Virus record (IMG/VR): IMGVR_UViG_3300042544_003310 | Coordinates: 124,001-188,000 of that record | DNA from: a virus | Length of the DNA: 64,000 bases | Direction: 5' to 3' (one strand) | Notes under the pieces: generated by a model | Seen by the model: the letters and a program-made list of their open reading frames with translations, nothing else | Database searches by the model: none | What the model was told of the DNA's origin: nothing | Program-made: the position numbers and the translations under genes | In this document: in pieces, positions 1 through 64,000 of the stretch | Position numbering within the stretch: position 1 is the first letter of the stretch | How the letters are laid out: each line of letters opens with the position of its first letter

Positions 1-182
1 TCGCTCCATTTGTTTTCTTTTTTGATCCTTTCTTTTTGCCAGTTATCTGGTGCCAGTGTGGGGTGCGATGCAGCAACACTCTCCACAAGAGAGATGTCTA
101 GCCCCACTTGCTCAAACCGGTGTCGCATGCGTTCTGCTTTGCTGAGATTGCGAAAAGTTAGGCAATAGATCGTGGGAATCAT
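1..182 (-). CDS. Partial gene, possible family 25-type glycosyltransferase N-terminus
   Basis: The first 60 residues of a minus-strand protein run off the left edge, starting at the ATG at 182-180. The start MIPTIYCLTF, then a basic segment with ERMRHRF and a Val-Glu-Ser-Val strand, resembles the N-terminus of family 25 (LPS-type) glycosyltransferases, in which a short strand is followed by an Arg-rich helix. Only the N-terminus is visible, so the assignment is tentative. It is divergent from the Nudix gene at 276. Confidence 0.45.
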   Translation of the reverse strand, partial: MIPTIYCLTFRNLSKAERMRHRFEQVGLDISLVESVAASHPTLAPDNWQKERIKKENKWS

Positions 183-224
183 AATCCATAGTAGTTGACG
201 TTGTGGAAAATCACAAATAACTTG

Positions 225-252
225 TTGACAAAGATGTCGTCTGTCCTACACT
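225..252 (+). promoter_or_regulatory. Early sigma70-like promoter for the Nudix operon
   Basis: TTGACA (225-230), 16 bp, TACACT (247-252). Lies 24 bp before the chosen Nudix start, and this argues against the longer in-frame start at 195, which would be upstream of the transcript. Confidence 0.55.
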
Positions 253-275
253 GGAAGGATATGGAGAATCTTACA

Positions 276-698
276 ATGGGTAAATCAACAAGTTGTGGTG
301 TGGTGATAACTGACGGGAACAAGTTGGTTGTTGGGCATGTAACACGTGGTAAATGGTGGGACCTACCTAAAGGAGGCATGAACCCTGGAGAAAGCTTTCT
401 TGAAGCTGCACTGAGGGAACTAAATGAAGAAACTGGTTTGGTAGTGGAAGACACCTCAGCCCTTACGCCTCTGGGCGTGTTCCTATATAAGCCAAAAAAG
501 GATCTAGTGCTGTATCTTTGGAAGGTCGAACAAATGCCAGACCCCACTTCCCTAGTCTGCAAGAGCACGTTTAAAGACTCCAAAGGTCGTGATGTCAAAG
601 AATTGGATCAATTTAAAGTAGTCACCTGGCAAGAAGCTGCAAACTTAGTCAATCCAGATATGCAAAAAGTATTGAAAAAAGTAGAGAAGGAAATTTAA
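276..698 (+). CDS. Nudix hydrolase
   Basis: A 140-residue Nudix-fold hydrolase, expected to cleave a nucleoside diphosphate linked to another moiety (nucleotide clean-up, ADP-ribose or RNA-cap-like substrates). Residues 33-55 match the Nudix box G-x5-E-x7-REU-x-EE-x-GU exactly (REL-N-EE-T-GL). The start at 276 is chosen because GGAG lies 9 bases upstream and the promoter sits at 225-252; ATG 261 is an alternative. The stop overlaps the start of the next gene (TAATG), which implies translational coupling. The substrate cannot be told from sequence. Confidence 0.85.
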   Translation: MGKSTSCGVVITDGNKLVVGHVTRGKWWDLPKGGMNPGESFLEAALRELNEETGLVVEDTSALTPLGVFLYKPKKDLVLYLWKVEQMPDPTSLVCKSTFKDSKGRDVKELDQFKVVTWQEAANLVNPDMQKVLKKVEKEI

Positions 699-994
699 TG
701 ACACGAGATCAATTTGTTGAAAAACTGTTGTCTGGTGAAGTCAACCTAGTGTTTGAGAAACGAGATGGCTCTCACCGAAAAATGAAGGCCACATTATCTG
801 AACAACTTGTGCCGCAAGTATCCACGACGCAAGTATCAACCAATAGAAAGTCAAAGGGGCAAAACTTGAATCTAGTGGTCCTCTGGGATCTAGATAAGGG
901 AAATTGGCGCAGTCTGAGGTTTGATAGTCTGCTGTCTGTTAATGGAATAGACATGTCTCAACTCATCAAAAATACTGAACGCTCCACAAATTGA
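698..994 (+). CDS. SH3-barrel-like protein resembling the WYL_2/DUF2693 family
   Basis: A 98-residue protein. It has the pattern leucine-rich N-terminal helix, G-x-V-x-L-x-F-x-K-x-D-G (residues 13-25), M-K-A-T-L-S-E-x-L, then VVLWDLDKGNWRSLRFDSL near residues 66-84. This matches small phage proteins with an Sm/SH3-like barrel (WYL_2, DUF2693), known mainly as single-domain phage proteins of unknown role, possibly nucleic-acid binding. It is coupled to the Nudix gene by a one-base overlap. Family assignment is from memory of the motif. Confidence 0.6.
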   Translation: MTRDQFVEKLLSGEVNLVFEKRDGSHRKMKATLSEQLVPQVSTTQVSTNRKSKGQNLNLVVLWDLDKGNWRSLRFDSLLSVNGIDMSQLIKNTERSTN

Positions 995-1101
995 GATTGA
1001 GGTATGTGTTTTGAGCATGCCTGTCTGGTAGCTATGCAACTTGTTGATCGCATAAATCTAGTGTAAATATTGCAGTGCAACATAGAGAAAGAGAGAAAGC
1101 A

Positions 1102-1281
1102 ATGTTTACTACACTTATCCGCGCTATTTTTGGCGACGTTTCAACCCACAACAGCAACATGAACCTGCGTTGGTCCAGCAACACTGAACTAGCCAATTAT
1201 TTCCGCGCAGAGTACAAGGAAAATGCTCCAGAAGCATATGACTACTTCATGTGCACAGGCAAGGGCAACTTTGCTGGCTGA
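1102..1281 (+). CDS. Small hypothetical protein (59 aa)
   Basis: Starts MFTTLIRAIF after an AG-rich ribosome site (agagaaagagagaaagc). It has a short hydrophobic N-terminal helix followed by a polar, Asn- and Glu-rich body (ELANYFRAEYKENAPEAYDYF) and ends GNFAG. It is single and followed directly by an intrinsic terminator, so it forms its own transcription unit. No family is recognised. Confidence 0.6.
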   Translation: MFTTLIRAIFGDVSTHNSNMNLRWSSNTELANYFRAEYKENAPEAYDYFMCTGKGNFAG

Positions 1282-1307
1282 GTGCTAGCCCACATCTAAG
1301 ATAGTGC

Positions 1308-1336
1308 AAAAAGCCCGGTGTATTCCGGGCTTTTTC
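1308..1336 (+). terminator. Intrinsic terminator, bidirectional
   Basis: Perfect 11-bp inverted repeat AAAAAGCCCGG / CCGGGCTTTTT with a 6-base loop, flanked by A-tract and T-tract. Ends one base before the TTGACA of the next promoter. Confidence 0.9.
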
Positions 1337-1337
1337 C

Positions 1338-1367
1338 TTGACATCGTAAGCAGCTATTTGGTAGTGT
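1338..1367 (+). promoter_or_regulatory. Candidate early promoter after terminator
   Basis: TTGACA (1338-1343) is strong, but the -10 (TAGTGT, 1362-1367, 18 bp away) is weak. Support comes mainly from the position between a terminator and a gene start at 1380. Confidence 0.4.
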
Positions 1368-1379
1368 GATTACACTGGC

Positions 1380-1580
1380 ATGACACTTTCTCATTGTTAC
1401 AACACACGGCTAATCAGGATGAGTATTCAAGAAGCCAACAGTCGTATCTGTTGGTGTGCTGATAATTTTGGTGACCGGGATATCAAGTGGACTGTGCGAT
1501 GCCACGACAGAAGTCGTTATGAATGGTGGTTTACAAATAAGGATGATTTAATTTGGTTTGGCCTTGTTTGGGAAAGTTGA
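1380..1580 (+). CDS. LTW-family small protein, copy 1
   Basis: A 66-residue member of the window's repeated small-protein family. It has the WCADNFG segment (family WC-x-x-x-x-G) at about residues 25-31 and the C-terminal signature WWFTNKDDLIWFGLVWES, where the usual L-T-W is L-V-W. ATG 1419 would give a shorter form starting MSIQEA. The function is unknown. Conserved Trp, Cys and acidic positions with diverged sequences suggest an old, maintained expansion rather than recent duplication. Confidence 0.7.
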   Translation: MTLSHCYNTRLIRMSIQEANSRICWCADNFGDRDIKWTVRCHDRSRYEWWFTNKDDLIWFGLVWES

Positions 1581-1641
1581 CTGAACAACAGGGTGTGTTA
1601 AGTTTCAGATTGTTGAAACACTCGTGTATGGAGTAGGAAAA

Positions 1642-1920
1642 ATGAACACTCGCGTTTCTGAGTCTCAGCGTCGGGAAAATTCTCGAGCTATTGCTCGTAG
1701 GGATAAATGGCGTCAACAATATGTGGTTGTGGTGAAGGCTATTCGTGAACTCAAAAGCCAAACTCGCGGCCGGCCATATGATCCGGTGATCAAAGTGCAA
1801 CTGCGTACAATGAGGCAGCTGGCTTGCGACATGATGTTTGAACGGACGCATTACATCCGTTTTGATCTGGTGAATACAGCATATCCTTATGCAGCTACAA
1901 CACTGGAACAAGCTGCATGA
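1642..1920 (+). CDS. Hypothetical basic protein (92 aa)
   Basis: Start chosen at 1642 because GGAGTAGGA lies just upstream. The protein is rich in Arg/Lys with helical heptad-like spacing (SESQRRENSRAIARRDKWRQ) and could bind nucleic acid, but no known fold is recognised. Its stop overlaps the next start (ATGA, 1917-1920), so it is the first gene of a coupled pair. Confidence 0.65.
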   Translation: MNTRVSESQRRENSRAIARRDKWRQQYVVVVKAIRELKSQTRGRPYDPVIKVQLRTMRQLACDMMFERTHYIRFDLVNTAYPYAATTLEQAA

Positions 1921-2432
1921 ACAAAGAAACTGTGTTAATGCAGGAGGTAATTGTAAATTATCACCCGCAATTCGCTGACAGCACTCAACTTCGTGAGATC
2001 GGCATGTTGCGGCCAGAGATTTTCAAGGTGGAAATGCTGATTGAAGAATGTCTGGCGGCATGGGGTCCTTACAACTTGGTCAGAGGGGATCATCAAGATT
2101 TCAGTGATGGAAGTGATTGTAAAACTGCAAGTATTCGATCAGAACCGGTTAAAGCTGGTACAGCATCTCATAAAGGTGAAATCTCAGGTGTACAAACCAG
2201 TGCTGGTGTTGTCAAGCAGGGAGCATTACGGTGTGTAGTTTATAACCCTTGCGAAAACAATATCTTGTATTTTTACTTACCCAAAGAGTTTTGGACACAA
2301 AATATCAATCGGCATCCCACAACTGGTATGGGACGGATCTTTTTCACGTATAATCGTAACACAATGGTAATTCCCAAACTTATTCAATATCAAGTGAATA
2401 ATTTTGAAGAATTAGCAAGGACCACAGGGTAA
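1917..2432 (+). CDS. Hypothetical protein (171 aa)
   Basis: Coupled to the preceding gene by an ATGA overlap. It has an N-terminal mixed region, a polar low-complexity middle (SDGSDCKTASIRSEP, residues about 62-76) and a more ordered C-terminal half with aromatic strands (NNILYFYLPKEFW, GMGRIFFTYNRNT). This suggests a beta-rich C-terminal domain. No family is recognised. It directly precedes a run of four LTW-family genes. Confidence 0.6.
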   Translation: MNKETVLMQEVIVNYHPQFADSTQLREIGMLRPEIFKVEMLIEECLAAWGPYNLVRGDHQDFSDGSDCKTASIRSEPVKAGTASHKGEISGVQTSAGVVKQGALRCVVYNPCENNILYFYLPKEFWTQNINRHPTTGMGRIFFTYNRNTMVIPKLIQYQVNNFEELARTTG

Positions 2433-2437
2433 CAAGC

Positions 2438-2623
2438 ATGCAGAACCTGGGTGCAGAACTTTGGCCCCACAGAGTTGAAACTCTGGGGGGCAGTGATCAA
2501 GCTGGCATGCGTGGTTGGCTTGAGCGGAACGTGGACTGCACTGCTTGGTTCTTTGCAGCAGCCAATGTTGTGTATTTTTCGCACAAAGAAGATGCTATGC
2601 GATTCAGTTTGATTTGGACATGA
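2438..2623 (+). CDS. LTW-family small protein, copy 2
   Basis: 61 residues. It keeps the Trp-containing middle (GWLERNV, DCTAWFFAAANVVYF) and the C-terminal signature FSHKEDAMRFSLIWT (family F-x4-DA-x-x-F-x-L-T-W). The last codons TGG ACA TGA overlap the next start ATGA at 2620-2623. First of four consecutive family members. Confidence 0.7.
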   Translation: MQNLGAELWPHRVETLGGSDQAGMRGWLERNVDCTAWFFAAANVVYFSHKEDAMRFSLIWT

Positions 2624-2832
2624 AGTATTGGGCAGCAACCACGTTGGATGAGCCCAGACGTCAGGAAATGTCACGCTGGTGCAACCAAAGTTTTGGCTAC
2701 ACTGGGTGGATGGTTCACCCCCAGTTTGGGCAATGTGAGGAAGAATGCTATCTCAAATGGAGTTTTTGGTATCAAGCGGATGTTGTTCTTTTCACCTTGG
2801 TTTGGGATGTCGCTGCCAATGAAGATAAGTGA
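2621..2832 (+). CDS. LTW-family small protein, copy 3
   Basis: 70 residues beginning MKYWAATTLDE. Contains RWCNQSFGYTGW (the WC...G segment) and the C-terminal YLKWSFWYQADVVLFTLVWD signature, followed by a short acidic tail. The start overlaps the previous stop. An in-frame TTG formed with the upstream terminal Trp codon (2615) is an alternative start. The product is of unknown function. Confidence 0.65.
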
Positions 2833-3020
2833 ACCAACGTGGGACAAAATTATAGCCTATTACCAAACAAAATCTCACATAGATGATTATAATTGGGCGA
2901 GCTTCAAACAGTGGGTATGTACAACCTATAACGTTGATAAAGTCTATTTGGGTGTTGAGGTTGAACTTGTTTTTTATCTCCCAAGAAGATGAGGCTGTGT
3001 TCGCATTAAGTTGGCTATAA
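2819..3020 (+). pseudogene. LTW-family copy 4, interrupted by a +1 shift at a T run
   Basis: The ORF from ATG 2819 (MKISEPTWDK..., with FKQWVCTTY as the WC-like segment) stops at 2992 with LVFYLPRR, which does not fit the family. In the +1 frame directly after the T6 run at 2970-2975 the sequence reads FFISQEDEAVFALSWL and ends at 3020, one base before the next start at 3021. This restores the family C-terminus exactly, so one extra T breaks the gene. It could be real decay, length variation, programmed shifting or an assembly error. Confidence 0.7.
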
Positions 3021-3218
3021 ATGGGCCCTACACCGTGGAGCCACTTGCCTTATGAAGTTACCTTGCCCATCAACTCAGTTCACAATCTGTTGAAGATCAG
3101 CATCTGGTGCAACAACAACTTTGGTGACCAACCCATCAAATGGATGTATATTGGGCAAGGTCGCTGGTTGTTTCCTTCAGAGGAGCAAGCTGCTGAGTTT
3201 GCGTTGATTTGGACATGA
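3021..3218 (+). CDS. LTW-family small protein, copy 5
   Basis: 65 residues. ISIWCNNNFGDQPIKW matches copy 1 (CWCADNFGDRDIKW) closely, and the C-terminus WLFPSEEQAAEFALIWT carries the signature with L-I-W-T. Copies 1 and 5 are the closest visible pair, which suggests a duplication flanking copies 2-4. Starts directly after the shifted end of copy 4. Confidence 0.7.
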   Translation: MGPTPWSHLPYEVTLPINSVHNLLKISIWCNNNFGDQPIKWMYIGQGRWLFPSEEQAAEFALIWT

Positions 3219-3268
3219 ACAAAATTTGACAGCAGCGATAGCTACCTGTTTTGGCTGCTGACCGTCAG

Positions 3269-3298
3269 TTGACACAAACCAAATTGGCCTGCATAAAT
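3269..3298 (+). promoter_or_regulatory. Early promoter for the 353-aa gene
   Basis: TTGACA (3269-3274), then TGCATAAAT with the -10 hexamer at about 3293-3298 (18 bp). Expected transcription start is near 3305, so ATG 3311 is preferred for the next gene. Confidence 0.5.
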
Positions 3299-3310
3299 TG
3301 GAGTATGACA

Positions 3311-4363
3311 ATGGAAACTCTCAAACTACTGGCGGCCAATTTGCGTTGCACTGATGCAGATTTTGAAGCAAAATACGCTGATTTATTGAATCAAATCAAC
3401 GTTGAACTGGACCAACGCGAGTTGAAGAAGCAGCTGGCCACTTATGCAGCTTCCTTAGGCAAAGAAAACAGTGTGCTGGATTTGAGCAGCAGTGTTGTTG
3501 GCCTCGAAGGCAAGATTGCATTTTGTTTGAACCATGGTGCTGAGTTGAACGCAAGCAGTCTCACCCGAGTGGTGTTGCTGCTGGACCGCCTGGCAGAGCA
3601 AACTGAGCGAGCTACTCCCACATGGCAAAATTTGCCCATTACTAGCCAAACACGGCAGCGGGATCAGTATGTTAACTGTTACAGTCGAATTGACAACCTC
3701 AAAACACAAACGTTACAAGGCACTCGAACAATACGTGAGGTGGCAGCAGGTGTGCGAGACATTGTATCAGCGTATGCACCCAGCAACAGCGGAGTTCATC
3801 GTCAGTTATTGACTCATTACAAAGACTGTTTGCATGAAGCCCAAAGTGACCCCACTGTCAGCAATTGGGTGCCTGTGTTACGAACAGTGGTTGAAACCCT
3901 CACACTACTTAACAGCAATCGTGGCAGCATCAAACAAGGCAAGCGAACTGCACGGGCTAGGTTGATGAGCAGCACTGTTGACACTAGAGATCGCCAAGGA
4001 GAAGCTGCTGCCACTCGTATCAAAGTGAAGTCAACAGACACTGATTTGGGTATCACGTCAGTGGATCCCACTAATGTGGTTGGTGCTGAACTGGCCGTAG
4101 TCTACAACACCAAAACTCATCACGTGGAAGTGTATCGAGCCAGTGGAGAGCAAAAGCTCAGTGTGCAAGGGGCTCGCATCACCAATTTTGACCCTGCCTT
4201 GAGTCAAGGGCGAGCTTTGCGTGAGCCCGACAGTTGGCTGCCACGATTTACCAGCATTACCACAGTTCGACGTGCAGAAGTGTTGATGACCAGCCTCAAG
4301 GGCAAAAAGTGGGCACTCTCTGGCAAACTAAACAGCAACCATCTTATCCTGAAAACTCTCTAA
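3311..4363 (+). CDS. Hypothetical protein (350 aa), helical N-terminus and beta C-terminus
   Basis: The first about 215 residues are helical and Leu/Gln-rich (LNQINVELDQRELKKQL, LTRVVLLLDRLAEQTERA). Then comes a basic linker (RTARARLMSS) and a C-terminal domain with strands such as GAELAVVYNTKTHHVEVYR and ending SLKGKKWALSGKLNSNHLI. The architecture resembles uncharacterised phage proteins with a coiled N-terminus. I do not recognise a family. The start follows GGAG at 3300. Upstream in-frame starts lie before the expected transcript. Confidence 0.65.
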   Translation: METLKLLAANLRCTDADFEAKYADLLNQINVELDQRELKKQLATYAASLGKENSVLDLSSSVVGLEGKIAFCLNHGAELNASSLTRVVLLLDRLAEQTERATPTWQNLPITSQTRQRDQYVNCYSRIDNLKTQTLQGTRTIREVAAGVRDIVSAYAPSNSGVHRQLLTHYKDCLHEAQSDPTVSNWVPVLRTVVETLTLLNSNRGSIKQGKRTARARLMSSTVDTRDRQGEAAATRIKVKSTDTDLGITSVDPTNVVGAELAVVYNTKTHHVEVYRASGEQKLSVQGARITNFDPALSQGRALREPDSWLPRFTSITTVRRAEVLMTSLKGKKWALSGKLNSNHLILKTL

Positions 4364-4369
4364 AAAATC

Positions 4370-4397
4370 TTGCATTAGTGAAACGCCCTGTTACAAC
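4370..4397 (+). promoter_or_regulatory. Probable early promoter
   Basis: TTGCAT (4370-4375), 16 bp, extended -10 TGTTACAAC with hexamer TACAAC (4392-4397). Placed 27 bp before the GTG start at 4424. Confidence 0.45.
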
Positions 4398-4423
4398 TGT
4401 TGGGCATATAGAGGAACAACGCT

Positions 4424-4729
4424 GTGGAACCCAAAGACCAACCAAACCCATTTGGTAAGTGGACCATTATTGGTGGGAATTTTCCACCGGAATGGAAAGA
4501 TGACCCAGAAATGGCTCGGATCATGCAAGCACTCTTGGAGGCTAGCATCATTGCTGCTCAGCGCGAAGAGGCTCTTGAACGACTTATGGGGGTCCAGCAG
4601 GATCCGGATCCTGAACTGGATGATGCCATTACTGACATTATCCTTGACGATGTGCAGGAATATCCTGAGGCACTGGGTTGGATCATGGGCGCATATCGCA
4701 AGGGTGAAGAACTGGGCTGGAAACGCTAA
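4424..4729 (+). CDS. Hypothetical acidic protein (101 aa)
   Basis: GTG start preceded by GAGGAAC. The N-terminus is Pro/Trp-rich (PNPFGKWTIIGGNFPPEW), followed by two amphipathic helices (MARIMQALLEASIIAAQREE; an acidic ELDDAITDIILDDVQEYP). It is small, soluble and strongly acidic. No family recognised. Acidic small proteins of this kind in phage early regions are often anti-host or DNA-mimic proteins, but nothing here proves that. Confidence 0.65.
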   Translation: MEPKDQPNPFGKWTIIGGNFPPEWKDDPEMARIMQALLEASIIAAQREEALERLMGVQQDPDPELDDAITDIILDDVQEYPEALGWIMGAYRKGEELGWKR

Positions 4730-4737
4730 AACCACTG

Positions 4738-4766
4738 TTGACAACCCCGTAACCCCCTGCTACTTT
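4738..4766 (+). promoter_or_regulatory. Early promoter, possibly giving a leaderless mRNA
   Basis: TTGACA (4738-4743), 17 bp, extended -10 TGCTACTTT (TACTTT 4761-4766). The next ATG is at 4773, where transcription itself should start. Confidence 0.65.
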
Positions 4767-4772
4767 AGGCAC

Positions 4773-5009
4773 ATGAACAACAAACCCAAACCCACTCCCG
4801 CCCGTCTTGTGCGCAGCCTCATCACCCTGCTGGGTACACCTCGAATCCTGTTCAGCGACCGCATTCAAAATGGTCGCAGCATCAAGGTATGGGGGTGGGA
4901 TGAACGCCTCTACAGCGAGGCCAGCATGATCCTTGCGCGGCATGGCTACCGTGTGCGCAAGGTAAAGACCTCGTTTGGCAGCACTCGTCTTCACGTGTTT
5001 GAGAAATAG
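4773..5009 (+). CDS. Hypothetical basic protein (78 aa)
   Basis: Starts MNNKPKPTPARLVRSL. Two helices and a beta region (RIQNGRSIKVWGWDERLYSEASMILARHGYRVRKV) give a basic alpha/beta protein that could bind nucleic acid. The ATG lies only 7 bases after the -10 element, so translation may start on a leaderless transcript. No family recognised. Followed 11 bases later by the bL12-like gene. Confidence 0.65.
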   Translation: MNNKPKPTPARLVRSLITLLGTPRILFSDRIQNGRSIKVWGWDERLYSEASMILARHGYRVRKVKTSFGSTRLHVFEK

Positions 5010-5020
5010 GAAAACCGGTT

Positions 5021-5392
5021 ATGACCGATGATCTCGGAAACCTTTCTGACAATGACTTCAAGCGCCTAGTGCACCTGGTGAACGAGATCATCCACCTAAG
5101 CCACGAAGGTGCTCGAGAAGGGCAAGCTCGGGCACACGACATCTACGCACTGTCACGAGATGCACGCGACATCTTGATCCTGGACGAAACCAGTCGGGAA
5201 GCTATGCGACGCCTCACAAATACTGAACGTCCCACCATGTATGGGGTCACCATCAGCAAGTCTGTGGAAGACTATGTTCGTGCTGGCATGAAGATCAATG
5301 CCATCAAAGAGCTGCGAACTGAAACGGCTCTGGGCCTGAAAGAGGCCAAGGACGTTGTGGAGGCTTTTGCCAGCACAATTACGCCCTTTTAG
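5021..5392 (+). CDS. Protein with a ribosomal bL12 C-terminal-like segment
   Basis: 123 residues. Residues about 91-115, KINAIKELRTETALGLKEAK then DVVEAF, match the core of the L7/L12 C-terminal domain (K-I-x-V-I-K-x-V-R-x-x-T-G-L-G-L-K-E-A-K-x-x-V-E), the surface that recruits translation factors. The N-terminal 80 residues are a different helical region (MTDDLGNLSDNDFKRLVHLV) with no bL12 dimerisation domain visible. It may bind the ribosome stalk partners or the stalk base. bL12 is one of the ribosomal proteins repeatedly reported from phages. Confidence 0.65.
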   Translation: MTDDLGNLSDNDFKRLVHLVNEIIHLSHEGAREGQARAHDIYALSRDARDILILDETSREAMRRLTNTERPTMYGVTISKSVEDYVRAGMKINAIKELRTETALGLKEAKDVVEAFASTITPF

Positions 5393-5404
5393 GCACATCT
5401 TTGG

Positions 5405-5432
5405 TTGACAACACTCAATATCCTGCTATGTT
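5405..5432 (+). promoter_or_regulatory. Early promoter
   Basis: TTGACA (5405-5410), 16 bp, extended -10 TGCTATGTT (TATGTT 5427-5432). Drives the 195-aa gene and the coupled gene at 6044. Confidence 0.7.
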
Positions 5433-5456
5433 GCGCTGGTAAATGGAGTACATGAC

Positions 5457-6044
5457 ATGACCAACAAGCCTCAGAAGATCGTTGTTCACAAGCACGCCGC
5501 CAAGCGGTTGTTTCATGTGAGCATTCACAATGTTGACAGCAAGGCTGCTAACACCACTTGGCAGGGTATTGCAGGCAAGAGCCGTTATGCATATGAACAG
5601 GGCTTGGTAGGCAACTACAAGAACGATCGCGTTCTCACTGGTGGGCTGATGCTGGCTTTTGTCAACACCCAATATGAGGGTTGGGAAACACAGGACGTGG
5701 AGGGCGAGTTTCCCAACATGATCCGTGCTGCTGAACACAAGGAACAGGTGGCGGATCAGCTGATCCAGGAGGGTCTTACAAACGTTGGTGTGCGCAATGT
5801 GAACAGCAAGCGCGATCCCAGCAGTGATGGCATGGGCAGCAACTGGAACGCCAAGTTCAACCCCAACCGGATGACAATGGCCAAGGTGAACGAGAAGATT
5901 GACTGGATCAACACAAGCCTGCAGATGAACATCTCTCGAGACGTTCGGAGCCGGGCACTGCGGGCAGTGATTGGTGCTAACGGCAATGTGGACAGCATGG
6001 CTGGCCTGCTCCGCTTCATCCGACAGGAAATGGGCCTGGTTTGA
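5457..6044 (+). CDS. Hypothetical protein (195 aa)
   Basis: Preceded by GGAG (ATGGAGTACATGAC). The protein is soluble with mixed polar composition: an N-terminal KIVVHKHAAKRLFHVSIHNV strand region, a central Gly/Asn-rich stretch (RNVNSKRDPSSDGMGSNW) and a helical C-terminus (SRDVRSRALRAVIG). No domain recognised. The stop overlaps the next start (TGATG at 6042-6046). Confidence 0.6.
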   Translation: MTNKPQKIVVHKHAAKRLFHVSIHNVDSKAANTTWQGIAGKSRYAYEQGLVGNYKNDRVLTGGLMLAFVNTQYEGWETQDVEGEFPNMIRAAEHKEQVADQLIQEGLTNVGVRNVNSKRDPSSDGMGSNWNAKFNPNRMTMAKVNEKIDWINTSLQMNISRDVRSRALRAVIGANGNVDSMAGLLRFIRQEMGLV

Positions 6045-6337
6045 TGGCTGCTGTTTATCGGATCCTGCATGTGCCTACTAGCATGTATTTTTGCCCCAGC
6101 AGGGAAGTGCGAGTCAAGCTCGCAGACCTACCCAGCTATTATGGCAGCGGCACGATTGCAGTAAAGAGCAATCTCAGCAAAACTGGTAAGACCTATCTCA
6201 AACTGCCTACCATCAAGCAAATTGGCCAAAGATACTACACTCACTTGTTCAATTCTGTGACAGACATGGCTCCTGGAACACATTACTGTGTGAGGGCTGT
6301 GGTGGTGGATGAGTGGGTGGTTGAGGAAATGGCATAA
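6044..6337 (+). CDS. Hypothetical protein (97 aa)
   Basis: Begins MAAVYRILHVPTSMYF. It is beta-rich, with short strands and a basic patch (VKSNLSKTGKTYLKLPTIK), and ends in a WVVEEMA strand. The VYRI-HxPTxxYF start recalls small phage proteins with a display-like fold, but I cannot name a family. Translationally coupled to the gene upstream; ends just before a promoter. Confidence 0.6.
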   Translation: MAAVYRILHVPTSMYFCPSREVRVKLADLPSYYGSGTIAVKSNLSKTGKTYLKLPTIKQIGQRYYTHLFNSVTDMAPGTHYCVRAVVVDEWVVEEMA

Positions 6338-6346
6338 AGTTTTTGG

Positions 6347-6375
6347 TTGACACATAGCTACACCTAGTCTAATGT
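6347..6375 (+). promoter_or_regulatory. Early promoter for RNA ligase
   Basis: TTGACA (6347-6352), 17 bp, TAATGT (6370-6375). Leader of about 25 bases to the ATG at 6407 with GAGGA ribosome site. Confidence 0.6.
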
Positions 6376-6406
6376 GCGTTGATAAGACAGTTTTTGTGAG
6401 GACGAG

Positions 6407-7618
6407 ATGAGCAAGTTCAGTTGCCCTGTGGTGCGTGTGGCCGCAGTCGAAGAACATCCGAATGCGGATCGCCTTTCTCTTGTGCGCCTTGAAGGCCTCG
6501 GTTATCTCTGCATCGCAAACAAACTAGAGGATGGTAGCCCGCGCTACAAGCCCGGTGACTGGGTCGTATACATTCCCTCAGCCTCGGTGCTGCCTGAATG
6601 GCTGCTCAAGGACATGGGATTTTGGAACGAAGACGCTGGTAAGGGTGTGCTGGCAGGCAGTGATGGCAACCGTGTGAAGCCACTCAAGCTGCGTGGTATT
6701 TTCAGCGAAGGTGTGCTGTATGGGCTCATTGCATATGGTGATGACGATTGCCTTTCTGCTGATTTTGGGTCGGCGACGGATGTACATGTAGTAGGCAAAG
6801 ACAGTCTTGAATATCCAGTCAAGCTAGGCGAGGATGCTGCTGCAATCTTGGGCATCACCAGGTGGGAGCCGCCCATTCCCGCTGCGATGTCTGGTGAAGT
6901 TGCCAGTGTTGCTGAGGCTGCTCTTACCTACGATTTTCAGCGTTGGGAGAGCGTGCCTGACATCTTCGAACCTGGTGAGGTGGTGGTGGCCCAAGAAAAA
7001 ATTCATGGATCTTGTACCATCATCCAGTACTTCCCAGGCATGGACCATCCCGAGATGTTCCCCGACCATGCAGGCTACCGCAGCATCACTGTCAGCAGCA
7101 AGGGACTAGGCGGTCAGGGTTTGGTGTTCAAGAACAACGAAGCCAACGCCAACAACCTCTATGTGCGGGCACTTGGCACACTGCTAGCCGACCATGACCT
7201 CGCCGGGCTCCTCCACAGGATGAGCAAGGTGGACGGCGGTGCTCATCCGGTGGCTATCCTGGGAGAAGTTTTCGGCAAGGGCGTGCAGGACCTCGACTAC
7301 GGCACCACTAAGCCCACGTTCCGGGTGTTCGACATGCGGATCGGGCGGGAGTGGCTAAGTCCCGATGCCGTGGCCTACTGGGCAAAGGACCTGCCCTGTG
7401 TACCTACCCTCTACACTGGCCCCTTTGACCAAACTGCCATTGAGGCTGTGAGAGACGGTGTCACAACGGTGGGTGGCACCAATGTGCGGGAAGGTGTGGT
7501 GGTGCGCAGCCTGGTTCCCACCGAGCATCCCCTGCACGGTAGGAAAATCTGCAAATTCATCTCTCCGGCGTATCTGCTCCGCCGAGTGAAGAACGGCGAG
7601 GCAACGGAGTTCAACTGA
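6407..7618 (+). CDS. RNA ligase of the DraRnl (Rnl5) type
   Basis: A 403-residue ATP-dependent RNA ligase that seals breaks in RNA, likely tRNA or other duplex RNA. The N-terminal about 150 residues look like an OB-fold domain (VVRVAAVEEHPNADRLSLVR, as in tRNA-binding EMAP-like OB folds), as in the Deinococcus enzyme. The nucleotidyltransferase domain follows: motif I EKIHGS with the AMP-accepting Lys198, LGEVFG (motif III-like, about 273-278), motif IV REGVVVR (361-367) and motif V KICKF (380-384). All key residues appear intact. It has its own early promoter. A diverged copy of its last 31 codons lies 400 bp downstream (8027-8122). Confidence 0.85.
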   Translation: MSKFSCPVVRVAAVEEHPNADRLSLVRLEGLGYLCIANKLEDGSPRYKPGDWVVYIPSASVLPEWLLKDMGFWNEDAGKGVLAGSDGNRVKPLKLRGIFSEGVLYGLIAYGDDDCLSADFGSATDVHVVGKDSLEYPVKLGEDAAAILGITRWEPPIPAAMSGEVASVAEAALTYDFQRWESVPDIFEPGEVVVAQEKIHGSCTIIQYFPGMDHPEMFPDHAGYRSITVSSKGLGGQGLVFKNNEANANNLYVRALGTLLADHDLAGLLHRMSKVDGGAHPVAILGEVFGKGVQDLDYGTTKPTFRVFDMRIGREWLSPDAVAYWAKDLPCVPTLYTGPFDQTAIEAVRDGVTTVGGTNVREGVVVRSLVPTEHPLHGRKICKFISPAYLLRRVKNGEATEFN

Positions 7619-7700
7619 TGCGCTACGATCTACTGGAGGTCTACTGCTGCCTATGCCCAAGTCCCTAGACATATTGATCCCAGAAACAGAAACTTTCTGG

Positions 7701-7728
7701 TTGACAATGTCCGGAACTGTGCTAATAT
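7701..7728 (+). promoter_or_regulatory. Early promoter
   Basis: TTGACA (7701-7706), 16 bp, extended -10 TGCTAATAT (TAATAT 7723-7728). Drives the gene at 7756. Confidence 0.7.
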
Positions 7729-7755
7729 GACGTATAATACATAAAGGACTAACAA

Positions 7756-8028
7756 ATGAGCGATCTCCCCAAGCCTATGTTTGCTAACGTTGGCCGCGCG
7801 TATGTGGCTGCTGCCGCGTTGGGTCTAGACACTAGCAATCTCAGTCGTGATCGTGCTGATACTGTGCTCCGCGCGCTGGTCAAAATGCCTGGTTGGCTGG
7901 AACAAAACCTGGATGTGTATCAGATGTGGATGGCTGATGTTGACCCCTGGCATTGCTTCATCCGTGACCTGAGCGCGTACACCAAGCAAGTGCGGGCTCA
8001 CACGAAAGCTACCACGCGGGCCAAGTGA
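7756..8028 (+). CDS. Hypothetical protein (90 aa)
   Basis: Mostly helical (ANVGRAYVAAAALGLDTSNL; ADTVLRALVKMPGWLEQNL), with a Trp-rich stretch MWMADVDPWHCF and a basic C-terminus. No family recognised. Preceded by a clear ribosome site (AAAGGAC). Its stop overlaps the 5' end of the RNA-ligase tail remnant, so this gene probably arrived in, or survived, the recombination that left the remnant. Confidence 0.6.
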   Translation: MSDLPKPMFANVGRAYVAAAALGLDTSNLSRDRADTVLRALVKMPGWLEQNLDVYQMWMADVDPWHCFIRDLSAYTKQVRAHTKATTRAK

Positions 8029-8122
8029 GTATCGACTGCATAGCAGGAAAATCTGCAAGTTCCTCTCTCCGTCATATCTTCTCCGACGGGTGAAGAACGG
8101 TGAAACAACAGAGTTCAACTGA
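8027..8122 (+). pseudogene. Remnant of a second DraRnl-type RNA ligase (C-terminal 31 codons)
   Basis: Reads E-Y-R-L-H-S-R-K-I-C-K-F-L-S-P-S-Y-L-L-R and on to RVKNGETTEFN then stop. The same gene end at about 7526-7618 reads RKICKFISPAYLLRR and RVKNGEATEFN. It includes motif V but no start and no catalytic domain. Many differences are synonymous or conservative, so the copy diverged as a working gene before being truncated. It is most likely a scar of recombination with a related phage. Confidence 0.85.
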
Positions 8123-8134
8123 GTCGGGGCCACG

Positions 8135-8413
8135 ATGACCGAAAACTATATTCTCTTGAAATGGGGCACACTCAAGGGCTATCGGGTAGCTGACAACCCT
8201 GTGGCGCAAGGTTTGATTAAACAGTACATGGAGTTGGGTGCCAGCGCCATGCACCAACAGGACACTCCCGAACAAAAACAAATCATATGCGAACTGCTGC
8301 CTGCTCTGGCGTGCCCGCGCCGTGCCTTCCCCAACCCATACGACCCCACAGGGCTGCTGCACTGGATCGCAACCCAGGAGCCGGTCATTCTCGGACGCGA
8401 CCCCGCTGGCTAG
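8135..8413 (+). CDS. Hypothetical protein, C-terminus possibly fused to inserted DNA
   Basis: 92 residues. The first about 60 (MTENYILLKWGTLKGYRVAD, helical EQKQIICELLPALA) look phage-like in base use. The end (PRRAFPNPYDPTGLLHWIATQEPVILGRDPAG) becomes GC-rich, and its stop at 8413 lies at the edge of the GC-rich galE insert. The original C-terminus may have been replaced. No function is recognised. Confidence 0.5.
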   Translation: MTENYILLKWGTLKGYRVADNPVAQGLIKQYMELGASAMHQQDTPEQKQIICELLPALACPRRAFPNPYDPTGLLHWIATQEPVILGRDPAG

Positions 8414-8439
8414 CCGGCTGGCCATTTCAGGATGCCGCC

Positions 8440-9429
8440 ATGTCACGCCGCTTTCTCGTTACCGGAGGTGCCGGCTTCGTCGGCAGCCATCTCGTCGCCG
8501 CCCTGCTGGACCAAGGCGCGGAGGTGGTGGTGTTCGACAACCTGCGCACCGGCCATCGCGAAGCCGTGCTCCCCGGCGCCACGCTGGTCACCGGCGCGCT
8601 GGAGGACCCCGATGCGATCGCGTCCGTGCTGGCGCAGGGGCCGTGGCATGCGGTGTTCCACTTCGCCGCGCTGTCGCTGGTGGGCGATTCCATGCGCGAC
8701 CCGATCGGCTATCTCTCGGCCAATGTCGGCAACGGCCTGCGCCTGTTGGAGGCCTGCGTGAAGCACGGCGTGCCCCGCTTCGTGTTCTCCTCCACCGCCG
8801 CCCTGTTCGGCACGCCAGACCGCATGCCGATCGACGAGGAAACCGCGATCGACCCCGGCTCACCCTACGGCGAAAGCAAATGGATGATGGAGCGCGCGCT
8901 GGGCTGGGCCGAACGCATCCACGGCATGCGCTCCGCCTGCCTGCGCTACTTCAACGCCGCCGGCGCCGACCCGCAGGGCCGCCTGGGCGAGGACCACACG
9001 CCGGAAACCCATCTGATCCCGTTGGCCATCGACGCCATGCTCGGCCGTCGCGCCGAACTCGCCGTGTTTGGCACCGATTACGACACGCCGGACGGCACCT
9101 GCATCCGCGACTACATCCATGTCACCGACCTCGCCGCCGCCCACCTCGCGGCGCTGGAGCGGCTGGACCACGCCAGCGTCACCTACAACCTCGGCACCGC
9201 CGCCGGGCATTCGGTGCTGGAGGTGATCCAGAGCGTGGAGCGCGTCAGCCGCCGCCCGGTGCCGCACCGCTTCGCCCCACGCCGCCCTGGCGACCCCGCC
9301 CGCCTTGTTGCCAGCCCGGCGCGGATCATGCGCGAAACCGGCTGGCAGCCGCGCCTCGCAGCACTGGATGACATCGTCGCCACCGCCCTGGCCTGGCGCG
9401 AAGCCCATCCGCGCGGCTACGGCGGATGA
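8440..9429 (+). CDS. galE: UDP-glucose 4-epimerase (extended SDR)
   Basis: 329 residues, the usual GalE length. The NAD-binding motif G-x-x-G-x-x-G is at residues 9-15 (TGGAGFVGSH), the catalytic Ser/Thr at FSST (116-119) and Y143-x-x-x-K147 in SPYGESK. D-Y-I-H-V-x-D-L and Y-N-L-G-T motifs are present. It interconverts UDP-glucose and UDP-galactose for surface polysaccharide. The codon use is that of a high-GC bacterium, so the gene is a recent import. Start MSRRFLVTGG at 8440 is preferred; the longer frame upstream enters phage DNA. The phage could use it to alter host LPS or receptor sugars. Confidence 0.93.
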   Translation: MSRRFLVTGGAGFVGSHLVAALLDQGAEVVVFDNLRTGHREAVLPGATLVTGALEDPDAIASVLAQGPWHAVFHFAALSLVGDSMRDPIGYLSANVGNGLRLLEACVKHGVPRFVFSSTAALFGTPDRMPIDEETAIDPGSPYGESKWMMERALGWAERIHGMRSACLRYFNAAGADPQGRLGEDHTPETHLIPLAIDAMLGRRAELAVFGTDYDTPDGTCIRDYIHVTDLAAAHLAALERLDHASVTYNLGTAAGHSVLEVIQSVERVSRRPVPHRFAPRRPGDPARLVASPARIMRETGWQPRLAALDDIVATALAWREAHPRGYGG

Positions 9430-9533
9430 GTTACCGCATCCCGGCGCATCGGCCTGTGCGTGTTCTCAGAAGTGCATTTTTCACCTACTTATGTCCTCAT
9501 CCGCCCAGCCGCCGCAGCGAGGACCGCCACGCC

Positions 9534-9581
9534 ATGAGCCAGCCTGCCGCGACCACGGTCGCCAAGAACCTGGGCGCATGA
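9534..9581 (+). pseudogene. Possible truncated start of a second bacterial gene
   Basis: A 15-codon frame MSQPAATTVAKNLGA then TGA, with GAGGACCGCCACGCC before it, at the right end of the GC-rich insert. It reads like the first codons of the gene that followed galE in the donor chromosome, cut off where phage sequence resumes. Too short to identify. Confidence 0.4.
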
Positions 9582-9719
9582 CGCTGGAAGTCCTGCATGG
9601 AGTTTCCCAACCAAGAAACTTATCTGCAATGTTTGCTCACATGGAGTTGACGGCATCTGTGAGTCTGTTGCGTGTGATACAATGTACCAACACCCTCTCT
9701 ATGGACGGAGATAAAAAGG

Positions 9720-9747
9720 TTGACACAGTCTGTCTGTGCTGTATATT
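9720..9747 (+). promoter_or_regulatory. Early promoter for PTH2 gene
   Basis: TTGACA (9720-9725), 16 bp, TATATT (9742-9747). The 9582-9719 stretch upstream is phage-like and without a convincing gene. Confidence 0.65.
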
Positions 9748-9771
9748 GAAGCTACACAAGGAGAACAACAA

Positions 9772-10254
9772 ATGGAAGCCACGCCTGATCTAGCTGTCTA
9801 CGTGCTGGCCCGAACTGATCTGCCCAGTATGAACCCAGGAAAGCTGGCTGCACAAGTACATCATGCTGGAACCCAGATGATGAGCCTATTTGCAGATCAT
9901 CCACTAGTTCAACAGTATGTTGCCGACGGTGTCTCACAAGGTGCCTACTACTTCAACACCACAATTGTGCTGGGTGCCACAATGGACCAGCTTCATGGTC
10001 TGAGATGCACTTATGGTTGGGAATACCACCTCACTGTCAAGGGGTCAGTCGTCGACCCCAGCTACCCATTTTTTGTGGAAAATCAAGAGGTAGCTGATCT
10101 TGTTGCAGCTAATGGCAAGGCAGCTGTCATCAAAACCATGGATGATGGGCGTGTGCTGATGACTCGCCAAGAGACCACTTGCATTTGGTGCCTTGTGGAT
10201 CGCAACAAGCCCGAAGTTTCAGACATTCTAGGCCATCTCAAACTCTATCCCTAA
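9772..10254 (+). CDS. Peptidyl-tRNA hydrolase, PTH2 family
   Basis: 160 residues. The N-terminal VLARTDLPSMNPGKLAAQVH followed by HAG matches the PTH2 signature (V-x-R-x-D-L-x-M-x-x-G-K-x-A-A-Q-x-x-H-A), with the catalytic Lys, Gln and Asp region kept. PTH2 enzymes release peptides from peptidyl-tRNA. They are typical of archaea and eukaryotes, and the bacterial housekeeping enzyme is the unrelated Pth. The phage copy may rescue tRNAs stalled by host defence or fast translation. Preceded by AAGGAG. A 42-residue membrane peptide and an SPFH protein follow directly. Confidence 0.8.
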   Translation: MEATPDLAVYVLARTDLPSMNPGKLAAQVHHAGTQMMSLFADHPLVQQYVADGVSQGAYYFNTTIVLGATMDQLHGLRCTYGWEYHLTVKGSVVDPSYPFFVENQEVADLVAANGKAAVIKTMDDGRVLMTRQETTCIWCLVDRNKPEVSDILGHLKLYP

Positions 10255-10272
10255 CAACAAAGGACACTGCCT

Positions 10273-10401
10273 GTGCTATTGCTGATTGAACTCATCGGTG
10301 CTCTGGTGCTCATTGGCGTATGTGCCTATGGTGCCAGCAAACTGATCGAAAGTTTCTACGATCGCAACCGAACCCCTCCCGACCGCAAGGACCCCAACTG
10401 A
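10273..10401 (+). CDS. 42-residue single-pass membrane peptide
   Basis: GTG start with AAAGGA upstream (10258-10263). The sequence is one transmembrane helix (LLLIELIGALVLIGVCAYGA) followed by a short basic/polar tail (NRTPPDRKDPN). It ends 2 bases before the SPFH gene. The tight linkage suggests a membrane partner of the SPFH protein. This is inference from position only. Confidence 0.6.
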   Translation: MLLLIELIGALVLIGVCAYGASKLIESFYDRNRTPPDRKDPN

Positions 10402-10402
10402 T

Positions 10403-11323
10403 ATGTGGAATCAACCTCCGCGTGACTCCAATCCTCGAATCAACCCTCTACAGGAGACTCCCCGAGTGAACGCTCGATTCATCGCTACCATGGTAGGTGG
10501 CGCAATGGCTGCTCTGCTGGCACTCACAGTGATCCTCGGCAGCTGGTACACAGTTGATGAGCGTCAGCGCGGTGTGCTGCTCCGCAACGGCAAGCTGGTG
10601 AGCGTGGTGCAGCCAGGGCTGGGATTCAAAATCCCCTTCATCGACAATGTGGTGCTCATGAGCACCGAGACCGTCCTGCTGCGACTGGACAAGGAAGCGG
10701 TCTACAGCCGAGACCAGCAACCTGCAACTATCACCTTCTCGGTGAGCTGGCGTGTGAGCGAAGACAATGTGGACGATGTCTACAAGGAGTTTGGCGGGCT
10801 CCGAGGAGTTCAAGACCGTGTGATCCTGCCGGGTGTGCGTGACGAGCTCAAGAACGTAATGGGTCGCTACAACGCAGTCACAGCGATTCAGGATCGCACC
10901 CGACTGGGCACAGATGTCAAGGCGGCCATTGTGGCCAACATCAAAGGGCCGTTTGTGATCGAGAATCTGGCTATTGAAAACATTGATTTCAGTGACGCTT
11001 ACGAAAAATCCATCGAACAGCGAATGCTCGCGGAGGTGGCTGTTGAAAGAGATCGACAGGATGCGATCCGAGAGAAGGTGCAGGCTGAAATTGTTGTAAC
11101 CAAAGCGCAGGCCGAAGCTGATGCAGTCAAGGCACGAGCTGGAGCTGAAGCTGAAGCTATCCAACTGCGCGGCGAAGCTGAAGCCAAGGCCATCCGGGCC
11201 CGAGGCGATGCACTTCGCGCGAACGCAGAGCTAGTCACACTTACGGCTGCAGAGCGATGGGACGGTAAGCTCCCTACCACTATGGTCCCAGGTGCAGCAC
11301 TGCCCTTTGTGCATGTGAAGTAA
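10403..11323 (+). CDS. SPFH / band-7 (prohibitin-like) membrane protein
   Basis: 306 residues. A transmembrane helix at about 25-47 is followed by the SPFH core (VDERQRGVLLRNGKLVSVVQ, PGLGFKIPFIDNV), the prohibitin-like VRDELKNVMGRYNA segment and a long Ala/Glu-rich coiled coil (about 215-275, QAEADAVKARAGAEAEAIQL) that drives ring assembly. SPFH proteins form large membrane rings that regulate proteases or organise lipids. Phage homologues are known but their role is unclear; membrane protection or control of host FtsH are possibilities. ATG 10466 is an alternative start. Confidence 0.85.
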   Translation: MWNQPPRDSNPRINPLQETPRVNARFIATMVGGAMAALLALTVILGSWYTVDERQRGVLLRNGKLVSVVQPGLGFKIPFIDNVVLMSTETVLLRLDKEAVYSRDQQPATITFSVSWRVSEDNVDDVYKEFGGLRGVQDRVILPGVRDELKNVMGRYNAVTAIQDRTRLGTDVKAAIVANIKGPFVIENLAIENIDFSDAYEKSIEQRMLAEVAVERDRQDAIREKVQAEIVVTKAQAEADAVKARAGAEAEAIQLRGEAEAKAIRARGDALRANAELVTLTAAERWDGKLPTTMVPGAALPFVHVK

Positions 11324-11329
11324 TCAAAC

Positions 11330-11357
11330 AGAAAGGTGGGTGAAAGCTCACCTTTCT
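11330..11357 (+). terminator. Intrinsic terminator-like hairpin
   Basis: 9-bp perfect inverted repeat AGAAAGGTG / CACCTTTCT with a 10-base loop, after the SPFH stop. The T-tract is poor (TCTCCTT). The next TTGACA starts three bases later. Confidence 0.6.
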
Positions 11358-11359
11358 CC

Positions 11360-11387
11360 TTGACAAAAGTGTCAAACCCGCTAAATT
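11360..11387 (+). promoter_or_regulatory. Early promoter
   Basis: TTGACA (11360-11365), 16 bp, TAAATT (11382-11387). Drives the SHOCT-like gene and two overlapping genes. Confidence 0.65.
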
Positions 11388-11421
11388 ACAGATGTTGATA
11401 AACCAAGTGAGCTATCCACAC

Positions 11422-11577
11422 ATGACCGAAGATCAGATTGAGCGTACCGTGGAACGTGCAACAGATCGCCTGGACGAGCGTTATATGCGAGGGGAGATCA
11501 GCCGGGCACGCTATGCTGATGAAGCTGACAAGCTGAGTACATGGGCTGAACGCGAGTATCGCAGGGCGCGTCGGTGA
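11422..11577 (+). CDS. SHOCT-like small protein (51 aa)
   Basis: MTEDQIERTVERATDRLDER then YMRGEISRARYADEADKL. The L-x-x-R-Y-x-x-G-E-I-S-x-x-x-Y segment is the SHOCT motif, a short C-terminal oligomerisation-type domain common in membrane and phage proteins. Here it is nearly the whole protein. ATG 11392 lies too close to the -10 to be likely. Coupled to the next gene by a GTGA overlap. Confidence 0.6.
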   Translation: MTEDQIERTVERATDRLDERYMRGEISRARYADEADKLSTWAEREYRRARR

Positions 11578-11915
11578 AATTGGGACAACACCTACACCAA
11601 CGCCAAATGCTGTTGGATCAAGAGCTGTTGAGAACCACGTTGTTGGCAGTGCAACGTGAGCGAGAACGTGTGCATGACCAGCACTATGATCTGGAACGCT
11701 TTAAAAGCCAGATCATCAGTTGTGTTTTGGAAAATCGGCCCATGCTCATGTTTACTCCTGGAAATAACTGGACTGACCCTCAAAATCCTGAACACCCTCC
11801 ACGTTTTGTGTGCCATCGAGACCACAAGTTATGGCAAGAGTTCCTAGTTTGGTTGGAAAGTGAACACATGGAAATCCAATACCATGGATGGAATTTCACT
11901 GTGATAGCCAAGTGA
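11574..11915 (+). CDS. Hypothetical protein (113 aa)
   Basis: GTG start overlapping the previous stop. The N-terminal half is a basic coiled coil (RQMLLDQELLRTTLLAVQRE). The C-terminal half is Trp/His-rich with PRFVCHRDHKLWQEFLVWLE and ends in a strand HGWNFTVIAK. It has no LTW signature although it sits next to a family member. Coupled by GTGA overlap to the gene at 11912. Confidence 0.6.
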   Translation: MKLGQHLHQRQMLLDQELLRTTLLAVQRERERVHDQHYDLERFKSQIISCVLENRPMLMFTPGNNWTDPQNPEHPPRFVCHRDHKLWQEFLVWLESEHMEIQYHGWNFTVIAK

Positions 11916-12196
11916 CAGAAGACAGAGTCTTCCACAATGCGCTGCTTTTGTTTCCCAAAGATCTTTTCTGCTGCTCTGTTACACTTGGCGAGGAATACTA
12001 CCGCCAACAATACGAAATCTTGGATTGGCTACGCCAACAAGGACCTGGTGACACTGGAATTGGTGATCCACCACAAGGTGAGTGCGTTTGGGCATATACA
12101 CAGCTTTTTGGATACCAGTATATCGCTTTCCCCACTAGGGAACTGGTGACGCATTTTCAGCTGGTTTGGCAAAACAACACAGGACATAGTGGTTGA
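11912..12196 (+). CDS. LTW-family small protein, copy 6
   Basis: 94 residues from a GTG that overlaps the previous stop (ATG 11888 is a longer option). It has the helix ILDWLRQQG in place of the WC...G segment and the C-terminal signature YIAFPTRELVTHFQLVWQ. It is more diverged than the tandem copies; the signature and size place it in the family. A promoter for the HNH gene overlaps its 3' end. Confidence 0.6.
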   Translation: MTEDRVFHNALLLFPKDLFCCSVTLGEEYYRQQYEILDWLRQQGPGDTGIGDPPQGECVWAYTQLFGYQYIAFPTRELVTHFQLVWQNNTGHSG

Positions 12197-12221
12197 CACG
12201 GATGTGCAGACTCTGTATGTT
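12193..12221 (+). promoter_or_regulatory. Early promoter for HNH gene
   Basis: TTGACA (12193-12198), 17 bp, extended -10 TGTATGTT (TATGTT 12216-12221). Overlaps the stop of the preceding gene. Confidence 0.65.
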
Positions 12222-12245
12222 GTGGGTGTTGCAAAGGAGACGGAT

Positions 12246-12971
12246 ATGCGAATTGATGTGCCCAGCATCGTAAATGATCCCCAGATGAGAACCTTGCCCT
12301 ATTGGCTGGAGGTATATCCCAATCAGGATCAAGCTCGCCGGGCTCGAGCACTGGCTCGCAAGGCGTATGATCGCACACGGCTAGCTGAGGTGCAGCGTTG
12401 GCGCTGCTGCTGGTGTCACTGCGAGATGCGTGGCGAACAAGGCTTCAAGAACAGTGCCACCATTGAGCACATCACTCCTCGCAGTTGTGGTGGCACTGAC
12501 CACATCACCAACTTGGCTGTGGCGTGTGGCCGATGCAACAACCGTCGAGGCAACACGCCCTGGGAAGATTTCCTGCAGGCTATGGAAATGAGTCGGCCCG
12601 CGCCTGAGACTGGCAGCTTTCGCTCACTGGCTTTTGAACGTAAGATGCGCCGAGAGGCTGCTGAGCAGAACAAGCGCATCAAGCAGTTGACTCATTTGGT
12701 GCGCAACCACGAGGTGCAAGCCACTGCTACTCAAACGCGACGCGAACAGTGCAAGTCACTGGAAGCCCAATACTCAGACATGCTGCCAGGATTGCAGCTG
12801 GCTGGTTTCCAACGAGCCAAGAGGATGCGTCGCGAAGTTGACCGTCAACTGGCACTGCAAGCCCTCTCACAAAAGGTCAGCAACCCTTTTGAAGTGGACA
12901 GTCGGCCCTGGCGCATCTACGAGCGTATGCGTAACAAGCAGAGTGTTGACACACTGCAAGCAGCCGCTTAA
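12246..12971 (+). CDS. HNH endonuclease
   Basis: 241 residues. A zinc-binding HNH domain at about residues 50-103: WRCCWCHCEM, then IEHITPRSCGG (catalytic His in EHI), then NLAVACGRCNNRRGN. A long basic helical tail follows (RREAAEQNKRIKQLTHLVRN). This form is common among phage free-standing HNH nucleases, which may be homing enzymes or act on host or competitor DNA. AAGGAG directly before the ATG fixes the start. No intron is visible nearby. Confidence 0.85.
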   Translation: MRIDVPSIVNDPQMRTLPYWLEVYPNQDQARRARALARKAYDRTRLAEVQRWRCCWCHCEMRGEQGFKNSATIEHITPRSCGGTDHITNLAVACGRCNNRRGNTPWEDFLQAMEMSRPAPETGSFRSLAFERKMRREAAEQNKRIKQLTHLVRNHEVQATATQTRREQCKSLEAQYSDMLPGLQLAGFQRAKRMRREVDRQLALQALSQKVSNPFEVDSRPWRIYERMRNKQSVDTLQAAA

Positions 12972-12979
12972 ATAAGGTT

Positions 12980-13273
12980 ATGAAAAGGTTCCTTGTTGCA
13001 TTCATGTTGCTGTCCTCCAGTCCCTGTTGGGCGCAAGGATACCACTACCGCCCCTATGGCTATACTCCTGCGCCTCACTACCGCCACCATCACCATAACC
13101 ACGGTGGCGGAAACTGGGTAGCCCCTCTTGTAGGGGGCATTGTTGGCGGTGCAGTGTTGGGCGCTATCATTGCACCAAACATCTATGCTCCTGCACCAGA
13201 GCCCATTTGCACTGATAGGCTAGTGGGATATGATGTTTATGGTCGTGCCGTTGTGGAACGTTTTTGTAGGTAA
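12980..13273 (+). CDS. Secreted His-rich, glycine-zipper protein (97 aa)
   Basis: N-terminal signal peptide (MKRFLVAFMLLSSSPCWAQG, likely cleaved after WAQ), then a His/Tyr-rich segment (YRHHHHNHGGGN, residues about 34-45) that could bind metal. A Gly/Ala-rich hydrophobic helix follows (PLVGGIVGGAVLGAIIAPN) of the glycine-zipper type, and a C-terminus with two Cys. Proteins of this layout are common in alphaproteobacterial envelopes, so host origin is plausible. Role in the phage is unknown; envelope modification is a guess. Confidence 0.65.
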   Translation: MKRFLVAFMLLSSSPCWAQGYHYRPYGYTPAPHYRHHHHNHGGGNWVAPLVGGIVGGAVLGAIIAPNIYAPAPEPICTDRLVGYDVYGRAVVERFCR

Positions 13274-13317
13274 AGTGTGCCTGCAGCCAGCACATCAATC
13301 ATCCGAAAACAAACCAG

Positions 13318-13345
13318 TTGACAACCTTGCAAAACCTGCTATAAC
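13318..13345 (+). promoter_or_regulatory. Early promoter
   Basis: TTGACA (13318-13323), 16 bp, extended -10 TGCTATAAC (TATAAC 13340-13345). Confidence 0.8.
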
Positions 13346-13372
13346 TCACGCAACGCAACAGAGGATACAGCA

Positions 13373-14275
13373 ATGAGTCACTTCACCGTTATGGTTATTG
13401 GGCCTGACCATGAAGCCCAGCTTGCTCCCTACCACGAGTTTGAATGCACTGGTGTGGCAGACCAGTATGTGGTGGATGTGGACGTCACTGACAAGTTCCT
13501 TGCCGATATGAAAGATGCGGAGGAACATGCAGAGGAAGACCAATCTGCCCTTGACTATGCGCTGGAATATTACGGTTTTGAAGACCAGGTAGTTGAAGAT
13601 GAGAGCGAAGTTGATCGAGAGGGTGAGCACAAGTTTGGATTTGTGGTGGTCCGGGACGGTGAGCTCGTCCGGGCTGTGAAGCGCACCAACCCCAACAAGC
13701 AGTGGGACTGGTACGAGGTTGGTGGGCGATGGACTGGCACGCTCAAGCTCAAGCCTGGTGCAAAGGGTGTGCAAGGCCGCCCTGGACTGGGAACCCAAGG
13801 AGCAAAACAAGGGTATGCTGACCAGGCGAGGATGGGAGACATCGACTGGGCAGGCATGCGTGACGAGGCAGGCGAGAAGGCCGGAGTCTATTGGGATCGG
13901 GTGCGGGCACTTGCTCCAAATGTTTGGGAAAGCTGGGACAGTGTGATTTCACGCTTCCCCAGGGACACTGACGGTGCTCGAAATTTCTATCATAACCAAA
14001 CGGGCAGGCAGGCCCTGCACCAAGCCAAAGACTTGTTTTGGTGTGAGGACTCGGTGCTGGTCGGCCGTGAAGAGTATGTGCAAACTGCTCGAGACAGTGC
14101 TGGCATGACCTTTGCATTTGTCAAGGACGGTGCGTGGATGGAGCGCGGCAGCATGGGCTGGTGGGGCATGAGCACAGACGACATGCCCAAGAGTGAGTGG
14201 TATGCTCGGATGAATGAGATGATCAACGGACTGCCCGAGGACACACTGATCACCATTGTTGACTGCCACATCTAG
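13373..14275 (+). CDS. Conserved phage protein of the MSHFTVMVIG type
   Basis: 300 residues. The start MSHFTVMVIGPDHEAQLAPY with a later NPNKQWDWYEVGGRWTGTLK is a recurring pattern in uncharacterised proteins of many unrelated phages and some prophages. An acidic linker (EEHAEEDQSALDYALEYYGF) separates the N-terminal strand from the W-D-W-Y-x-V-G-G-R-W core. The function is unknown. It is a single-gene unit with its own promoter, followed 12 bases later by the promoter for the RNA ligase. Confidence 0.7.
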   Translation: MSHFTVMVIGPDHEAQLAPYHEFECTGVADQYVVDVDVTDKFLADMKDAEEHAEEDQSALDYALEYYGFEDQVVEDESEVDREGEHKFGFVVVRDGELVRAVKRTNPNKQWDWYEVGGRWTGTLKLKPGAKGVQGRPGLGTQGAKQGYADQARMGDIDWAGMRDEAGEKAGVYWDRVRALAPNVWESWDSVISRFPRDTDGARNFYHNQTGRQALHQAKDLFWCEDSVLVGREEYVQTARDSAGMTFAFVKDGAWMERGSMGWWGMSTDDMPKSEWYARMNEMINGLPEDTLITIVDCHI

Positions 14276-14287
14276 CCAAAAAACGGG

Positions 14288-14315
14288 TTGACAGCCCTGA
14301 AAATCGTGCTATACT
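14288..14315 (+). promoter_or_regulatory. Early promoter for Rnl1-type ligase
   Basis: TTGACA (14288-14293), 16 bp, extended -10 TGCTATACT (TATACT 14310-14315), followed by the recurring GCCCACA start region. Confidence 0.85.
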
Positions 14316-14343
14316 GCCCACAGTAGCTGGAAAGGCGCTGAAC

Positions 14344-15561
14344 ATGCACTACACGTTTCCCGAGATCACGCACCTGGATCAAGTGCTGGAAGCTGTCCAG
14401 GGTGTGGAAGGCTTCATTGTAGCCCAGCGGCCCTGGGGCACTGTGGTCAACTACATTCAGATGGGCCCGGACATGTTCCCCGAGGTCCATACTGCTGGAG
14501 GCAGCGCCAGCATGCGCGAGCGGCAGACTCGACTCAAGGCTATCCGCCGGGAGTGTAGGGGGCTGCTGTTCAGCCTTGATGGAAAGTTGGTGAGCCGCGC
14601 ATTTCAGAAGTTTTGGAACGTGGGCGAACGGCGCGAGACTTTGATTGAAAACATCGATCTCACTCAGCCACACATCATCCTTGAGAAGTTGGATGGAAGT
14701 ATGATTCGTGCTCTACCTCTAGGTAAGGGCTACTGTCTTGCAACCAAGATGGGGCCCACTGCTGTAGCAGCACAGGTTGAGCCGTTCGTGGCAACTCGAG
14801 ACAACTATGACCGATTTATCCGAGACACACTGGAGCAGGGATACACTGCCTGTTTCGAGTGGTGTACTCGTCAACAAAAGATTGTGTGTGATTATCCAGT
14901 TGATCGACTGGTGCTGACTGCTGTGCGTCACATCAACTCGGGTGAGTATCTCACCTACTCTCAGATGCAGGAACTGGCGGCCGAGTATGAGCTGGATCTA
15001 GTCAAGGCCTATCCTGGTACTGTGGCTAGCATGGAGCAGCTCGTTCGGGAGACGCATGAGCTGGAAGGCGAGGAGGGGTGGATCATCCGGTGGGATGATG
15101 GACATATGGCCAAGTTGAAATCGGCCTGGTATGTGCGTATCCACCGTGCCAAGGATGCTCTCACGCAGGAGAAGAACCTCATCGACCTCATGCTGGCGGA
15201 AAAGCTGGACGACGTCAAGAGCTTTCTGCCTGTGGAGGACCTGGCTCGCATCGACGCCTACGAGAACGCCTTCTGGACGGGTGTGGGGCAAACTGCCTAC
15301 ATATGGAAGGACCAGTATGTCAAGCTCCGGCGGCAGTTTGGTGACGATAGAAAGCGGTTTGCACTGGAGGCAGCACCGGGTCTTGAGCCCAACCTGCGTA
15401 GTGCTGTGTTCAAGGTCTGGGCCCGTGAGGGCCACGTGGACTGGCGTGAGCTGGTGTGCGATGTGATCCGCAAATGCACTGGCACGCAGACCCGGGTGGA
15501 CGAGGCACGCTCACTGTTCCGTGCGCCGCGGTGGAGCCAGCAAAGTGTGGGAGACGAATGA
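14344..15561 (+). CDS. RNA ligase, T4 Rnl1 family
   Basis: 405 residues, close to T4 Rnl1 (374). The upstream RRECRGLLF (68-76) and FQKFWNVGE (87-95) are typical of Rnl1. Motif I is EKLDGS with Lys115 as the adenylated residue; FEWCT (171) is motif III, EGEEGWIIRW (241-250) motif IV and AKLKSAWYV (256-264) motif V. The C-terminal helical domain gives tRNA specificity in T4. T4 Rnl1 works with Pnkp to reseal tRNA cut by anticodon nucleases, and the end-healing partner here is probably the gene at 26068. Coupled to the next gene by ATGA overlap. Confidence 0.9.
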   Translation: MHYTFPEITHLDQVLEAVQGVEGFIVAQRPWGTVVNYIQMGPDMFPEVHTAGGSASMRERQTRLKAIRRECRGLLFSLDGKLVSRAFQKFWNVGERRETLIENIDLTQPHIILEKLDGSMIRALPLGKGYCLATKMGPTAVAAQVEPFVATRDNYDRFIRDTLEQGYTACFEWCTRQQKIVCDYPVDRLVLTAVRHINSGEYLTYSQMQELAAEYELDLVKAYPGTVASMEQLVRETHELEGEEGWIIRWDDGHMAKLKSAWYVRIHRAKDALTQEKNLIDLMLAEKLDDVKSFLPVEDLARIDAYENAFWTGVGQTAYIWKDQYVKLRRQFGDDRKRFALEAAPGLEPNLRSAVFKVWAREGHVDWRELVCDVIRKCTGTQTRVDEARSLFRAPRWSQQSVGDE

Positions 15562-15752
15562 TGGCCTACAAAGGTGACACGGTGAAGTTTCGAGTGAGCA
15601 GTCCCAACGGCACTTGGCGCACAGTCTCCACGCTGGAAGAGGCTGAGCAAGAGATCAAAACTCTGGTGGACACCTATGGTGTGGCCTGGGCCGCAGTGGA
15701 TAGGATTGAGACCACAAGGATCCTTGTTCGGCAAGTCAAGGCTGATGAGTGA
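15558..15752 (+). CDS. Hypothetical small protein (64 aa)
   Basis: Overlaps the ligase stop (ATGATG; either ATG may be used). A beta-helix-beta pattern (DTVKFRVSSPNGTWRTVSTL then EEAEQEIKTLVDTYG) with Trp residues ends in QVKADE. Its last codons GCT GAT GAG TGA overlap the start of the next gene (ATGAGTGA). Lies between the RNA ligase and a four-gene LTW cluster. No family recognised. Confidence 0.6.
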   Translation: MMAYKGDTVKFRVSSPNGTWRTVSTLEEAEQEIKTLVDTYGVAWAAVDRIETTRILVRQVKADE

Positions 15753-15972
15753 CTCTTACCTTGTAACTTTGGTAGCGCCTATGTGCGATGATTTTGATCA
15801 AGTGTGTGATTGGTGCATGCAACAATGGCCGTGTAAGGAGCGGCGCTGGCATATACACTGGGCTGGATTAACAACTAGAGGCAAGGGGTGGCAAATCACT
15901 TGCAGTTTCTGGCACCAAGATGATCTCACCATGTTCCTGCTCACATGGGCGCACCTGGTTGAATCTAGATAA
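15745..15972 (+). CDS. LTW-family small protein, copy 7
   Basis: 75 residues: MSDSYLVTLVAPMCDDFDQV, then CDWCMQQWP (WC segment), then W-rich strands and SFWHQDDLTMFLLTWAHLVE. It is a full-length textbook member with N-terminal strand, acidic turn, WC helix and terminal signature extended by AHLVESR. Copies 7-10 share the L-L-T-W-x-H-L-V-(D/E) ending, so they form a recent sub-family in tandem. Start overlaps the previous stop. Confidence 0.75.
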   Translation: MSDSYLVTLVAPMCDDFDQVCDWCMQQWPCKERRWHIHWAGLTTRGKGWQITCSFWHQDDLTMFLLTWAHLVESR

Positions 15973-15985
15973 ACAGGCGATAGTG

Positions 15986-16225
15986 ATGGCTATACTGCCC
16001 TACACAGCCACATTGGTAGCACCCAAACTCCGGGAGCTTGACCAAGTTCAGGAATGGTGCCTACAAATGTGGCCTTGTACTCATCGAGCCACATGGTATC
16101 AAGATAATATGACAATGCAAGTATTTGCAAGGTTTGAATTCAAATGCACCTGGAGTTTTCAGTTTCGAGAAGATCTCACCATGTTCCTGCTGACCTGGAG
16201 TCATTTGGTGGACAGCCATGAGTGA
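15986..16225 (+). CDS. LTW-family small protein, copy 8
   Basis: 79 residues: TATLVAPKLRELDQVQEWCL then QMWPC, WSFQFREDLTMFLLTWSHLV. Very similar to copy 7 in layout, with APxxxxLDQVxxWCxQxWPC shared. GTG 15983 is an alternative start. Stop GAG TGA overlaps the next ATG (16218). Tandem duplication is the simplest origin. Confidence 0.75.
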   Translation: MAILPYTATLVAPKLRELDQVQEWCLQMWPCTHRATWYQDNMTMQVFARFEFKCTWSFQFREDLTMFLLTWSHLVDSHE

Positions 16226-16472
16226 TGCATATGTTGTGACAGTGATGGCTTACTCACTTGAAGAATTTATCCCAGTTTACAACTGGTGCTGCCGCATGTG
16301 GGGCGATACAAGCTTGTATCAGACTTGGTGTATGGGTTGGGCTAATTCAGATCTTTTGCGTGGAGTATATGTTTGCGATTGGGCTTTTCAACACAAGGAT
16401 GATCTCATCATGTTTTTACTGACTTGGGGTCATTTGGTTGACTCTAGCCAAGAGGCAGAAAGTTGTGAATGA
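16218..16472 (+). CDS. LTW-family small protein, copy 9
   Basis: 84 residues: MSDAYVVTVMAYSLEEFIPV, then YNWCCRMWGD, then WAFQHKDDLIMFLLTWGHLV and a polar tail (DSSQEAESCE). Keeps every family position. Overlaps copy 8 by 8 bases and copy 10 by 8 bases. Confidence 0.75.
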   Translation: MSDAYVVTVMAYSLEEFIPVYNWCCRMWGDTSLYQTWCMGWANSDLLRGVYVCDWAFQHKDDLIMFLLTWGHLVDSSQEAESCE

Positions 16473-16741
16473 CAAGTTCAAGATAACATTGAGTGCCCAC
16501 ACAAAGGGAGAACTCGAAGCTGTGAATCTATGGTGCCAACAGTTGTGGCCAGGTGAGTGCGGGACAGTATGGGACAGCGGATGGCCACTACCTACAACTT
16601 TTTTTTAGAGCAGGTGGCATCACTGCGTGGCGTTGCAGTTGGTGGTTGACACGCAGGGAAGATCATGCTATGTTCCTGTTGACATGGGCACATTTGGTAG
16701 AGCCGCCCCAGAATTACACAAGGTATCCTCAAAGTGAATAA
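16465..16741 (+). pseudogene. LTW-family copy 10, interrupted by a +1 shift at a T8 run
   Basis: From GTG 16465 the frame reads VNDKFKITLSAHTKGELEAV, NLWCQQLWPGE and stops at 16608 directly after the T8 run (16599-16606). In the +1 frame from 16607 it continues RAGGITAWRCSWWLTRREDH, AMFLLTWAHLVE to 16741, the normal family C-terminus. Together the two halves make one family member with one extra T. The second half has its own ATG (16553), so a short C-terminal fragment might be made. Decay, slippage or assembly error are all possible. Confidence 0.75.
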
Positions 16742-16753
16742 GGACAACAAACG

Positions 16754-17137
16754 ATGACCCCGGCACAGAAAATCAAACAGCGAATCCTTCTCGATCTTGT
16801 TAACCAGGGTTCACTCAGCATTGACCCTGCTGCTATCACATCAGACAATGTGGACGAGCTTTACGAGGAGCAAGATGCCTGGGACATTGAGTGTGACTTT
16901 CGCCAAGGCGAAGTTGAAACTGGTATTCCCTGCGAATATTCCCGGCACTACGAAAGCCAGAGCGTGGCTGCCCAGATGGCAGATGGTTCCTGGGTAGGCT
17001 GGACCTACTGGTATGGTGGCGGCAAGCATGGTGAACCCGAATCCATTCCTTGGATGAGCGAGGCCTACGAACTAGACGTCAAGGAAGAGGAGAAGTTGGT
17101 GATTGTTCAAACGTTCTCAAAGAAGGGAAAAGAATGA
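16754..17137 (+). CDS. Conserved phage hypothetical protein (127 aa)
   Basis: ATG preceded by AAGGAC. Acidic N-terminal helices, then a Trp-rich core (SVAAQMADGSWVGWTYWYGG, residues about 71-90) and a C-terminal strand EEEKLVIVQTFSKKGKE. The D-G-S-W-V-G-W-x-Y-W-x-G-G-G motif is seen in uncharacterised phage proteins with a small beta fold. Coupled to the next gene (ATGA, 17134). Confidence 0.65.
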   Translation: MTPAQKIKQRILLDLVNQGSLSIDPAAITSDNVDELYEEQDAWDIECDFRQGEVETGIPCEYSRHYESQSVAAQMADGSWVGWTYWYGGGKHGEPESIPWMSEAYELDVKEEEKLVIVQTFSKKGKE

Positions 17138-17346
17138 ACCAGGATCTCAAAACTCGGCATATAGCACTGGCCTTGGCTCGAGCTGATGATGAATACCGTG
17201 GCTTTGAGCCTTTTCCGGAACCTCCCCTGGATGCTGATGCGGACTGGTATCATGATCACGTGGATGGATGGCCATGGTATAAGCACATGGCAGAAAGGCT
17301 GTTGACGCAACCCAACCTCTGTGCTATCCTACAAAACAATACATGA
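17134..17346 (+). CDS. Hypothetical protein (70 aa)
   Basis: Overlaps the upstream stop. MNQDLKTRHIALALARADDE, then a Pro/Trp/His-rich segment (WYHDHVDGWPWYKHMAERLL). Its 3' end contains the promoter for the next gene (17302-17330). No family recognised. Confidence 0.6.
   Translation: MNQDLKTRHIALALARADDEYRGFEPFPEPPLDADADWYHDHVDGWPWYKHMAERLLTQPNLCAILQNNT
17302..17330 (+). promoter_or_regulatory. Early promoter inside the end of a gene
   Basis: TTGACG (17302-17307), 17 bp, extended -10 TGCTATCCT (TATCCT 17325-17330). Confidence 0.55.
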
Positions 17347-17355
17347 GGTAAATCC

Positions 17356-17610
17356 ATGCAATACCTGCTCACCCAAGAAGAGTATGACGCACTCCGAGCT
17401 CGACAGGAGCATGAACTCAAGCTGAGTAGAGCCAAGCTTCAGAAACTCTGCACCAGGATTGCGGACACTATGCCTGTGAAGTGGGGATGGAGCAAGGACG
17501 AGGAAGCCAAGCCCTGGGGTTGTATCCACTCTCAGCAAGAAGAATGGTATTGCGATAGCTGTCCTGTGCAGGAAATCTGTCCTGAGCCCCACAAAGAGTG
17601 GAGCAAGTGA
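17356..17610 (+). CDS. Cys-rich hypothetical protein (84 aa)
   Basis: The N-terminal half is a helix (TQEEYDALRARQEHELKLSR). The C-terminal half carries five Cys in the last 45 residues (L-C-T-R, W-G-C-I-H, W-Y-C-D-S-C, E-I-C-P), which suggests a small zinc site. The ending WYCDSCPVQEICPEPHKEWS recalls phage proteins seen in T4-like genomes. GTG of the next gene overlaps its stop. Confidence 0.6.
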   Translation: MQYLLTQEEYDALRARQEHELKLSRAKLQKLCTRIADTMPVKWGWSKDEEAKPWGCIHSQQEEWYCDSCPVQEICPEPHKEWSK

Positions 17611-17867
17611 CAGCACTCCTACTCACCATCGCACTGGTCACAGGACTATGCTATCTGGTCAGCTTGTATCTGTCATTGTGGGTTGGTGTGTTTATGATCC
17701 TATGGATACTGTTCAGCATCGGCTGGTTTTTCCGAACCTGGGCAGTCAAGGACAAGGATGGCCCGGAAACCATGTTTGATCGGATAGTGATCTCAAGCAT
17801 AATACCAGTTGCCATGCTGTTTGGATTTTTGAATAATCTCCTACAAAAAAGGTTGGGATTGCCCTGA
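17607..17867 (+). CDS. Small membrane protein (86 aa)
   Basis: Starts at the GTG overlapping the previous stop (GTG 17598 is an alternative). Two or three transmembrane helices: LLLTIALVTGLCYLVSLYLS, VGVFMILWILFSIGWFF and near the end IISSIIPVAMLFGF-like. A charged loop (KDKDGPETMFDR) lies between. Probably an inner-membrane protein. No family recognised. Confidence 0.6.
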   Translation: MTALLLTIALVTGLCYLVSLYLSLWVGVFMILWILFSIGWFFRTWAVKDKDGPETMFDRIVISSIIPVAMLFGFLNNLLQKRLGLP

Positions 17868-18136
17868 TGAAATCAGATATTATCAATCGCCTCACAGATC
17901 AAGCTGATGAGCATGCCAGTGACTATGTTGGCAGTCTACGCCAGCGTGGTCTTCAAGTGCTGCCCGAATACTACGAGCAAGCGTTCAGGAATAAGTTTGC
18001 TGAACTGATTGTGAGAGAATGTGCTGACATTGTGGACCGGATGGATGAGGGTCGCAATGAATACTTCCAGCGACTGGACGGGACCAAGGTCGTCACCGGA
18101 GACGTATTGAAACACTATTTTGGTATCCGGGAATAA
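17867..18136 (+). CDS. Hypothetical helical protein (89 aa)
   Basis: Start overlaps the previous stop (TGATGA). Contains F-R-N-K-F-A-E-L-I-V-R-E-C-A-D-I (residues about 40-55), a motif that recurs in uncharacterised phage proteins, followed by an acidic helix and a basic end (VLKHYFGIRE). The function is unknown. Confidence 0.65.
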   Translation: MKSDIINRLTDQADEHASDYVGSLRQRGLQVLPEYYEQAFRNKFAELIVRECADIVDRMDEGRNEYFQRLDGTKVVTGDVLKHYFGIRE

Positions 18137-18141
18137 CCAAC

Positions 18142-18450
18142 ATGCTGTGCTATAACCCAGCCCACCCACACCATCACAATCAAACATTGTGGTGTGTGTA
18201 TGGGTTTGAAAGCTTTCCTGAAATTATCTGCTGCAAGATTGTCCCCCATCCCGAGTTTGGGCCCATCATCTGGGGCTACAGCGTCTACCGGGGCGTGCCA
18301 GGGTTCCGCACGCTGGGCCAAAATGTCATCAACTGGCAGAGGGGATTGGAAGAGCGGTTTGGCCACACCATGTTTGAATTCTATACCACGCAAGAAGAGG
18401 CCTTGGAGAGGCTGCGGGAGCTTACCACCCCAGCGGCAGAGGCAGTGTGA
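18142..18450 (+). CDS. Hypothetical protein (102 aa)
   Basis: MLCYNPAHPHHHNQTLWCVY: a His-rich beginning with two Cys, beta strands rich in aromatic residues (IIWGYSVYRGVPGF), then a helical end (TTQEEALERLRELTTPAAEA). No family recognised. Six bases separate it from the gene before, so it belongs to the same operon. Confidence 0.6.
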   Translation: MLCYNPAHPHHHNQTLWCVYGFESFPEIICCKIVPHPEFGPIIWGYSVYRGVPGFRTLGQNVINWQRGLEERFGHTMFEFYTTQEEALERLRELTTPAAEAV

Positions 18451-18453
18451 CTT

Positions 18454-18666
18454 ATGCACTTGATGCGCACCTGGCTGTTGAATCTCAGTGATGAAGAAAT
18501 CACCCAGGCTATTGACAGTTGGTTTGATCGGGAGATTTGGGATCAAACTCCCGACAAGCTGCGATGGATAGTGATTGATCTTGATCTCTACGAACAAGCC
18601 GTGCATTTGCAAAAGTGTAACTTTGATCGTGCATATGCCCAACTCACCTGGAAAGGACCCAGCTAG
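18454..18666 (+). CDS. Hypothetical protein (70 aa), possible distant LTW relative
   Basis: MHLMRTWLLNLSDEEITQAI then DSWFDREIW, ending KCNFDRAYAQLTWKGPS. The F-D-R-A-Y-A-Q-L-T-W end resembles the LTW signature (F-x-D-A-x-x-F-x-L-T-W) but without the second Phe. ATG 18463 is an alternative start. Stop overlaps the GTG of the next gene. Confidence 0.5.
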   Translation: MHLMRTWLLNLSDEEITQAIDSWFDREIWDQTPDKLRWIVIDLDLYEQAVHLQKCNFDRAYAQLTWKGPS

Positions 18667-18944
18667 TGCTCTATACCGTAGCTGTGAGTTATTTTGCCAC
18701 AGGCGAGGGACATACCTTGAGCCTGTGGATTGGCGTTGCTAGAGACCCCCAGGATGCCCGAGAAAAGTTTCAGCAGGCTGTGCCCAATGGCAGTTTTTGG
18801 GTGCAGGGTGCAGAAACTTTTGAAGGTGTCAATCGTGAGCATGTGGCATGCAAGTATCTGCTCACACCATTGGCACTCACAAATCTAGAGGATCCTCATT
18901 GCATGCGTGAGTTTTCTGCTCAGCTGCATTTCAACTACAGTTGA
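18666..18944 (+). CDS. Hypothetical protein (92 aa)
   Basis: GTG start overlapping the previous stop. Beta-rich N-terminus (LYTVAVSYFATGEGHTLSLW), the segment ARDPQDAREKFQQAV typical of phage proteins that contain an 'aa-A-xx-F' helix, then a C-terminal strand region. No family recognised. Its stop overlaps the next promoter. Confidence 0.6.
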   Translation: MLYTVAVSYFATGEGHTLSLWIGVARDPQDAREKFQQAVPNGSFWVQGAETFEGVNREHVACKYLLTPLALTNLEDPHCMREFSAQLHFNYS

Positions 18945-18969
18945 CATAGTGACAGACATGTGCTACTGT
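18941..18969 (+). promoter_or_regulatory. Early promoter
   Basis: TTGACA (18941-18946), 17 bp, extended -10 TGCTACTGT (TACTGT 18964-18969). Confidence 0.7.
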
Positions 18970-18995
18970 GCAAGCTGCACAATAAGGTGTGTTCA

Positions 18996-19202
18996 ATGTT
19001 TAGGATTGAAAAACGGCTCAGCAGTTTCTTCCGCAAAAACAGCTTGCGTGGTGCTCCATTCAAGCAATGGACCTTGCACAAAACCTATGACAGGCTAGCT
19101 GATGCAGTTCAAGCCTATGATACGATGATCTCCAAACCCGGATACGGTATGAATTGGCGCATTGTATCTGGAGATACTGTAGTCAAACAAAAGAACAAAT
19201 AG
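18996..19202 (+). CDS. Hypothetical basic protein (68 aa)
   Basis: Start at ATG 18996 behind AAGGTG. Strongly basic N-terminus (RIEKRLSSFFRKNSLRGAPF), then HKTYDRLADAVQAYDTMIS and a strand MNWRIVSGDTVV. The T-Y-D-x-L-x-D-A-x-x-A-Y segment plus MNWRIVS is a pattern I associate with small phage proteins of unknown role. Possibly nucleic-acid binding because of charge. Confidence 0.6.
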   Translation: MFRIEKRLSSFFRKNSLRGAPFKQWTLHKTYDRLADAVQAYDTMISKPGYGMNWRIVSGDTVVKQKNK

Positions 19203-19218
19203 ACATGGTAGCCGTATT

Positions 19219-19299
19219 ATGAATTGGGAAAGTTTGTTGTTCCTTCTGCTGAGCATGTTGTTTGCCAGCTTGGTTGTGTTGACCACATTATTCCCATAG
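19219..19299 (+). CDS. 26-residue membrane peptide (candidate)
   Basis: ATG 19219 to TAG 19297-19299. The sequence is almost wholly one hydrophobic helix (SLLFLLLSMLFASLVVLTTL). It fills the gap between two genes and may be a small membrane peptide. There is no strong ribosome site, so the gene is a candidate only. Confidence 0.4.
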   Translation: MNWESLLFLLLSMLFASLVVLTTLFP

Positions 19300-19315
19300 C
19301 ACAAGGATTGAAGAA

Positions 19316-19591
19316 ATGAGCCAAGACTTGGACGACGATTGGGATTGGGAAGAATTTTTCCGTCAATTTCCCTGTGGTGCGGCTGTGATTTTTGGTAACC
19401 ATGTGGTGCATGCTGAGGGGTATCCTGAACCAGTCTCGGACATTGACGAAACTGAATTGCGCAAAGAGTTGGCAGAAGATCACGAGCTGGAACTGACCCT
19501 TCTCCGAGATTACTCAGTCATACGATTGGAAGGAGATAACTGGCGCCAGTTGATGCAGCAGTATGCAGGTGCAGATGGCACGCAGAAATAA
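19316..19591 (+). CDS. Hypothetical acidic protein (91 aa)
   Basis: MSQDLDDDWDWEEFFRQFPC: a very acidic, Trp-rich start, then a Val/Ile strand region (GAAVIFGNHVVHAEGY) and an acidic helix (DETELRKELAEDHELELTLL). No family recognised. Preceded by AAGGATTGAAGAA. Overlaps the next LTW gene by 17 bases. Confidence 0.6.
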   Translation: MSQDLDDDWDWEEFFRQFPCGAAVIFGNHVVHAEGYPEPVSDIDETELRKELAEDHELELTLLRDYSVIRLEGDNWRQLMQQYAGADGTQK

Positions 19592-19814
19592 GACGCCACA
19601 ACGGATCAAACCCCGCCGAGGATGGCACCGCGTGGTGTTGCCCAATGTACCCAATCCTTGGCGTGAGTTACTGACGGGCATGCCATCAACTGTGTCAAAG
19701 ATTGACGACTGGCTGGCAGAAAACACCTCTGGCAAATGTGAGCAGTTTCGCTACAACACATGGGACTTCAAACGCCAAGAAGATGCCCTGTTGTTTACCT
19801 TGACGTGGGGATAG
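19575..19814 (+). CDS. LTW-family small protein, copy 11
   Basis: 79 residues with an unusual basic start (MARRNKTPQRIKPRRGWHRV), then WLAENTSGKCEQFRYNTWDF and KRQEDALLFTLTWG. The terminal signature is perfect (F-K-R-Q-E-D-A-L-L-F-T-L-T-W). First of five consecutive members covering 19575-20820. Confidence 0.7.
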   Translation: MARRNKTPQRIKPRRGWHRVVLPNVPNPWRELLTGMPSTVSKIDDWLAENTSGKCEQFRYNTWDFKRQEDALLFTLTWG

Positions 19815-19815
19815 C

Positions 19816-20151
19816 ATGGAAATAAAAATCACCAAACAAACTGTCCTTGCCCCTGTGCGTAAGTTGAGCGCAACTTGGACAATGGAAAAACCACAAACAT
19901 TGAAACACACTGTGAGCGATGAGATCGAGCAACTTATCCAGGAAGAGATCAACAGTGAAATTTTAGCCGAAATATATCGAGTCCAAGGATGGTATCTTGT
20001 ACCCCTCACTGCTCACAGCGTCTGGACAAAAGGCGCAGTGACGCCATGGCTCTTGGAACATTACCCAGATGGTGGTTACTATCTCTTCACTGGTGGTTGC
20101 ATGTTCCGGGACAAAGAGATGGCTGTGGAGTTTGAGCTCACATGGACATAA
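19816..20151 (+). CDS. LTW-family protein, copy 12 (long form, 111 aa)
   Basis: MEIKITKQTVLAPVRKLSAT, a helical acidic middle (SDEIEQLIQEEINSEILAEI) absent from other copies, then VTPWLLEHYPDGGYYLF and MFRDKEMAVEFELTWT. The insertion makes it the longest copy. Its end CTC ACA TGG ACA TAA contains the ATG of the next gene. Confidence 0.7.
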   Translation: MEIKITKQTVLAPVRKLSATWTMEKPQTLKHTVSDEIEQLIQEEINSEILAEIYRVQGWYLVPLTAHSVWTKGAVTPWLLEHYPDGGYYLFTGGCMFRDKEMAVEFELTWT

Positions 20152-20354
20152 TACCCAAGTTCAGTTTCCTGCATCGTGTGGAATATCGGGATCTGCCCGA
20201 AGACCCGAGAGTTATGAACTATGGAGAATCTCGCACACAAATGATCATATGGTGCTGGAAAAATCTTCCTTTGAGCGATTGGTCGCATGACCCCTTGGGT
20301 ATTGATTTCAAGCATCAAGAAGGTCTCATGCAGTTTATGTTAACGTGGACATGA
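20142..20354 (+). CDS. LTW-family small protein, copy 13
   Basis: 70 residues. The ATG lies inside the ACA-TGG of the previous gene's L-T-W codons (10-base overlap). MIIWCWKNLPLSDW is the WC segment and FKHQEGLMQFMLTWT the signature. The terminal ACG TGG gives GTG 20345, the start of the next gene in the same register. Confidence 0.7.
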   Translation: MDIIPKFSFLHRVEYRDLPEDPRVMNYGESRTQMIIWCWKNLPLSDWSHDPLGIDFKHQEGLMQFMLTWT

Positions 20355-20572
20355 TTGTTACCAAGTGCTTGCCCGGCGGTGGATGGTATGCCGAAGTCAT
20401 GCTGGACGATAGTGAATGGCCACCAATTGATGAAAATGACCAATGGTTAGACAGACCCATTCGACGTTGGGTAAGAGAACACACTGAGGGAGCACATTTT
20501 TTCAGTTTTAGGGGAACAATACTGTTCAGTAACGAAAGTGATCTCACAGCGTTTGTGGTCTCTTGGTCATAA
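20345..20572 (+). CDS. LTW-family small protein, copy 14
   Basis: 75 residues from GTG 20345, formed by the upstream L-T-W codons (ATG 20351 is an alternative). WLDRPIRRWVREHTEGAHFF and FSNESDLTAFVVSWS carry a relaxed signature (V-V-S-W for L-x-L-T-W). The terminal TCT TGG supplies TTG 20563 for the next gene. Confidence 0.65.
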   Translation: MDMIVTKCLPGGGWYAEVMLDDSEWPPIDENDQWLDRPIRRWVREHTEGAHFFSFRGTILFSNESDLTAFVVSWS

Positions 20573-20820
20573 CACGTAGAGTGGCCCGCTTTTTGGAAAA
20601 GGAGAAGGATCCTCTCTACCCTTATCCGGTTGTGTTTGACAACATGGAAGTCTCTGAGGCTGAAATACTTCGAGCCTGGCTAAGACAGCATGGTGGCCGA
20701 GAAAACGAGGATTGGGCTTGGACTCATGGATGGTGGGGAGATACCGTTCACTGTTTTAGGTTTCGAGATCCTTGCACAGCAGAGTTTTTCCGCTTGACTT
20801 GGCACCCAACAAGCGTATAG
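20563..20820 (+). CDS. LTW-family small protein, copy 15
   Basis: 85 residues from TTG 20563 overlapping the previous end. VARFLEKEKDPLYPYPVVFD is a new N-terminus; RAWLRQHGGRENEDWAW resembles the WC helix region, and FRFRDPCTAEFFRLTWHPTS the signature. The rare TTG start is supported by the shared register with copies 13 and 14. Confidence 0.6.
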   Translation: MVITRRVARFLEKEKDPLYPYPVVFDNMEVSEAEILRAWLRQHGGRENEDWAWTHGWWGDTVHCFRFRDPCTAEFFRLTWHPTSV

Positions 20821-20827
20821 TTGCAGT

Positions 20828-20995
20828 ATGAAATACGACTCAGATATATGGTGTTGTGAGATTCTGCTGGCACGCTATCAGCAAGGATGTTTACAACATA
20901 CCAATCTATCTTCTTGCCCTGATTTTTTGGTGAATTGGGCAGCACAATCTCAATTGTTTTGTAGGCAGTGGAAAACAAAAAATGAACACCAATAA
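20828..20995 (+). CDS. Small Cys-rich ORF (55 aa, candidate)
   Basis: ATG 20828, seven bases after the previous stop: MKYDSDIWCCEILLARYQQG with further Cys residues and a WAAQSQLFCRQWKT end. The length, tight spacing and W-C start suggest a real small gene, perhaps an LTW relative lacking the terminal motif. It overlaps the next gene by 14 bases. Confidence 0.4.
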   Translation: MKYDSDIWCCEILLARYQQGCLQHTNLSSCPDFLVNWAAQSQLFCRQWKTKNEHQ

Positions 20996-21410
20996 TCCCA
21001 AAACTGTTTGGCACGAGGATGGAACCAGCCCAGTTCCTGGCTCGCGTGTATTTGTTTTTGGCAGCAATCTCGCTGGCATTCACGGTGCCGGAGCGGCCCG
21101 GGAGGCTGCCGCTAAATTTGGTGCCCTGTATGGTTGCGGCCATGGCTGGCAACCTCTCAATCAAAGCTATGCCATTCCCACCAAGGACCGTCGAATCCAC
21201 ACCCTAGCTTTGGATGAGATCAAACTCTATATTGATGAATTTGTGCGACTCACACAAAGCCCGTTTGTTATGAATAGTGGTTATTGGGTCACCCGAGTGG
21301 GCTGTGGCCTAGCTGGTTACCAAGACCACGACATTGCACCATTGTTCCGTGGCGCAGTAAATTGCAGTTTTCCTTTGCCTTGGCGCCAGTATTTGGAGCT
21401 TGAGACTTGA
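20982..21410 (+). CDS. Macro-domain-like phage protein (A1S_2505 type)
   Basis: 142 residues. VFVFGSNLAGIHGAGAAREA (residues about 23-42), SYAIPTKDRR and VGCGLAGYQDHDIAPLF match a family found in very many phages and bacteria. The fold is related to macro domains that bind or hydrolyse ADP-ribose. The G-S-N-L-A-G-x-H-G-A-G-A-A loop is intact. It may remove or sense ADP-ribose, which fits with the putative ADP-ribosyltransferase at 53221 and with NAD-based host defences. The activity is inferred. Confidence 0.75.
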   Translation: MNTNNPKTVWHEDGTSPVPGSRVFVFGSNLAGIHGAGAAREAAAKFGALYGCGHGWQPLNQSYAIPTKDRRIHTLALDEIKLYIDEFVRLTQSPFVMNSGYWVTRVGCGLAGYQDHDIAPLFRGAVNCSFPLPWRQYLELET

Positions 21411-21715
21411 TTGACATAGCTTTTCCTAATAGCCGCATTGGGCACTACATGCGGGTCACAAAGAGGTCTGGAAAGTGGGTGATGCAACAAAGCTACATTG
21501 CACTGATTCACAAAATCGCCACCACCGAAGACTGCTATTACCTTGACTTCTACAAAAGCCGAGATAATGCCACAATGCTGGAGTGGTGCCAAAACGCATG
21601 GGGTCCGCCAGAGGTTGGTGAAACATGGTGGCAAAAGCTCACTGGGCAAGCTCAACTCACACTTGTGATACGTGGCGAAGAGCGTGTCACGCAATGGCAA
21701 CTAACCTGGGAGTAA
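21407..21715 (+). CDS. LTW-family protein, copy 16
   Basis: 102 residues from TTG 21407 (overlaps previous stop), or 88 from ATG 21449. MLEWCQNAWGPPEVGETWWQ is the WC...G...W segment and LVIRGEERVTQWQLTWE the end. In the signature the first Phe is replaced, but L-T-W is kept. An added N-terminal beta region (VMQQSYIALIHKIATTED) is unlike other copies. Confidence 0.65.
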   Translation: MIDIAFPNSRIGHYMRVTKRSGKWVMQQSYIALIHKIATTEDCYYLDFYKSRDNATMLEWCQNAWGPPEVGETWWQKLTGQAQLTLVIRGEERVTQWQLTWE

Positions 21716-21719
21716 GCCA

Positions 21720-22007
21720 ATGAGCAGTGAATATCAGCATTTGAAAACTCTTGCATCGGAAATTTTCCGGCTGATGGGCGAGGAGAGTTTCACAGAGATA
21801 GACAGCATCTTGAGCAATATGCAGCCTACACTTCAAACAGAAGTAGAGATGGTGGCACTGCTACGCTACAGTTTTACAGCTCGGCATCATCTCACCTGTT
21901 ACCATATCTATCTTGACGCAGTAGCACAGGAATTGCTGCGTCGTGGCAAAGATGTGGAGAGGATTTTGCAGGGACTGCCCTTCTACAGCATCGATAGGTA
22001 TCCATGA
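21720..22007 (+). CDS. Hypothetical helical protein (95 aa)
   Basis: All-helical by composition: HLKTLASEIFRLMGEESFTE, MVALLRYSFTARHHLTCY, then AVAQELLRRGKDVERILQGL. The M-V-A-L-L-R-x-x-F-x-x-R-x-x-L pattern is known to me from small T4-like phage proteins without function. Stop overlaps the next ATG (ATGA). Confidence 0.65.
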   Translation: MSSEYQHLKTLASEIFRLMGEESFTEIDSILSNMQPTLQTEVEMVALLRYSFTARHHLTCYHIYLDAVAQELLRRGKDVERILQGLPFYSIDRYP

Positions 22008-22270
22008 GTCAGCAGGCTGCGCAGACTAGGGAGGCACATTTGTTGAATCACCAACCAGTTGACTGGGCAGATGATGTGATGGGGTTTCCCTACGCAGTCG
22101 CATGCAAGGTCACAGTGGTGGATTTGTGGCTTCGAACCAACTGGTGCAAGCAAAACATTGGCTGCTGGTTGGTAGATTGGACTCACACATATGATAACCA
22201 CCGGCAGGTGTATTGGTACTGTTTCTCTAGTCAGGAGCAATTGACACAGTTTCAACTCACATGGTGTTGA
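22004..22270 (+). CDS. LTW-family small protein, copy 17
   Basis: 88 residues: VVDLWLRTNWCKQNIGCW (WC...G...W) and YWYCFSSQEQLTQFQLTWC (signature with Q in place of D). N-terminal part MSQQAAQTREAHLLNHQPVD is polar. Coupled to the gene before. Confidence 0.7.
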   Translation: MSQQAAQTREAHLLNHQPVDWADDVMGFPYAVACKVTVVDLWLRTNWCKQNIGCWLVDWTHTYDNHRQVYWYCFSSQEQLTQFQLTWC

Positions 22271-22295
22271 ACGTTTCACAAGAAGGAAGGAACAG

Positions 22296-22538
22296 GTGAT
22301 TCGTATGGTTTTGCAGAAAATTTATCAACAAAATCAATGGTATGATAGCTTAAGTGGACATTACGTGCACCCCTACAAAGTTCCTGTTGTTTCTCACGCC
22401 CCAAGCGGTTGCATTCGCCCGGGACATCTATTGGGTTATACTTTTCTCAGGCACTCCTATGTTCCTCTATCTCATGTGGGGCTTATGGCACTGTGGCGCT
22501 TTCCGTATGTGATCAAGAACAAGCGTCAGCAACGTTGA
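22296..22538 (+). CDS. Hypothetical basic protein (80 aa)
   Basis: GTG start 3 bases after an AAGGAAGGAA site. Basic, aromatic and Pro-rich (YQQNQWYDSLSGHYVHPYKV, PSGCIRPGHLLGYTFLRHSY). No family recognised. The next promoter begins at its stop codon. Confidence 0.5.
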   Translation: MIRMVLQKIYQQNQWYDSLSGHYVHPYKVPVVSHAPSGCIRPGHLLGYTFLRHSYVPLSHVGLMALWRFPYVIKNKRQQR

Positions 22539-22565
22539 CACACAACAACAATCCGTTACTATAAT
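22535..22565 (+). promoter_or_regulatory. Probable early promoter
   Basis: TTGACA (22535-22540) with a TATAAT (22560-22565) at a long 19-bp spacing, or TTACTA at 16 bp. Ribosome site AAAGGAG follows. Confidence 0.55.
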
Positions 22566-22584
22566 ATTACAAAAGGAGACTACT

Positions 22585-22956
22585 ATGCGAATTCAGGTGC
22601 CATTCAAGCCAGGCTACCGTTTCTGGAGCCCGCGTGTGCTCCGTCGAAGCGAGCTGGTCACCATCACGCATGAGTGCAAGGAGTATTCTCGGCGAGAAGA
22701 AACTCTTGAGATCAGTGCCCGGCACAAGGAGATCACCAGTGTTGAAATCACACTGAACCAAACTGGTGAGTCCAAGTTTCGCTATTGGGCTGTGACTGTG
22801 GGAAAGACAATGGCTATACACACTCTTGTTGATCCCTATTCGGGATTCAGCAATGAGCAAGATGCAACAGAGTTCGCTCGTCTCTGGCGAGATACACAGA
22901 GCACTGAATATTTTGGTAGCCCAATTGGCGAGTGCCATGATTACGACCATGAGTGA
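22585..22956 (+). CDS. Hypothetical protein (123 aa), distant LTW-like end
   Basis: Strong AAAGGAG site upstream. N-terminus MRIQVPFKPGYRFWSPRVLR is basic and beta-rich, then strands (RREETLEISARHKEITSVEI) and FSNEQDATEFARLWRDTQ. The F-S-N-E-Q-D-A-T-E-F-A-R-L-W part is similar to the LTW signature but lies 20 residues before the end, so it may be an extended relative. Overlaps the next gene by 8 bases. Confidence 0.6.
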   Translation: MRIQVPFKPGYRFWSPRVLRRSELVTITHECKEYSRREETLEISARHKEITSVEITLNQTGESKFRYWAVTVGKTMAIHTLVDPYSGFSNEQDATEFARLWRDTQSTEYFGSPIGECHDYDHE

Positions 22957-23149
22957 CGAAGTCATCAATTATGTGATTGCACGTCCTTGGGATACTCAAG
23001 AGCCCAACAATCTCTGCATCTATCACTTGCACAGTGAAGTGCATCGTGGCACAATAGAGGATGCAATGCTGACCTTGTCTCGTGTGCAACAGAGTAATCC
23101 TGGTTTTGAATATGAGGTATATGAGGTGTTTTACAGGAAGTTAAGTTGA
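22949..23149 (+). CDS. Hypothetical protein (66 aa)
   Basis: ATG 22949 within the end of the previous gene (ATGAGTGA). VINYVIARPWDTQEPNNLCI, then GTIEDAMLTLSRVQQSNPGF: an alpha/beta mini-protein. Its stop overlaps the next start (TGATG). No family recognised. Confidence 0.6.
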   Translation: MSDEVINYVIARPWDTQEPNNLCIYHLHSEVHRGTIEDAMLTLSRVQQSNPGFEYEVYEVFYRKLS

Positions 23150-23424
23150 TGGGTTGGTTTGATAACTGCACAAAGGTTTGTCTATCGGGCCAAATACCCT
23201 GTAACTGTGATTTCATGCCGGGTCAGCAGGTGTTTCTCACAAGCAAGGACAGAGATCGTCATGCTGAAGACTATGCAAGTAGGAAAACCAATTGGAGTGC
23301 GCCTTTTGAACCTTGGGTTGTGGAAACATGGCGCAGGTGTAGTGAAGCAACAGGCGCAGACAAAGTTGCCCAGAAAGTGCGTGACCGTTTGACCAACAGG
23401 CCTGTCTTTGCCAAACGACCTTAA
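23149..23424 (+). CDS. Cys-containing hypothetical protein (91 aa)
   Basis: MGWFDNCTKVCLSGQIPCNC has four Cys in 20 residues (possible metal site), then a charged region (SKDRDRHAEDYASRKTNW) and a helical basic tail. Coupled to the preceding gene; overlaps the next TTG start. No family recognised. Confidence 0.6.
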   Translation: MGWFDNCTKVCLSGQIPCNCDFMPGQQVFLTSKDRDRHAEDYASRKTNWSAPFEPWVVETWRRCSEATGADKVAQKVRDRLTNRPVFAKRP

Positions 23425-23704
23425 TACCTGCTGTATTTTTGAATTTCCTATGGGAGGTGTTACCAGCTGGGTAGTGCGGTTGCCCAACAGCACCAACGGC
23501 CACGAACCCCAAGTAGTCAATTGGCTAATTGAGAGATTTGGCATCGACGATCACGAATATTGGACAAAAATCTTCAACCAGAAGAGAGAGACGCCCAACA
23601 GCCTTTGGAAACGAGGCAGCATCTGCACCTATGTGTATCAGGAATACTGGTTCACCAACAGAGATGATGCATTTGAGACCTATTTGGTGTTCTCAAAAAT
23701 TTAA
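23408..23704 (+). CDS. LTW-family protein, copy 18 (relaxed end)
   Basis: 98 residues from TTG 23408, or 84 from ATG 23450. VVNWLIERFGIDDHEYW is the helix-G-W region and YWFTNRDDAFETYLVFSKI the signature, with the final Trp replaced by Phe. The F-T-N-R-D-D-A block is nearly the same as copy 1 (F-T-N-K-D-D-L). Confidence 0.6.
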   Translation: MPNDLNTCCIFEFPMGGVTSWVVRLPNSTNGHEPQVVNWLIERFGIDDHEYWTKIFNQKRETPNSLWKRGSICTYVYQEYWFTNRDDAFETYLVFSKI

Positions 23705-23719
23705 ATTGAAAGGAAAATT

Positions 23720-24376
23720 ATGTTAGATACTATGGCAGATGTGATGCGCACAGCCTACGAGAGAGGTTGGATCACCACAAGAGACGGAAATGTAAGCATG
23801 CGACGAGCAGTACAAAACTGCATGTATATTACACCAACAGGAGTTCGCAAACAGGTTCTCACCAGCGAGAGCATGATCAAGCTGTATTTTCCTGAAGACC
23901 GGATGAGTTCAGATGCATGGAGCAGGATGACTCGTGCTGATGACCTTTACCAACAGCGAATCATTGGCTTGCGTCCCAGTGGTGAACTGCCCTTCCACTA
24001 TTGGCTACAAGTTAACACGCCTACTTCAAATCGTGTTGTGTTGCATCTTCATCCCACTCACATTGTGGCTGCAATGTATGCTGGTATGGATCTACAACAG
24101 ATTGTACGTGATTTTCCTGAGCTTGAGAACCACACAACTGTAGGCCCAACTGTGGGCAAAGTACAAGCGCAAAGCACAGATCTTGGCTCAGCTGTTGCCC
24201 AAGCTTTTGATGTGCAACCTGATGGAGGCATCAATAGCCACATAATTGGGTTGCACATGCATGGCGTAGTAGCAGTGGATGTGGATCCTTGGTCAGCCTA
24301 TGGTCACATCGAGAGATTGAACCATGTGTGTGAGATTGTGTTGGCTGCTGGAGGAATGCGTGACCAAACCCGTTGA
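23720..24376 (+). CDS. Class II aldolase/adducin-family protein
   Basis: 218 residues, full length for the family. GNVS (23-26), T-P-T-G (38-41), SGELPFHYW (87-95, catalytic Glu region), zinc-binding HLHPTH (109-114) and a later HMHGVVAV His are present, so it looks active. Relatives are fuculose-phosphate aldolase, ribulose-phosphate epimerase and methylthioribulose-phosphate dehydratase (MtnB); the substrate cannot be told. An aldolase-like enzyme in a phage may serve sugar modification or methionine salvage. Overlaps the next GTG gene. Confidence 0.8.
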   Translation: MLDTMADVMRTAYERGWITTRDGNVSMRRAVQNCMYITPTGVRKQVLTSESMIKLYFPEDRMSSDAWSRMTRADDLYQQRIIGLRPSGELPFHYWLQVNTPTSNRVVLHLHPTHIVAAMYAGMDLQQIVRDFPELENHTTVGPTVGKVQAQSTDLGSAVAQAFDVQPDGGINSHIIGLHMHGVVAVDVDPWSAYGHIERLNHVCEIVLAAGGMRDQTR

Positions 24377-24656
24377 GCATGACCTCAACTCACTACCCCT
24401 TGGTCAAATCCACGAGGCCATGATTTGGTTTTACGACACATATGATGTACGAGAAGCTGAGGCTGACAAGTCTACTGGCGTAATAAACGTTAAACTGCCT
24501 ATTGACAACTTCTCTGAGGTGGCACTGACTTTGCACGAGCTGTGGCAGGAAACCTTCCTGCGCAGCCAGCACAGTGATCTCAAGGACGAGTATCAACGCT
24601 ATGAAAGTTTGCGTCTGTTGATCAAAAGCTTGACTGAAAAAACAATTCGCGTATAA
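24360..24656 (+). CDS. Hypothetical protein (98 aa)
   Basis: GTG 24360 start inside the aldolase end. It is acidic, with a first helix (QIHEAMIWFYDTYDVREAEA), a strand INVKLPIDNF, then helices (EVALTLHELWQETFLRSQHS and KDEYQRYESLRLLIKSL). No family recognised. It ends 28 bases before the ATPase. Confidence 0.55.
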   Translation: MTKPVEHDLNSLPLGQIHEAMIWFYDTYDVREAEADKSTGVINVKLPIDNFSEVALTLHELWQETFLRSQHSDLKDEYQRYESLRLLIKSLTEKTIRV

Positions 24657-24684
24657 CAAGACAACACTGCACTCAGGAAGCATC

Positions 24685-25785
24685 ATGTTTGAAAATGTAG
24701 ATTTTGGCATTCGAGAAGATCATTTTGGCCATGGGCTGTGTAGCCGGATGCGGTTGGAGTTTCTCAGCCAGCAAACCGGCGCGACAATGGTAGTGTGTCG
24801 AGCTGTGAAGCTGGAAATGCGCCGCAACATCGTAGACGTGTTCACTGGTATGGAAAGCCTCCTAAACAAGACTTTTCCTGAGGCAGAGGGCACTTGGCAG
24901 TTTGTGCAAGTAGATCCTGACTACTGGATGATCCAGAATAGCAGTATGTTCATTATTGGTGAGCAGCGCAGTGCAAACAGCCGACGCAGTTGGGGGTATG
25001 ATGAAGGCAGCGTTCGTGTGAACCGTGCCAGCATCGAGGCATATGGAACTCCAGACCGGGTTAACCAGCTGCTGACTGCTGTGGAAGACACGTTCCAAGA
25101 TCGCACTTTTACCAAAATCACGTGGTATTACAAGGATGGTTCTTCGGTGGACTATCGCAGCCTCTACGTTGATCAGGACAACCAGATTCAAAACAGCTTT
25201 TATCCTTGGTTCACACAAGGTGTTGATGCCTTCATTGAAGATTACCTGACTAGCACAGGCACAGTGCTACTCCTCTATGGGCCACCTGGAACTGGCAAAA
25301 CCAGCTTTCTCAAGCATCTCATTTGTAGCCGGCGCATGAATGCGATCGTCAGCTACGATGAAGACATCCTGCGTGATGATCGCTTTTTCATTGACTTTTT
25401 GGCTGATGATGAGCACAACATCATGATCATCGAGGATGCTGACCTGCTGCTGAGCAATCGAGAAAGTGAACAGAACAAGATCATGAGCAAGTTCTTGAAT
25501 GTCAGTGATGGCATTGTGAAGGTGGCCAGCAAGAAGATGGTGTTCACTACCAATATTAGCCAACTAAACAAGGTGGACCCAGCTTTGCTACGCAAGGGGC
25601 GTTGCTACAGTGCAGTGGAGTTCCGCAACATGAGTCCAAATGAGGCTGCCCTTGCTGCTGAGTCTGCTGGTGAACCCCAGCAAAACTGGAAAGGTAAGGA
25701 GCATTGGACACTAAGTGAAGTTTTCAATCGCGATATTGCCACAGCAGAAGTTACGCCTACAATGGGATTTGGTTTCCGGGTTTGA
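24685..25785 (+). CDS. AAA ATPase, BCS1-like
   Basis: 366 residues. N-terminal 185 residues form a family-specific region (R-R-S-W-G-Y-D-E-G-S-V, then TFTKITWYYKDGSSVDYRSL). Then Walker A GPPGTGKT (199-206), Walker B IMIIEDAD (246-253), a sensor region VFTTNIS (about 289-295) and LLRKGRC with the Arg finger (about 304-310). It is a hexameric remodelling ATPase. The AAA core resembles mitochondrial BCS1-type proteins. Homologues are common in T4-like phages without a settled role. Confidence 0.8.
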   Translation: MFENVDFGIREDHFGHGLCSRMRLEFLSQQTGATMVVCRAVKLEMRRNIVDVFTGMESLLNKTFPEAEGTWQFVQVDPDYWMIQNSSMFIIGEQRSANSRRSWGYDEGSVRVNRASIEAYGTPDRVNQLLTAVEDTFQDRTFTKITWYYKDGSSVDYRSLYVDQDNQIQNSFYPWFTQGVDAFIEDYLTSTGTVLLLYGPPGTGKTSFLKHLICSRRMNAIVSYDEDILRDDRFFIDFLADDEHNIMIIEDADLLLSNRESEQNKIMSKFLNVSDGIVKVASKKMVFTTNISQLNKVDPALLRKGRCYSAVEFRNMSPNEAALAAESAGEPQQNWKGKEHWTLSEVFNRDIATAEVTPTMGFGFRV

Positions 25786-25800
25786 AAATCATAGGAAATC

Positions 25801-25808
25801 TATAAATA
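25801..25808 (+). promoter_or_regulatory. T4-type late promoter element
   Basis: TATAAATA, identical to the T4 late consensus, 24 bases before the ATG at 25832. Confidence 0.7.
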
Positions 25809-25831
25809 AGGAACTATTACCAAGGCAGGCA

Positions 25832-26038
25832 ATGAAAACAATAGCAGTAATATTTCTTTCATATGTAGGCGCGTTGTGCGCCTTTGCTGCTAGTGGTTTT
25901 CTTGCCAGCTGGGCATATCAGTTAAATGGATGTATATGGACCTCAAGCGGTGTGTTTGGGGTCAGTTTTTTGGCTATTGTAACTGGATTTGCTGGTGTAA
26001 TTACAAACTTGTTTGACTTCTCCGACTGGTTCCGTTGA
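25832..26038 (+). CDS. Small membrane protein (68 aa)
   Basis: Two transmembrane helices (KTIAVIFLSYVGALCAFAAS then GVFGVSFLAIVTGFAGVI) with an aromatic loop (WAYQLNGCIW). Possible inner-membrane protein; two helices in a small late-expressed protein could fit a holin-like role, but nothing proves it. Its end overlaps the promoter for the kinase-phosphatase. Confidence 0.6.
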   Translation: MKTIAVIFLSYVGALCAFAASGFLASWAYQLNGCIWTSSGVFGVSFLAIVTGFAGVITNLFDFSDWFR

Positions 26039-26062
26039 CAGCCAAAAGTTTCATGCTATAGT
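26035..26062 (+). promoter_or_regulatory. Early promoter, probable leaderless mRNA
   Basis: TTGACA (26035-26040), 16 bp, extended -10 TGCTATAGT (TATAGT 26057-26062). The ATG at 26068 is 6 bases after the -10 with no ribosome site. Confidence 0.75.
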
Positions 26063-26067
26063 TAAGC

Positions 26068-27300
26068 ATGAAAAAGTTATCCTTACATAGTATAGTAGTT
26101 TTGATTGGTCCCACTAAGAGTGGCAAAAGCACATGGGCCCAAAACCAGTTTGACGCTGATGAAATCATAAGCCTTTCTTCAATCAAGAAAGAGTTGACAG
26201 GCAACAATTCAACAGTGGATATTTTGCCAAATATTTGGCACGAACTCTATCGTAGAGTTGATATTCGTATCGCCAACGGGCAACGTGCAGTAGTTGATTC
26301 CACTAATCTAAAAGACAAGGACAGATTTACTTTTCTTGATATTGCCGAAAAGTATGGTGTGGAAGTCTATTACAAACCTTTTGACCTTGAATGGGGCACA
26401 ATACAGCAAAACTCTGGTTCTTGTTATGACTTTGACTCTTTGAGAAAAAGCTATAGTATATGGAAAAATGCTCGCACACAGGTGTTACAGGGCGATAATA
26501 AACGAGCTGTTGTGCTGTGTGGTGACGAAACCACTGTTGGATTTCCAAATGAATTGCAGAGTGCAAGGATTTTAGCAGTAGGCGATGTTCATGGCAATTT
26601 TCCAGCTATGCAGCAGGCAGTGCAAATGGCACAACAGTTACACGCAAAGCTAGTGTGGCTGGGAGATATTGTGGACTATGGCGCCAATAATCTCAAATGT
26701 TTGAAACTTGCATATGACACTGTTCGAGACGGGCAAGCACTTATGATTTGGGGAAATCACGAAAGAAAAATTGATCGCTGGATTAGGAGCGACTTGGGTG
26801 AAACCTTTAATGGCAAACTTAGCGAGTCAAATCTATCTACTATAAGAGAAATCAACAGTTTGAATGACTTGCGGAAAAAGAAGTTTCTTGCAGCTTGGAC
26901 AGCACTAAGAAACTGGAGTTTTAACCACCTAACAGTGGGAAAATTTTTGTTTACTCATGGTGCAGCAACACCTGCCATGTGGGCCAACAAGGATCGCAGA
27001 TTGCAAGGTGTTTGTGCAAATATGGCCTATTTTGGTGAGGTAGACACTGTTTCACCGACCAAGAATGATGGATATCCAAACCGTATCTGGAATTGGGTTC
27101 AAAACATACCTGCTGATCATACTGTTGTTGTAGGGCATGATTGGCTTGATCGTGTCAGTTACAACGTTGTGGAAAAAGCAAATTCTTGTGGCGGCCGGGC
27201 ATTTGTTACAGATTGTGGTAGCAGCAAAGGCGGTCGTTTGGGTGCACTTTTTGTTGATCAACATAGCAAAGAAGTTTTGCCTTACTATTTTGACACTTAA
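26068..27300 (+). CDS. Polynucleotide 5'-kinase / metallophosphatase (RNA end-healing)
   Basis: 410 residues in two domains. Kinase: P-loop GPTKSGKS (14-21) and VVDSTNL (75-81). Phosphatase: calcineurin-like metallophosphoesterase with GDVHGN (172-177), GDIVDYG (199-205), GNHE (229-232), FTHGA and VVGHDW. This is the domain order of bacterial Pnkp without its ligase domain, and unlike T4 Pnkp, whose phosphatase is of the HAD type. It would convert cut RNA ends to 5'-phosphate and 3'-OH for sealing by the ligases at 6407 and 14344. Transcript may be leaderless. Confidence 0.85.
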   Translation: MKKLSLHSIVVLIGPTKSGKSTWAQNQFDADEIISLSSIKKELTGNNSTVDILPNIWHELYRRVDIRIANGQRAVVDSTNLKDKDRFTFLDIAEKYGVEVYYKPFDLEWGTIQQNSGSCYDFDSLRKSYSIWKNARTQVLQGDNKRAVVLCGDETTVGFPNELQSARILAVGDVHGNFPAMQQAVQMAQQLHAKLVWLGDIVDYGANNLKCLKLAYDTVRDGQALMIWGNHERKIDRWIRSDLGETFNGKLSESNLSTIREINSLNDLRKKKFLAAWTALRNWSFNHLTVGKFLFTHGAATPAMWANKDRRLQGVCANMAYFGEVDTVSPTKNDGYPNRIWNWVQNIPADHTVVVGHDWLDRVSYNVVEKANSCGGRAFVTDCGSSKGGRLGALFVDQHSKEVLPYYFDT

Positions 27301-27303
27301 ATA
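27296..27303 (+). promoter_or_regulatory. T4-type late promoter-like element
   Basis: CTTAAATA, the same variant as before the gp6-like gene, overlapping the previous stop and 26 bases before the HNH gene. Confidence 0.5.
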
Positions 27304-27328
27304 TCATAGCAGTTAAAAAAGGTGTGTT

Positions 27329-27910
27329 ATGAATGCCACTCTGGTACTCAATGCTGATTACAGTCCTTTAGGTGTAGCTCCGTTGAGCACACTCAATTGG
27401 AAAGAAGCTATCAAGCTGATTTATCTTTCTCAAGTTAATGTAATAGAGCAGTATGACGATTGGTTTGTTCATAGCCCCAGCGTAACTATGCAAGTGCCCA
27501 GTGTTGTTGTTTCAAAAACCTATGTTAAGAGCAGTAGGACTGTGAAGTTCAATAAACAAAATTTGTGTATACGAGACAACTATACTTGTCAGTATTGTAA
27601 TCAAATATTTGAGCTGAAAAGCCTTACTATTGAGCACGTTATTCCACGATGCTGTGGAGGCAAAACAACCTGGACTAACGTTTCAATGGCTTGTTCTAGA
27701 TGCAACACCCGAAAAGGACATCGATTAGATATACATCCACAAATCTTACCTTACAGACCCAGTATTGGTGAAATTATAAGCAAAGTTAAAAGACAGCCAG
27801 TTGTTGTGCCCAACAGCAACTGGCTGCCTTACATTGGGTGGACACCCAGTTTGGTTTCAGTACGAGAGCCTTACAAAAATATTGACACGGTTGCATCAAA
27901 ACACACATAG
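27329..27910 (+). CDS. HNH endonuclease (T4-like phage type)
   Basis: 193 residues. N-terminal strand domain (ATLVLNADYSPLGVAPLSTL-type start), then a zinc HNH core at about 80-130: IRDNYTCQYC, IEHVIPRCCGG, MACSRCNTRKG. The L-N-A-D-x-x-P-L start is typical of an HNH family widespread in bacteria and phages. Likely a DNA nuclease acting in packaging, recombination or homing. It sits with late promoters, which hints at DNA processing late in infection. Confidence 0.85.
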   Translation: MNATLVLNADYSPLGVAPLSTLNWKEAIKLIYLSQVNVIEQYDDWFVHSPSVTMQVPSVVVSKTYVKSSRTVKFNKQNLCIRDNYTCQYCNQIFELKSLTIEHVIPRCCGGKTTWTNVSMACSRCNTRKGHRLDIHPQILPYRPSIGEIISKVKRQPVVVPNSNWLPYIGWTPSLVSVREPYKNIDTVASKHT

Positions 27911-27936
27911 TGATACACCCCTATAGGAGAATACCA

Positions 27937-28161
27937 ATGAGTGAAACAACAGAGGCAACAATGCCTCCCACATCTGCCTCTGGAGCAGCAGAAATAACCA
28001 TTACTGATTTAAAAAATGTTTTAGTCCTTATTGATTTGTGCACCCAACGAGGTGCTTTTCGAGGACCTGAATTGAGTTCTGTTGCAGCTTTATACGACAA
28101 GATTCAAGGCTTTGTTGGTGTGGCTGAAGAAGGCAAAAACACTAAACCAACCGGCATTTAA
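27937..28161 (+). CDS. Hypothetical protein (74 aa) of T4-like phages
   Basis: Start at ATG 27937 behind TAGGAGA. Polar Thr/Ser/Ala N-terminus, then the helical block ITDLKNVLVLIDLCTQRGAF and ELSSVAALYDKIQGFVGV. I recall similar short proteins beside structural genes of marine T4-like phages, where the role is unknown. Nine bases separate it from the next gene. Confidence 0.6.
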   Translation: MSETTEATMPPTSASGAAEITITDLKNVLVLIDLCTQRGAFRGPELSSVAALYDKIQGFVGVAEEGKNTKPTGI

Positions 28162-28169
28162 GGAGCACA

Positions 28170-28886
28170 ATGATGTTTGACAATATGTACCGACACACAG
28201 GCCAGCTAAACAACACTGGCAAAAATGTAGTAGTTGTATTCATGCAACTGCCAGAAGATCCTGCACATGCATTAGTAATTGACACAGATGCATTGCCTGA
28301 CATGTATAATGAGGCTCTCAGGAAGGTTGTCGAAAGCACTGAAGGACAGCAAGCCAAGAATCTTGCTGACGTTTTGGCCCGTCGTCCCAGCCCAGATGGC
28401 AGTTCCAGTAACATGCTAGCTAAGTTTCACCAAAGCAATAGACTGCAAAAAACACCTGTATCTAATGTCACAATGGTTCCTCGCCGCGGAGTTCGTTGGC
28501 CTCTCTCTGATGTAATTGCAGCAATGGCATCACAGGAAACTGTTCCACAAGGCTTTAATGACCTAGACCCTGAAACAAAGGCTATGGTGGCTGCCGATCT
28601 CAGGAAGTTCAATGTTCATGCTGTGAACTCAGAAAATGACAACACCGGGCAGATAAAAGCACAGGCTGCCAATCTCTTGGAAATGGCACGCATGTTGGAA
28701 ACAGATGCACATAGCAAAAGAGAACAAGCATACCGGATTGATCCCAGTCTTAGGCCCGCAAAACGTAATCAACCAGCCGCAACAGCAGCACCTGTGGAGA
28801 TAGCAGCACCTGTGGAGATAGCAGCTGACCCTCTTCCGGTTGTGCCTACTCTTAAGAAACCAAGTAAGGCTAAGCGAGCTGCCTAA
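28170..28886 (+). CDS. Conserved T4-like phage protein (238 aa), probably virion-related
   Basis: NTGKNVVVVFMQLPEDPAHA and TDALPDMYNEALRKVVES in the N-terminal domain, a QNP-type middle, a long helix (AQAANLLEMARMLETDAHSK, KREQAYRIDPSLRP) and a Pro/Ala/Lys tail with a 6-residue tandem repeat. The pattern resembles a conserved neighbour of structural genes in marine T4-like phages. Function unknown. Confidence 0.6.
   Translation: MMFDNMYRHTGQLNNTGKNVVVVFMQLPEDPAHALVIDTDALPDMYNEALRKVVESTEGQQAKNLADVLARRPSPDGSSSNMLAKFHQSNRLQKTPVSNVTMVPRRGVRWPLSDVIAAMASQETVPQGFNDLDPETKAMVAADLRKFNVHAVNSENDNTGQIKAQAANLLEMARMLETDAHSKREQAYRIDPSLRPAKRNQPAATAAPVEIAAPVEIAADPLPVVPTLKKPSKAKRAA
28788..28823 (+). repeat. 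In-frame 18-bp tandem repeat
   Basis: Two identical 18-bp units encoding A-P-V-E-I-A twice in the flexible tail of the 238-residue protein. Likely slippage in a disordered linker. Confidence 0.85.
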
Positions 28887-28913
28887 GTAAAAATCTCAAG
28901 AGCTGGACAAACT

Positions 28914-28921
28914 GATAAATA
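28914..28921 (+). promoter_or_regulatory. T4-type late promoter-like element
   Basis: GATAAATA, 26 bases before the ATG at 28948. Confidence 0.55.
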
Positions 28922-28947
28922 AAGGAACTCCAGTTCTTGAGGTAGCT

Positions 28948-29313
28948 ATGGCAAAGAAGAAAACAACTGAAGACTTGGAATGGGAGTCTATATTCAACAG
29001 TATCTCTTTTAATACTGAACCTCCCGCCAAATATATAAAAGATGCTGTAGTACGCACGAGATACGGAAAGCGCATCAAATTATCAGGCAAAGAATTTGTT
29101 TCTGTAATGGAACAAGAGCGTATGATGGATCCTGAAGATGCGCTTATTGAAAGCTGCAAGGTAACCTTGGACTTTGATCGACTCAAGCAAGATATCTCAC
29201 GTTTTGCCAACAGTGTGCTCAAGAAGGCCAGCAGTCGTTACAAAAAAAGTCGTGCACAAACAAGTCAAGCAGCTAAGTTACGCAAACTCTTATCTCAGCA
29301 GAAACAAAGTTAA
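28948..29313 (+). CDS. Hypothetical basic protein (121 aa)
   Basis: Lys-rich start (MAKKKTTEDLEWESIFNSIS), strands with KRIKLSGKEFVSVMEQERM, then a helical, very basic tail (SSRYKKSRAQTSQAAKLRKL). Behind a late promoter, so likely expressed with virion genes; possible DNA-binding or assembly factor. No family recognised. Confidence 0.6.
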   Translation: MAKKKTTEDLEWESIFNSISFNTEPPAKYIKDAVVRTRYGKRIKLSGKEFVSVMEQERMMDPEDALIESCKVTLDFDRLKQDISRFANSVLKKASSRYKKSRAQTSQAAKLRKLLSQQKQS

Positions 29314-29390
29314 TTTTATTTCCCAGCTGTTCAACTTGATTTAACCCAGTATCCTAGGACAAAATAGCAGTATAGGTATTGGAGATTGAG

Positions 29391-30323
29391 ATGACAACTT
29401 GGGAACAGGTGGCTGACGACAGCAGATACACAAAGGTACTTGACAAGGGCTTTGTGGGCTTGATTGACCACATGGGCAGTGATCAAGCCATTGTGCAAGC
29501 TGCTCGAGTCAGCTATGGCGAGGGCACAAAATCTGTAAATGAGGATCGCGGTTTGATCCGCTATCTCATGAGGCACATGCACTCGACTCCATTTGAGATG
29601 GTGGAATTCAAGTTTCATCTCAAAATGCCAATCTTTGTAATGCGTCAACATGTGCGACACCGAATGGCCTCAATCAACGAATACAGTGGTCGTTATAGTG
29701 TTATGACGGATGAGTTTTATATTCCTGAACCAACTCGAATTCAAGCGCAAAGCAGTGACAACAAACAGGGCAGTGCCGGACAACTTGCAAAGCAAGAACT
29801 GGAAATAGCACTCAACACAATCCAGCGAGTAAGTGCTGAAAACTATCTAGACTATCTCAGCCTCATAAATGACCCCAATGGACGAGACTATAAATTTGGT
29901 GAGCGTCAGGGCCTGGCACGCGAGCTGGCACGTATGGTGCTGCCAGTAAACAACTACACTGAATTGTATTGGAAAATTGACCTCAAAAACCTGTTTCACT
30001 ATCTCAATCTCAGAATTGATTCTCACGCGCAATATGAGATCCAACAGTTGGCCTTACCTATTGCAGAGCATGTGAAACGCATTTGTCCAATTGCATGGGA
30101 AGCGTTTGAAGACTATTGGCAGCAAGCCACAACTGTGAGTAGGCTTGAAAAAAACCTATTGCAGGAGCTTATCAACTTCAGTAACGTACAGAGCGTGAGT
30201 TTTGCAGACAGTTATGAGACTATGATCCAAACCGCAGGTAGCAAATCACAACTGCAAACACAGTTTGGAATGAGCAAACGTGAGTTGGCAGAATTTGAGA
30301 AGCAGTGGAAGCTGGCCCTTTAG
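29391..30323 (+). CDS. thyX: Flavin-dependent thymidylate synthase
   Basis: 310 residues. The ThyX signature R-H-R-x-x-S-x-N-E-x-S-x-R-Y is exact at 89-102 (RHRMASINEYSGRY) and the substrate/FAD residues around ARVSYGEG and ELYWKIDLKNLFHYLNLR are present. It makes dTMP from dUMP with methylene-tetrahydrofolate and FAD, supporting phage DNA synthesis. TTG 29379 is an alternative start; ATG 29391 follows GGAGATTGAG. Its last codons overlap the end of the convergent tail-fibre gene and share a hairpin with it. Confidence 0.92.
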   Translation: MTTWEQVADDSRYTKVLDKGFVGLIDHMGSDQAIVQAARVSYGEGTKSVNEDRGLIRYLMRHMHSTPFEMVEFKFHLKMPIFVMRQHVRHRMASINEYSGRYSVMTDEFYIPEPTRIQAQSSDNKQGSAGQLAKQELEIALNTIQRVSAENYLDYLSLINDPNGRDYKFGERQGLARELARMVLPVNNYTELYWKIDLKNLFHYLNLRIDSHAQYEIQQLALPIAEHVKRICPIAWEAFEDYWQQATTVSRLEKNLLQELINFSNVQSVSFADSYETMIQTAGSKSQLQTQFGMSKRELAEFEKQWKLAL

Positions 30324-30331
30324 GCCAGCTT
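30309..30331. terminator. Hairpin over the two convergent stop codons
   Basis: Perfect 9-bp inverted repeat AAGCTGGCC / GGCCAGCTT with a 5-base loop CTTTA that holds both stop codons. It encodes W-K-L-A-L of ThyX on one strand and A-K-L-A of the fibre on the other. No T-tract follows on either side, so it may block or stabilise 3' ends rather than terminate alone. Confidence 0.6.
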
Positions 30332-32092
30332 CGCTTCTAGGGCTGCAAGTTTTTGACTTAGTTCTTGCACTGCTGCCCATAATATAGGTACTAACTTGCT
30401 GTTGTCTACTGACTGATAGACTGGATGGCCGTTTTCATCAACTTCATCTTTCTGGCCCTTAACAGCTTGTGGTACCACAGCTTGAAGTTCATGAGCTAAG
30501 AAGCCACTAGACCTTTCAGTCCGCATTGAGTCAACCCAGTTATAGGTTTTGGCATGAACTTTGCCTACTAAATCCAGGGCTTGGCTTAACGGAGCAATGT
30601 TTGTTTTGCGTCGATAATCAGATAGGCTGTTGTAATAGGTGCCGGCATCATCGAAAAGTATACTTCCTGACTCATATGCGTTTAGGATTGATGTTGTATT
30701 GATTTTGAATGATATACCTTTTTGGACCGCAGGTGTTATTGGATAACTGCCCCAAAGATTTATCATAGTATTTGGCTGAGGGTTGAAGGGCTGACTTACG
30801 GTTGACCTGATGTTGATACCATCGGTGTTGGCTTGATTCATATTGATAGTAAGAAATGAATCATTGAACGCTGGGGAGGCAGTGGCATTTGCTGCAATTG
30901 TTACGTCACCCAACCTCAAACCACGGTTTACAAACCGGGCAGTCTCAACACCAGATATGAAACAGCTTAGCTGATTTGACGCCACTTGGCCTAGTCCTGT
31001 TTGTAAATCACCTTTGAAAACATATTTCATAGGGCCATCAGATTCAGAAGGGGAGCCAGCACAGAATTTGTGAGAAAACACTGTCCACAATTTTGTGTTC
31101 AAGCTACCAAGGTCAAATACGGCATCCACAGTAGGAATATTTGTAGCATCTTTCCGCATGAAAATTGTGGGACTGACGGGAGGCGTCCCAAGGGTATCAG
31201 CATTTAAGGCGCTTGTGGCTTTGCCATCAAAATTTGTGGCGTAGATAGTATTGTATTTGAAGCTGGTACTACCAAGGTTGTATAAGTTGTCATTTATTGG
31301 TAGATTTGTTTGGTCGCGACGCATGTAGCTTCCTGATGGTATGCCACCAAGGAAAACGCTGTTTTGGGCCAACAAAGTGCTTGTGCTTTCGCCATAAAAT
31401 TTGGCATTGGGCAATGTGGGATTTAAGGTTATTCCTGGATAGACACTTGTGAACCCTTGTAATGGATTGGTTGGTGTTGCTGCTGGAGCGAAAGTTGCAT
31501 CATTACTTACTACTGCAACCAGTTGTCCACCTACAGTCAATCTCAATACCTTATGGATTGCATTTAAGGTGTCTGTTACCAACAGTGCATCAACATTTGT
31601 ATAGACTGGTATGCTGGGACTATTTGCATCGTTGCCGTCAGCGGCACCCAGCGGACCAACTAAGTTCCACTGTGATGAACCATACACAAAAAGTTGTTTT
31701 TTAGTTTGATCATACAACAGCTCTCCGTCAACAGGATTTACAGGGCCAGGAGGAGAGGGAGGGCCTGGAGGAGTAGGACCAGGTGGTGTGGGTGGAGGTA
31801 TGTTGGGTGTAGTTTGTACCGGGGCTGCACTTTTCCAGGCAGTGCCGTCATATACTTTCAATTGAGCGTTGGCAACGTCATACCATAATTGACCAACTCT
31901 TGGATTACTGGGCCCAGATAATGGTGCCCCAGCAAAGTTTTCCAACATCCATACTAAGTTTTCAACAACAGGCTCACCGTAATTGGGATAATTACGCCCA
32001 GGCAACCGCAACGAAGTTGCGGTTGTGTTGATTGTCTTGTCAGGAATGGATGCAATCGGAGTTCCGCTGTAACTGTTGATCACATATGTCAT
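30320..32092 (-). CDS. Tail fibre with S74 intramolecular chaperone
   Basis: 590 residues from ATG at 32092 (MTYVINSYSGTPIASIPDKT); the longer frame starts upstream of the late promoter. N-terminal part contains the repeated pattern P-x-V-G-Q-L-W-Y-D (about 76-95) typical of tail-fibre adhesins of T4-like phages, then a Pro-rich collagen-like linker (P-P-G-P repeats, about 104-126) and beta-rich shaft. The C-terminal about 115 residues are a peptidase S74 domain: SDYRRKTNI with the catalytic Ser, and a final helix (VQELSQKLAALEAKLA) of a coiled trimer. It probably binds the host receptor after self-cleavage. Confidence 0.85.
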   Translation of the reverse strand: MTYVINSYSGTPIASIPDKTINTTATSLRLPGRNYPNYGEPVVENLVWMLENFAGAPLSGPSNPRVGQLWYDVANAQLKVYDGTAWKSAAPVQTTPNIPPPTPPGPTPPGPPSPPGPVNPVDGELLYDQTKKQLFVYGSSQWNLVGPLGAADGNDANSPSIPVYTNVDALLVTDTLNAIHKVLRLTVGGQLVAVVSNDATFAPAATPTNPLQGFTSVYPGITLNPTLPNAKFYGESTSTLLAQNSVFLGGIPSGSYMRRDQTNLPINDNLYNLGSTSFKYNTIYATNFDGKATSALNADTLGTPPVSPTIFMRKDATNIPTVDAVFDLGSLNTKLWTVFSHKFCAGSPSESDGPMKYVFKGDLQTGLGQVASNQLSCFISGVETARFVNRGLRLGDVTIAANATASPAFNDSFLTINMNQANTDGINIRSTVSQPFNPQPNTMINLWGSYPITPAVQKGISFKINTTSILNAYESGSILFDDAGTYYNSLSDYRRKTNIAPLSQALDLVGKVHAKTYNWVDSMRTERSSGFLAHELQAVVPQAVKGQKDEVDENGHPVYQSVDNSKLVPILWAAVQELSQKLAALEAKLA

Positions 32093-32117
32093 ATTGCTTG
32101 CCTCAGAGTATTTCTGA

Positions 32118-32125
32118 TATTTATG
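32118..32125 (-). promoter_or_regulatory. T4-type late promoter element
   Basis: CATAAATA on the minus strand, 25 bases before the fibre ATG. Confidence 0.65.
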
Positions 32126-32155
32126 CAGCAAATGACCTTGCTAGCCACAAAAAGC

Positions 32156-32740
32156 TTAGGCTGTTTGAATACGGATAGTATAAACCACTTCAATTTCGCG
32201 ATTCAAAGATTTTTGAACTGGTGAAAATACTACATGGCTTATCAACAATCCTGTATCTGCAACTGCTTTTTTGGTTTTCAAGCCCAACTCATTGAACACG
32301 TAAGGACTTGACACATCTGTTGCTGTATCAAATGCATCTTGGCCAGCTGGTTCACCCAAGCCCAAAACACATGTGATTTTCACATCAGTATATACTGTAC
32401 CAGGTCTGTGAATAACTTTGATAAAGTTACGAGTGGGGTCACTGTTGTCTGGACTGAGATCATTTACAACTTTGTAATATGTTTCGTTGTATAGTTGTGC
32501 ATCAAGGCCCTGTACATTGGGTGGGAGATAAATTACTGTTCCTACACCAGAAACAACAGCAGCACCATTGCCGAACACCATTTCTTGAATATAACCTTCG
32601 GGGCGATAAGCCAACCCTTGTGCCAATGCAATGCTGAAATTCTCAAAATTGATGGCATTGTATTTGTCTACCAAAACTTCCTTGGTATGAAAGTCGCGGA
32701 TCAAAACGTGTCCTGTAATATTATTCAAGGGAGTTTCCAT
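32156..32740 (-). CDS. Baseplate/tail protein of T4-like marine phages (194 aa)
   Basis: METPLNNITGHVLIRDFHTK, V-L-V-D-K-x-N-A-I-N-F-E-N, IQEMVFGNGAAVVSGVGTVI, YNETYYKVVNDLS: a beta-rich protein with the pattern of a conserved structural protein beside the baseplate genes of marine T4-like phages. It may link baseplate and fibre. Placed between the giant protein and the tail fibre in the same direction and behind its own late promoter. Confidence 0.65.
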   Translation of the reverse strand: METPLNNITGHVLIRDFHTKEVLVDKYNAINFENFSIALAQGLAYRPEGYIQEMVFGNGAAVVSGVGTVIYLPPNVQGLDAQLYNETYYKVVNDLSPDNSDPTRNFIKVIHRPGTVYTDVKITCVLGLGEPAGQDAFDTATDVSSPYVFNELGLKTKKAVADTGLLISHVVFSPVQKSLNREIEVVYTIRIQTA

Positions 32741-32746
32741 TTTTAG

Positions 32747-32876
32747 GAGAGCCTTTTGTCTAGGATTATTTTGTTTGAGTTTAAATCTTTTATCAGTAGA
32801 TGACTGCTTACTACTAATTTTTGACAGTCATCTACTTTTGTATCAACTATTTTTTCTGTCTGCTGTTCCATGGCTA
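32747..32876 (-). other. Non-coding leader region with a 12-bp hairpin
   Basis: About 130 bases between the giant gene and the 194-aa gene. It contains a perfect 12-bp inverted repeat, AGTAGATGACTG (32795-32806) and CAGTCATCTACT (32825-32836), with an 18-base loop. In the minus-strand leader this hairpin lies between the late promoter and the start codon. A strong AGGAG ribosome site is next to the ATG. Confidence 0.7.
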
Positions 32877-32884
32877 TATTTATG
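32877..32884 (-). promoter_or_regulatory. T4-type late promoter element
   Basis: CATAAATA on the minus strand, overlapping the stop codon of the giant gene; drives the 194-aa gene. Confidence 0.65.
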
Positions 32885-35800
32885 CTGGTATCGACCCAGG
32901 TTGTGACAACAAAAATTGAGCTTGGTAAGTGCTGCTATATTGTAGCCCTAGTCCACCATAAGGCCACTGATACCCACCTGGGATAACTTGCCGCACACTA
33001 CCATCTCGCACTACGCTGGTAGTTGGGTGAGACATAGCTGTTGTTTTCCAGTCTTGTTTGAAGATTATAAGTCCAATATTTTTATTGCCTGCAGGAGGTG
33101 GTTCAAAAATTGGAGCCAATGTCTGAGAGGGGAATTGCAGATAAAATCCAGGGGCTGCATTTGAGGGGTTGCTTACTAGCATCCAATCGTTTTGGAGCTT
33201 GCCATCCACAATAACATACGCATTTACCATTCCTGCTTGCCATTCTCCTGCGTTTGTAATAGTTACAGGATACAAATCACTGTTGCCTGTGCTACTCCAA
33301 TACTGTGCCACAAATTTATCACTAATGCCGCCAGGTGTTCCCAGTGTGCCACGATTGATTTTTCTCAAAACAGCTTGGTTAGGAAATGCAGTTGAGGCCG
33401 CAGGAGCTTTGTCAAAATATTCAATTCTTTCACCCTCAATCCAAATAACCCCAGGTCGTTTGTCATCAGGTTCAAGAAGAGTGTCGCCATTTGCTACAAA
33501 AATTTCCTGATCATTCCAGTTCAACACCTGAGTAAGAACGGTCCTGTCCTGATTCCCAAGGCGTAGGTATTGTGTGTCGTTATACACATTTGTCACAGCA
33601 CGGAATGCAACACCATCTTTGCTGGGCAACGCTGTGGGATAATAGGCTTGAATCTCATCAGCTGCTGTCAAAGTGTAATGATTTCCTAACTTTAGGTACC
33701 AACTGTTTCCGGTTTTGACTATGGTATAGTCTAAAATCCAGCTTAAGCTACTGCCGTTGAGCCATACTTGCACACTTTGGAACTCCAACGGAGTATTGGT
33801 GAATAGGTATTGGTTGCTGGAATCACCTGTCCAGACATCGTTATAAAAGGCACTTGCGCTGTCTTCACCCCAAGTTCTTACAACAATAGTATCGCCGTCA
33901 ACCACCGCCCAACTTGCCAAAAGTAGGTTTGTTCCTTGGATTTGATAATCATAGTTTTGGGCGACTGGATCAGCCACTTCAATGTAAATGAAACTTTTAT
34001 CTGATGGCGCTGTAGTGAATATTATTTGATTTCCAGCCAATGTATATTCTGTGTTAGGCAATACTGAGGCATTTAACCAAACTTGAATAAATGACCCAGG
34101 ATCTGGGAAAATAGCCAAATTATATGCTGTTGTGTTGTTGTCACCAATTGCACTCAAAAGGTAGGGTGGCTTCAATCGCTTGCCGTTACTGTAGACCAGT
34201 GCATTGTTACTTTGTGCAGGATTGAATCCGCTCAAGGGATTATTTGGTGTATTCAAATTCAGCGGATACGTGAGCAATGGCAAGGTTACTACCAAACTCT
34301 GTAATTTTTGTAGACTTTGATATTGACTGCTGTATACCAAAATTACAATAGTGTCGCCAGGCAAAGGTGTAAATCCCAGTCCAATTTGACGATTGTCGGC
34401 AGGGTTTACACCAAAACTCACTGTAGGCACTCCATTCCAAGTCATCAGAATAGTGTTAGCGCCTATGGGTTGATCCATTGTGATCACAAAACTTGTGATG
34501 TCAAAAACAACAGTTTTAGTTTCTTGAATATGGCTGGAATAGTTAGCAATGCTGAACCCTGTGCCAGTACCAGGTGCTCCACCACTTATGGTTACACCCA
34601 CTTGTTGGAGGCCAACATTCTTATTCAAATAACTACCACGAGTCAACGGCAAGATGCTGGCTACTCCCCATTGTGGAGTAATCAACCCTCCTATACCTGT
34701 TCCATTTGTATACCATTCATTTTGACTTATGCTGGGCTGAGTATAATAGCCTTGATTTACAATACTCACAGCAGTAATTTGTCCAGCTACACCACCAAAA
34801 GCAGTAGTGCTGTCAACCTTGATTACCAAAGTTTGCGTTCCGCTCCCGTATTTGAAATACAAGAGATCTCCTACCTTGTAGCCAGATCCTGGCTGATTTA
34901 CATTTACAGCAGTTGCACGTATTGCAGTGACTAACACTGTTGTAGATGTGTAGCTCTGTGATGTATCACTTAACACGATAGTATCGTTCAAGTTGTAATC
35001 AATTCCTTGATTTACTATGCTCCAATTTCCGAGACCAGGGGTTGCTCCACCAAAACCAAAGCTGGTAATTACAACTGATCCCACTGGCGGGAAAACAAAA
35101 ACAATGCTATTGCTGCTGGGATCATATACATAATCAGAGGTTGGTCCTAGAGTTTTCAAAATTCCGCCTACACTGACAATAATGTCAGCAGCACTGAACA
35201 CTGGTTGGCCAATATAAAATCTATCAGTAATGCTGTCGCCAAGCCAACTTTCAGACAACACATTCCCAAAGCCCACTGTGGGTTGATTGGCAACATCTAT
35301 TATCAAGGTTTCTTTTCCTTGAAGCGGGAACAACTCTTCAGGATGATTGCCTTCCACATGTGGTCGACTCAACCCCTGTCCATCATATACAGCATCAAGC
35401 GTGCCTCCTAGGGCACTTTCAAATGTGCTGCCTGCTTCTGCTACCCAAATGTTGGGTTTGGCTACAGCACTAAGTGGCGCCAGTGCAAATTCAAGACTTG
35501 TGCCGCCCCAACGTAGGACAAAGGTGGCATTTACGCCTGAACCGCCAGAGGCTTGCACTGCTGTTCCACTGGGAGTCAGTGTGTATGCCCCTGGAAAGAC
35601 CACCTCAATTTTCAAAATTGCACCTGTCAAACTTGTGTTGACTACTTTCAGCTGAGCAGGAATAGTATAAGTGCCTCCAGATACAGAGAGTATATCATTT
35701 ACACTATATCCTAATCCTTGATTAGCAACATCCACAGCAGTTATCCAGTTTTTGACTGTCCAATTGAGAGGAGTGTTTTGAAGATTACCATTTACCCAAA

Positions 35801-38800
35801 CACGCAAGTCATTTGGAGCTTGTGGGGCCTGAGGCAGGGCAAACTTTGTTTGCAGCCCGTCCCCTTTGAATACCCAATATTGTGGCCTTGCTCCACCATT
35901 TATGTATTGATCAAATAACCGATCAACTTCTTGGCTAGTGTTGTCCCAGCCCAATACGCCATCCCACACTGGCTCGCCCCAACGACCATTTAGATTGAAA
36001 TCCAAACCATCCAACACTGTTCCTTTGGGAGCACATCCACTGATCAGTAAGGGATCATTTGGAGGAGGCATGCTAGGAGTGGGCTGATACAACTGTTGAA
36101 TTCTGTCTGCTGCTCCGTTATCCAGTTGATATCCAACCAATTCAAATATGCCTTGATTGAACACAAACAAACTCCAAAGCCCAATGTTGTCGTAAATTAC
36201 TTTGATTATTTCTCCATTAGGCAAGTTTGTCAGAGCTTTCATTTCTTCGATAGTGTCAATAAACCTATTTGGCACAGTATTCTCGCTGTATCCAGGACTG
36301 TAATAGTCTTCTGCGGGCACACACGCCAGTCGGTCCAACACAATTTTTGTCCTTGTGCTGCGTACACTGAGGTTTGCTATATCAAATACAGTCACAGTAA
36401 CAATATCTCCAACACCTGGTGTGAAGTTGAGTTCAACGAGAGTGCTGTCGTCTAAATTTATCTCATAATCATTAGTTAATAAGTTGTTCCATCGAACTTG
36501 TGTAAATTGCCAAGTTATGGGATTTGTCATGCTTACTATTTGAGAAATGCCGTCACCAATAAATGTCTTACGCTCAAGATAGCTAGATGCGTATACATAC
36601 GCCTGCACAACATCGTTAGTGTTAGGCACAAAGACCAAATCAATTATTGAGTTGTCTCCAGGACGCAAATTCCAAGCTTGAGAAAGCTTGCTATTCCAGT
36701 ATACCAAAACATTTTCAGGTTTGGTGCTAGTGCTTAGTTGAAGAGATTTGGTTGATCCGTTACCAGTTAAGGTCACTGTTTCAATCAATGCACCACTGCT
36801 GGCTTTGTAGTTGTCGTACCACGGCTTGTATATGGTATCTCCGGACAAAATCGCAAGATCAACTGGGTTACTGACATTCAAGATTGAAACATTATTGTTC
36901 AGGTCAATATAGGGAGGGTTATCCAAATCGCTGCTGTTGCTTTCCCAATAGTCCGAGACCACTCTGTAATCCACAAATTGGCGTATGACAACGTGGTAGG
37001 GTTTAACCTCTTGAATATATTTTTCCAAGCTGTCTATTTTACTTGGGTCATAATAGGCTGAACTCAAGAGTTGTTGGCTGAAACCTTTCAAATTGATAAA
37101 GCTTGTTTTGAAACACCAATCTACGAAATTTTGTTCAGCCAGCACATGGCTCACTAGCTCAAAAAATACCATGTTACGTTCATTTACATCACTGTCAACT
37201 TTCAAAAGTCCCACAGCTTTGTTGTTTTCAGGCCACAATCCCTGCAAAATATAGCTCAATTCTAGGCGTGTATCATACTCCCAACCTTGATAATCAACTG
37301 CATAACTTCCTCCACTGAAGCCCATGCTGTACTTTTCGTAGTCATAGAGATTGTCACTGAGTTGTAGATTGCCGTTTTGTACACCTACTACGGTCCATAA
37401 GGTTTCAGAATCAGGCGTGTATTCAAAAAGATTCCAACGGCCATTGCCTGTATTCAACACTTTGACCAAAGTTCCAGAGTCAACCACAAGAGTGTCACGG
37501 TCAGCCAAAGTGGCAACAGTAGCCCCAATCAGGGTGTCGGCACTGATGCCGCTGGCATACCAATCTACCAAGTACCAAACTTGGTTAGTGTCCCATGCTT
37601 GCATACGCTCTAATGAAAACTGGTTTTGTCCTTGATAAAGCCAAATGGTCCAGCGGTTGTTGGTGGCAGCACTTACATCTACCAAAACTTTGTTACCAGG
37701 TATTAGGCTGGGAATCAAAGCATCTCTTGCCGCCAAAGTAGCTACGTAATAATCCCAATTGCAGGGCAATATGCCTTTTACTGGCCGTACAATTTGCCAC
37801 TCTAGGGGATCAATTCCCAATTTCAAAATGTTCTTGTTGTTTTGAATATAGGTTGTTGGCAATAGCTGTGATGCACCTTCCAAAACCAACACTTGTGCAT
37901 CTATTAGGTTGTCATCTATGCTGTCAAAATCTGCAGACCTCATCAAGATCCATGGATTGTTGAGCGAGCCAATGTCCACTACATCATAAATTCCATTTTG
38001 ATTAGGTGTTTGTGTGACAATAGAGCTGGTAAGAGTAACTGGATTTTGATTTTTAACAATTATTCGGTCTCCCAAATTTACTGTTATACCATCAACAACC
38101 AATGCACTATAAGATGAGCCATTATAGGTTAAGGTAGCACCCTTGCCATTTTCCCCAGGATAGTAAACAGTGTCTAGAGCAGTTGTGGTTGCCACTCGAG
38201 CATTGGCTTTGGTATTTTTTTGGAGAGGCTGTGGCTCTACGCTCTGAAAATACTGTAACCAGCCAAGCCTGTCAGGGTCATCCAATGGCGGCACACTGCT
38301 GCTGCTAAGGAGGCTGTTGATTTTTTTAACAAAAGCTCTCCTAGCAGTAATACCATCCTTGAACCAACTTTGTGAAGGTCGTGTCAGCATGCCATACTTG
38401 CTCATTTCAGGCAGTCGCAAATTGGGAACACTGTTGCCTACGTTGTTGAATTCCACAAGACTATCACACATTTTGCTCCACAAATCTAGTGTAGGTGTGC
38501 TCAAAGGATCGTTGGGTCTCAACAATGTCCACTCTTTGTAGATTTTATCTACATTTTCTCTACTTGTATAATTCACTTGCCAGACAGTGTTGTTTTCATC
38601 CAAGAAACTGCCAATGTTTGCTAACAATGCGCCTGTGCTGCTGATTGCGGCCCACCAGCTTTGGTTTTGTGTTTGTGGACTTTCAACAATTTGACTCAAA
38701 GATGCAACACTTATCTTGCGATCTGGCACGTTGGGCACTGTGGTTTTGTTTTTTACCCAAAAGTAATAGGCATTTGTGTATTGGCCGCTTTCATTACGCT

Positions 38801-41800
38801 CACTTGCCAACACGTAGGGATAATCAGCACCTTTTACTGATCCTGTAGGGGTTTGATCTCCCCCTGTGGCTGCTGAGTTGCCCGCTGTAACAGCGCCTGC
38901 CCAAGATGAAGGAGGCACAAGGCTTCGTATCCATTCATAAATGTCAATGCTGATTCCTGGAGCAATTTGTCCCCAATGTCTCCGGCGGTAGCTGTCTGTT
39001 CCAATTTCATAATCAATAAACCTTGTTGTGCTTAAATCCCACCAAGTTTGCCCCACTTGGTTTGGGCCCCACGCTGTAGAGGGGTCAACTTGATACAATC
39101 TTGAATCTCCAGCATTATAGCTCGCTGGATCCCAGTGTGTGCGATATGTTACTTCCTCATTTACAAGCCCTGGCAATGCACCTTTGCTGGGGTCCCAAAT
39201 ATTCAAATGAGCTAGTGTTTGTAATGTTGTTTTGTTATAAAGTGTGCTGGTCAATAATAGGCTGGTGTCAACTTTCTTGTCTTCTCTGCGATATTCAAAC
39301 CAGACACCATATTTTTGATAGACTTTCCAAGGTTCATCTTGATTACCATCAACATAGGCAAAATCTCTTTGTGTCCAACCACCAGGAGGGGTTGCGTTAT
39401 TGAATGCAGCATATGTGGGAAATCTTATACTCCAGTATTGTAACACTTGTCCATTGGCACCAGTAGCAGAGGTGGTTGCCTGCACATCAAAAGTATTCCT
39501 AGTGACATTGAAAACTGAAAAAGTACCATCCAGTCTACCATTTACCCCTGTAACTCCGCTCAATACAAGGATGTTGCCATTTTGCAGATTGTGAGGCAAG
39601 CTGGTTGATATTGTTGTTTGATTCAATGTTACAGGAGTAGTTTGTTGAATTTGCCAGGCTGGCCGGCATACTTTGTAAATGTTCCATCCAATAGCAGTGT
39701 CAATAAATTGCCAAACTCTGTCATGTGCCTGCAAGGGAGTATTTTTAGTTTCAAGAGTTTGAGAGAGACTAAACAACTCTGCTTGATCTTTGACATAATA
39801 AGTGGCCTCGGAAAATAACACGTATCCGCTGTTTGGCAAATCCCCTGGGGCTGAACCGTAGTGGCTTCTCAATGAGAAGTTTGGCGTTGCCTCACTTTTA
39901 TACAAGACTCTACTGTCTTTGGGGGTTATTGTAATTGTGTCGTCATAAGCCAAATCTTCAATAGAGCCAGAGAAAAACTCAACCAACTGCGGATTACTTC
40001 TCACTTCAGTTTGCAGTAGCAGCACGTCAATGCCGTGAATAAGTTCGTTGCTGCCATAAGTACCCAAACGGAAAGCGTACTCTTCGTAGTAGCTAAAGCT
40101 TTCATTGGCATCAACCAGTTGAGTGTTTCGCAACAAACTATCAATAGTGCCTTTTGTGCCTTTTTGTTTGATCATGCCTTGATAAAATTGAAACTGTGTG
40201 GTTTCATCCACAAGGAGATTGGTCAAATATTCGCGTTGTTGATAGCCCACTAAGTGAGTAGCCAACATGTTATATCTTTTAGGCAAGGCTTGCGACAGTG
40301 CGCTGGTGGCATTTGTATGCATCCCTGTGCTGTCGCTGTAATTGTAGGGAGTTGGCACATCTATGTTGTATAACTTGCGAATATCGTCAACAGTTTTTTC
40401 AAAGTTAGCTAAGATCTGGTTATTGACAATTATCCGATCACCAATGGTAGATGTGGTTTGTGTTACTAGATAACCAGGCGCCTCAAGACGGCCTGCCCAG
40501 TCCATGCTCTTGTAAGTCTGTATCTTGAATCGGCTTTGTCTTACGTCAAACAGTGGGTCATACACAATATCGCCAAAAATTGTTTTGTTTTGGAACAGGA
40601 GTGCATGTTCAAGGCCAGTAGTGTAGAGTCTAATGCCAAAAATGCCTTGATCATTCAAAGGTCTTACTGAAACTTGATCATCAATGCGCAAGAAATCTAT
40701 ATTTTGGACTTGAATTGGTCGTCCGCCACGATCTAAAATCGTGTAGCTGCCATTTACTATGCCGCCGATGTTTTGAATAGTTCCAAAACTTGTGACAAAT
40801 TTTGTTTTGAGTGCCAAAGGACTCAAGGCAATGTAATTGCCTGCTGCCCAAGGTCCTTGACTCCAGAACAAGAACTCTCGGCCGCTCAGGCTCCAATCTT
40901 GCAATTGGCCAGTGGTGCTGGAATATTCATCAAAAATCCAACCTTGGCTGACTTGCCAACGCCCCAAGCTTACCAAAAAGTCAAATACATCTTGCTGTGT
41001 AGGCAAAATGGTACCATACGGCACTTTTTTAACAGATGGCAACCCCAGCTTGTATTCAATAACCTTGATTTTGTCTACAATCACTGTTGTTTTTGGACCA
41101 GTAAGGTTACTGGGAATTACATAAAAGTTGGGATCATAGCTGTCGTATCCAATGACTCGGTAACCCTCAGATCCTCTATATTCCACAATTACGCCGCTAT
41201 AGAAGAACTCTTTTAAGCTGGCACTGCGTATGAGATTGTTGGTCACATCTTCTTGGGGGATCAACAAACTGTCGTTGGAGCTTAGACCAAAGCTGTCAAC
41301 CAAAAGCTTAACACTTGTGCCATCAATAAATCCTCCAGCTCTGTATCCTAGAGTTACATCACTGTTGCGGATAACATTACCAAAATATTCTGTGACGGAA
41401 CGACTGTCATTTATCAAATACTCACTTATCCAGTGTTGAATGCCGCATGATCCATAATAGCTTAAGTCACTGCTTAAGGTTGTTACATTTTGTGGATCTT
41501 CACGATGAACAAAAATGTCACTGTTGCTGATTCTTTTCCTGTAATCCTTCCAAACCCATTGACTGTTGGTTTGTGTGGCAAAAATCTGTTGGGCCCGTGG
41601 GCCGTCCCAGAGGTATTCAATAAATTGCGCTGGCTTGGCCAGATATCCTATCTGCGCCCAAATTTGGTCACTGTCAACTGCTGTAAGCCAGACATTTTCC
41701 AAAGGACCGCGGTCCCCAAATTTCCAATCGGCCCGGGCTTCAATTTCGCTAGGCAATGTGGTGACTATGCGAGCTGGACCAGGAGGCAACAGTTGCCCAA

Positions 41801-44800
41801 ATTCGTCCACTGGCAAATATTGCATCAACCCAGGACGAGCATACGCCGGATCAATTCCCTGTCGTTGTCCTTGGCGTATCCTGCCATCTCTTAAATCATA
41901 CCACAATTGGGTGTTGCCACTGGTGTAAGGTGCGGCACCATATTCTGCATTCCACCAAAGTGGTTGCTGACTGAAGCCCAACATTTCCCAAGGGCAAGAG
42001 TTGGGGCGATCAGTATCAAAAAAGAGAAAATAGATACCGCGCCAATGACCAGGCACTGGGTTGTTTTCTTGATCAGTGCAACTGCTGTAATTCCAACTAA
42101 AGGGATCATCTATTTTGTAGGTTGTGTTCTTAAATGCATCCAACTGATTTGTTGTTAACCAACGTTCAAAAACTGGATACAACATTGTTAACTGATCTTT
42201 GTAAGAGTAGTTTGTGGTTCTCCACTTGCCAGAAAATATCGTTTTGATATCAAGCTTTTGCACACTGTCAGGATTTCTGTAGCTGGCTGGCAGAGAGTTG
42301 AACAAATTTACTTCCAATTGCATCCAAGCTCTAGCCACAGGATGCGTCAACAGTTGAGGATCAACGGTGCTTGATTGCTGGTCAGCTATTGTTCCCAAGT
42401 CAGCACCGTTAAAATCTTGTAATACAACAACTGCACCATTGTGGCATCGGAGACTCAAGGGACTGTTGGGCTGGGTGACATCAAAAAATGCTGTTGGCAC
42501 AAAACTGGGGGTGACTCCCAGCCGGGCTGCGCTTGCTGGGACAAATGTGGGTGTTATTGACTTTTCACTGCAATATCGGCCAGGAACGCCGTCAAAGCCG
42601 CTCATTGCCCAAGGACTGCTAAGTGTTTTGCCGACATTTATGGATTTCAATGCCTTATCTAGCCATTCACTAATGGGATTGGCCAAAGTCAGGCCTCCAC
42701 TGTTGAATAAGTTAACTAAACTGTTGATGTATTTGTTGTAAAAGCGGAGATATTCTTTTTGTGACCATTGCATAACACCAATGGGATCCAACAATGCATT
42801 ACTGCTGGTCAAAGCAGATGTTTGTGCTATGCTGTTCAAAATCATGGTTTTCAACAAAGGTGCACGATGTTGAAGTATTACGGTTCCAAGACTTTGGTTT
42901 TGTGCAGTATCACGCCAATTATTTGCACCAATTATATTGCCAATAATATTTGATTGGTTACCAATAACAGTAATCAAATGATTGATGATATTTTGCCTTG
43001 TGATCGTAGAGACCTCAAGGTTATTGGGATTGGCTTCAAGATTTTTAGGAATTTCAAAATAGCCAGTTGTTGCTATGTTGGTAATGTTTTGCCATGTTTT
43101 TACCACTACATTGGAATTGGGCTGCACACTGTTTGCTAGAGTCAAAACTTTGCCACTTACAGTGTATTGATCAGGAGTCAACAATACACCGCTTACTTCA
43201 ACATTTATTGCACTAGGACCAGGAGCACCTGTCCCAGGTGCTTGATCCAATGTGAATGTTTTTTGACTTTCTTGTGTATAAAATTGATTCACCACATATT
43301 GTCTACTCAACACAGGGCTTTTGAACCAATTGTTTTGATACACTGGTTGAGTAGTAACAGGATCAACAGTTTGCCAAAACTTGAATCCGCTGATGTCTAC
43401 TCTTAAATTATTGGGTTGGTATGTCCAAGTGTTTTGACTCAATGTGTTTTCAAATGTTAATTCATTTGCTGAAACCAGCAAAGAGCCTTGGTTTATTGCA
43501 GCCAGTTGACTTGGATCATAAGAGAACAATGATGATCCACTAAAGCTGCTGAGCGGATAAATGCTGGGATCACTCAAACTGTTGCCGTCAATGTCAAATA
43601 ATTCAAATAAGGGACTTTGACTGTCCACAGTTTGTTTCCAGCTTTGTGCACTTACCCAACTGTTCGTGCTGCTTTGAAATCTCAAATAAGTGTCAAAAAA
43701 TCTGTTAAGAGGATTTCCGCTGGCCACATACAGACTGTCATTGTTTTTGGGCGCACCTGTAACATCACTCTGGTTTGGCAATAATTGTAAGGTCAGCTTG
43801 TTATCGCTGCGCAATCCGCTAACTCGATAAATTCGATTATTGGCTTGACCGTCTACTAAGTTGGTGAACAAAATTGTCATGCCATCGTCAAGACTTATGC
43901 CGTCGACCAATAAGGGATTGCTGTTGCTTTGGCTTCGTCCAATCAAACTGCCTAAGTCAGTGGTGAAGCTATCAACTACTGTAACCCTACCTCTACCAAT
44001 AGTGCCAAAATTCCAGAGTTTAGTGGTTTTGTCAAAACATATGATAGGATACTTGGCAACTAGCGCGTTAACATCTTGCAAGAGTGTTTGGCTTTGCACC
44101 AATACATCTCTATGGAACCAACGGTTTCTGATACTCCAGGGATTTTGGTTACTGCTGCCGCGATGCATAACAACATACGCAGGTGTAACCAACTTATCAA
44201 CGCCGTCCCAAGGAGTGCTGTCGTATTCTTTGGGATTGTCCCAGCGTATCTTGATACTGCTGTCTGTGTCGTCAACAAAGTAAATTTTTCTGCCCACGCC
44301 TTCAATAATCAACTCACGATCTCTAAGAGCTATATCCAAGTCAAGAGTAGGTTTGATTTTTAGCCCAGTGGAAAACACAAGGGGGTGTGTGGCGCCATTT
44401 ATTATAGATGAAGGATTATTGGCAATTGCGTATGTGCCAGCATATACATATGCTGATTCATTACTAACAGAGCTTAGGTCTGTTATGTCCAATAGCGTAA
44501 TAGTATCTGGTCCATCACTTAACCAAACATATTCTTGAAAATTCAACCACATGTCCACATCACATGGTAAACCAAAGCTGTAGTATTCTTGTTCAAACAA
44601 GCGATTATGATCGTTAACCAACGCACCTTGACTGCGCAACTTGTTCAACAAATCTTCATAAAACAAAATGTGCGAAACTGTGTCACTGCCTTGGCTGCGG
44701 CTTATTGCTGTTGCCTCAACTTGATAATCTTGGCGGGATTTAGAGGTCTCTACGACATAAAAATCCTTTTTGGGATTATACCAACTGGGCATTCGACCAA

Positions 44801-44933
44801 TATAGTTGTTCAAATATTCAACTTTTTCAGGTTGAAACAAATGGTCAGCTGTGGCTGCGAAAAATTTACGAAGGATATCGGTTTGTAATACCTCGGGTAG
44901 CAGATCGCTTATTCTACGTTTTGTATCGCTCAT
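32880..44933 (-). CDS. Giant baseplate/tail structural protein (4017 aa)
   Basis: N-terminus MSDTKRRISDLLPEVLQTDI, then FLYN-type tail motifs. Repeated beta modules (F-x-L...V-x-V-W-x-N-G-x-x-L...Y-x-x-x-G-x-x-I-x-F...P-x-x-G-D) occur near residues 560, 2715, 2785, 3025, 3235, 3470, 3600 and 3700. G-Y-x-x-x-D-x-x-x-V-S-G-G modules occur near 3070, 3310 and 3345. A phage-tail module with V-D-G-I-x-V-N-L-G-D-R-I-I-V-K-N-Q lies near 2260. It is overlapped by the gp6-like stop (ATGA). It probably replaces several separate T4 baseplate proteins and may be the wedge/periphery scaffold. Frame is open over 12 kb, so the DNA is well assembled here. Confidence 0.8.
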   Translation of the reverse strand: MSDTKRRISDLLPEVLQTDILRKFFAATADHLFQPEKVEYLNNYIGRMPSWYNPKKDFYVVETSKSRQDYQVEATAISRSQGSDTVSHILFYEDLLNKLRSQGALVNDHNRLFEQEYYSFGLPCDVDMWLNFQEYVWLSDGPDTITLLDITDLSSVSNESAYVYAGTYAIANNPSSIINGATHPLVFSTGLKIKPTLDLDIALRDRELIIEGVGRKIYFVDDTDSSIKIRWDNPKEYDSTPWDGVDKLVTPAYVVMHRGSSNQNPWSIRNRWFHRDVLVQSQTLLQDVNALVAKYPIICFDKTTKLWNFGTIGRGRVTVVDSFTTDLGSLIGRSQSNSNPLLVDGISLDDGMTILFTNLVDGQANNRIYRVSGLRSDNKLTLQLLPNQSDVTGAPKNNDSLYVASGNPLNRFFDTYLRFQSSTNSWVSAQSWKQTVDSQSPLFELFDIDGNSLSDPSIYPLSSFSGSSLFSYDPSQLAAINQGSLLVSANELTFENTLSQNTWTYQPNNLRVDISGFKFWQTVDPVTTQPVYQNNWFKSPVLSRQYVVNQFYTQESQKTFTLDQAPGTGAPGPSAINVEVSGVLLTPDQYTVSGKVLTLANSVQPNSNVVVKTWQNITNIATTGYFEIPKNLEANPNNLEVSTITRQNIINHLITVIGNQSNIIGNIIGANNWRDTAQNQSLGTVILQHRAPLLKTMILNSIAQTSALTSSNALLDPIGVMQWSQKEYLRFYNKYINSLVNLFNSGGLTLANPISEWLDKALKSINVGKTLSSPWAMSGFDGVPGRYCSEKSITPTFVPASAARLGVTPSFVPTAFFDVTQPNSPLSLRCHNGAVVVLQDFNGADLGTIADQQSSTVDPQLLTHPVARAWMQLEVNLFNSLPASYRNPDSVQKLDIKTIFSGKWRTTNYSYKDQLTMLYPVFERWLTTNQLDAFKNTTYKIDDPFSWNYSSCTDQENNPVPGHWRGIYFLFFDTDRPNSCPWEMLGFSQQPLWWNAEYGAAPYTSGNTQLWYDLRDGRIRQGQRQGIDPAYARPGLMQYLPVDEFGQLLPPGPARIVTTLPSEIEARADWKFGDRGPLENVWLTAVDSDQIWAQIGYLAKPAQFIEYLWDGPRAQQIFATQTNSQWVWKDYRKRISNSDIFVHREDPQNVTTLSSDLSYYGSCGIQHWISEYLINDSRSVTEYFGNVIRNSDVTLGYRAGGFIDGTSVKLLVDSFGLSSNDSLLIPQEDVTNNLIRSASLKEFFYSGVIVEYRGSEGYRVIGYDSYDPNFYVIPSNLTGPKTTVIVDKIKVIEYKLGLPSVKKVPYGTILPTQQDVFDFLVSLGRWQVSQGWIFDEYSSTTGQLQDWSLSGREFLFWSQGPWAAGNYIALSPLALKTKFVTSFGTIQNIGGIVNGSYTILDRGGRPIQVQNIDFLRIDDQVSVRPLNDQGIFGIRLYTTGLEHALLFQNKTIFGDIVYDPLFDVRQSRFKIQTYKSMDWAGRLEAPGYLVTQTTSTIGDRIIVNNQILANFEKTVDDIRKLYNIDVPTPYNYSDSTGMHTNATSALSQALPKRYNMLATHLVGYQQREYLTNLLVDETTQFQFYQGMIKQKGTKGTIDSLLRNTQLVDANESFSYYEEYAFRLGTYGSNELIHGIDVLLLQTEVRSNPQLVEFFSGSIEDLAYDDTITITPKDSRVLYKSEATPNFSLRSHYGSAPGDLPNSGYVLFSEATYYVKDQAELFSLSQTLETKNTPLQAHDRVWQFIDTAIGWNIYKVCRPAWQIQQTTPVTLNQTTISTSLPHNLQNGNILVLSGVTGVNGRLDGTFSVFNVTRNTFDVQATTSATGANGQVLQYWSIRFPTYAAFNNATPPGGWTQRDFAYVDGNQDEPWKVYQKYGVWFEYRREDKKVDTSLLLTSTLYNKTTLQTLAHLNIWDPSKGALPGLVNEEVTYRTHWDPASYNAGDSRLYQVDPSTAWGPNQVGQTWWDLSTTRFIDYEIGTDSYRRRHWGQIAPGISIDIYEWIRSLVPPSSWAGAVTAGNSAATGGDQTPTGSVKGADYPYVLASERNESGQYTNAYYFWVKNKTTVPNVPDRKISVASLSQIVESPQTQNQSWWAAISSTGALLANIGSFLDENNTVWQVNYTSRENVDKIYKEWTLLRPNDPLSTPTLDLWSKMCDSLVEFNNVGNSVPNLRLPEMSKYGMLTRPSQSWFKDGITARRAFVKKINSLLSSSSVPPLDDPDRLGWLQYFQSVEPQPLQKNTKANARVATTTALDTVYYPGENGKGATLTYNGSSYSALVVDGITVNLGDRIIVKNQNPVTLTSSIVTQTPNQNGIYDVVDIGSLNNPWILMRSADFDSIDDNLIDAQVLVLEGASQLLPTTYIQNNKNILKLGIDPLEWQIVRPVKGILPCNWDYYVATLAARDALIPSLIPGNKVLVDVSAATNNRWTIWLYQGQNQFSLERMQAWDTNQVWYLVDWYASGISADTLIGATVATLADRDTLVVDSGTLVKVLNTGNGRWNLFEYTPDSETLWTVVGVQNGNLQLSDNLYDYEKYSMGFSGGSYAVDYQGWEYDTRLELSYILQGLWPENNKAVGLLKVDSDVNERNMVFFELVSHVLAEQNFVDWCFKTSFINLKGFSQQLLSSAYYDPSKIDSLEKYIQEVKPYHVVIRQFVDYRVVSDYWESNSSDLDNPPYIDLNNNVSILNVSNPVDLAILSGDTIYKPWYDNYKASSGALIETVTLTGNGSTKSLQLSTSTKPENVLVYWNSKLSQAWNLRPGDNSIIDLVFVPNTNDVVQAYVYASSYLERKTFIGDGISQIVSMTNPITWQFTQVRWNNLLTNDYEINLDDSTLVELNFTPGVGDIVTVTVFDIANLSVRSTRTKIVLDRLACVPAEDYYSPGYSENTVPNRFIDTIEEMKALTNLPNGEIIKVIYDNIGLWSLFVFNQGIFELVGYQLDNGAADRIQQLYQPTPSMPPPNDPLLISGCAPKGTVLDGLDFNLNGRWGEPVWDGVLGWDNTSQEVDRLFDQYINGGARPQYWVFKGDGLQTKFALPQAPQAPNDLRVWVNGNLQNTPLNWTVKNWITAVDVANQGLGYSVNDILSVSGGTYTIPAQLKVVNTSLTGAILKIEVVFPGAYTLTPSGTAVQASGGSGVNATFVLRWGGTSLEFALAPLSAVAKPNIWVAEAGSTFESALGGTLDAVYDGQGLSRPHVEGNHPEELFPLQGKETLIIDVANQPTVGFGNVLSESWLGDSITDRFYIGQPVFSAADIIVSVGGILKTLGPTSDYVYDPSSNSIVFVFPPVGSVVITSFGFGGATPGLGNWSIVNQGIDYNLNDTIVLSDTSQSYTSTTVLVTAIRATAVNVNQPGSGYKVGDLLYFKYGSGTQTLVIKVDSTTAFGGVAGQITAVSIVNQGYYTQPSISQNEWYTNGTGIGGLITPQWGVASILPLTRGSYLNKNVGLQQVGVTISGGAPGTGTGFSIANYSSHIQETKTVVFDITSFVITMDQPIGANTILMTWNGVPTVSFGVNPADNRQIGLGFTPLPGDTIVILVYSSQYQSLQKLQSLVVTLPLLTYPLNLNTPNNPLSGFNPAQSNNALVYSNGKRLKPPYLLSAIGDNNTTAYNLAIFPDPGSFIQVWLNASVLPNTEYTLAGNQIIFTTAPSDKSFIYIEVADPVAQNYDYQIQGTNLLLASWAVVDGDTIVVRTWGEDSASAFYNDVWTGDSSNQYLFTNTPLEFQSVQVWLNGSSLSWILDYTIVKTGNSWYLKLGNHYTLTAADEIQAYYPTALPSKDGVAFRAVTNVYNDTQYLRLGNQDRTVLTQVLNWNDQEIFVANGDTLLEPDDKRPGVIWIEGERIEYFDKAPAASTAFPNQAVLRKINRGTLGTPGGISDKFVAQYWSSTGNSDLYPVTITNAGEWQAGMVNAYVIVDGKLQNDWMLVSNPSNAAPGFYLQFPSQTLAPIFEPPPAGNKNIGLIIFKQDWKTTAMSHPTTSVVRDGSVRQVIPGGYQWPYGGLGLQYSSTYQAQFLLSQPGSIPA

Positions 44934-47900
44934 TTCAATCTCAATTCAGTTTGATTTAGGCTGGGAACAATTAAAATGTCAGTGACCCTGGCACTGCTGA
45001 TGAAAATTTCATCAGGTTGACATTTTATTTCAAATAAATCACCAAAACTACTGTTTTGGTTTTGTGGAACAATCACTAAGGAATTCAAGATAGCCGGATT
45101 TTGTTGGTGAATGTATGCCGCAAGCTCAGTGAAAAAGAAGCTTTGACCAAAATCCCAGTTAGCGATACTGAAATAGTTGTCAATGTCTCGAATAATCCGG
45201 GCTTTTATTTCACTGTCTGTAATGCTTACACCAGAGTTCTTAACTACCTTAAATGATACTCGCAGTTCAGGATCAGCACTTTGTCCAAACAACAGCTTGT
45301 ATTTGACTGGATGCCAAATCAATTGATCAGTCATCATTTTGTATGTGTCAAATTCAGCGAAAGTAATACGCAAGTCTTCAGGTGCTGGTGGCTGAGGCAT
45401 AGGGTCTGTGGTTTTGCCTCTGGCAATCCAATTGCGCATAGCTGTATCATAGCTGCTGGTCAAAACATATGTGTCGATTATGTTCATGATTGCAGGGTCA
45501 ACTCTTTTGCCTTTGTCTATAAAGTGTTGCCAACAATAATTGAGATCATTACGGCCCACTGCGGCTTTGTATGACGGTGTTACGTCAATTAAGCTGTTGT
45601 TACTAAATTGGTATTTGAAGAACAGCTTTTGATCTCTAACATACGCTACCTCGCCATCGTTCCAACTCAGTGGGTTTGGTGGGTATTTGGTGCTCATGGA
45701 AATGAGATCGGTGAATATCTTATCAACAGTTGTGGGGGTCAAATAATCAAAACCATTTATTACTGTTGTTTTCCAAAAAACATAGGGAAAACTGCTGCCA
45801 GTTATTAGGCCTGTATCAAGGTCAATTTGTTGTTCTCGATCAGGGTCTACAATCACTTTGAATTCATCAGGATTGTCAACAATGCCATCAAAATTAGAGT
45901 CTTGAAACCTTACTTGCACTCTGCGGGGCTCAATATAGCCATCTGGATACAATTGCTGTGATGCAATAGGCCAAAACCAGTCTTGAGAAAAGCTGAGATT
46001 GGTAGCTAAGTTGGTATTGACACGCAATATTTTAACAAAATCCTGGTTGGCTAACCCTGTATTACTACTGATTACAGGTGAGGTGTTGATTGTATAAAAC
46101 CTTACATCATTTACACTTTCAAAAACATATTTCAGGCCACGACTGGTGATGTACCAGCCAAAGCCAGGCACATACTTCAATTGAATAAGCCAACTGGCAT
46201 CTAAATTTTGATTAGCTGTGTTGCCTTGCTGTGCAAGAGAGAAGTCTGCGTCAACAGCCAAATTACTGGTGGAAATAATTTGCCACATGCCAGTTAGTTG
46301 GATATAACTGATGCCGAAGGAAAGTTTTTCATCCAAGGCATTTTTGACTGCGTCTTTTTCAGCACTCAAGAGCACGTCTTTGAAACTGGGTATTACACTG
46401 CTTAGCATCGTTCCATTGGGCACAAAGCTACTGATAATTGCATTACCAGCACTGCTGACACTGTTGCCTTCGTCCACGAGATAGCTGCTGGTTCCGTTGG
46501 CAAAAAACAAATAGCTGCCTTTCCGGATCCCATATGTTGTATCTGGTAATGCCAAAACAAAGTCAACTGTTTGAGTATAAAAGTGAGCATTGGGAAATAC
46601 AGTGTTACTGGGGTTTTGGTTTGTCCATTGAATATTGCCACCACCGCGTTTTGGATATTTGGCTAGATAAAAGTCCCGCATATCGGTGTTGATTTTTCGT
46701 GAATCAACACTGCCTTGAATCAAGGGTTGAATGTAGGTGTCAAGGATTTGTGTGTTGTTGACATTTAAACTGTTGGGCACTTCAATGTAGGTTTCATGTT
46801 CTTCTTCAAACAAGATTCCATCGTCTGAAAACACTTTTGAATTTTGATAAGTGCTAGTGGGATCATTTATATCAATGTAACGACTTTGGCCACTGTAAAC
46901 ACGGTTTACACTCTTGATCTTCAATGCTTGACTGCTGATCAAAGGGTAGACGTTGTAATCCTCTCCATTGACCATTCTGTTTTGGGAATAAAACACTGCT
47001 GGAGCACGTTCGCGTATAAATGCATTGCTTTCCCTGCTCAGGCTGTTGGCTACACTGCTTTGTAAATCAAATTGCATTTGCAGCAGATTTTGCGATGTAC
47101 CATCGTTATCGCGATAATAACTCAGGCTCAAAGGAACACTGGATATATCTTGTGGTAAGATAGTATAGGTTAAATTGTTACTGGTCCGGAAGTAGACCCG
47201 TATCCGGCCAACTGGTATGTTACCAAAATTACCGTCACTAAATTTGATACTGATACTGTCTGTGCCACTTATGTCGCGTGTAATAACTTGAAAAATATCT
47301 CTAGTAGATCGATTCAAGGAATTGTAAGCTATATTTGTGCCAAACAAGGCAGGTACTTTGGTCCATTCAACCAGTGTATTGCCCTGGTCATCAACTGTTT
47401 CAACCCACACATCACTTTCATTTACATTTAAGGCTGTTAAATCAAGAACACGATTACTCAAAGGCTCTGACAGAACAAAATCTGTAAATGATAGGGTTCC
47501 TTGTTTGAACAAGCCAAAAAATCCTGTATCAGGACTGGCATTGCCATTGCCATCGTTGCGATACAATACGCTCCAAGGCTGTATATAATTGGGAGTCTTT
47601 TCCCTATAATACCCAGCTGATCCCACAGTGATGCTACCACTTACACTGTTGACAAAATCAGTATTGACAAACTCAAAATTCATTTGTTGTCCGTTCACCA
47701 CTCCGGTGAAGGGAAATGCAAGAGTGCGGGTCACTGTATTATCTAGGTCATATCGCTCAACAGTGAGTCCGTTAACTGCCCCGCTTTTTACAGGCTGACC
47801 AAAAGGATTGACCTTGCTGAAGCTGGCATTTAAGACCAAGATAAATTGTTCAAACCAATCAGGGTTGTTTGCATCATTCCAAATAACAGGCACATTGGCT

Positions 47901-48310
47901 AGATTGAAACCATTGGAGTCATAGATATTTTGATCAGTGATTACTTGAGTTAACTTAACCAAACCCTGTGCAGCAATACAGCGTCGTGGGTTGTAGGAAA
48001 TCAGCCTGGCAAGGCGAAAAATACTGTCACGTCGGGTAGCAGTATCGATGAAATTTTCCCGAATATTCAGATCCAAACGGAATGCCAAACTGGATGCCAA
48101 ATAAGCCAAAAGTTCAATTATTGCGACAAATTCGCTGCTTTCAATCCAGTCGTTGAAATCTTCTGGATAATTCAAGCGGATGTAATCAATCAAAGCTTGG
48201 CGGATAGTATCATAGTCATAGGCATTAAAATTTACCTGACTCATGGCTTGATACAGCACACGCCAATCTTGTCCAAGGAATAAATTATTTTGTCGGAGGC
48301 TTTGACTCAT
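44930..48310 (-). CDS. Baseplate wedge protein, T4 gp6-like (baseplate J family)
   Basis: 1126 residues. IRQALIDYIRLNYPEDFNDW, IESSEFVAIIELLAYLASSL, AFRLDLNIRENFIDTATRRD, SIFRLARLISYNPRR (residues about 37-110) is the conserved gp6 N-terminal segment of T4-like phages. A baseplate-J-like middle (N-G-E-D-Y-N-V-Y-P) and a beta-rich C-terminus follow. gp6 dimers form the wedge ring of the contractile-tail baseplate. It overlaps the giant gene by 4 bases and lies behind a CTTAAATA late element. Confidence 0.85.
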   Translation of the reverse strand: MSQSLRQNNLFLGQDWRVLYQAMSQVNFNAYDYDTIRQALIDYIRLNYPEDFNDWIESSEFVAIIELLAYLASSLAFRLDLNIRENFIDTATRRDSIFRLARLISYNPRRCIAAQGLVKLTQVITDQNIYDSNGFNLANVPVIWNDANNPDWFEQFILVLNASFSKVNPFGQPVKSGAVNGLTVERYDLDNTVTRTLAFPFTGVVNGQQMNFEFVNTDFVNSVSGSITVGSAGYYREKTPNYIQPWSVLYRNDGNGNASPDTGFFGLFKQGTLSFTDFVLSEPLSNRVLDLTALNVNESDVWVETVDDQGNTLVEWTKVPALFGTNIAYNSLNRSTRDIFQVITRDISGTDSISIKFSDGNFGNIPVGRIRVYFRTSNNLTYTILPQDISSVPLSLSYYRDNDGTSQNLLQMQFDLQSSVANSLSRESNAFIRERAPAVFYSQNRMVNGEDYNVYPLISSQALKIKSVNRVYSGQSRYIDINDPTSTYQNSKVFSDDGILFEEEHETYIEVPNSLNVNNTQILDTYIQPLIQGSVDSRKINTDMRDFYLAKYPKRGGGNIQWTNQNPSNTVFPNAHFYTQTVDFVLALPDTTYGIRKGSYLFFANGTSSYLVDEGNSVSSAGNAIISSFVPNGTMLSSVIPSFKDVLLSAEKDAVKNALDEKLSFGISYIQLTGMWQIISTSNLAVDADFSLAQQGNTANQNLDASWLIQLKYVPGFGWYITSRGLKYVFESVNDVRFYTINTSPVISSNTGLANQDFVKILRVNTNLATNLSFSQDWFWPIASQQLYPDGYIEPRRVQVRFQDSNFDGIVDNPDEFKVIVDPDREQQIDLDTGLITGSSFPYVFWKTTVINGFDYLTPTTVDKIFTDLISMSTKYPPNPLSWNDGEVAYVRDQKLFFKYQFSNNSLIDVTPSYKAAVGRNDLNYCWQHFIDKGKRVDPAIMNIIDTYVLTSSYDTAMRNWIARGKTTDPMPQPPAPEDLRITFAEFDTYKMMTDQLIWHPVKYKLLFGQSADPELRVSFKVVKNSGVSITDSEIKARIIRDIDNYFSIANWDFGQSFFFTELAAYIHQQNPAILNSLVIVPQNQNSSFGDLFEIKCQPDEIFISSARVTDILIVPSLNQTELRLK

Positions 48311-48340
48311 TCGATATGTGCCCTGTTTTATCTACTTGCG

Positions 48341-48348
48341 TATTTAAG
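48341..48348 (-). promoter_or_regulatory. T4-type late promoter-like element
   Basis: CTTAAATA on the minus strand, about 30 bases before the gp6-like start. Confidence 0.55.
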
Positions 48349-48378
48349 CGAGTTTTAACCACACATATAACTTAAGAT

Positions 48379-48774
48379 TTAGATAATAGTGGTTTCAACA
48401 TTTCTGCGATCAAAATCAATTTGGAAAACTTCCACAATATCCAACGGTTGGTAGTAGAGATCCATCTGGAGTTGCAGGCCATTGTCATATTCAGTAAGTT
48501 TGATATCTCGTATTTGAACTCGACCATCAGCTGCCACTATTTGATAGCAGTCGTCAATAATCATCTGCAGGTTGTCAGCCACCATGGGTTCAAATAACAT
48601 GTCCCAAATTATTGATCCAAAGTCTGGGCGCATGACTCTTTCGCGTTTCCTTGTATAAAACGCATTAACCAAATCTCTCTTGATAAGATCAAGATCAGTG
48701 TATTGTGTTTGTTTGATACTGGTGTCCACTGAACTATAACCAATGAACAATCGGGTGCGGGGTGCTACTGCCAT
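48379..48774 (-). CDS. Baseplate protein, T4 gp25-like
   Basis: 131 residues. Y-T-D-L-D-L-I-K-R-D-L-V-N-A-F-Y-T-R (25-42), then RVMRPDFGSIIWDMLFEP (47-64) is the gp25/lysozyme-like baseplate motif (G-x-x-x-W-D-x-L-F-E). gp25 starts sheath assembly and bridges wedge and hub. It is the first gene of the minus-strand late block. Confidence 0.88.
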   Translation of the reverse strand: MAVAPRTRLFIGYSSVDTSIKQTQYTDLDLIKRDLVNAFYTRKRERVMRPDFGSIIWDMLFEPMVADNLQMIIDDCYQIVAADGRVQIRDIKLTEYDNGLQLQMDLYYQPLDIVEVFQIDFDRRNVETTII

Positions 48775-48780
48775 AATACT

Positions 48781-48788
48781 TATTTAGA
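48781..48788 (-). promoter_or_regulatory. T4-type late promoter-like element, possibly leaderless
   Basis: TCTAAATA on the minus strand. Only 6 bases (AGTATT) separate it from the gp25-like ATG, which is where T4 late transcription would begin. Confidence 0.55.
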
Positions 48789-48794
48789 GAAGAT

Positions 48795-48822
48795 TTGACA
48801 CTCTAAAATCTTGCCACAAAAT
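48795..48822 (+). promoter_or_regulatory. Candidate early promoter for the phosphoribosyltransferase
   Basis: TTGACA (48795-48800), 16 bp, CAAAAT (48817-48822). ATG at 48828 has no ribosome site, so the message may be leaderless. Divergent from the late promoter of the gp25-like gene. Confidence 0.5.
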
Positions 48823-48827
48823 AAGTG

Positions 48828-49331
48828 ATGAATAAAAAACATTTGAGTTTTGATGATATTACTGTTCTTACCTACAGTCTTTGCGATAATATAGAGGCGT
48901 CAGGTTGGCAGCCCTCGATTGTTGTTGGCATTACTAGGGGTGGCCTCCTTACAGCCAAAATGTTGAGTCATTATTGGAAAGTGCCTATGTGCACAATTGA
49001 TGTGAGCTTGCGGGACTATACCTTATGGAGCGAAGATTTCAATACCAATTTGGTAATTGAGGCATTCAATGGTCACAATCTTCTTGTGGTTGATGATATA
49101 AACGACAGTGGTGCAACAGGGATCAAGATCAAAAACACTTGGACCACTGTAGTGAACAGTTTGCCAGAACATCAATCATTATGGCCCAAAAACAATATCA
49201 AATTTGGCGTGCTGTTGGAAAATGAAGTCAGCTCTCACCAAAGTGACTTTTGGGGCTCAAAAATCAACAAGGAACAAGATCCCATTTGGTATGTTTTTCC
49301 TTGGGAGATCCAACGGGGCAAGGGTGATTGA
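48828..49331 (+). CDS. Phosphoribosyltransferase (type I fold, Gpt-like)
   Basis: 167 residues. VVGITRGGL (32-40, substrate region) and LLVVDDINDSGATG (85-98), the PRPP-binding motif with two acidic residues and D-S-G-A-T, identify a purine-type PRTase. The pattern V-G-I-x-R-G-G-L followed by a late P-W-E-I resembles xanthine-guanine phosphoribosyltransferases. It would salvage purine bases. GTG 48825 is a variant start. Confidence 0.8.
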   Translation: MNKKHLSFDDITVLTYSLCDNIEASGWQPSIVVGITRGGLLTAKMLSHYWKVPMCTIDVSLRDYTLWSEDFNTNLVIEAFNGHNLLVVDDINDSGATGIKIKNTWTTVVNSLPEHQSLWPKNNIKFGVLLENEVSSHQSDFWGSKINKEQDPIWYVFPWEIQRGKGD

Positions 49332-49368
49332 AAAAACACACAATCTATTGTTTCCTTGGAGCGTGAGA

Positions 49369-49527
49369 ATGAACTTTGATGTGGTGGATTGGACACCTAT
49401 GGACCATTGGTGTGTAGAGCATTTTGGCAATGAAGGTGTGTTGTGGAGCATTGGTTGGGAGAATGGCACGTGGGATTTTCAAAAATTTGAGGATGCAATG
49501 ATGATGTGGCTGACATGGGTGAGATAA
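49369..49527 (+). CDS. LTW-family small protein, copy 19
   Basis: 52 residues from ATG 49369 behind GGAG (GTG 49324 gives a longer form that overlaps the PRTase). Contains MDHWCVEHFGNEGVLW and WDFQKFEDAMMMWLTWVR. It is the only clear member in the right arm, far from the main clusters. The L-T-W codons (CTG ACA TGG) supply the ATG of the next gene. Confidence 0.7.
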   Translation: MNFDVVDWTPMDHWCVEHFGNEGVLWSIGWENGTWDFQKFEDAMMMWLTWVR

Positions 49528-49841
49528 TTGAAGATTGGAGCGTTTCTGCAGATCTCTGCTGTCCGCTAAGCTTGGATCGTGATAGATTGGATTGTGAACT
49601 GGCTTTGTTGAAGTATCGCACAACCCAAGAAGTTCAAGACAATCTCATACTTATCTATCTCAATATGCCAAGTTTGGGTTATCCCATTGGCCAATTGGAG
49701 TTGGTTAAAGAGTGGCGCACTATTCTCTGTGAAGAGCTTGTGAAACGGAAACCCATTCATTGGCGTCATTTCTTGAAAAGCCGTATGGACAAAAACGCTG
49801 CTGAGAAAACATCAGTTGACGAGCCCAGCCCTTCAGCGTAA
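49515..49841 (+). CDS. Hypothetical helical protein (108 aa)
   Basis: ATG 49515 lies inside the upstream ACA-TGG codons, 13-base overlap (GTG 49506 is an alternative). Helical (DRLDCELALLKYRTTQEVQD and GQLELVKEWRTILCEELVKR) with a polar tail. No family recognised. Not an LTW protein itself. Confidence 0.55.
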   Translation: MGEIIEDWSVSADLCCPLSLDRDRLDCELALLKYRTTQEVQDNLILIYLNMPSLGYPIGQLELVKEWRTILCEELVKRKPIHWRHFLKSRMDKNAAEKTSVDEPSPSA

Positions 49842-49869
49842 GTTATCAAGGGACACGGAAGGAATGATT

Positions 49870-50322
49870 ATGACCAAAGGTGAGCTGCTAGGCAAGTGTT
49901 TGGTTTTTGCCACCAACGCACATGCTGGTCAGTTTGACAAGGGAGGTGCTCCATATTTGCTCCACGTCCTAAAGGTTATGCACTATTTGCGCACCGAGGA
50001 CGAAGAGCTGCAATGCATTAGTTTGCTCCACGACGTGTGTGAAGATACTGATGCCACCTACGCTGATCTCAGAGATATTGGCTGCACCGAGCGTGTGATT
50101 GCGGGCGTGAGGGCACTGACCAAAGTGCCGGGTGAAACACTCGACGAATACAAGGCTCGAGTTTTCGCCAACCCCGATGCCATGCGTGTGAAAAAGTGCG
50201 ACCTGCGTCACAACTCGGATATCCGGCGCTTGAAAGGTGTCACAGAGAAGGACATTCGGCGCATGGCTCGCTACCATGAGTTTTACCTGGAGATTTGCGA
50301 GCGACTCAAGCTAGCTGATTGA
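49870..50322 (+). CDS. HD-domain phosphohydrolase, RelA/SpoT-hydrolase-like
   Basis: 150 residues. HAGQFDKGGAPYLLH (18-32), LLHDVCEDT (52-60, His-Asp pair) and VKKCDLRHNSD (107-117) match the metal-binding HD core of (p)ppGpp hydrolases (MESH-like single-domain forms). It may lower host alarmone levels to keep transcription and nucleotide synthesis active. ATG 49870 is chosen because of AAGGA 7 bases upstream. Confidence 0.8.
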   Translation: MTKGELLGKCLVFATNAHAGQFDKGGAPYLLHVLKVMHYLRTEDEELQCISLLHDVCEDTDATYADLRDIGCTERVIAGVRALTKVPGETLDEYKARVFANPDAMRVKKCDLRHNSDIRRLKGVTEKDIRRMARYHEFYLEICERLKLAD

Positions 50323-50346
50323 CAATCCAATCAATACTGCTATAGT
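50319..50346 (+). promoter_or_regulatory. Early promoter
   Basis: TTGACA (50319-50324), 16 bp, extended -10 TGCTATAGT (TATAGT 50341-50346). Overlaps the HD gene stop. Confidence 0.85.
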
Positions 50347-50367
50347 GCTGGGGAAAGGAACACGCTG

Positions 50368-50955
50368 ATGATCACCATTGTGAAAAAGTCCACACAAAAT
50401 CGTCGAGCACTCTTGGGCCAAACTGGTAAACAGTTTGTGAGAATGTCGGGCGATGCCGTGCGCTCCATTGTGGAGAAAAATACTTTTGATCCCACTTTGG
50501 CTTTTTGGGTTCATTGGTACAATCAAGCACCTGCCCTTGATTTCGATGCAACTGCGCTCACACCAAAGCAATGCCAAGATTTGATTGAGCTTGTGACGTT
50601 GCAGACCAAAAAAGATCTTGAAAATATTCTCAAGTATCTTGATGAGATCAGGCTAGATCAAGAATATTGGCGCACCGTGTCAGAAAAGCTGAGCCAAGGG
50701 CTTGAACCACCCAACGCCCCATATTTCTTTTGGGACCCGCCTGTCGGCATCCCAGACTTCTCCCGGTGGACGCAAGCTGATGCGCCAAATCAAGAGTGGC
50801 TGGAACATGTAGACAATCGCCTCAAGAGACTGAAGGTAGTTGAGCGCGACTACCGCAAGTCAGCCAGGCTCCACCAGGATCGCTTGAACGACACATACAT
50901 TTGGGCAGATGTGCAGACCGAAACTGTGCGCACCACTGTCATCACTCCAGTTTGA
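50368..50955 (+). CDS. Hypothetical protein (195 aa)
   Basis: N-terminal basic region (MITIVKKSTQNRRALLGQTG), then helices with a coiled stretch (QDLIELVTLQTKKDLENILK) and an aromatic Pro-rich middle (APYFFWDPPVGIPDFSRW). No family recognised. Precedes the Thg1-like gene by 7 bases in the same transcription unit, so it could be a partner. Confidence 0.55.
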   Translation: MITIVKKSTQNRRALLGQTGKQFVRMSGDAVRSIVEKNTFDPTLAFWVHWYNQAPALDFDATALTPKQCQDLIELVTLQTKKDLENILKYLDEIRLDQEYWRTVSEKLSQGLEPPNAPYFFWDPPVGIPDFSRWTQADAPNQEWLEHVDNRLKRLKVVERDYRKSARLHQDRLNDTYIWADVQTETVRTTVITPV

Positions 50956-50962
50956 GGGTCAC

Positions 50963-51781
50963 ATGAGCAAGGACAGTCTTGGCGACAGGATGAAGCTGCT
51001 GGAACAGCAGGAAACTGATCGACGCTTCCTGTTCAGCTTGCCCATCTATGCGCGTATTGACGGACGGGGCTTCAGCAAGTTCACCAAGGACATGGAGCGA
51101 CCTTACGACACTGGCATGACCACTAGCATGATCGAAACCACTCGAACCTTGGTGGAGAAAACCCAAGCTACTCTCGGGTATGTTCAAAGTGACGAGATCA
51201 GCTTGGTGTGGGTGCCCACAGGCAATGGCCATGGTTGGTTTGATGGCAAGATAACCAAGATGACCAGTGTGCTGGCTGGCCTGGCCACAGCAGCATTCAT
51301 TGAGAATGTTATTCAGTATTTTCCCAACTGGCAGCAGCTGGTGCTCCGCCTGCCGCACTTTGATGCAAGAGTCATCAGCATGCCCAGTTTGAGTGAGACG
51401 GCGAACATGTTACTTTGGCGCAATCTTGATTGTGCCAAAAATTCCGTGAGCATGGCTGCCCATCACTATCGCAGCCACAAAGAGCTGCAAGGCCTAGATC
51501 AAAAACAGCAACAGGAACTCATTTGGCAAAGTGGCGTCAACTGGAGCTCATATCCCGCAGCATTCAAGCGAGGAACTTGGGTACGTCGACGTGTAGTGCA
51601 ACGCACGTTGAATGACTCTGAGCTGGGGTTGATTCCGGAAAACTACAGGCCAGATCCCGGCACACTGTTTGCCCGGAGCGAGGTGCAAAGCTATGATCTG
51701 CCTCCTCTCAATCGAGTCACAAACCGAGTGGCTGTGCTGTTTGAAGACGCACCGCCTGAATACAAAACAGATAACCCTTGA
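50963..51781 (+). CDS. Thg1-like tRNA 3'-5' polymerase
   Basis: 272 residues. R-I-D-G-R-G-F-S-K-F (31-40) with catalytic Asp33, YVQSDEISLVW (73-83) with the second acidic pair, and FKRGTWVRRR near the C-terminal end match Thg1/TLP enzymes, which add nucleotides to 5' ends of tRNA in the 3'-5' direction. Eukaryotic Thg1 adds G-1 to tRNA-His, while bacterial and archaeal TLPs repair truncated tRNA 5' ends. In a phage with two RNA ligases and an end-healing enzyme, tRNA repair is likely. Confidence 0.82.
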   Translation: MSKDSLGDRMKLLEQQETDRRFLFSLPIYARIDGRGFSKFTKDMERPYDTGMTTSMIETTRTLVEKTQATLGYVQSDEISLVWVPTGNGHGWFDGKITKMTSVLAGLATAAFIENVIQYFPNWQQLVLRLPHFDARVISMPSLSETANMLLWRNLDCAKNSVSMAAHHYRSHKELQGLDQKQQQELIWQSGVNWSSYPAAFKRGTWVRRRVVQRTLNDSELGLIPENYRPDPGTLFARSEVQSYDLPPLNRVTNRVAVLFEDAPPEYKTDNP

Positions 51782-51805
51782 CATACTCTCTGCCACTGCT
51801 ATAAT
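51778..51805 (+). promoter_or_regulatory. Early promoter
   Basis: TTGACA (51778-51783), 16 bp, extended -10 TGCTATAAT (51800-51805). Confidence 0.9.
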
Positions 51806-51830
51806 CCGCGCATACAAAGGAGACAGGTTG

Positions 51831-52775
51831 ATGGGCAGCTGGAACGAAACTTGTGGGATCACACGCTTGCCCATCCATTCAGGCGATCCTGTGGTGCTGA
51901 TCATGTTGAGCCAGGTCACTGACTCTGGTGGTGCTGATGGCGCTTGCTATGCCAGCCACTACTGGAAGCCCTATGCGCTCCCGCTACGTGCAGTCTACAA
52001 CGACTACGGTGGTATTGAAGATGTGGGCACAGAGTGGAATCAACGCTGGATCCTGGGCAAAACTCGCGAAAGCATGGAGAGCATGCCAGAGGGAGAAAAT
52101 CCCTACCACGAGCCCGCTGTGGATCCACTACAGCTTGACAGCATGGAAACCCTCATGGAGTGGATTCGATCTGATCGGGTGTGGGTGAGAGGTGCTCGCA
52201 ATCCCCGGGGCGGTGGGCATCTCCTGGGCTGGACCATGTGCCACGCTTGGGCATGGGACCATCTAGCCCAGCAGAGTGAACACTGGAATGGCGATGTGAC
52301 CACACTGGAGATGAACTACAAGCGGGGTCAGGAACGCTACCGCAGCCTCTTCAAGCTGGCACAGGATCACCCGGATGGTATGAACTTTGAGATGGCTTAT
52401 TGGCGCTGGCGGGACACCCACTCCCTACGGGATCACTGGGCTGCCTTGCTAACTGGAGGCAGCAGCTTTGAAAGCTATGGTGGTGCCACAACTGGCATCC
52501 GCTCTTACGCTGATCTCATGCGGCTGTGGGCAGTGGCAGGACGTGACGTCGATCATCCCGAAGTTGACGACTTTCTCCGGGAGATGAGTGCCTTTCTGTT
52601 GGTATCAGACAACATGTGTGGACTGCGCATGACATGGCACCCGCAAACTGGCAAGGGCAGTCAGTGCGCCGAATACCCTCTCTACAAAAGTTTTTTTCTT
52701 CGCTGCCAGCAGCATGTGGACCTGATGCTGAACGGTGGCGACGATGATGACTGCGACACTGATGACACTCTATAA
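51831..52775 (+). CDS. Conserved phage protein of the MGSWNETC type (314 aa)
   Basis: MGSWNETCGITRLPIHSGDP opens a protein known in several unrelated large phages without function. W- and H-rich body: SHYWKPYALPLRAVYNDYGG, MCHAWAWDHL, WRWRDTHSLRDHWAALL. A very acidic tail (GGDDDDCDTDDTL) ends it. An intact T7 run (52691-52697) inside this gene keeps the frame. The N-terminal C-G-x-T-x-L-P-I-x-x-G-D part looks like a beta-barrel enzyme domain, but no active site is recognised. Confidence 0.6.
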   Translation: MGSWNETCGITRLPIHSGDPVVLIMLSQVTDSGGADGACYASHYWKPYALPLRAVYNDYGGIEDVGTEWNQRWILGKTRESMESMPEGENPYHEPAVDPLQLDSMETLMEWIRSDRVWVRGARNPRGGGHLLGWTMCHAWAWDHLAQQSEHWNGDVTTLEMNYKRGQERYRSLFKLAQDHPDGMNFEMAYWRWRDTHSLRDHWAALLTGGSSFESYGGATTGIRSYADLMRLWAVAGRDVDHPEVDDFLREMSAFLLVSDNMCGLRMTWHPQTGKGSQCAEYPLYKSFFLRCQQHVDLMLNGGDDDDCDTDDTL

Positions 52776-52799
52776 CCTCAAAAACAAGGAAACCGTGCT

Positions 52800-53216
52800 G
52801 TGAACAACCTCAGCCTTCTCATCTACCTTGCTGGCGTAACAGGCAGTATTGGTAGCTTTCTGGTATTTGTTGCTGTTCTGTTTGGATTTGGAATAGCAGT
52901 CTGCGGTGTCGTTTGGGTCGTAAGTCTTGACGCTACCAATTTCCGCACTGTGGAATATGCCAATCACGTCAAAATCCACAGCTGGCGCTGGCTTTGGGCG
53001 TTTTTGGTGCTGATGATTTTTGTTGGTAGTGTGTCAGCACTGGTGCCCAGCCGACAGACAGTGCTGCTGATTGCTGGCAGTGAGATGGGCGAGCGAGTGC
53101 TCAATCACCCACGCTTCAACCAAGTTGTGGATCCTGGACTAGAGCTGGTGACAACCTGGATGCAAAAAGAAACGGCTGAGATCCGCCGGAGCATGGATCC
53201 TACCAAAAAGCAGTAA
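52800..53216 (+). CDS. Membrane protein (138 aa) of T4-like phages
   Basis: GTG start. Two transmembrane regions (GSIGSFLVFVAVLFGFGIAV and WLWAFLVLMIFVGSVSALVP), then a soluble end with PSRQTVLLIAGSEMGERVLN. The motif P-S-x-x-T-x-x-x-I-A-x-S-E-x-G-E occurs in small phage membrane proteins of many T4-like and lambda-like phages. Function not known. Confidence 0.65.
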   Translation: MNNLSLLIYLAGVTGSIGSFLVFVAVLFGFGIAVCGVVWVVSLDATNFRTVEYANHVKIHSWRWLWAFLVLMIFVGSVSALVPSRQTVLLIAGSEMGERVLNHPRFNQVVDPGLELVTTWMQKETAEIRRSMDPTKKQ

Positions 53217-53220
53217 TAGG

Positions 53221-54048
53221 CTAGCCCAGCTGGCCCAGGCTGGTGACAAATCCCGGGCGCCCGGGCTGGTTGTGCAGGATGAACTCGCTTTGTCCTGCAC
53301 GATCGGTTATCCAGATGATGCTGTTAACAGGTATGTCAGCTTGCAGGACTTTCTCAAGCTTGCGGTCTCTCTTTTGCAACAGCTCAGTGATCCAAGTTTG
53401 GTCTTCTCGGAACTGCTCCTCTAAATCGTCCCCATCAGTTATCATGTCACCATCGCTGTCAAAGATGTGATAATAATAAGGGTCTAGGTCAGGGTCATTG
53501 GTGGGCTCATCAGTGCGCACATATTGTTTCCCTCTCCAAGTGACTTTGCCCTTTTGGTTATACTCTTGCACTGCTTGTTGAATAGCCTGATCAGTTATGG
53601 GCTTGACCTTCATGAGCCTGGGATCTACTCCTGCAAACCAAGCTGCAACGCGGGGGTCACTTGTCCAGCTGAGTGTGTGCCGGGGACCACCTTTGTCACC
53701 CACAGGGGTTTGAGCTCGATAGAGACGTATGGTGTCGCCAAACTTCCTCCGCAAGGCCGCTTGCACTGGCCTAAAACTCTGCTCCAGGCTGGCTCGGATC
53801 CGTTGGCCCCGCTCACTTGGCTGTGGGCTGTAGGCATCTTCCAGTTGAGCACTTTTCATGATTCCGCCCCACATGCCCTTGTTTTGGGCATCCGGTGGCA
53901 CTCCTACAAATCCCTCTAGGGCATCAGCAGCCTCTCCGGTCAAACTGTCATCAGCTTGGTCCACTAGATTTTTGATGCCCAACTGCTCAACGCTGATGTT
54001 GGAGAAGCTTTCCCGTAGGATCCGGGGATTGAGATCTGTTATACGCAT
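53221..54048 (-). CDS. Putative mono-ADP-ribosyltransferase (R-S-E type)
   Basis: 275 residues from ATG at 54048. The C-terminal domain has the order of the R-S-E group ARTs: L-Y-R-A with Arg111, SWTSDPRVAAWFAG (127-140, the S-T-S-like motif plus the A-x-x-F helix), and a last strand with QSEFILH and Glu255. The N-terminal 95 residues are a helical region that could target it to the virion. T4 carries related ARTs (Alt inside the capsid; ModA, ModB) that modify host RNA polymerase. The minus-strand late-type position suggests packaging. It is convergent with the gene at 52800. Activity inferred from motifs only. Confidence 0.6.
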   Translation of the reverse strand: MRITDLNPRILRESFSNISVEQLGIKNLVDQADDSLTGEAADALEGFVGVPPDAQNKGMWGGIMKSAQLEDAYSPQPSERGQRIRASLEQSFRPVQAALRRKFGDTIRLYRAQTPVGDKGGPRHTLSWTSDPRVAAWFAGVDPRLMKVKPITDQAIQQAVQEYNQKGKVTWRGKQYVRTDEPTNDPDLDPYYYHIFDSDGDMITDGDDLEEQFREDQTWITELLQKRDRKLEKVLQADIPVNSIIWITDRAGQSEFILHNQPGRPGFVTSLGQLG

Positions 54049-54052
54049 GGGA

Positions 54053-54060
54053 TATTTACG
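54053..54060 (-). promoter_or_regulatory. T4-type late promoter-like element for the ART gene
   Basis: CGTAAATA on the minus strand, 4 bases from the ART ATG. One base pair differs at the start of the T4 element; the gap is like that at the gp25-like gene. Confidence 0.45.
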
Positions 54061-54070
54061 CAAAAAATGG

Positions 54071-54099
54071 TTGACAGGCCAGCCTCCTTGTGCTACATT
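54071..54099 (+). promoter_or_regulatory. Early promoter inside a 12-bp dyad
   Basis: TTGACA (54071-54076), 17 bp, extended -10 TGCTACATT (TACATT 54094-54099). The -10 lies in the loop between the arms of the inverted repeat 54080-54091 / 54111-54122. Confidence 0.75.
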
Positions 54100-54122
54100 C
54101 CTTACTGTAAACAAGGAGGCTG
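54080..54122 (+). promoter_or_regulatory. 12-bp inverted repeat that includes the ribosome site
   Basis: CAGCCTCCTTGT (54080-54091) and ACAAGGAGGCTG (54111-54122) are perfect complements with a 19-base loop. The right arm contains the AAGGAGG ribosome site of the gene at 54125. Messages starting at about 54106 lack the left arm. Read-through messages would hide the ribosome site. It could also be an operator around the -10. Confidence 0.65.
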
Positions 54123-54124
54123 CT

Positions 54125-54319
54125 GTGAGCGATGAACCCCAACTGGATGGCATGATCCCACTTTCTGCCCTAGCAGATTTCCTCCGTGATCATCTCACCG
54201 TTGAGGTGGAGGTGTATGAGGAGAACTACAGCCAAGGCTACGTTACCACTGAGGTCACCATTAAGTTGGGTGACATTGTGATCACCAGGGGCTCGGACAA
54301 CCACAACTACACGCGCTAA
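54125..54319 (+). CDS. Hypothetical acidic protein (64 aa)
   Basis: GTG start with the strong AAGGAGG site. MSDEPQLDGMIPLSALADFL then DHLTVEVEVYEENYSQGYVT and a strand IKLGDIVITRG. Beta-rich C-terminus with V-E-V-E-V; small phage proteins with the 'V-x-V-x-V-Y...V-T-T-E-V-x-I' pattern are often anti-host factors but no family is recognised. Confidence 0.6.
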   Translation: MSDEPQLDGMIPLSALADFLRDHLTVEVEVYEENYSQGYVTTEVTIKLGDIVITRGSDNHNYTR

Positions 54320-54344
54320 CAGGCGATTTTTTCAGAACAAATGG

Positions 54345-54373
54345 TTGACAGGGTGGTCAACCCATGCTAGTAT
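54345..54373 (+). promoter_or_regulatory. Early promoter
   Basis: TTGACA (54345-54350), 17 bp, extended -10 TGCTAGTAT (TAGTAT 54368-54373), then GCCTACA start region. Confidence 0.75.
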
Positions 54374-54401
54374 GCCTACATAAGCTAAAGGACGTAGAGA
54401 G

Positions 54402-54596
54402 ATGCAAGTTTCCGAGCTGATTGAACGGCTGCAAACCTTGAAGGAGCAGCACGGCGATGTTCCTGTGATGGTAGGCAATGACGATGGCGACGTATGGGAT
54501 TGCATTATTGCTACCCATTATGTAACAGAGCAAGATGAGTTTCCCAGCAACTGGAACATGCCAGAAGGCTTTGAGTTTATCAAGCTCAGCAACTGA
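54402..54596 (+). CDS. Hypothetical protein (64 aa)
   Basis: MQVSELIERLQTLKEQHGDV, PVMVGNDDGDVWDCI: the helix E-L-I-E-x-L-x-x-x-x-x-x-H-G-D-x-P-V-x-V is a recurring phage and prophage pattern of small proteins without known role. Ribosome site AAAGGA upstream. Twelve bases before the next gene. Confidence 0.65.
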   Translation: MQVSELIERLQTLKEQHGDVPVMVGNDDGDVWDCIIATHYVTEQDEFPSNWNMPEGFEFIKLSN

Positions 54597-54608
54597 AGGA
54601 TCAAGATC

Positions 54609-55037
54609 ATGGACATCACTGCATTTGGCAAGACCCAACCGCTGGAACAGCATCTTTGGGAGATTGCCAACACCCGGCGAGATGAGTTTCCCAAGGATGT
54701 GATCAACCTCATGCTGGCAGCCTACTCTGTCATCGAAAGCCAAAAGATTTTCATCCAGCAAGGTGACGAGCGTGAGGCTCGGATAAACACCCAGCTCAAT
54801 GCCAAGCTGGACCAACTGCTGAGTTGTGTGGATCAGCCTCGTTGGTTGGTGCAGGGCACGGTGAGCGTGAGCCACTACATGCAAGATGGGCGCGAGCAGA
54901 GAGTTGAGACCCTGGTGGTGCTGGCTGACACTGAGCAGGAAGCCTGTGACAAGTTTGTGGCTCATTGGGAGAGCAAGACCTCAGAATATGCCGTCTACTA
55001 CACTGCCTGGGCTGACAAGGCCCATCAAACTGGTTGA
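54609..55037 (+). CDS. Hypothetical protein (142 aa)
   Basis: N-terminal helices (EQHLWEIANTRRDEFPKDVI, LMLAAYSVIESQKIFIQQGD), a strand domain (WLVQGTVSVSHYMQDGREQR) and the segment DTEQEACDKFVAHWESKT. The V-L-A-D-T-E-Q-E-A-x-x-K-F helix is common in phage proteins of unknown function. In the same unit as the gene at 54402. Confidence 0.6.
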   Translation: MDITAFGKTQPLEQHLWEIANTRRDEFPKDVINLMLAAYSVIESQKIFIQQGDEREARINTQLNAKLDQLLSCVDQPRWLVQGTVSVSHYMQDGREQRVETLVVLADTEQEACDKFVAHWESKTSEYAVYYTAWADKAHQTG

Positions 55038-55061
55038 CACTGACTAGAGTTATGCTACAGT
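55034..55061 (+). promoter_or_regulatory. Early promoter
   Basis: TTGACA (55034-55039), 16 bp, extended -10 TGCTACAGT (TACAGT 55056-55061), overlapping the previous stop. Confidence 0.8.
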
Positions 55062-55089
55062 GCCAGAGACAGAGTAAGGACCTTTGCCC

Positions 55090-55251
55090 ATGACAGTAAT
55101 CCGAGAAACATGCGAACTTTGTGAGCATAACAGGCTCTGCTATTGCAGATCATGTGATTTGAGTGGCGAGCCCAACCCAGAAGCTTTCACCAGAAATGAA
55201 CTGGTAGAGGCACTAATCTCCTACTACAGGGCCCCAAGGACCGCTGAGTAA
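55090..55251 (+). CDS. Cys-rich mini-protein (53 aa), possible zinc knuckle
   Basis: ATG 55090 to TAA 55249-55251. C-E-L-C-E-H-N-R-L-C-Y-C-R-S-C places five Cys and one His in 15 residues, so a zinc site is likely. The rest is helical (NELVEALISYYRAPRTAE). Its stop overlaps the next ATG (TAATG), which supports it being real. Confidence 0.6.
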   Translation: MTVIRETCELCEHNRLCYCRSCDLSGEPNPEAFTRNELVEALISYYRAPRTAE

Positions 55252-55643
55252 TGAAACTTCTTCGATTCCGCGAGAAGCATGGCGATCGAGTTTTCCTTTT
55301 CAAAACCAAAGAGGAACTTCAGCTGATCCTAGCGCAGGTTGCACAGGAAAGGCTGGACGAAGGCTATTGGTATGACACTGAGAATGGCAGTGATCAGGTT
55401 GACAGGCTGTGGCCCATGCGGCATCTCAGTGATGCGGACAAGATCGCACTTCTGCTCAAGAGGCTGCACGACCCTTCTGCCCGGCCCAACACCAACCCTA
55501 CCAGCTATTATCTGCACCAGGTTGCGCAATGGATGCGAGCTCGCCGGGACTATGAGTATGAGGGCTGGGATGAACTGCCTGTCGAACAGTGTCAACTCAC
55601 CCACTACGAGGGCAGCGTGCGTCGCACCAGCTCTGCAACATAG
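55251..55643 (+). CDS. Hypothetical protein (130 aa), paralogue of the gene at 56161
   Basis: MKLLRFREKHGDRVFLFKTK; LILAQVAQERLDEGYWYDTE; a C-terminal RRDYEYEGWDELPVEQCQLT. The gene at 56161 shares the R-F-R-E-K-H-x-D-R-V-F start, L-I-L-A-Q-V-A-Q-E-R-L, E-N-G-S-D-Q-V-D and Y-E-Y-E-x-W-D-E. It is a duplicated gene with about half the positions changed. Unknown function; nothing obviously enzymatic. Confidence 0.65.
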   Translation: MKLLRFREKHGDRVFLFKTKEELQLILAQVAQERLDEGYWYDTENGSDQVDRLWPMRHLSDADKIALLLKRLHDPSARPNTNPTSYYLHQVAQWMRARRDYEYEGWDELPVEQCQLTHYEGSVRRTSSAT

Positions 55644-55654
55644 AGGTTGATATC

Positions 55655-55842
55655 ATGAAAACACTGGCTAGGTTTGGTGTTTGAATGGAGTGTGGACAAG
55701 AACAATGTGCTGTGGATCAGCCCAAACCAAACTCGCAAGCAAGCTTTTTTTTGATCAACATCAAGCGGAGATCCAGCGCCTCACTCGGGAGGCTATCCAA
55801 TCCATCTCTGCCAAAATCATTGCGGTGAACAACAACCCATAA
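55655..55842 (+). pseudogene. Small gene broken by two +1 shifts
   Basis: ATG 55655 reads M-K-T-L-A-R-F-G-V then stops. The +1 frame continues FEWSVDKNNVLWISPNQTRK then Q-A-F-F and stops after the T8 run (55745-55752). The +1 frame after that run reads DQHQAEIQRLTREAIQSISA to a stop at 55840-55842. Joined, these make one coherent protein of about 62 residues. The M-K-T-L-A-R-F start resembles M-R-T-L-A-R-F of the gene at 56584. Confidence 0.6.
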
Positions 55843-55848
55843 GAGTCG

Positions 55849-55876
55849 TTGACAATCGTCTGTGGTGTGCTACACT
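55849..55876 (+). promoter_or_regulatory. Early promoter
   Basis: TTGACA (55849-55854), 16 bp, extended -10 TGCTACACT (TACACT 55871-55876). Confidence 0.8.
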
Positions 55877-55905
55877 AGGCACAGGAAACAAATGGGAGAC
55901 ATGCT

Positions 55906-56133
55906 GTGAAGAAACGTGTTGTTGTCACTTTGGAACTGATTTACGACCATCCCGAGACTGTGACAGTGCGTGGCAAACAGGTGGCCTATCCCTTTGATGT
56001 AGGCTATGTGTTGAGCGAGATCAAGGGCACGCTAGAATGCAGCGACTATGGTGTTTGGGGCCTGCAGAAGGTGAACGGCGGCTGTGTGAGTCACCTGCAA
56101 CTTGTGCTAGCTGACGACATTGTTGACGAGTAA
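55906..56133 (+). CDS. Hypothetical protein (75 aa)
   Basis: GTG start behind GGGAGA. KKRVVVTLELIYDHPETVTV, then AYPFDVGYVLSEIKGTLECS and a hydrophobic strand near the end. Beta-rich with few charged residues in the core. No family recognised. Confidence 0.6.
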   Translation: MKKRVVVTLELIYDHPETVTVRGKQVAYPFDVGYVLSEIKGTLECSDYGVWGLQKVNGGCVSHLQLVLADDIVDE

Positions 56134-56160
56134 TTCACTCATCACACAAGGAACCCTCTG

Positions 56161-56574
56161 ATGCGACTGATTCGATTCCGCGAGAAGCATGACGACCGTG
56201 TGTTTGTTTACTCCACAGGATTGGAGAAGCAGCTGATCCTTGCCCAAGTGGCACAGGAACGCTTGCAGGACGGCACTTGGTATGATGATGAGAATGGCAG
56301 CGATCAAGTTGATCTCCTCAAGCCCAAGACTCATCTCAGCGACGCGGAACGGATTGGCCAACTGCTGGAGAAGCTCTTTGATCCCAGCAACCGTAGCGAT
56401 GCTAGCAAGGCATACAAGCTAGGTGAGCTCACTTATTATCTCGGCCTGGTCGAGCGTTGGATGGGTGGCCGCAGGCACTATGAATACGAGGATTGGGACG
56501 AGCGACCGGTTGACGCCCTAGAGCTCAAATGCCACCAAGGCAGTGTGCGCCGTAATACCAACCGGGAAGATTAG
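56161..56574 (+). CDS. Hypothetical protein (137 aa), paralogue of the gene at 55251
   Basis: MRLIRFREKHDDRVFVYSTG; QLILAQVAQERLQDGTWYDD; RRHYEYEDWDERPVDALEL. Same layout as the gene at 55251, slightly longer in the middle (GELTYYLGLVERWMGG). It is the second copy of a cassette: the following gene starts MRTLARFAIR, like the broken gene after the first copy. Confidence 0.65.
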   Translation: MRLIRFREKHDDRVFVYSTGLEKQLILAQVAQERLQDGTWYDDENGSDQVDLLKPKTHLSDAERIGQLLEKLFDPSNRSDASKAYKLGELTYYLGLVERWMGGRRHYEYEDWDERPVDALELKCHQGSVRRNTNRED

Positions 56575-56583
56575 GAAAACACC

Positions 56584-56904
56584 ATGCGAACTCTAGCCCG
56601 CTTTGCCATCCGCCCTGCTGACAACCAGTATTCAAAGGGTGACCTTATCCTGGGCGCCATGTGTGAGGAACACGCCACCAACCTTCTCAAGCCCAACCAT
56701 GTGTATGAGATCCGCGAGATTGATGGTGTGCTCACTATAGCGGACATGGGCGAGAGTGCCATGGGCATGTATCCTGTTGAAGCCCGGGTAGACAGTCCTC
56801 TGAGGGGGCAGGTATCGCGTGTGGGTTGGTTCAACGAGATAGGCCATTTGTTGAGCGTGGGCGATGGCCAGCACTTGGTGACCCGAGAGGAGATAGGCAG
56901 GTAG
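56584..56904 (+). CDS. Hypothetical protein (106 aa)
   Basis: MRTLARFAIRPADNQYSKGD, then a region with NHVYEIREIDGVLTIADMGE and a strand-rich end. The 'N-H-V-Y-E-I-R-E-I-D-G-x-L-T-I' segment is seen in small phage proteins of unknown function. It is spaced 9 bases after the gene before, in one unit with it. Confidence 0.6.
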   Translation: MRTLARFAIRPADNQYSKGDLILGAMCEEHATNLLKPNHVYEIREIDGVLTIADMGESAMGMYPVEARVDSPLRGQVSRVGWFNEIGHLLSVGDGQHLVTREEIGR

Positions 56905-56922
56905 GCTGCGGGGAAAAACTGG

Positions 56923-56950
56923 TTGACAGCGCCCTGCATCGTGCTATAAT
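56923..56950 (+). promoter_or_regulatory. Early promoter
   Basis: TTGACA (56923-56928), 16 bp, extended -10 TGCTATAAT (TATAAT 56945-56950), then GCGCACA start region. Confidence 0.92.
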
Positions 56951-56976
56951 GCGCACACAAGCAAGGAGCCGACCTT

Positions 56977-57531
56977 ATGAGCCGCGGAAAATATAGCCCT
57001 GCAACTCCTCGCAAGAACAGTGACGCACGCATGAAGCTCGACGCGGTCGAACAGTTCGATCGCAACGCCTATGGTGAGGTTCCCTCTCCCTACCAGGCAG
57101 GGGTTGACCAATATGATGAGAAGATCCATTTCGTCAACTATGACGAGTGGGGCTACGACAGCTATGGCTACTCGGCCTGGCTTGAGGATGGCACGTTTGT
57201 TGGCCTTGGGCAAGGTGTAGACAGGCTGGGCTACACTGAGGATGACTACATCACCATGAGAGATGATGAGTGGGAGGATGTGTGCTGGAGCATTGATCCT
57301 GCGGTGTTCAAGCTTCCTTGCCCTGGTATCACACTCCGCCAAACTCCCCGGGCCATTCTCAGCCAGCTTGAAGGAGAGATTCAGCATATTTTGAACCGTG
57401 CTGAGGATGAGATCAAAAAGGCAAAAGAAATAGGGTATCACACCGAACTGTTTCACCAGCAAGGTCGACAGAGTGCTGCCAACGAGCTGCTTAAGGTTGT
57501 GGTTCGCCTACAGAAAGAACAAAACGGTTGA
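56977..57531 (+). CDS. Hypothetical protein (184 aa)
   Basis: Ribosome site AAGGAG. A basic start (MSRGKYSPATPRKNSDARMK), a Tyr/Asp-rich core (NYDEWGYDSYGYSAWLEDGT then FVGLGQGVDRLGYTEDDY), then helices ending in a coiled segment (ILNRAEDEIKKAKEIGYHTE). The core resembles the Trp/Gly protein at 16754. No family recognised. Confidence 0.6.
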   Translation: MSRGKYSPATPRKNSDARMKLDAVEQFDRNAYGEVPSPYQAGVDQYDEKIHFVNYDEWGYDSYGYSAWLEDGTFVGLGQGVDRLGYTEDDYITMRDDEWEDVCWSIDPAVFKLPCPGITLRQTPRAILSQLEGEIQHILNRAEDEIKKAKEIGYHTELFHQQGRQSAANELLKVVVRLQKEQNG

Positions 57532-57555
57532 CAGCCCCTTGAGCTGTGCTATAAT
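57528..57555 (+). promoter_or_regulatory. Early promoter
   Basis: TTGACA (57528-57533), 16 bp, extended -10 TGCTATAAT (TATAAT 57550-57555), overlapping the previous stop. Confidence 0.92.
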
Positions 57556-57582
57556 GGGCATATAGAGACAGGAGCACGGGAC

Positions 57583-57996
57583 ATGAGCAAGAAACTGGAA
57601 GTAGGCGACGTGTTTGAGGCCTGCAAGAACATGAGTGTTTATGCCAAAATCCCCAGCCACTTTGCCTATGTCAACCGGCCCAACGATCCCACTCCTGCAA
57701 AAACTGAGGTGCGAGTGGGATGCCTCATGTGGCGAGACGATCATGCACTGGATCTCGGCTACCTCAAGGGTCGCTATGTGGTGGAGCATGCTCGGAGTGA
57801 GGGCGGCGGCACTGGTCACGGACCCCATGACATTTACCCCGACGGTTGGCACATCCGGGCTCGCAAGCTGAACGTAGATGGCAGCTACAATGCCACTGGT
57901 GTAGAGATCGAGTTCTACCAGAGCGGTGCGTTCACTGTGGTGAACAAGGATGTGCCCGTGGTAGGCAAGCTGCACCGGATTTTTGTGGCTGAATAG
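57583..57996 (+). CDS. Conserved phage protein (137 aa)
   Basis: GRYVVEHARSEGGGTGHGPH and DIYPDGWHIRARKL followed by IEFYQSGAFTVV form a pattern I know from many T4-like phages, with the strongly conserved G-G-G-T-G-H-G-P-H-D-x-Y-P-D-G-x-H block. The block looks like a metal or nucleotide site, but no function has been assigned. Single-gene unit. Confidence 0.7.
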   Translation: MSKKLEVGDVFEACKNMSVYAKIPSHFAYVNRPNDPTPAKTEVRVGCLMWRDDHALDLGYLKGRYVVEHARSEGGGTGHGPHDIYPDGWHIRARKLNVDGSYNATGVEIEFYQSGAFTVVNKDVPVVGKLHRIFVAE

Positions 57997-58008
57997 ACAA
58001 AAAAGCGG

Positions 58009-58036
58009 TTGACAGCAGGCCAAACCCTGCTATAAT
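58009..58036 (+). promoter_or_regulatory. Early promoter
   Basis: TTGACA (58009-58014), 16 bp, extended -10 TGCTATAAT (TATAAT 58031-58036), then GGGCACACA start region. Confidence 0.92.
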
Positions 58037-58064
58037 GGGCACACAGAGAGAGGAAGCAACACCA

Positions 58065-58319
58065 ATGTTCAAGTTCGAGCTGGACCAGACTGTCTACTAT
58101 CTCATGGACAACCGGGTGTGCAGTGCTCCGGTGTTGTGCCGCATGCTGGTGGAGAATCAGCATCCCAAGTGGAATGCCACCGACAAGCAGGCGGAGTTTT
58201 TCCAGCGTTTTGGTCCCTGCCGTGTGGTGTATGCCACCTGCCATGGAGAGCATGAAGAAGCCATGCTGTTTGAGAGCCGCGAGGCACTGGCTGCTGCCAT
58301 CATTGCGGAACAGATCTAA
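58065..58319 (+). CDS. Hypothetical protein (84 aa)
   Basis: MFKFELDQTVYYLMDNRVCS: F-x-x-x-Q-x-V-Y-Y-L-x-D-N-x-x-C-S-A-x-V is a short beta module common in small phage proteins (DUF1642-like spirit, not certain). Then a helical end (SREALAAAIIAEQI). Overlaps the next start by one base (TAATG). Confidence 0.6.
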   Translation: MFKFELDQTVYYLMDNRVCSAPVLCRMLVENQHPKWNATDKQAEFFQRFGPCRVVYATCHGEHEEAMLFESREALAAAIIAEQI

Positions 58320-58558
58320 TGACTGCTGAAGGAAAAGTGCTGTATCAGCGGAATACAATGGGCTATTGGATCTTGCGACATCCATCAGGGTTGTATCCTG
58401 TTGATACAACACAGGGTTTTTGGAGTAATCATAGGGTGGCAGCCATGAGATTCCACACAAAAGAGGAAGCTGATGCCTGTGCTGCCTATCTCTCCACGAG
58501 TGTTATAAGCGGGATCAAATGTAACATGCTCTTGGTGGAGATGTTGTTTCAGATGTAA
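58319..58558 (+). CDS. Hypothetical protein (79 aa)
   Basis: YWILRHPSGLYPVDTTQGFW, then AAMRFHTKEEADACAAYLST: a strand region followed by a short helix. The 'M-R-F-x-T-K-E-E-A-x-A' helix is the kind seen in small phage beta-alpha proteins. Coupled to the preceding gene. Confidence 0.6.
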   Translation: MTAEGKVLYQRNTMGYWILRHPSGLYPVDTTQGFWSNHRVAAMRFHTKEEADACAAYLSTSVISGIKCNMLLVEMLFQM

Positions 58559-58598
58559 ACAACGCTTTTGGTATCAATATCTAACCCACGGGGTAATT

Positions 58599-59075
58599 AT
58601 GAACGGCGCCGGACATGCAGACTACTGTAACATACGAATCAGTCGAGAAGGGCTAGCACGCGGCAAGCTCGAGCTAGTGCATCGATATGTAATCTACTTT
58701 GCACGACAGTATGTGACTGATTATCTTACAGGAACTGTAAGCGGAGCACATCTCAAGATTGGCCAAAGCACTTTGTTCAATTCGCTGCAACGTGGCCGAA
58801 ACCAAGCGGGTGGTGATTTTAGAATTCTAGCTGAGCTGTGTTTTCAATCAGCTGATGCTGCCAAACAGGCAGAAAAATATGCTCATTATCTTTTCATGAA
58901 CGATCAGGTACGCGGTCCGCAAAATCAGCAAGAATTGTTCAACATCCCTGATCAAGATGTTGAAACCCGTGCAAAGGCGCTGATTGCCTATTGCACCACC
59001 AACAATGATCATCCGTTGCCTTTTGTTGAGGCCCTGTTGTTTACAGGCGGACAAGAAACCGTGGATATTATCTGA
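58599..59075 (+). CDS. GIY-YIG/T5orf172-like protein
   Basis: 158 residues. VIYFARQYVTDYLTGTVSGA with HLKIGQSTLFNSLQRGRNQA (R after K-I-G), GDFRILAELCFQSAD and NQQELFNI follow the pattern of the T5orf172/Mug113 branch of GIY-YIG proteins (Y...K-I-G-x-S...R...E-L-F). The Tyr pair is relaxed to YFA and QYV, so catalytic activity is uncertain. Free-standing, with no intron near. Confidence 0.5.
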   Translation: MNGAGHADYCNIRISREGLARGKLELVHRYVIYFARQYVTDYLTGTVSGAHLKIGQSTLFNSLQRGRNQAGGDFRILAELCFQSADAAKQAEKYAHYLFMNDQVRGPQNQQELFNIPDQDVETRAKALIAYCTTNNDHPLPFVEALLFTGGQETVDII

Positions 59076-59082
59076 GGCAGAC

Positions 59083-59349
59083 ATGAGCAAAAATCCCACT
59101 TCCAACCAAATCATCTCTTGGGTCAAAGCCGAAGCGCAAGCTCGCCTAGACAATGCTGGTTATTCTGGACGTTATGATGATGGTGGATACGGCGCTCTGC
59201 TGCGTGAGGTAGAGGCTTATCAAGCCGGCCAGGCCGGCACAGTGCCAGGCTCTTGGGAACCCATCATTGAGAAACATGTTCGGCAGCAGGATGCTGAGTA
59301 TCAAGAGTATCTCAGGCTAGCCAACAAGTTTGGTCCACCAAAAAATTAA
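59083..59349 (+). CDS. Hypothetical protein (88 aa)
   Basis: ATG 59083, 7 bases after the preceding stop. QIISWVKAEAQARLDNAGYS, a Gly-rich middle (GRYDDGGYGALLREVEAYQA) and a helical polar tail. No family recognised. The next promoter follows the stop. Confidence 0.6.
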   Translation: MSKNPTSNQIISWVKAEAQARLDNAGYSGRYDDGGYGALLREVEAYQAGQAGTVPGSWEPIIEKHVRQQDAEYQEYLRLANKFGPPKN

Positions 59350-59352
59350 GGC

Positions 59353-59380
59353 TAGACATAAAACAGCATCCTGCTATAAT
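59353..59380 (+). promoter_or_regulatory. Early promoter (variant -35)
   Basis: TAGACA (59353-59358), 16 bp, extended -10 TGCTATAAT (TATAAT 59375-59380), then GCCCACA start region. Confidence 0.8.
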
Positions 59381-59407
59381 GCCCACATAGAGAAAAGGAA
59401 CCCAGCC

Positions 59408-60082
59408 GTGAGTGACGAAATTGATCGCTTGCTGAAGTTTGACCCACTGGACACAGCTGAGCGCATGCTGGGCCGCAACAATCCCGATAGTGTCAACCTT
59501 GGTATGGCGCTGCACGTCAGCCACAACCAGCGCAAGCAAAGGGCTCTAGAGGAGTTGGGCGACACCACCTTCAGCAACCGGCTGGTTCGCTACCAGGAGA
59601 TCATCACCCTCATGGGTTTTGAGTTGGCGCTGGAGCTGCCCTTTGTGGTACGGGGATACGACAGCACTGATCCCGATCGTGAAGAACGCTATTTCATCTA
59701 CGCTCACCGGGACGGGCTGCTGCTGTGTTTCGACACCTTCTGCGGTGACCATGTGAACGGTGCAAAAGTCTACTACAACTGGATTCCTCACAGCGGCACA
59801 GACCGTTGGTGCTACACCAGCAGCGGGCATTTTGAGGGCTATGTAGACCAGGAAAATCCCGGTGTGTGGTGTGGCGACCATGATGCTCGCGAGGCACTGC
59901 GCCACAAGATCCAAGGCCTGCAGAGTGCTGGCGATCTCCTGCCCCAGTGGAGGCATCGTCCTTGGCTTTGGTTGCTGCACTACCAGGACACCAAGGACAC
60001 CAACTACGATCATGCAGCCATCACCCAGAGCCGTATCAAGATGTGCCCCGAGTGGGTGCAAAACATGATTGGCGCAGTATGA
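59408..60082 (+). CDS. Conserved phage hypothetical protein (224 aa)
   Basis: GTG start with AAAGGAA upstream. Helical N-terminus (TAERMLGRNNPDSVNLGMAL), a beta core (ERYFIYAHRDGLLLCFDTFC, AKVYYNWIPHSGTDRWCYTS) and a helical Trp-rich end (WRHRPWLWLLHYQDTKDTNY). The body looks like a small enzyme-like beta fold, but no motif is recognised. Own promoter; next unit starts at 60114. Confidence 0.6.
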   Translation: MSDEIDRLLKFDPLDTAERMLGRNNPDSVNLGMALHVSHNQRKQRALEELGDTTFSNRLVRYQEIITLMGFELALELPFVVRGYDSTDPDREERYFIYAHRDGLLLCFDTFCGDHVNGAKVYYNWIPHSGTDRWCYTSSGHFEGYVDQENPGVWCGDHDAREALRHKIQGLQSAGDLLPQWRHRPWLWLLHYQDTKDTNYDHAAITQSRIKMCPEWVQNMIGAV

Positions 60083-60113
60083 AGCAGCACACGTTGATCT
60101 ACTGAAAAAGTCC

Positions 60114-60142
60114 TAGACACAACTCAGCAACCTTGCTATAGT
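60114..60142 (+). promoter_or_regulatory. Early promoter (variant -35)
   Basis: TAGACA (60114-60119), 17 bp, extended -10 TGCTATAGT (TATAGT 60137-60142). Confidence 0.75.
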
Positions 60143-60170
60143 CACACAACAGTTGAAAGAAACACACCCT

Positions 60171-62147
60171 ATGACAGCTGATTTCCCCAGCTTCAGCACT
60201 GCTGTAGCCAATCGAGTCAAGAGCCTCAGCCAGCATGAGCTGTATGTGGTAGAGGGTATTGACCTCTTCACCAGCTACCTGCTGAGTTTTCCCGAGGGCA
60301 CTGACCCCATGTTCCGGGTTCGCACCACGCATGACTGCTCTTGCTGCAAGAACTTTGTGCGCAACATGGGCGGTGTGGTGGCTATCGTCAACGGCCGCAA
60401 GGAAAGCGTGTGGAGCGTTCCCAACCTCCCCGAGCCCTATGCCACTGTGGCTGCGGCCATGGATGCACTAGTGCAACAGCTTCCCATCAAAAGCGTGTTC
60501 CGCACCAAGGAAACTCGCTTTGGTGCCTCACACACCTATGACAGTGACAACCGACGCTGGGACCACTTCCATGCTGAGGTGGCAACTCGTCACCGCTGTG
60601 CTCGTCCCGACGAAGAGCGAGGCAGCATCAACACCACTGCTCAAGTGCTGCGTCGCGGCCTAGACACCTTGGGTGACGACACCTTCCAGACAGTGCTGGA
60701 CCTCATCGACAGCAACGCCCTCTACCGTGGTAGTGAGCACCGTCGAGCTGTGCAGGAGTTTCAAAGCCTCCAGCGTGCCTACCGTGCCTCAGGTGACGGC
60801 AGCCTGCATGTGTGGAGCAACGTCGGCAACCCTGTGGCACGCTTTCGCAACACGGTGATTGGCACGCTGATCCAGGACCTCAGTGATGGTGTGGACCTCG
60901 AGCGTGCCGTGCGCGGTTTTGAGCAGAAGGTGGCCCCCACCAACTACAAGCGCACCACTGCACTCATCACGCCTGCCATGGTCACCAAGGCAGTGGAGAA
61001 GTTGCGTGAGCTGGATCTGGAGCGGAGCATCGAGCGGCGGTTTGCCCGACTGGAAGATGTGAGTGTCAACGACGTGCTGTTTGTGGACAACAGTGTGCAG
61101 GCACAGATGCGAGATGGTCTCACCAGCCTGCTCATGGAGGCAGTCGGCTCAGCGCCGCCCAAGAACGTGAGTGGTGTCACTGGCATCCCGGTGGCTGAGT
61201 TTGTGAGCGATGTGCTGCCCAAGGCGCGCCGAGTTGAGGTGCTGCTGAAGAATCAGCACCTGGGCAACTTTGTGAGCGTGACTGCACCTGTGCATGTGCA
61301 TGTGGATGCTGGTCGGCTGTTCCGCTGGAACAACGATTTTGCGTGGAGCTATGATGGCGAGGTCGCAGACAGCATCAAGGCTCGTGTCAAGCGGGCAGGT
61401 GGCAACACCAATGCAGCACTCCGAGTGAGTTTGGCCTGGAGCAACTATGACGACCTTGACATCCATGCTCACTGCCCTGACGGTCACATCTACTACGGCA
61501 ACCCTGGGCGCATCCTGGACGTGGACATGAATGCAGGCCGAGGCACCACTCGAGAGCCTGTGGAGAACCTCAGCTGGACTCGTCCGCTTGATGGTGTCTA
61601 CCGCATTCAGGTCAACCAGTTCAGTCAGCGTGAGACTGACAACGTGGGCTTCACACTGGAGATTGAGTGCGAGGGCAAGGTCTCTCAGCTGAGCTATCCA
61701 CTAGGTGTCAAAGGCACGGTGGACTGCATCACCTTCCAGATGGTGCGTGGCGAACTCACTGATCTCAAGATTGTCAACAAGTCAATCCGAGGCGGTGACG
61801 TGTCAACCCAGAAGTGGGGTGTGGCTACGGAAAACTTTGTGCCGGTCAGCACGCTGATGTGCAGTCCCAACCACTGGGAAAACGCAGGCGGTGTGGGCAA
61901 CCAGCATTGGTTCTTCATCCTGGAAGGCTGCAAGAATCCCGAGGCCACTCGAGGCATCTACAACGAGTTCCTGCGAGGCGACCTCGAGCCTCATCGCAAG
62001 GTGTTTGAGGTGCTAGGCAACAAGACCAAGTGTGCACCCTCAGATCAGCAACTCAGTGGCGTGGGCTTCTCACGTGGACGCAACGACGAGGTCACTGTGC
62101 GAGTCTCAACCAACAACTCAACTCGTGCCTACAACATCATTTTTTGA
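60171..62147 (+). CDS. Conserved phage protein with a DUF2135/YfaP-like domain (658 aa)
   Basis: N-terminal about 250 residues contain TTHDCSCCKNFVRNMGGVVA (Cys-rich) and a helical body. Residues about 408-500 have SLAWSNYDDLDIHAHCPDGH, NPGRILDVDMNAGRGTTREP and LDGVYRIQVNQFSQRETDN. This is the D-L-D-x-H-x-x-x-P-D-G-x-x-x-Y pattern of a beta-sandwich domain also seen in bacterial YfaP-type proteins. Homologues occur in several large phages next to the protein that follows. It is likely a big early structural or envelope-acting protein; function unknown. Confidence 0.65.
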   Translation: MTADFPSFSTAVANRVKSLSQHELYVVEGIDLFTSYLLSFPEGTDPMFRVRTTHDCSCCKNFVRNMGGVVAIVNGRKESVWSVPNLPEPYATVAAAMDALVQQLPIKSVFRTKETRFGASHTYDSDNRRWDHFHAEVATRHRCARPDEERGSINTTAQVLRRGLDTLGDDTFQTVLDLIDSNALYRGSEHRRAVQEFQSLQRAYRASGDGSLHVWSNVGNPVARFRNTVIGTLIQDLSDGVDLERAVRGFEQKVAPTNYKRTTALITPAMVTKAVEKLRELDLERSIERRFARLEDVSVNDVLFVDNSVQAQMRDGLTSLLMEAVGSAPPKNVSGVTGIPVAEFVSDVLPKARRVEVLLKNQHLGNFVSVTAPVHVHVDAGRLFRWNNDFAWSYDGEVADSIKARVKRAGGNTNAALRVSLAWSNYDDLDIHAHCPDGHIYYGNPGRILDVDMNAGRGTTREPVENLSWTRPLDGVYRIQVNQFSQRETDNVGFTLEIECEGKVSQLSYPLGVKGTVDCITFQMVRGELTDLKIVNKSIRGGDVSTQKWGVATENFVPVSTLMCSPNHWENAGGVGNQHWFFILEGCKNPEATRGIYNEFLRGDLEPHRKVFEVLGNKTKCAPSDQQLSGVGFSRGRNDEVTVRVSTNNSTRAYNIIF

Positions 62148-62160
62148 AAGGACACCCAAC

Positions 62161-62565
62161 ATGAACGATCTTTTTGTTACCGCTTCTCGACAGGCTTGGC
62201 GCTTTCCCAGCACTCGTGGCGAGCTCACCACCGAGCAACTGTGGAGCATGCCACTCCTAGCCAAGAATGGCTTTGACCTCAACTCCGTGGCTCGGGGCCT
62301 CAACCAAGAGGTCAAGGACCTAGGCGAGGAAAGCTTTGTGGAAACACGGAGCAACCCTGCTCGCTCCACTGCTGAAGGCAAGCTGGAACTGGTCAAATCC
62401 ATCATCGCTGTGCGACAGGAAGAGAACCGGCTGGCCGAGCAGCGTGCCCAGCGTGCTGTGGAGCGTGCTCGCATCCTGGATGCACTGGCAGCTCGCGAAT
62501 CCGAAGAGCTCACCAAGGCCAGCAAGGATGAGCTGCTGGCCCGCCTGGCCCAGCTGGACGGCTGA
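62161..62565 (+). CDS. Conserved partner of the 658-aa protein (134 aa)
   Basis: NDLFVTASRQAWRFPSTRGE, LTTEQLWSMPLLAKNGFDLN, then a long charged coiled coil (EENRLAEQRAQRAVERARIL). The L-F-x-x-A-x-R-x-x-x-R-F-x-S-x-x-G-x-L-x-x-E-x-L-W pattern recurs beside the gene before in phages from very different hosts, so the two probably act together. Fourteen bases separate them. Confidence 0.7.
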   Translation: MNDLFVTASRQAWRFPSTRGELTTEQLWSMPLLAKNGFDLNSVARGLNQEVKDLGEESFVETRSNPARSTAEGKLELVKSIIAVRQEENRLAEQRAQRAVERARILDALAARESEELTKASKDELLARLAQLDG

Positions 62566-62571
62566 TTGCTC

Positions 62572-62605
62572 AAGTGAGGGGTGTGACCGTGCCCCTCACT
62601 TTTTC
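62572..62605 (+). terminator. Intrinsic terminator
   Basis: 10-bp perfect stem AAGTGAGGGG / CCCCTCACTT with 10-base loop and T-tract TTTTCT. The next promoter begins 3 bases later. Confidence 0.88.
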
Positions 62606-62607
62606 TC

Positions 62608-62635
62608 TTGACTCAGTCTATGTCTGTGCTACTAT
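62608..62635 (+). promoter_or_regulatory. Early promoter
   Basis: TTGACT (62608-62613), 16 bp, extended -10 TGCTACTAT (TACTAT 62630-62635). Confidence 0.75.
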
Positions 62636-62662
62636 GCCTATTGACACGCAAGAGGTGAGAAC

Positions 62663-63358
62663 GTGAGCCTGATCAACAAGCGTATTGCAGACAGCATCCG
62701 ACGCTACCCCACTCTTTATCGCTGCCGTACTGATGTGCTGGAACAGTGGTTTTGTGTGATTGGCAATGGCATGGAATGGCAGGATGGACAGCTAGTGAGC
62801 ATATTTGACGAGCCACCTTTGCGCACTGTGGAACAGCTGGTAGCAGAAAACACCAAGTGGATGAGAGAGCGGCTGGAGGAAGATGCCAACGAGATGGATG
62901 CCTCTACTTTGGCTCGATATCGTGTGATGATCCAGCAGGAGAGCATGCGGATTAGGGCCACCGTCGAAAATGCCAATGATCTGGCACTAGTGGAGTGGAG
63001 CCACAACACACCGACCAGGCTCAGAGACAGCTTCTCAGCCAAAAGCATTTATCCTCTCTGTGCCTACAGCCGGATGAGCCAGGTGCCAGATGATGTTGAC
63101 CCCGAATGGCTTGCAGCAGTGCGTGAGATGATTTTTGTAGTGTTTCGCAGTGAGCCTGACCAGTATGGATTTGACCCTGAAACCAATGCGAAACAGCACG
63201 AGGCCAACATCCAGTTTGCGAGCCAAACTTCGGCTCACTTGGCTCAACGTTTTGGTGATGGTGGTCGGCCAGCCAGCTATGAATCTTGGTGCTCACGCCA
63301 ACGGGCATTCAACATCAAGGTCAAGGCAATGATTCAAGACATTTTGACAGGAGTGTAA
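62663..63358 (+). CDS. Conserved phage hypothetical protein (231 aa)
   Basis: GTG start with AGAGGTGA. RRYPTLYRCRTDVLEQWFCV with IGNGMEWQDGQLV is a pattern known from other large phages. A helical middle (RERLEEDANEMDASTLARYR) and basic tail follow. Function unknown; the first gene of a unit with two membrane proteins after it. Confidence 0.65.
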   Translation: MSLINKRIADSIRRYPTLYRCRTDVLEQWFCVIGNGMEWQDGQLVSIFDEPPLRTVEQLVAENTKWMRERLEEDANEMDASTLARYRVMIQQESMRIRATVENANDLALVEWSHNTPTRLRDSFSAKSIYPLCAYSRMSQVPDDVDPEWLAAVREMIFVVFRSEPDQYGFDPETNAKQHEANIQFASQTSAHLAQRFGDGGRPASYESWCSRQRAFNIKVKAMIQDILTGV

Positions 63359-63361
63359 ACC

Positions 63362-63844
63362 GTGCAAGTCAACAGTGATCAATGGTATGTGAAGTGGTTC
63401 CTATGGAACTGCAATATTCTGGACCGGTGGCTCAATCCAGGATACGCTAGTCGACGAGTAGAGAGGGCTATGAATAAGGGCACCGACCTCTGCACCTTCT
63501 TCCGCACAATCCTGCTGGGCACCCTGGTGGCCCTGCTGAACTTGGCTGTGTGGGCGTGGGTGGCGTTTGTGATGCTGGTGATGCCCTTCCTGCTGTTCAA
63601 TGTCACAACGGTGGCCATGACTGTGGGACTTTTTGTTGGTGTGTTTGCTGCCGCTATGTTGGTGGCAACGGCTGTTGTGGGAGCACCTGAGGCCATCCGG
63701 TGGGTGGCAAGAAAGACCAGCAGCGCAGTCAAGAAAGCTCCTCAGCGTGCGCCCACATTCCTACAGGTGTTTGGGCGCTATCTCATTGGCGTCAAACAGC
63801 GTTTTTGCCCCACCATCACCATTAAGGACAACAACAATGATTAA
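63362..63844 (+). CDS. Membrane protein (160 aa)
   Basis: GTG start. A Trp-rich start (WYVKWFLWNCNILDRW), then hydrophobic segments (ILLGTLVALLNLAVWAWVAF, VMLVMPFLLFNVTTVAMTVG, FVGVFAAAMLVATAVVGAPE) and a basic cytoplasmic tail. Similar small membrane proteins with N-K-G-T-x-L-C-x-F occur in T4-like phages. Role unknown. Confidence 0.65.
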   Translation: MQVNSDQWYVKWFLWNCNILDRWLNPGYASRRVERAMNKGTDLCTFFRTILLGTLVALLNLAVWAWVAFVMLVMPFLLFNVTTVAMTVGLFVGVFAAAMLVATAVVGAPEAIRWVARKTSSAVKKAPQRAPTFLQVFGRYLIGVKQRFCPTITIKDNNND

Positions 63845-64000
63845 CATCATCCGCAACGGCAGCTTTTTGATCCCCCCAATGGGAGCAGTGGTGGCTGTGG
63901 CTGTCACCAGCCTGGCGCTGTTTTTCATGGTCCTAGGCAGCAAAGAAACTCGAGTGCGAACCTCTGACGCACGGTGTGAGGTGGGCGAAGTTGTCAGCGG
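63837..64000 (+). CDS. Partial membrane protein (runs off the right edge)
   Basis: ATG 63837 overlaps the previous stop by 8 bases. MINIIRNGSFLIPPMGAVVA, then a transmembrane helix (VAVAVTSLALFFMVLGS) and a polar start of a soluble part (KETRVRTSDARCEVGEVVS). It has a single membrane anchor as seen so far. Confidence 0.6.
   Translation, partial: MINIIRNGSFLIPPMGAVVAVAVTSLALFFMVLGSKETRVRTSDARCEVGEVVS

Follow-up and report, generated by a model that had tools for sequence, protein, structure and literature searches.

The window, by which we mean the whole 64,000-nucleotide stretch analysed here, covers bases 124001-188000 in a virus record 223,007 bases long; this record is a fragment, because a nearly identical relative spans 328,603 bases. 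The phage is T4-like: a baseplate protein encoded at 44930-48310 matches those of several jumbo phages, among them Sinorhizobium phage Phosso (40%) and Agrobacterium phage Atu_ph07 (39%), and a gene for gp23 is present in the 328-kb relative. Along the plus strand of the window lie the small genes listed in Table 1, whose products share a C-terminal LTW motif and are called LTW proteins in the following.

Table 1. LTW copies in the window; E, profile E-value, with LOO for leave-one-out
Feature	Position	Strand	Evidence and remarks
LTW member, 66 aa	1380..1580	+	E 6.8e-21 as training member; LOO E 9.6e-8
LTW member, 61 aa	2438..2623	+	LOO E 4.7e-8
LTW member, ATG overlaps stop of preceding copy (ATGA)	2620..2832	+	LOO E 3.1e-7
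LTW copy, probably frameshifted, with its pieces in two frames	2819..3020	+	Break near T6 run
LTW member, 65 aa	3021..3218	+	LOO E 3.3e-12; AlphaFold beta-alpha-beta-beta-alpha
LTW member, start 11888 or 11912	11888..12196	+	LOO E 9.4e-5
LTW member, local array copy 1	15745..15972	+	LOO E 1.7e-14
LTW member, local array copy 2	15986..16225	+	LOO E 6.2e-14
LTW member, local array copy 3	16218..16472	+	LOO E 1.3e-11
Frameshifted LTW copy, local array copy 4	16465..16741	+	Break at T8 run
LTW member, start 19563 or 19575	19563..19814	+	LOO E 7.8e-6; L168 ortholog 78% identical
Fusion, gp23-like residues 1-56 and C-terminal LTW domain	19816..20151	+	LTW LOO E 8.8e-6
LTW member, ATG within Thr-Trp codons of preceding gene	20142..20354	+	LOO E 8.5e-8
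LTW member, most divergent copy	20345..20572	+	LOO E 0.029; orthologs in L133, L168
LTW member	20563..20820	+	LOO E 1.3e-5
LTW member	21407..21715	+	LOO E 0.0044; wider profile 9.3e-5
LTW member	22004..22270	+	LOO E 9.5e-8
Doubtful or degenerate LTW member	23408..23704	+	E 0.035-0.089
LTW member, likely start GTG 49324	49324..49527	+	LOO E 4.8e-7

The initial annotation had listed 19 members, and 16 of these are intact ORFs. Another one, the fourth copy of the local array, is confirmed as frameshifted, since its two halves are found in the ORFs 16423-16608 (N-terminal, E 4e-5) and 16526-16741 (C-terminal, E 9e-8); for the broken copy at 2819, the C-terminal part alone is not significant (E 0.33), and its membership is plausible only by position and pattern, while the copy at 23408 is doubtful. 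Both broken sequences, 2819..3020 and 16465..16741, recur unchanged in four IMG/VR contigs that belong to this phage. Two of the annotated starts had to be moved: the ATG given as 2621 lies at 2620, and the one at 49369 is an internal ATG, as the conserved first strand (FPWSV) is included only when translation starts at the upstream GTG, 49324.

As for the gene layout of LTW arrays in general, reading frames overlap in 125 of 143 adjacent same-strand pairs, often by ATGA, and this layout fits translationally coupled polycistronic units. In 73 of the 125 overlapping pairs an NTG stands at the spot of the LTW TGG codon. The possibility that the motif is kept because this codon supplies the next start was rejected, for such an NTG shares its frame with the frequent ATGA overlap and so is mostly a by-product. 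The arrays lie on the strand opposite to the sampled structural genes, and their neighbours are accessory genes encoding RNA ligases (RNA repair), a kinase-phosphatase, nudix, PTH2 (peptidyl-tRNA hydrolase), SPFH and AAA proteins.

The LTW domain and its predicted fold

Profile searches confirmed that the LTW family is real and larger than first noted. A profile built from the alignment of the 16 intact window copies recovers all 16 training copies, and when each copy is searched with a profile of the other 15, the E-values range from 1.7e-14 to 0.03. Moreover, the 16-copy profile finds 13 additional ORFs outside the window in the same record (E 3e-8 to 8e-4), none of which is in the training set, while the top reversed or shuffled ORF reaches E 0.34, or 0.06-0.08 after iteration. 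The claim of one family thus stands, with a common alignment, 13 unseen copies and no hit among the controls. A wider profile brings the record to 29 copies at E<=0.01, all of them on the plus strand. As several profiles were iterated, the later E-values are optimistic, and it is the held-out results that carry the argument.

As the initial annotation had supposed, the LTW domain belongs to no named family: it has no match among the curated models of Pfam-A, PHROGs v4 and NCBIfam 20, where no family is matched by more than two members and the gp23 matches fall outside the LTW domain. The copies stayed hidden because pairwise searches rarely connect them; tblastn of one single window copy against phages gave no match. 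The full divergent alignment is too variable for pattern search, and profiles on chosen records together with small sub-alignments worked. A profile search of PDB sequences gave chance matches only, and no confirmed relative came from 84,980 genomes of bacteria and archaea in a pattern search with just one motif variant, which is a weak test. No description of the family was found in the literature searched, most subscription journals being outside its scope; the family, its fold, its copy number and its fusions with capsid pieces appear undescribed in the material searched.

The domain opens with an N-terminal strand, often P-[YFWH]-x-V, followed by a helix that carries an invariant W. Next come two strands, the first of which begins at W while the second closes with F, and last a C-terminal helix of the pattern D-A-x-x-F-x-L-T-W. 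The WC motif first described for the helix stands in its Trp but not in its Cys, the pattern being W-[C or L]. Likewise the C-terminal signature is present in a looser form, where the T position can also hold A, R, V, S or I and F takes the place of the last W in about one fifth of the wider family, with the caution that hmmalign overstates conservation at both end Trp columns. A conserved Lys, that of FKL, is present in roughly three of every four members of the wider family and absent from the window clade. The near-invariant core consists of large hydrophobics, namely the helix-1 W, the strand-2 W/Y, the strand-3 F and the A..F.L.W of the C-terminal helix. There is no enzyme signature in the near-invariant columns (W, W, F, L, W), none of which is an invariant polar residue, and the LTW proteins are small and probably non-enzymatic interaction modules.

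A compact fold shared across copies is supported by AlphaFold models made from alignments of the LTW family itself. The 3021-3218 protein is modelled in the order E-H-E-E-H (pLDDT 91.7, pTM 0.75), and the divergent 20345-20572 protein, with an alignment almost disjoint in family rows, shows the same core and one N-terminal strand in addition (pLDDT 84.1, pTM 0.73). Foldseek against BFVD returned dozens of uncharacterised uncultured-phage proteins with a probability near 1; the uncultured Caudovirales proteins A0A6J7WFP6, A0A6J5L4C8, A0A6J5LU01 and others, none of them named or characterised, have the same predicted fold (probability about 1.00) and are probably of the same family. Against PDB, neither model has a significant match (best E 1.4-1.6).

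The order beta-alpha-beta-beta-alpha corresponds to the first five elements of an RRM or ferredoxin-like fold, however the fourth strand is missing, as the models stop after the second helix with three core strands. With RRMs among the weak Foldseek matches (ranks 2 and 9 in one search), and RNA ligases and a kinase-phosphatase protein among the neighbours, the LTW proteins might be nucleic-acid-binding regulators, e.g. of phage mRNAs, on a shortened version of such a fold. We regard this as unlikely: the best PDB match has an E-value of 1.4, no RNP-type exposed aromatics are conserved beyond the core, and the net charge of the members spreads from -14 to +11 with a median of -2, which leaves no common basic face. 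On the same charge spread, both a uniformly acidic, DNA-mimicking family and a uniformly basic, nucleic-acid-binding one were rejected.

Distribution among huge phages and evolution of the copies

Other phages were searched for further members, and copies, often tens of them, were found in many huge T4-like phages. A profile of 71 diverse members (A7) counts 17 copies for a phage of 453 kb and 49 for Phosso, the Sinorhizobium phage available as an isolate. Four contigs that contributed no rows to the profile, with lengths of 436, 462, 465 and 417 kb, have 72, 73, 67 and 83 copies respectively. For the metagenomic contigs these are counts per contig, and since the contig set was picked by a DNA pattern for AM[LI]FKL[TAR]W, the counts give no estimate of the commonness of the family. 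In the 417-kb phage, one 12-kb locus holds 34 member ORFs, 21 on one strand and then 13 on the other. By the same profile PA5oct has three copies, and of the matches in Atu_ph07 three are good and four weak. A match to A7 is absent from T4, phiKZ, GAP32, RaK2, ME3, FLC9, S-PM2, P-SSM2, Vibrio 2.275.O, 121Q (NC_025447), phage G (NC_023719), XacN1, BcepSaruman, Kaldavass and phiKp_32.

Copies can be followed between phages as orthologs. Members at the loci of two huge phages (L202 and L203) can be joined into 22 reciprocal best pairs, which are almost all collinear. For 18 orthologous pairs dN/dS is 0.07-0.30 (pooled about 0.19), the values being those of the scorable pairs among those with more than 45% identity. 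For window members against relatives the gene-wide values are 0.05, 0.30 and 0.37, the lowest being that of 49324..49527 and its 83% identical ortholog in G003; they lie within the range of neighbouring accessory genes with measurable values (0.03-0.59). When the 12 most conserved columns are set aside, identity is 60% between orthologs and 11% between paralogs, where the core columns were chosen by low entropy on the same sequences. From this difference each copy seems to keep its own surface, and by these sequence comparisons the copies are under purifying selection and most of them look like old, individually constrained genes.

The arrays also gain or lose copies locally. Against the four copies at 15745-16741 the relative L168 has one, the single ortholog of 15986..16225 (L168:5983-6243, 58% identity), while the flanking DNA is 78-88% identical. 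Such local change from one to four copies, the tandem duplication itself and the two frameshifted copies are what would be seen if the expansion were mostly non-adaptive, that is, drifting tandem duplicates tolerated by large genomes; in G and 121Q, where more than 30 similar genes stand in tandem, such arrays have been interpreted as growth of the genome by duplication (PMC5646251). This explanation is already disfavoured, and we hold it to be quite improbable, as dN/dS is well under 1 in every scorable orthologous pair and the order and identity of the copies are preserved across phages. The LTW arrays resemble those of G and 121Q in being tandem duplications of jumbo phages, but their copies are mostly highly diverged and shared across phages as orthologs. 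Another expansion is that of zinc ribbons in Bacillus phage G, with about 35 copies (PMC7824862), which is likewise a lineage-specific expansion of a small protein of uncertain function in a jumbo phage, but these have metal-binding cysteines, whereas LTW proteins have no conserved Cys set.

The initial annotation had described the family as expanded, mostly tandem and strongly diverged, which is supported, and had likened it to rapidly evolving anti-host or decoy proteins, which is not supported in that wording. Hypervariable decoys under diversifying selection would agree with a paralog identity near background outside the core and with arrays that gain and lose copies; however, the gene-wide dN/dS of 0.05-0.37, together with the non-core positions that orthologs retain as their own, makes this a very improbable account of the family. 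What is left of the decoy claim is the local change in copy number and a few gp23-bearing members, which are as a capsid decoy would look.

Capsid segments and possible partners

Of the few members with a piece of the major capsid protein gp23, the fusion protein at 19816-20151 is the clearest. It matches PF07068, the T4 gp23 family, in its residues 1-56 only and not over the whole protein; the match, to positions 134-197 of the 376 in the profile, passes the curated cut-off with E 1.3e-6. The fusion protein is 43% identical over 56 aa to the gp23 of the same phage (E 3.7e-9). Its ortholog in another phage (L136) retains a weak gp23 match. In Phosso, the LTW member encoded by gene 170 starts with a different gp23 segment, around DAAxxYxPYVPL, and orthologous members in other huge phages have a C-terminal peptide resembling this segment, each of weak significance individually. 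At E<=0.05 the gp23 profile matches 5 of 404 members, compared with two among 4030 other ORFs and none among 4040 shuffles; the enrichment over other ORFs has a Fisher p of 1e-4, which is optimistic since related members are counted separately. Of 104 long members, two match gp23 in Pfam, and no other Pfam family recurs among them. Altogether capsid pieces are present in just about ten of the 404 members, and LTW proteins, with 60-250 aa and a common domain without Pfam match, are not capsid proteins.

A role of the family in head assembly or on the capsid, by decoration, by competition with gp23 or by regulation of the head protease, could account for gp23 segments fused to LTW domains in several architectures and for their enrichment. 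Still, we regard it as unlikely: most members have no gp23 piece, up to 83 copies have no obvious reason in head assembly, and for the PA5oct members gp209, gp210 and gp237 no detection in virions by mass spectrometry is noted, in contrast to several neighbouring proteins.

Since a constant core is combined with many individually maintained surfaces and no catalytic signature, the LTW proteins would form a set of specific binders. Our preferred, though tentative, reading, to which we give somewhat less than an even chance, is that one scaffold has been reused for many such binders, probably in host takeover or counter-defence, with some members as capsid mimics. The core would be the constant scaffold, and each paralog would present its own conserved binding surface to a different partner. 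The likeliest partners would be host proteins that are inhibited or redirected, defence proteins included, because the arrays sit among accessory genes on the strand opposite to the sampled structural genes; for this choice of targets we rely on gene neighbourhood and on what is generally known about accessory genes in phages. The members bearing gp23 pieces might mimic or bind capsid subunits. Against the reading of LTW proteins as specific binders of host proteins, it should be said that a position among accessory genes is no proof of early expression or of a defence role, and that variable surfaces could equally serve protein-protein contacts of the phage itself. A time-course transcriptome of PA5oct exists (cited in PMC6950013).

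Bacterial systems that sense the capsid are known, such as CapRel (PMC9712102) and a TIR system (PMC11312562). It is conceivable, though we consider it a long shot, that LTW is a binder scaffold invented by phages whose gp23-bearing members are capsid mimics, drawing such immune systems or assembly partners off the real capsids, and that huge phages thus possess a broad modular set of decoys and binders, all built on a single new fold; the decoy role of these members is an idea, not a result. Should such mimicry be real for some members, it would reveal how giant phages handle capsid-sensing immunity.

The function of small uncharacterised genes is named as an open question in a 2026 review of jumbo phages (PMC13282480), and the LTW family may explain a substantial block of them in some lineages, with 49 in Phosso and up to 83 in the 417-kb contig. 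The question becomes testable with a single fold, a single profile and a phage isolate that has 49 copies; and if the proteins are binders, they would constitute a library made by nature on a scaffold of 55 residues. Two LTW-type domains are present in some proteins of 218-252 aa, and these proteins are conserved in six huge phages.

Copy number, reading frame and domain number in the LTW family

The family of small proteins ending in the F-x(3,4)-D-A-x-x-F-x-L-T-W signature varies in local copy number, as a four-copy array of the window is matched by a lone copy in the related locus L168, and this copy has a start like that of the window's second copy and an end like that of the fourth. Such a chimeric likeness is the pattern that unequal recombination would leave. 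Two LTW copies of the window are frameshifted, each at a T run, and both have the same sequence in four contigs; they may be either true pseudogenes or slippage sites. Elsewhere, three LTW genes have starts embedded in the terminal Thr/Ser-Trp codons of the preceding LTW gene. Moreover, L225 encodes a single protein with two LTW domains, and with its relatives in G049, G054, G055, G056 and G058 (218-252 aa) this architecture is kept across six huge phages.

Features of the window and of other loci
Feature	Location	Detail
LTW array	window 15745-16741	four copies
Lone LTW copy	L168:5983-6243	one copy
Frameshift	window 16600-16610	T8 run
Frameshift	window, about 2978	T6 run
Embedded starts	window 20142, 20345, 20563	ATG, GTG, TTG
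Double-LTW protein	L225:1451-2152	
gp23 segment	L012:19301-19942 (record 79301-79942)	PF07068 positions 213-316, E 8e-5
gp23 N-terminal region	Phosso PV764938 182280-182546	PF07068 positions 9-62, E 4.6e-10
Epimerase, NAD-dependent	window 8287-9429	70% G+C
RNA-repair set	window 6407-7618, 14344-15561, 26068-27300	three genes
Giant ORF	window 32880-44933	4017 aa

Capsid-protein segments outside the family

A weak match to a segment of gp23, the T4-type major capsid protein, lies in a 213-aa ORF of this phage which is not among the LTW members. In the Sinorhizobium phage Phosso, the gp23 N-terminal region is carried by a stand-alone ORF, part of which is unannotated since gene 276 as annotated begins only at 182439; this piece presumably spans the part of gp23 where the T4 Gol peptide lies.

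Neighbouring genes

The epimerase gene is likely a recent acquisition, because its G+C content contrasts with the 48% of the window. The RNA-repair set consists of two ligases, one an RNA ligase and the other of the T4 Rnl1 type, together with a protein that combines a kinase with a metallophosphatase. The giant ORF adjoins a gp6-like baseplate gene, and both Phosso and the Agrobacterium jumbo phage Atu_ph07 have a large structural gene at the equivalent position.
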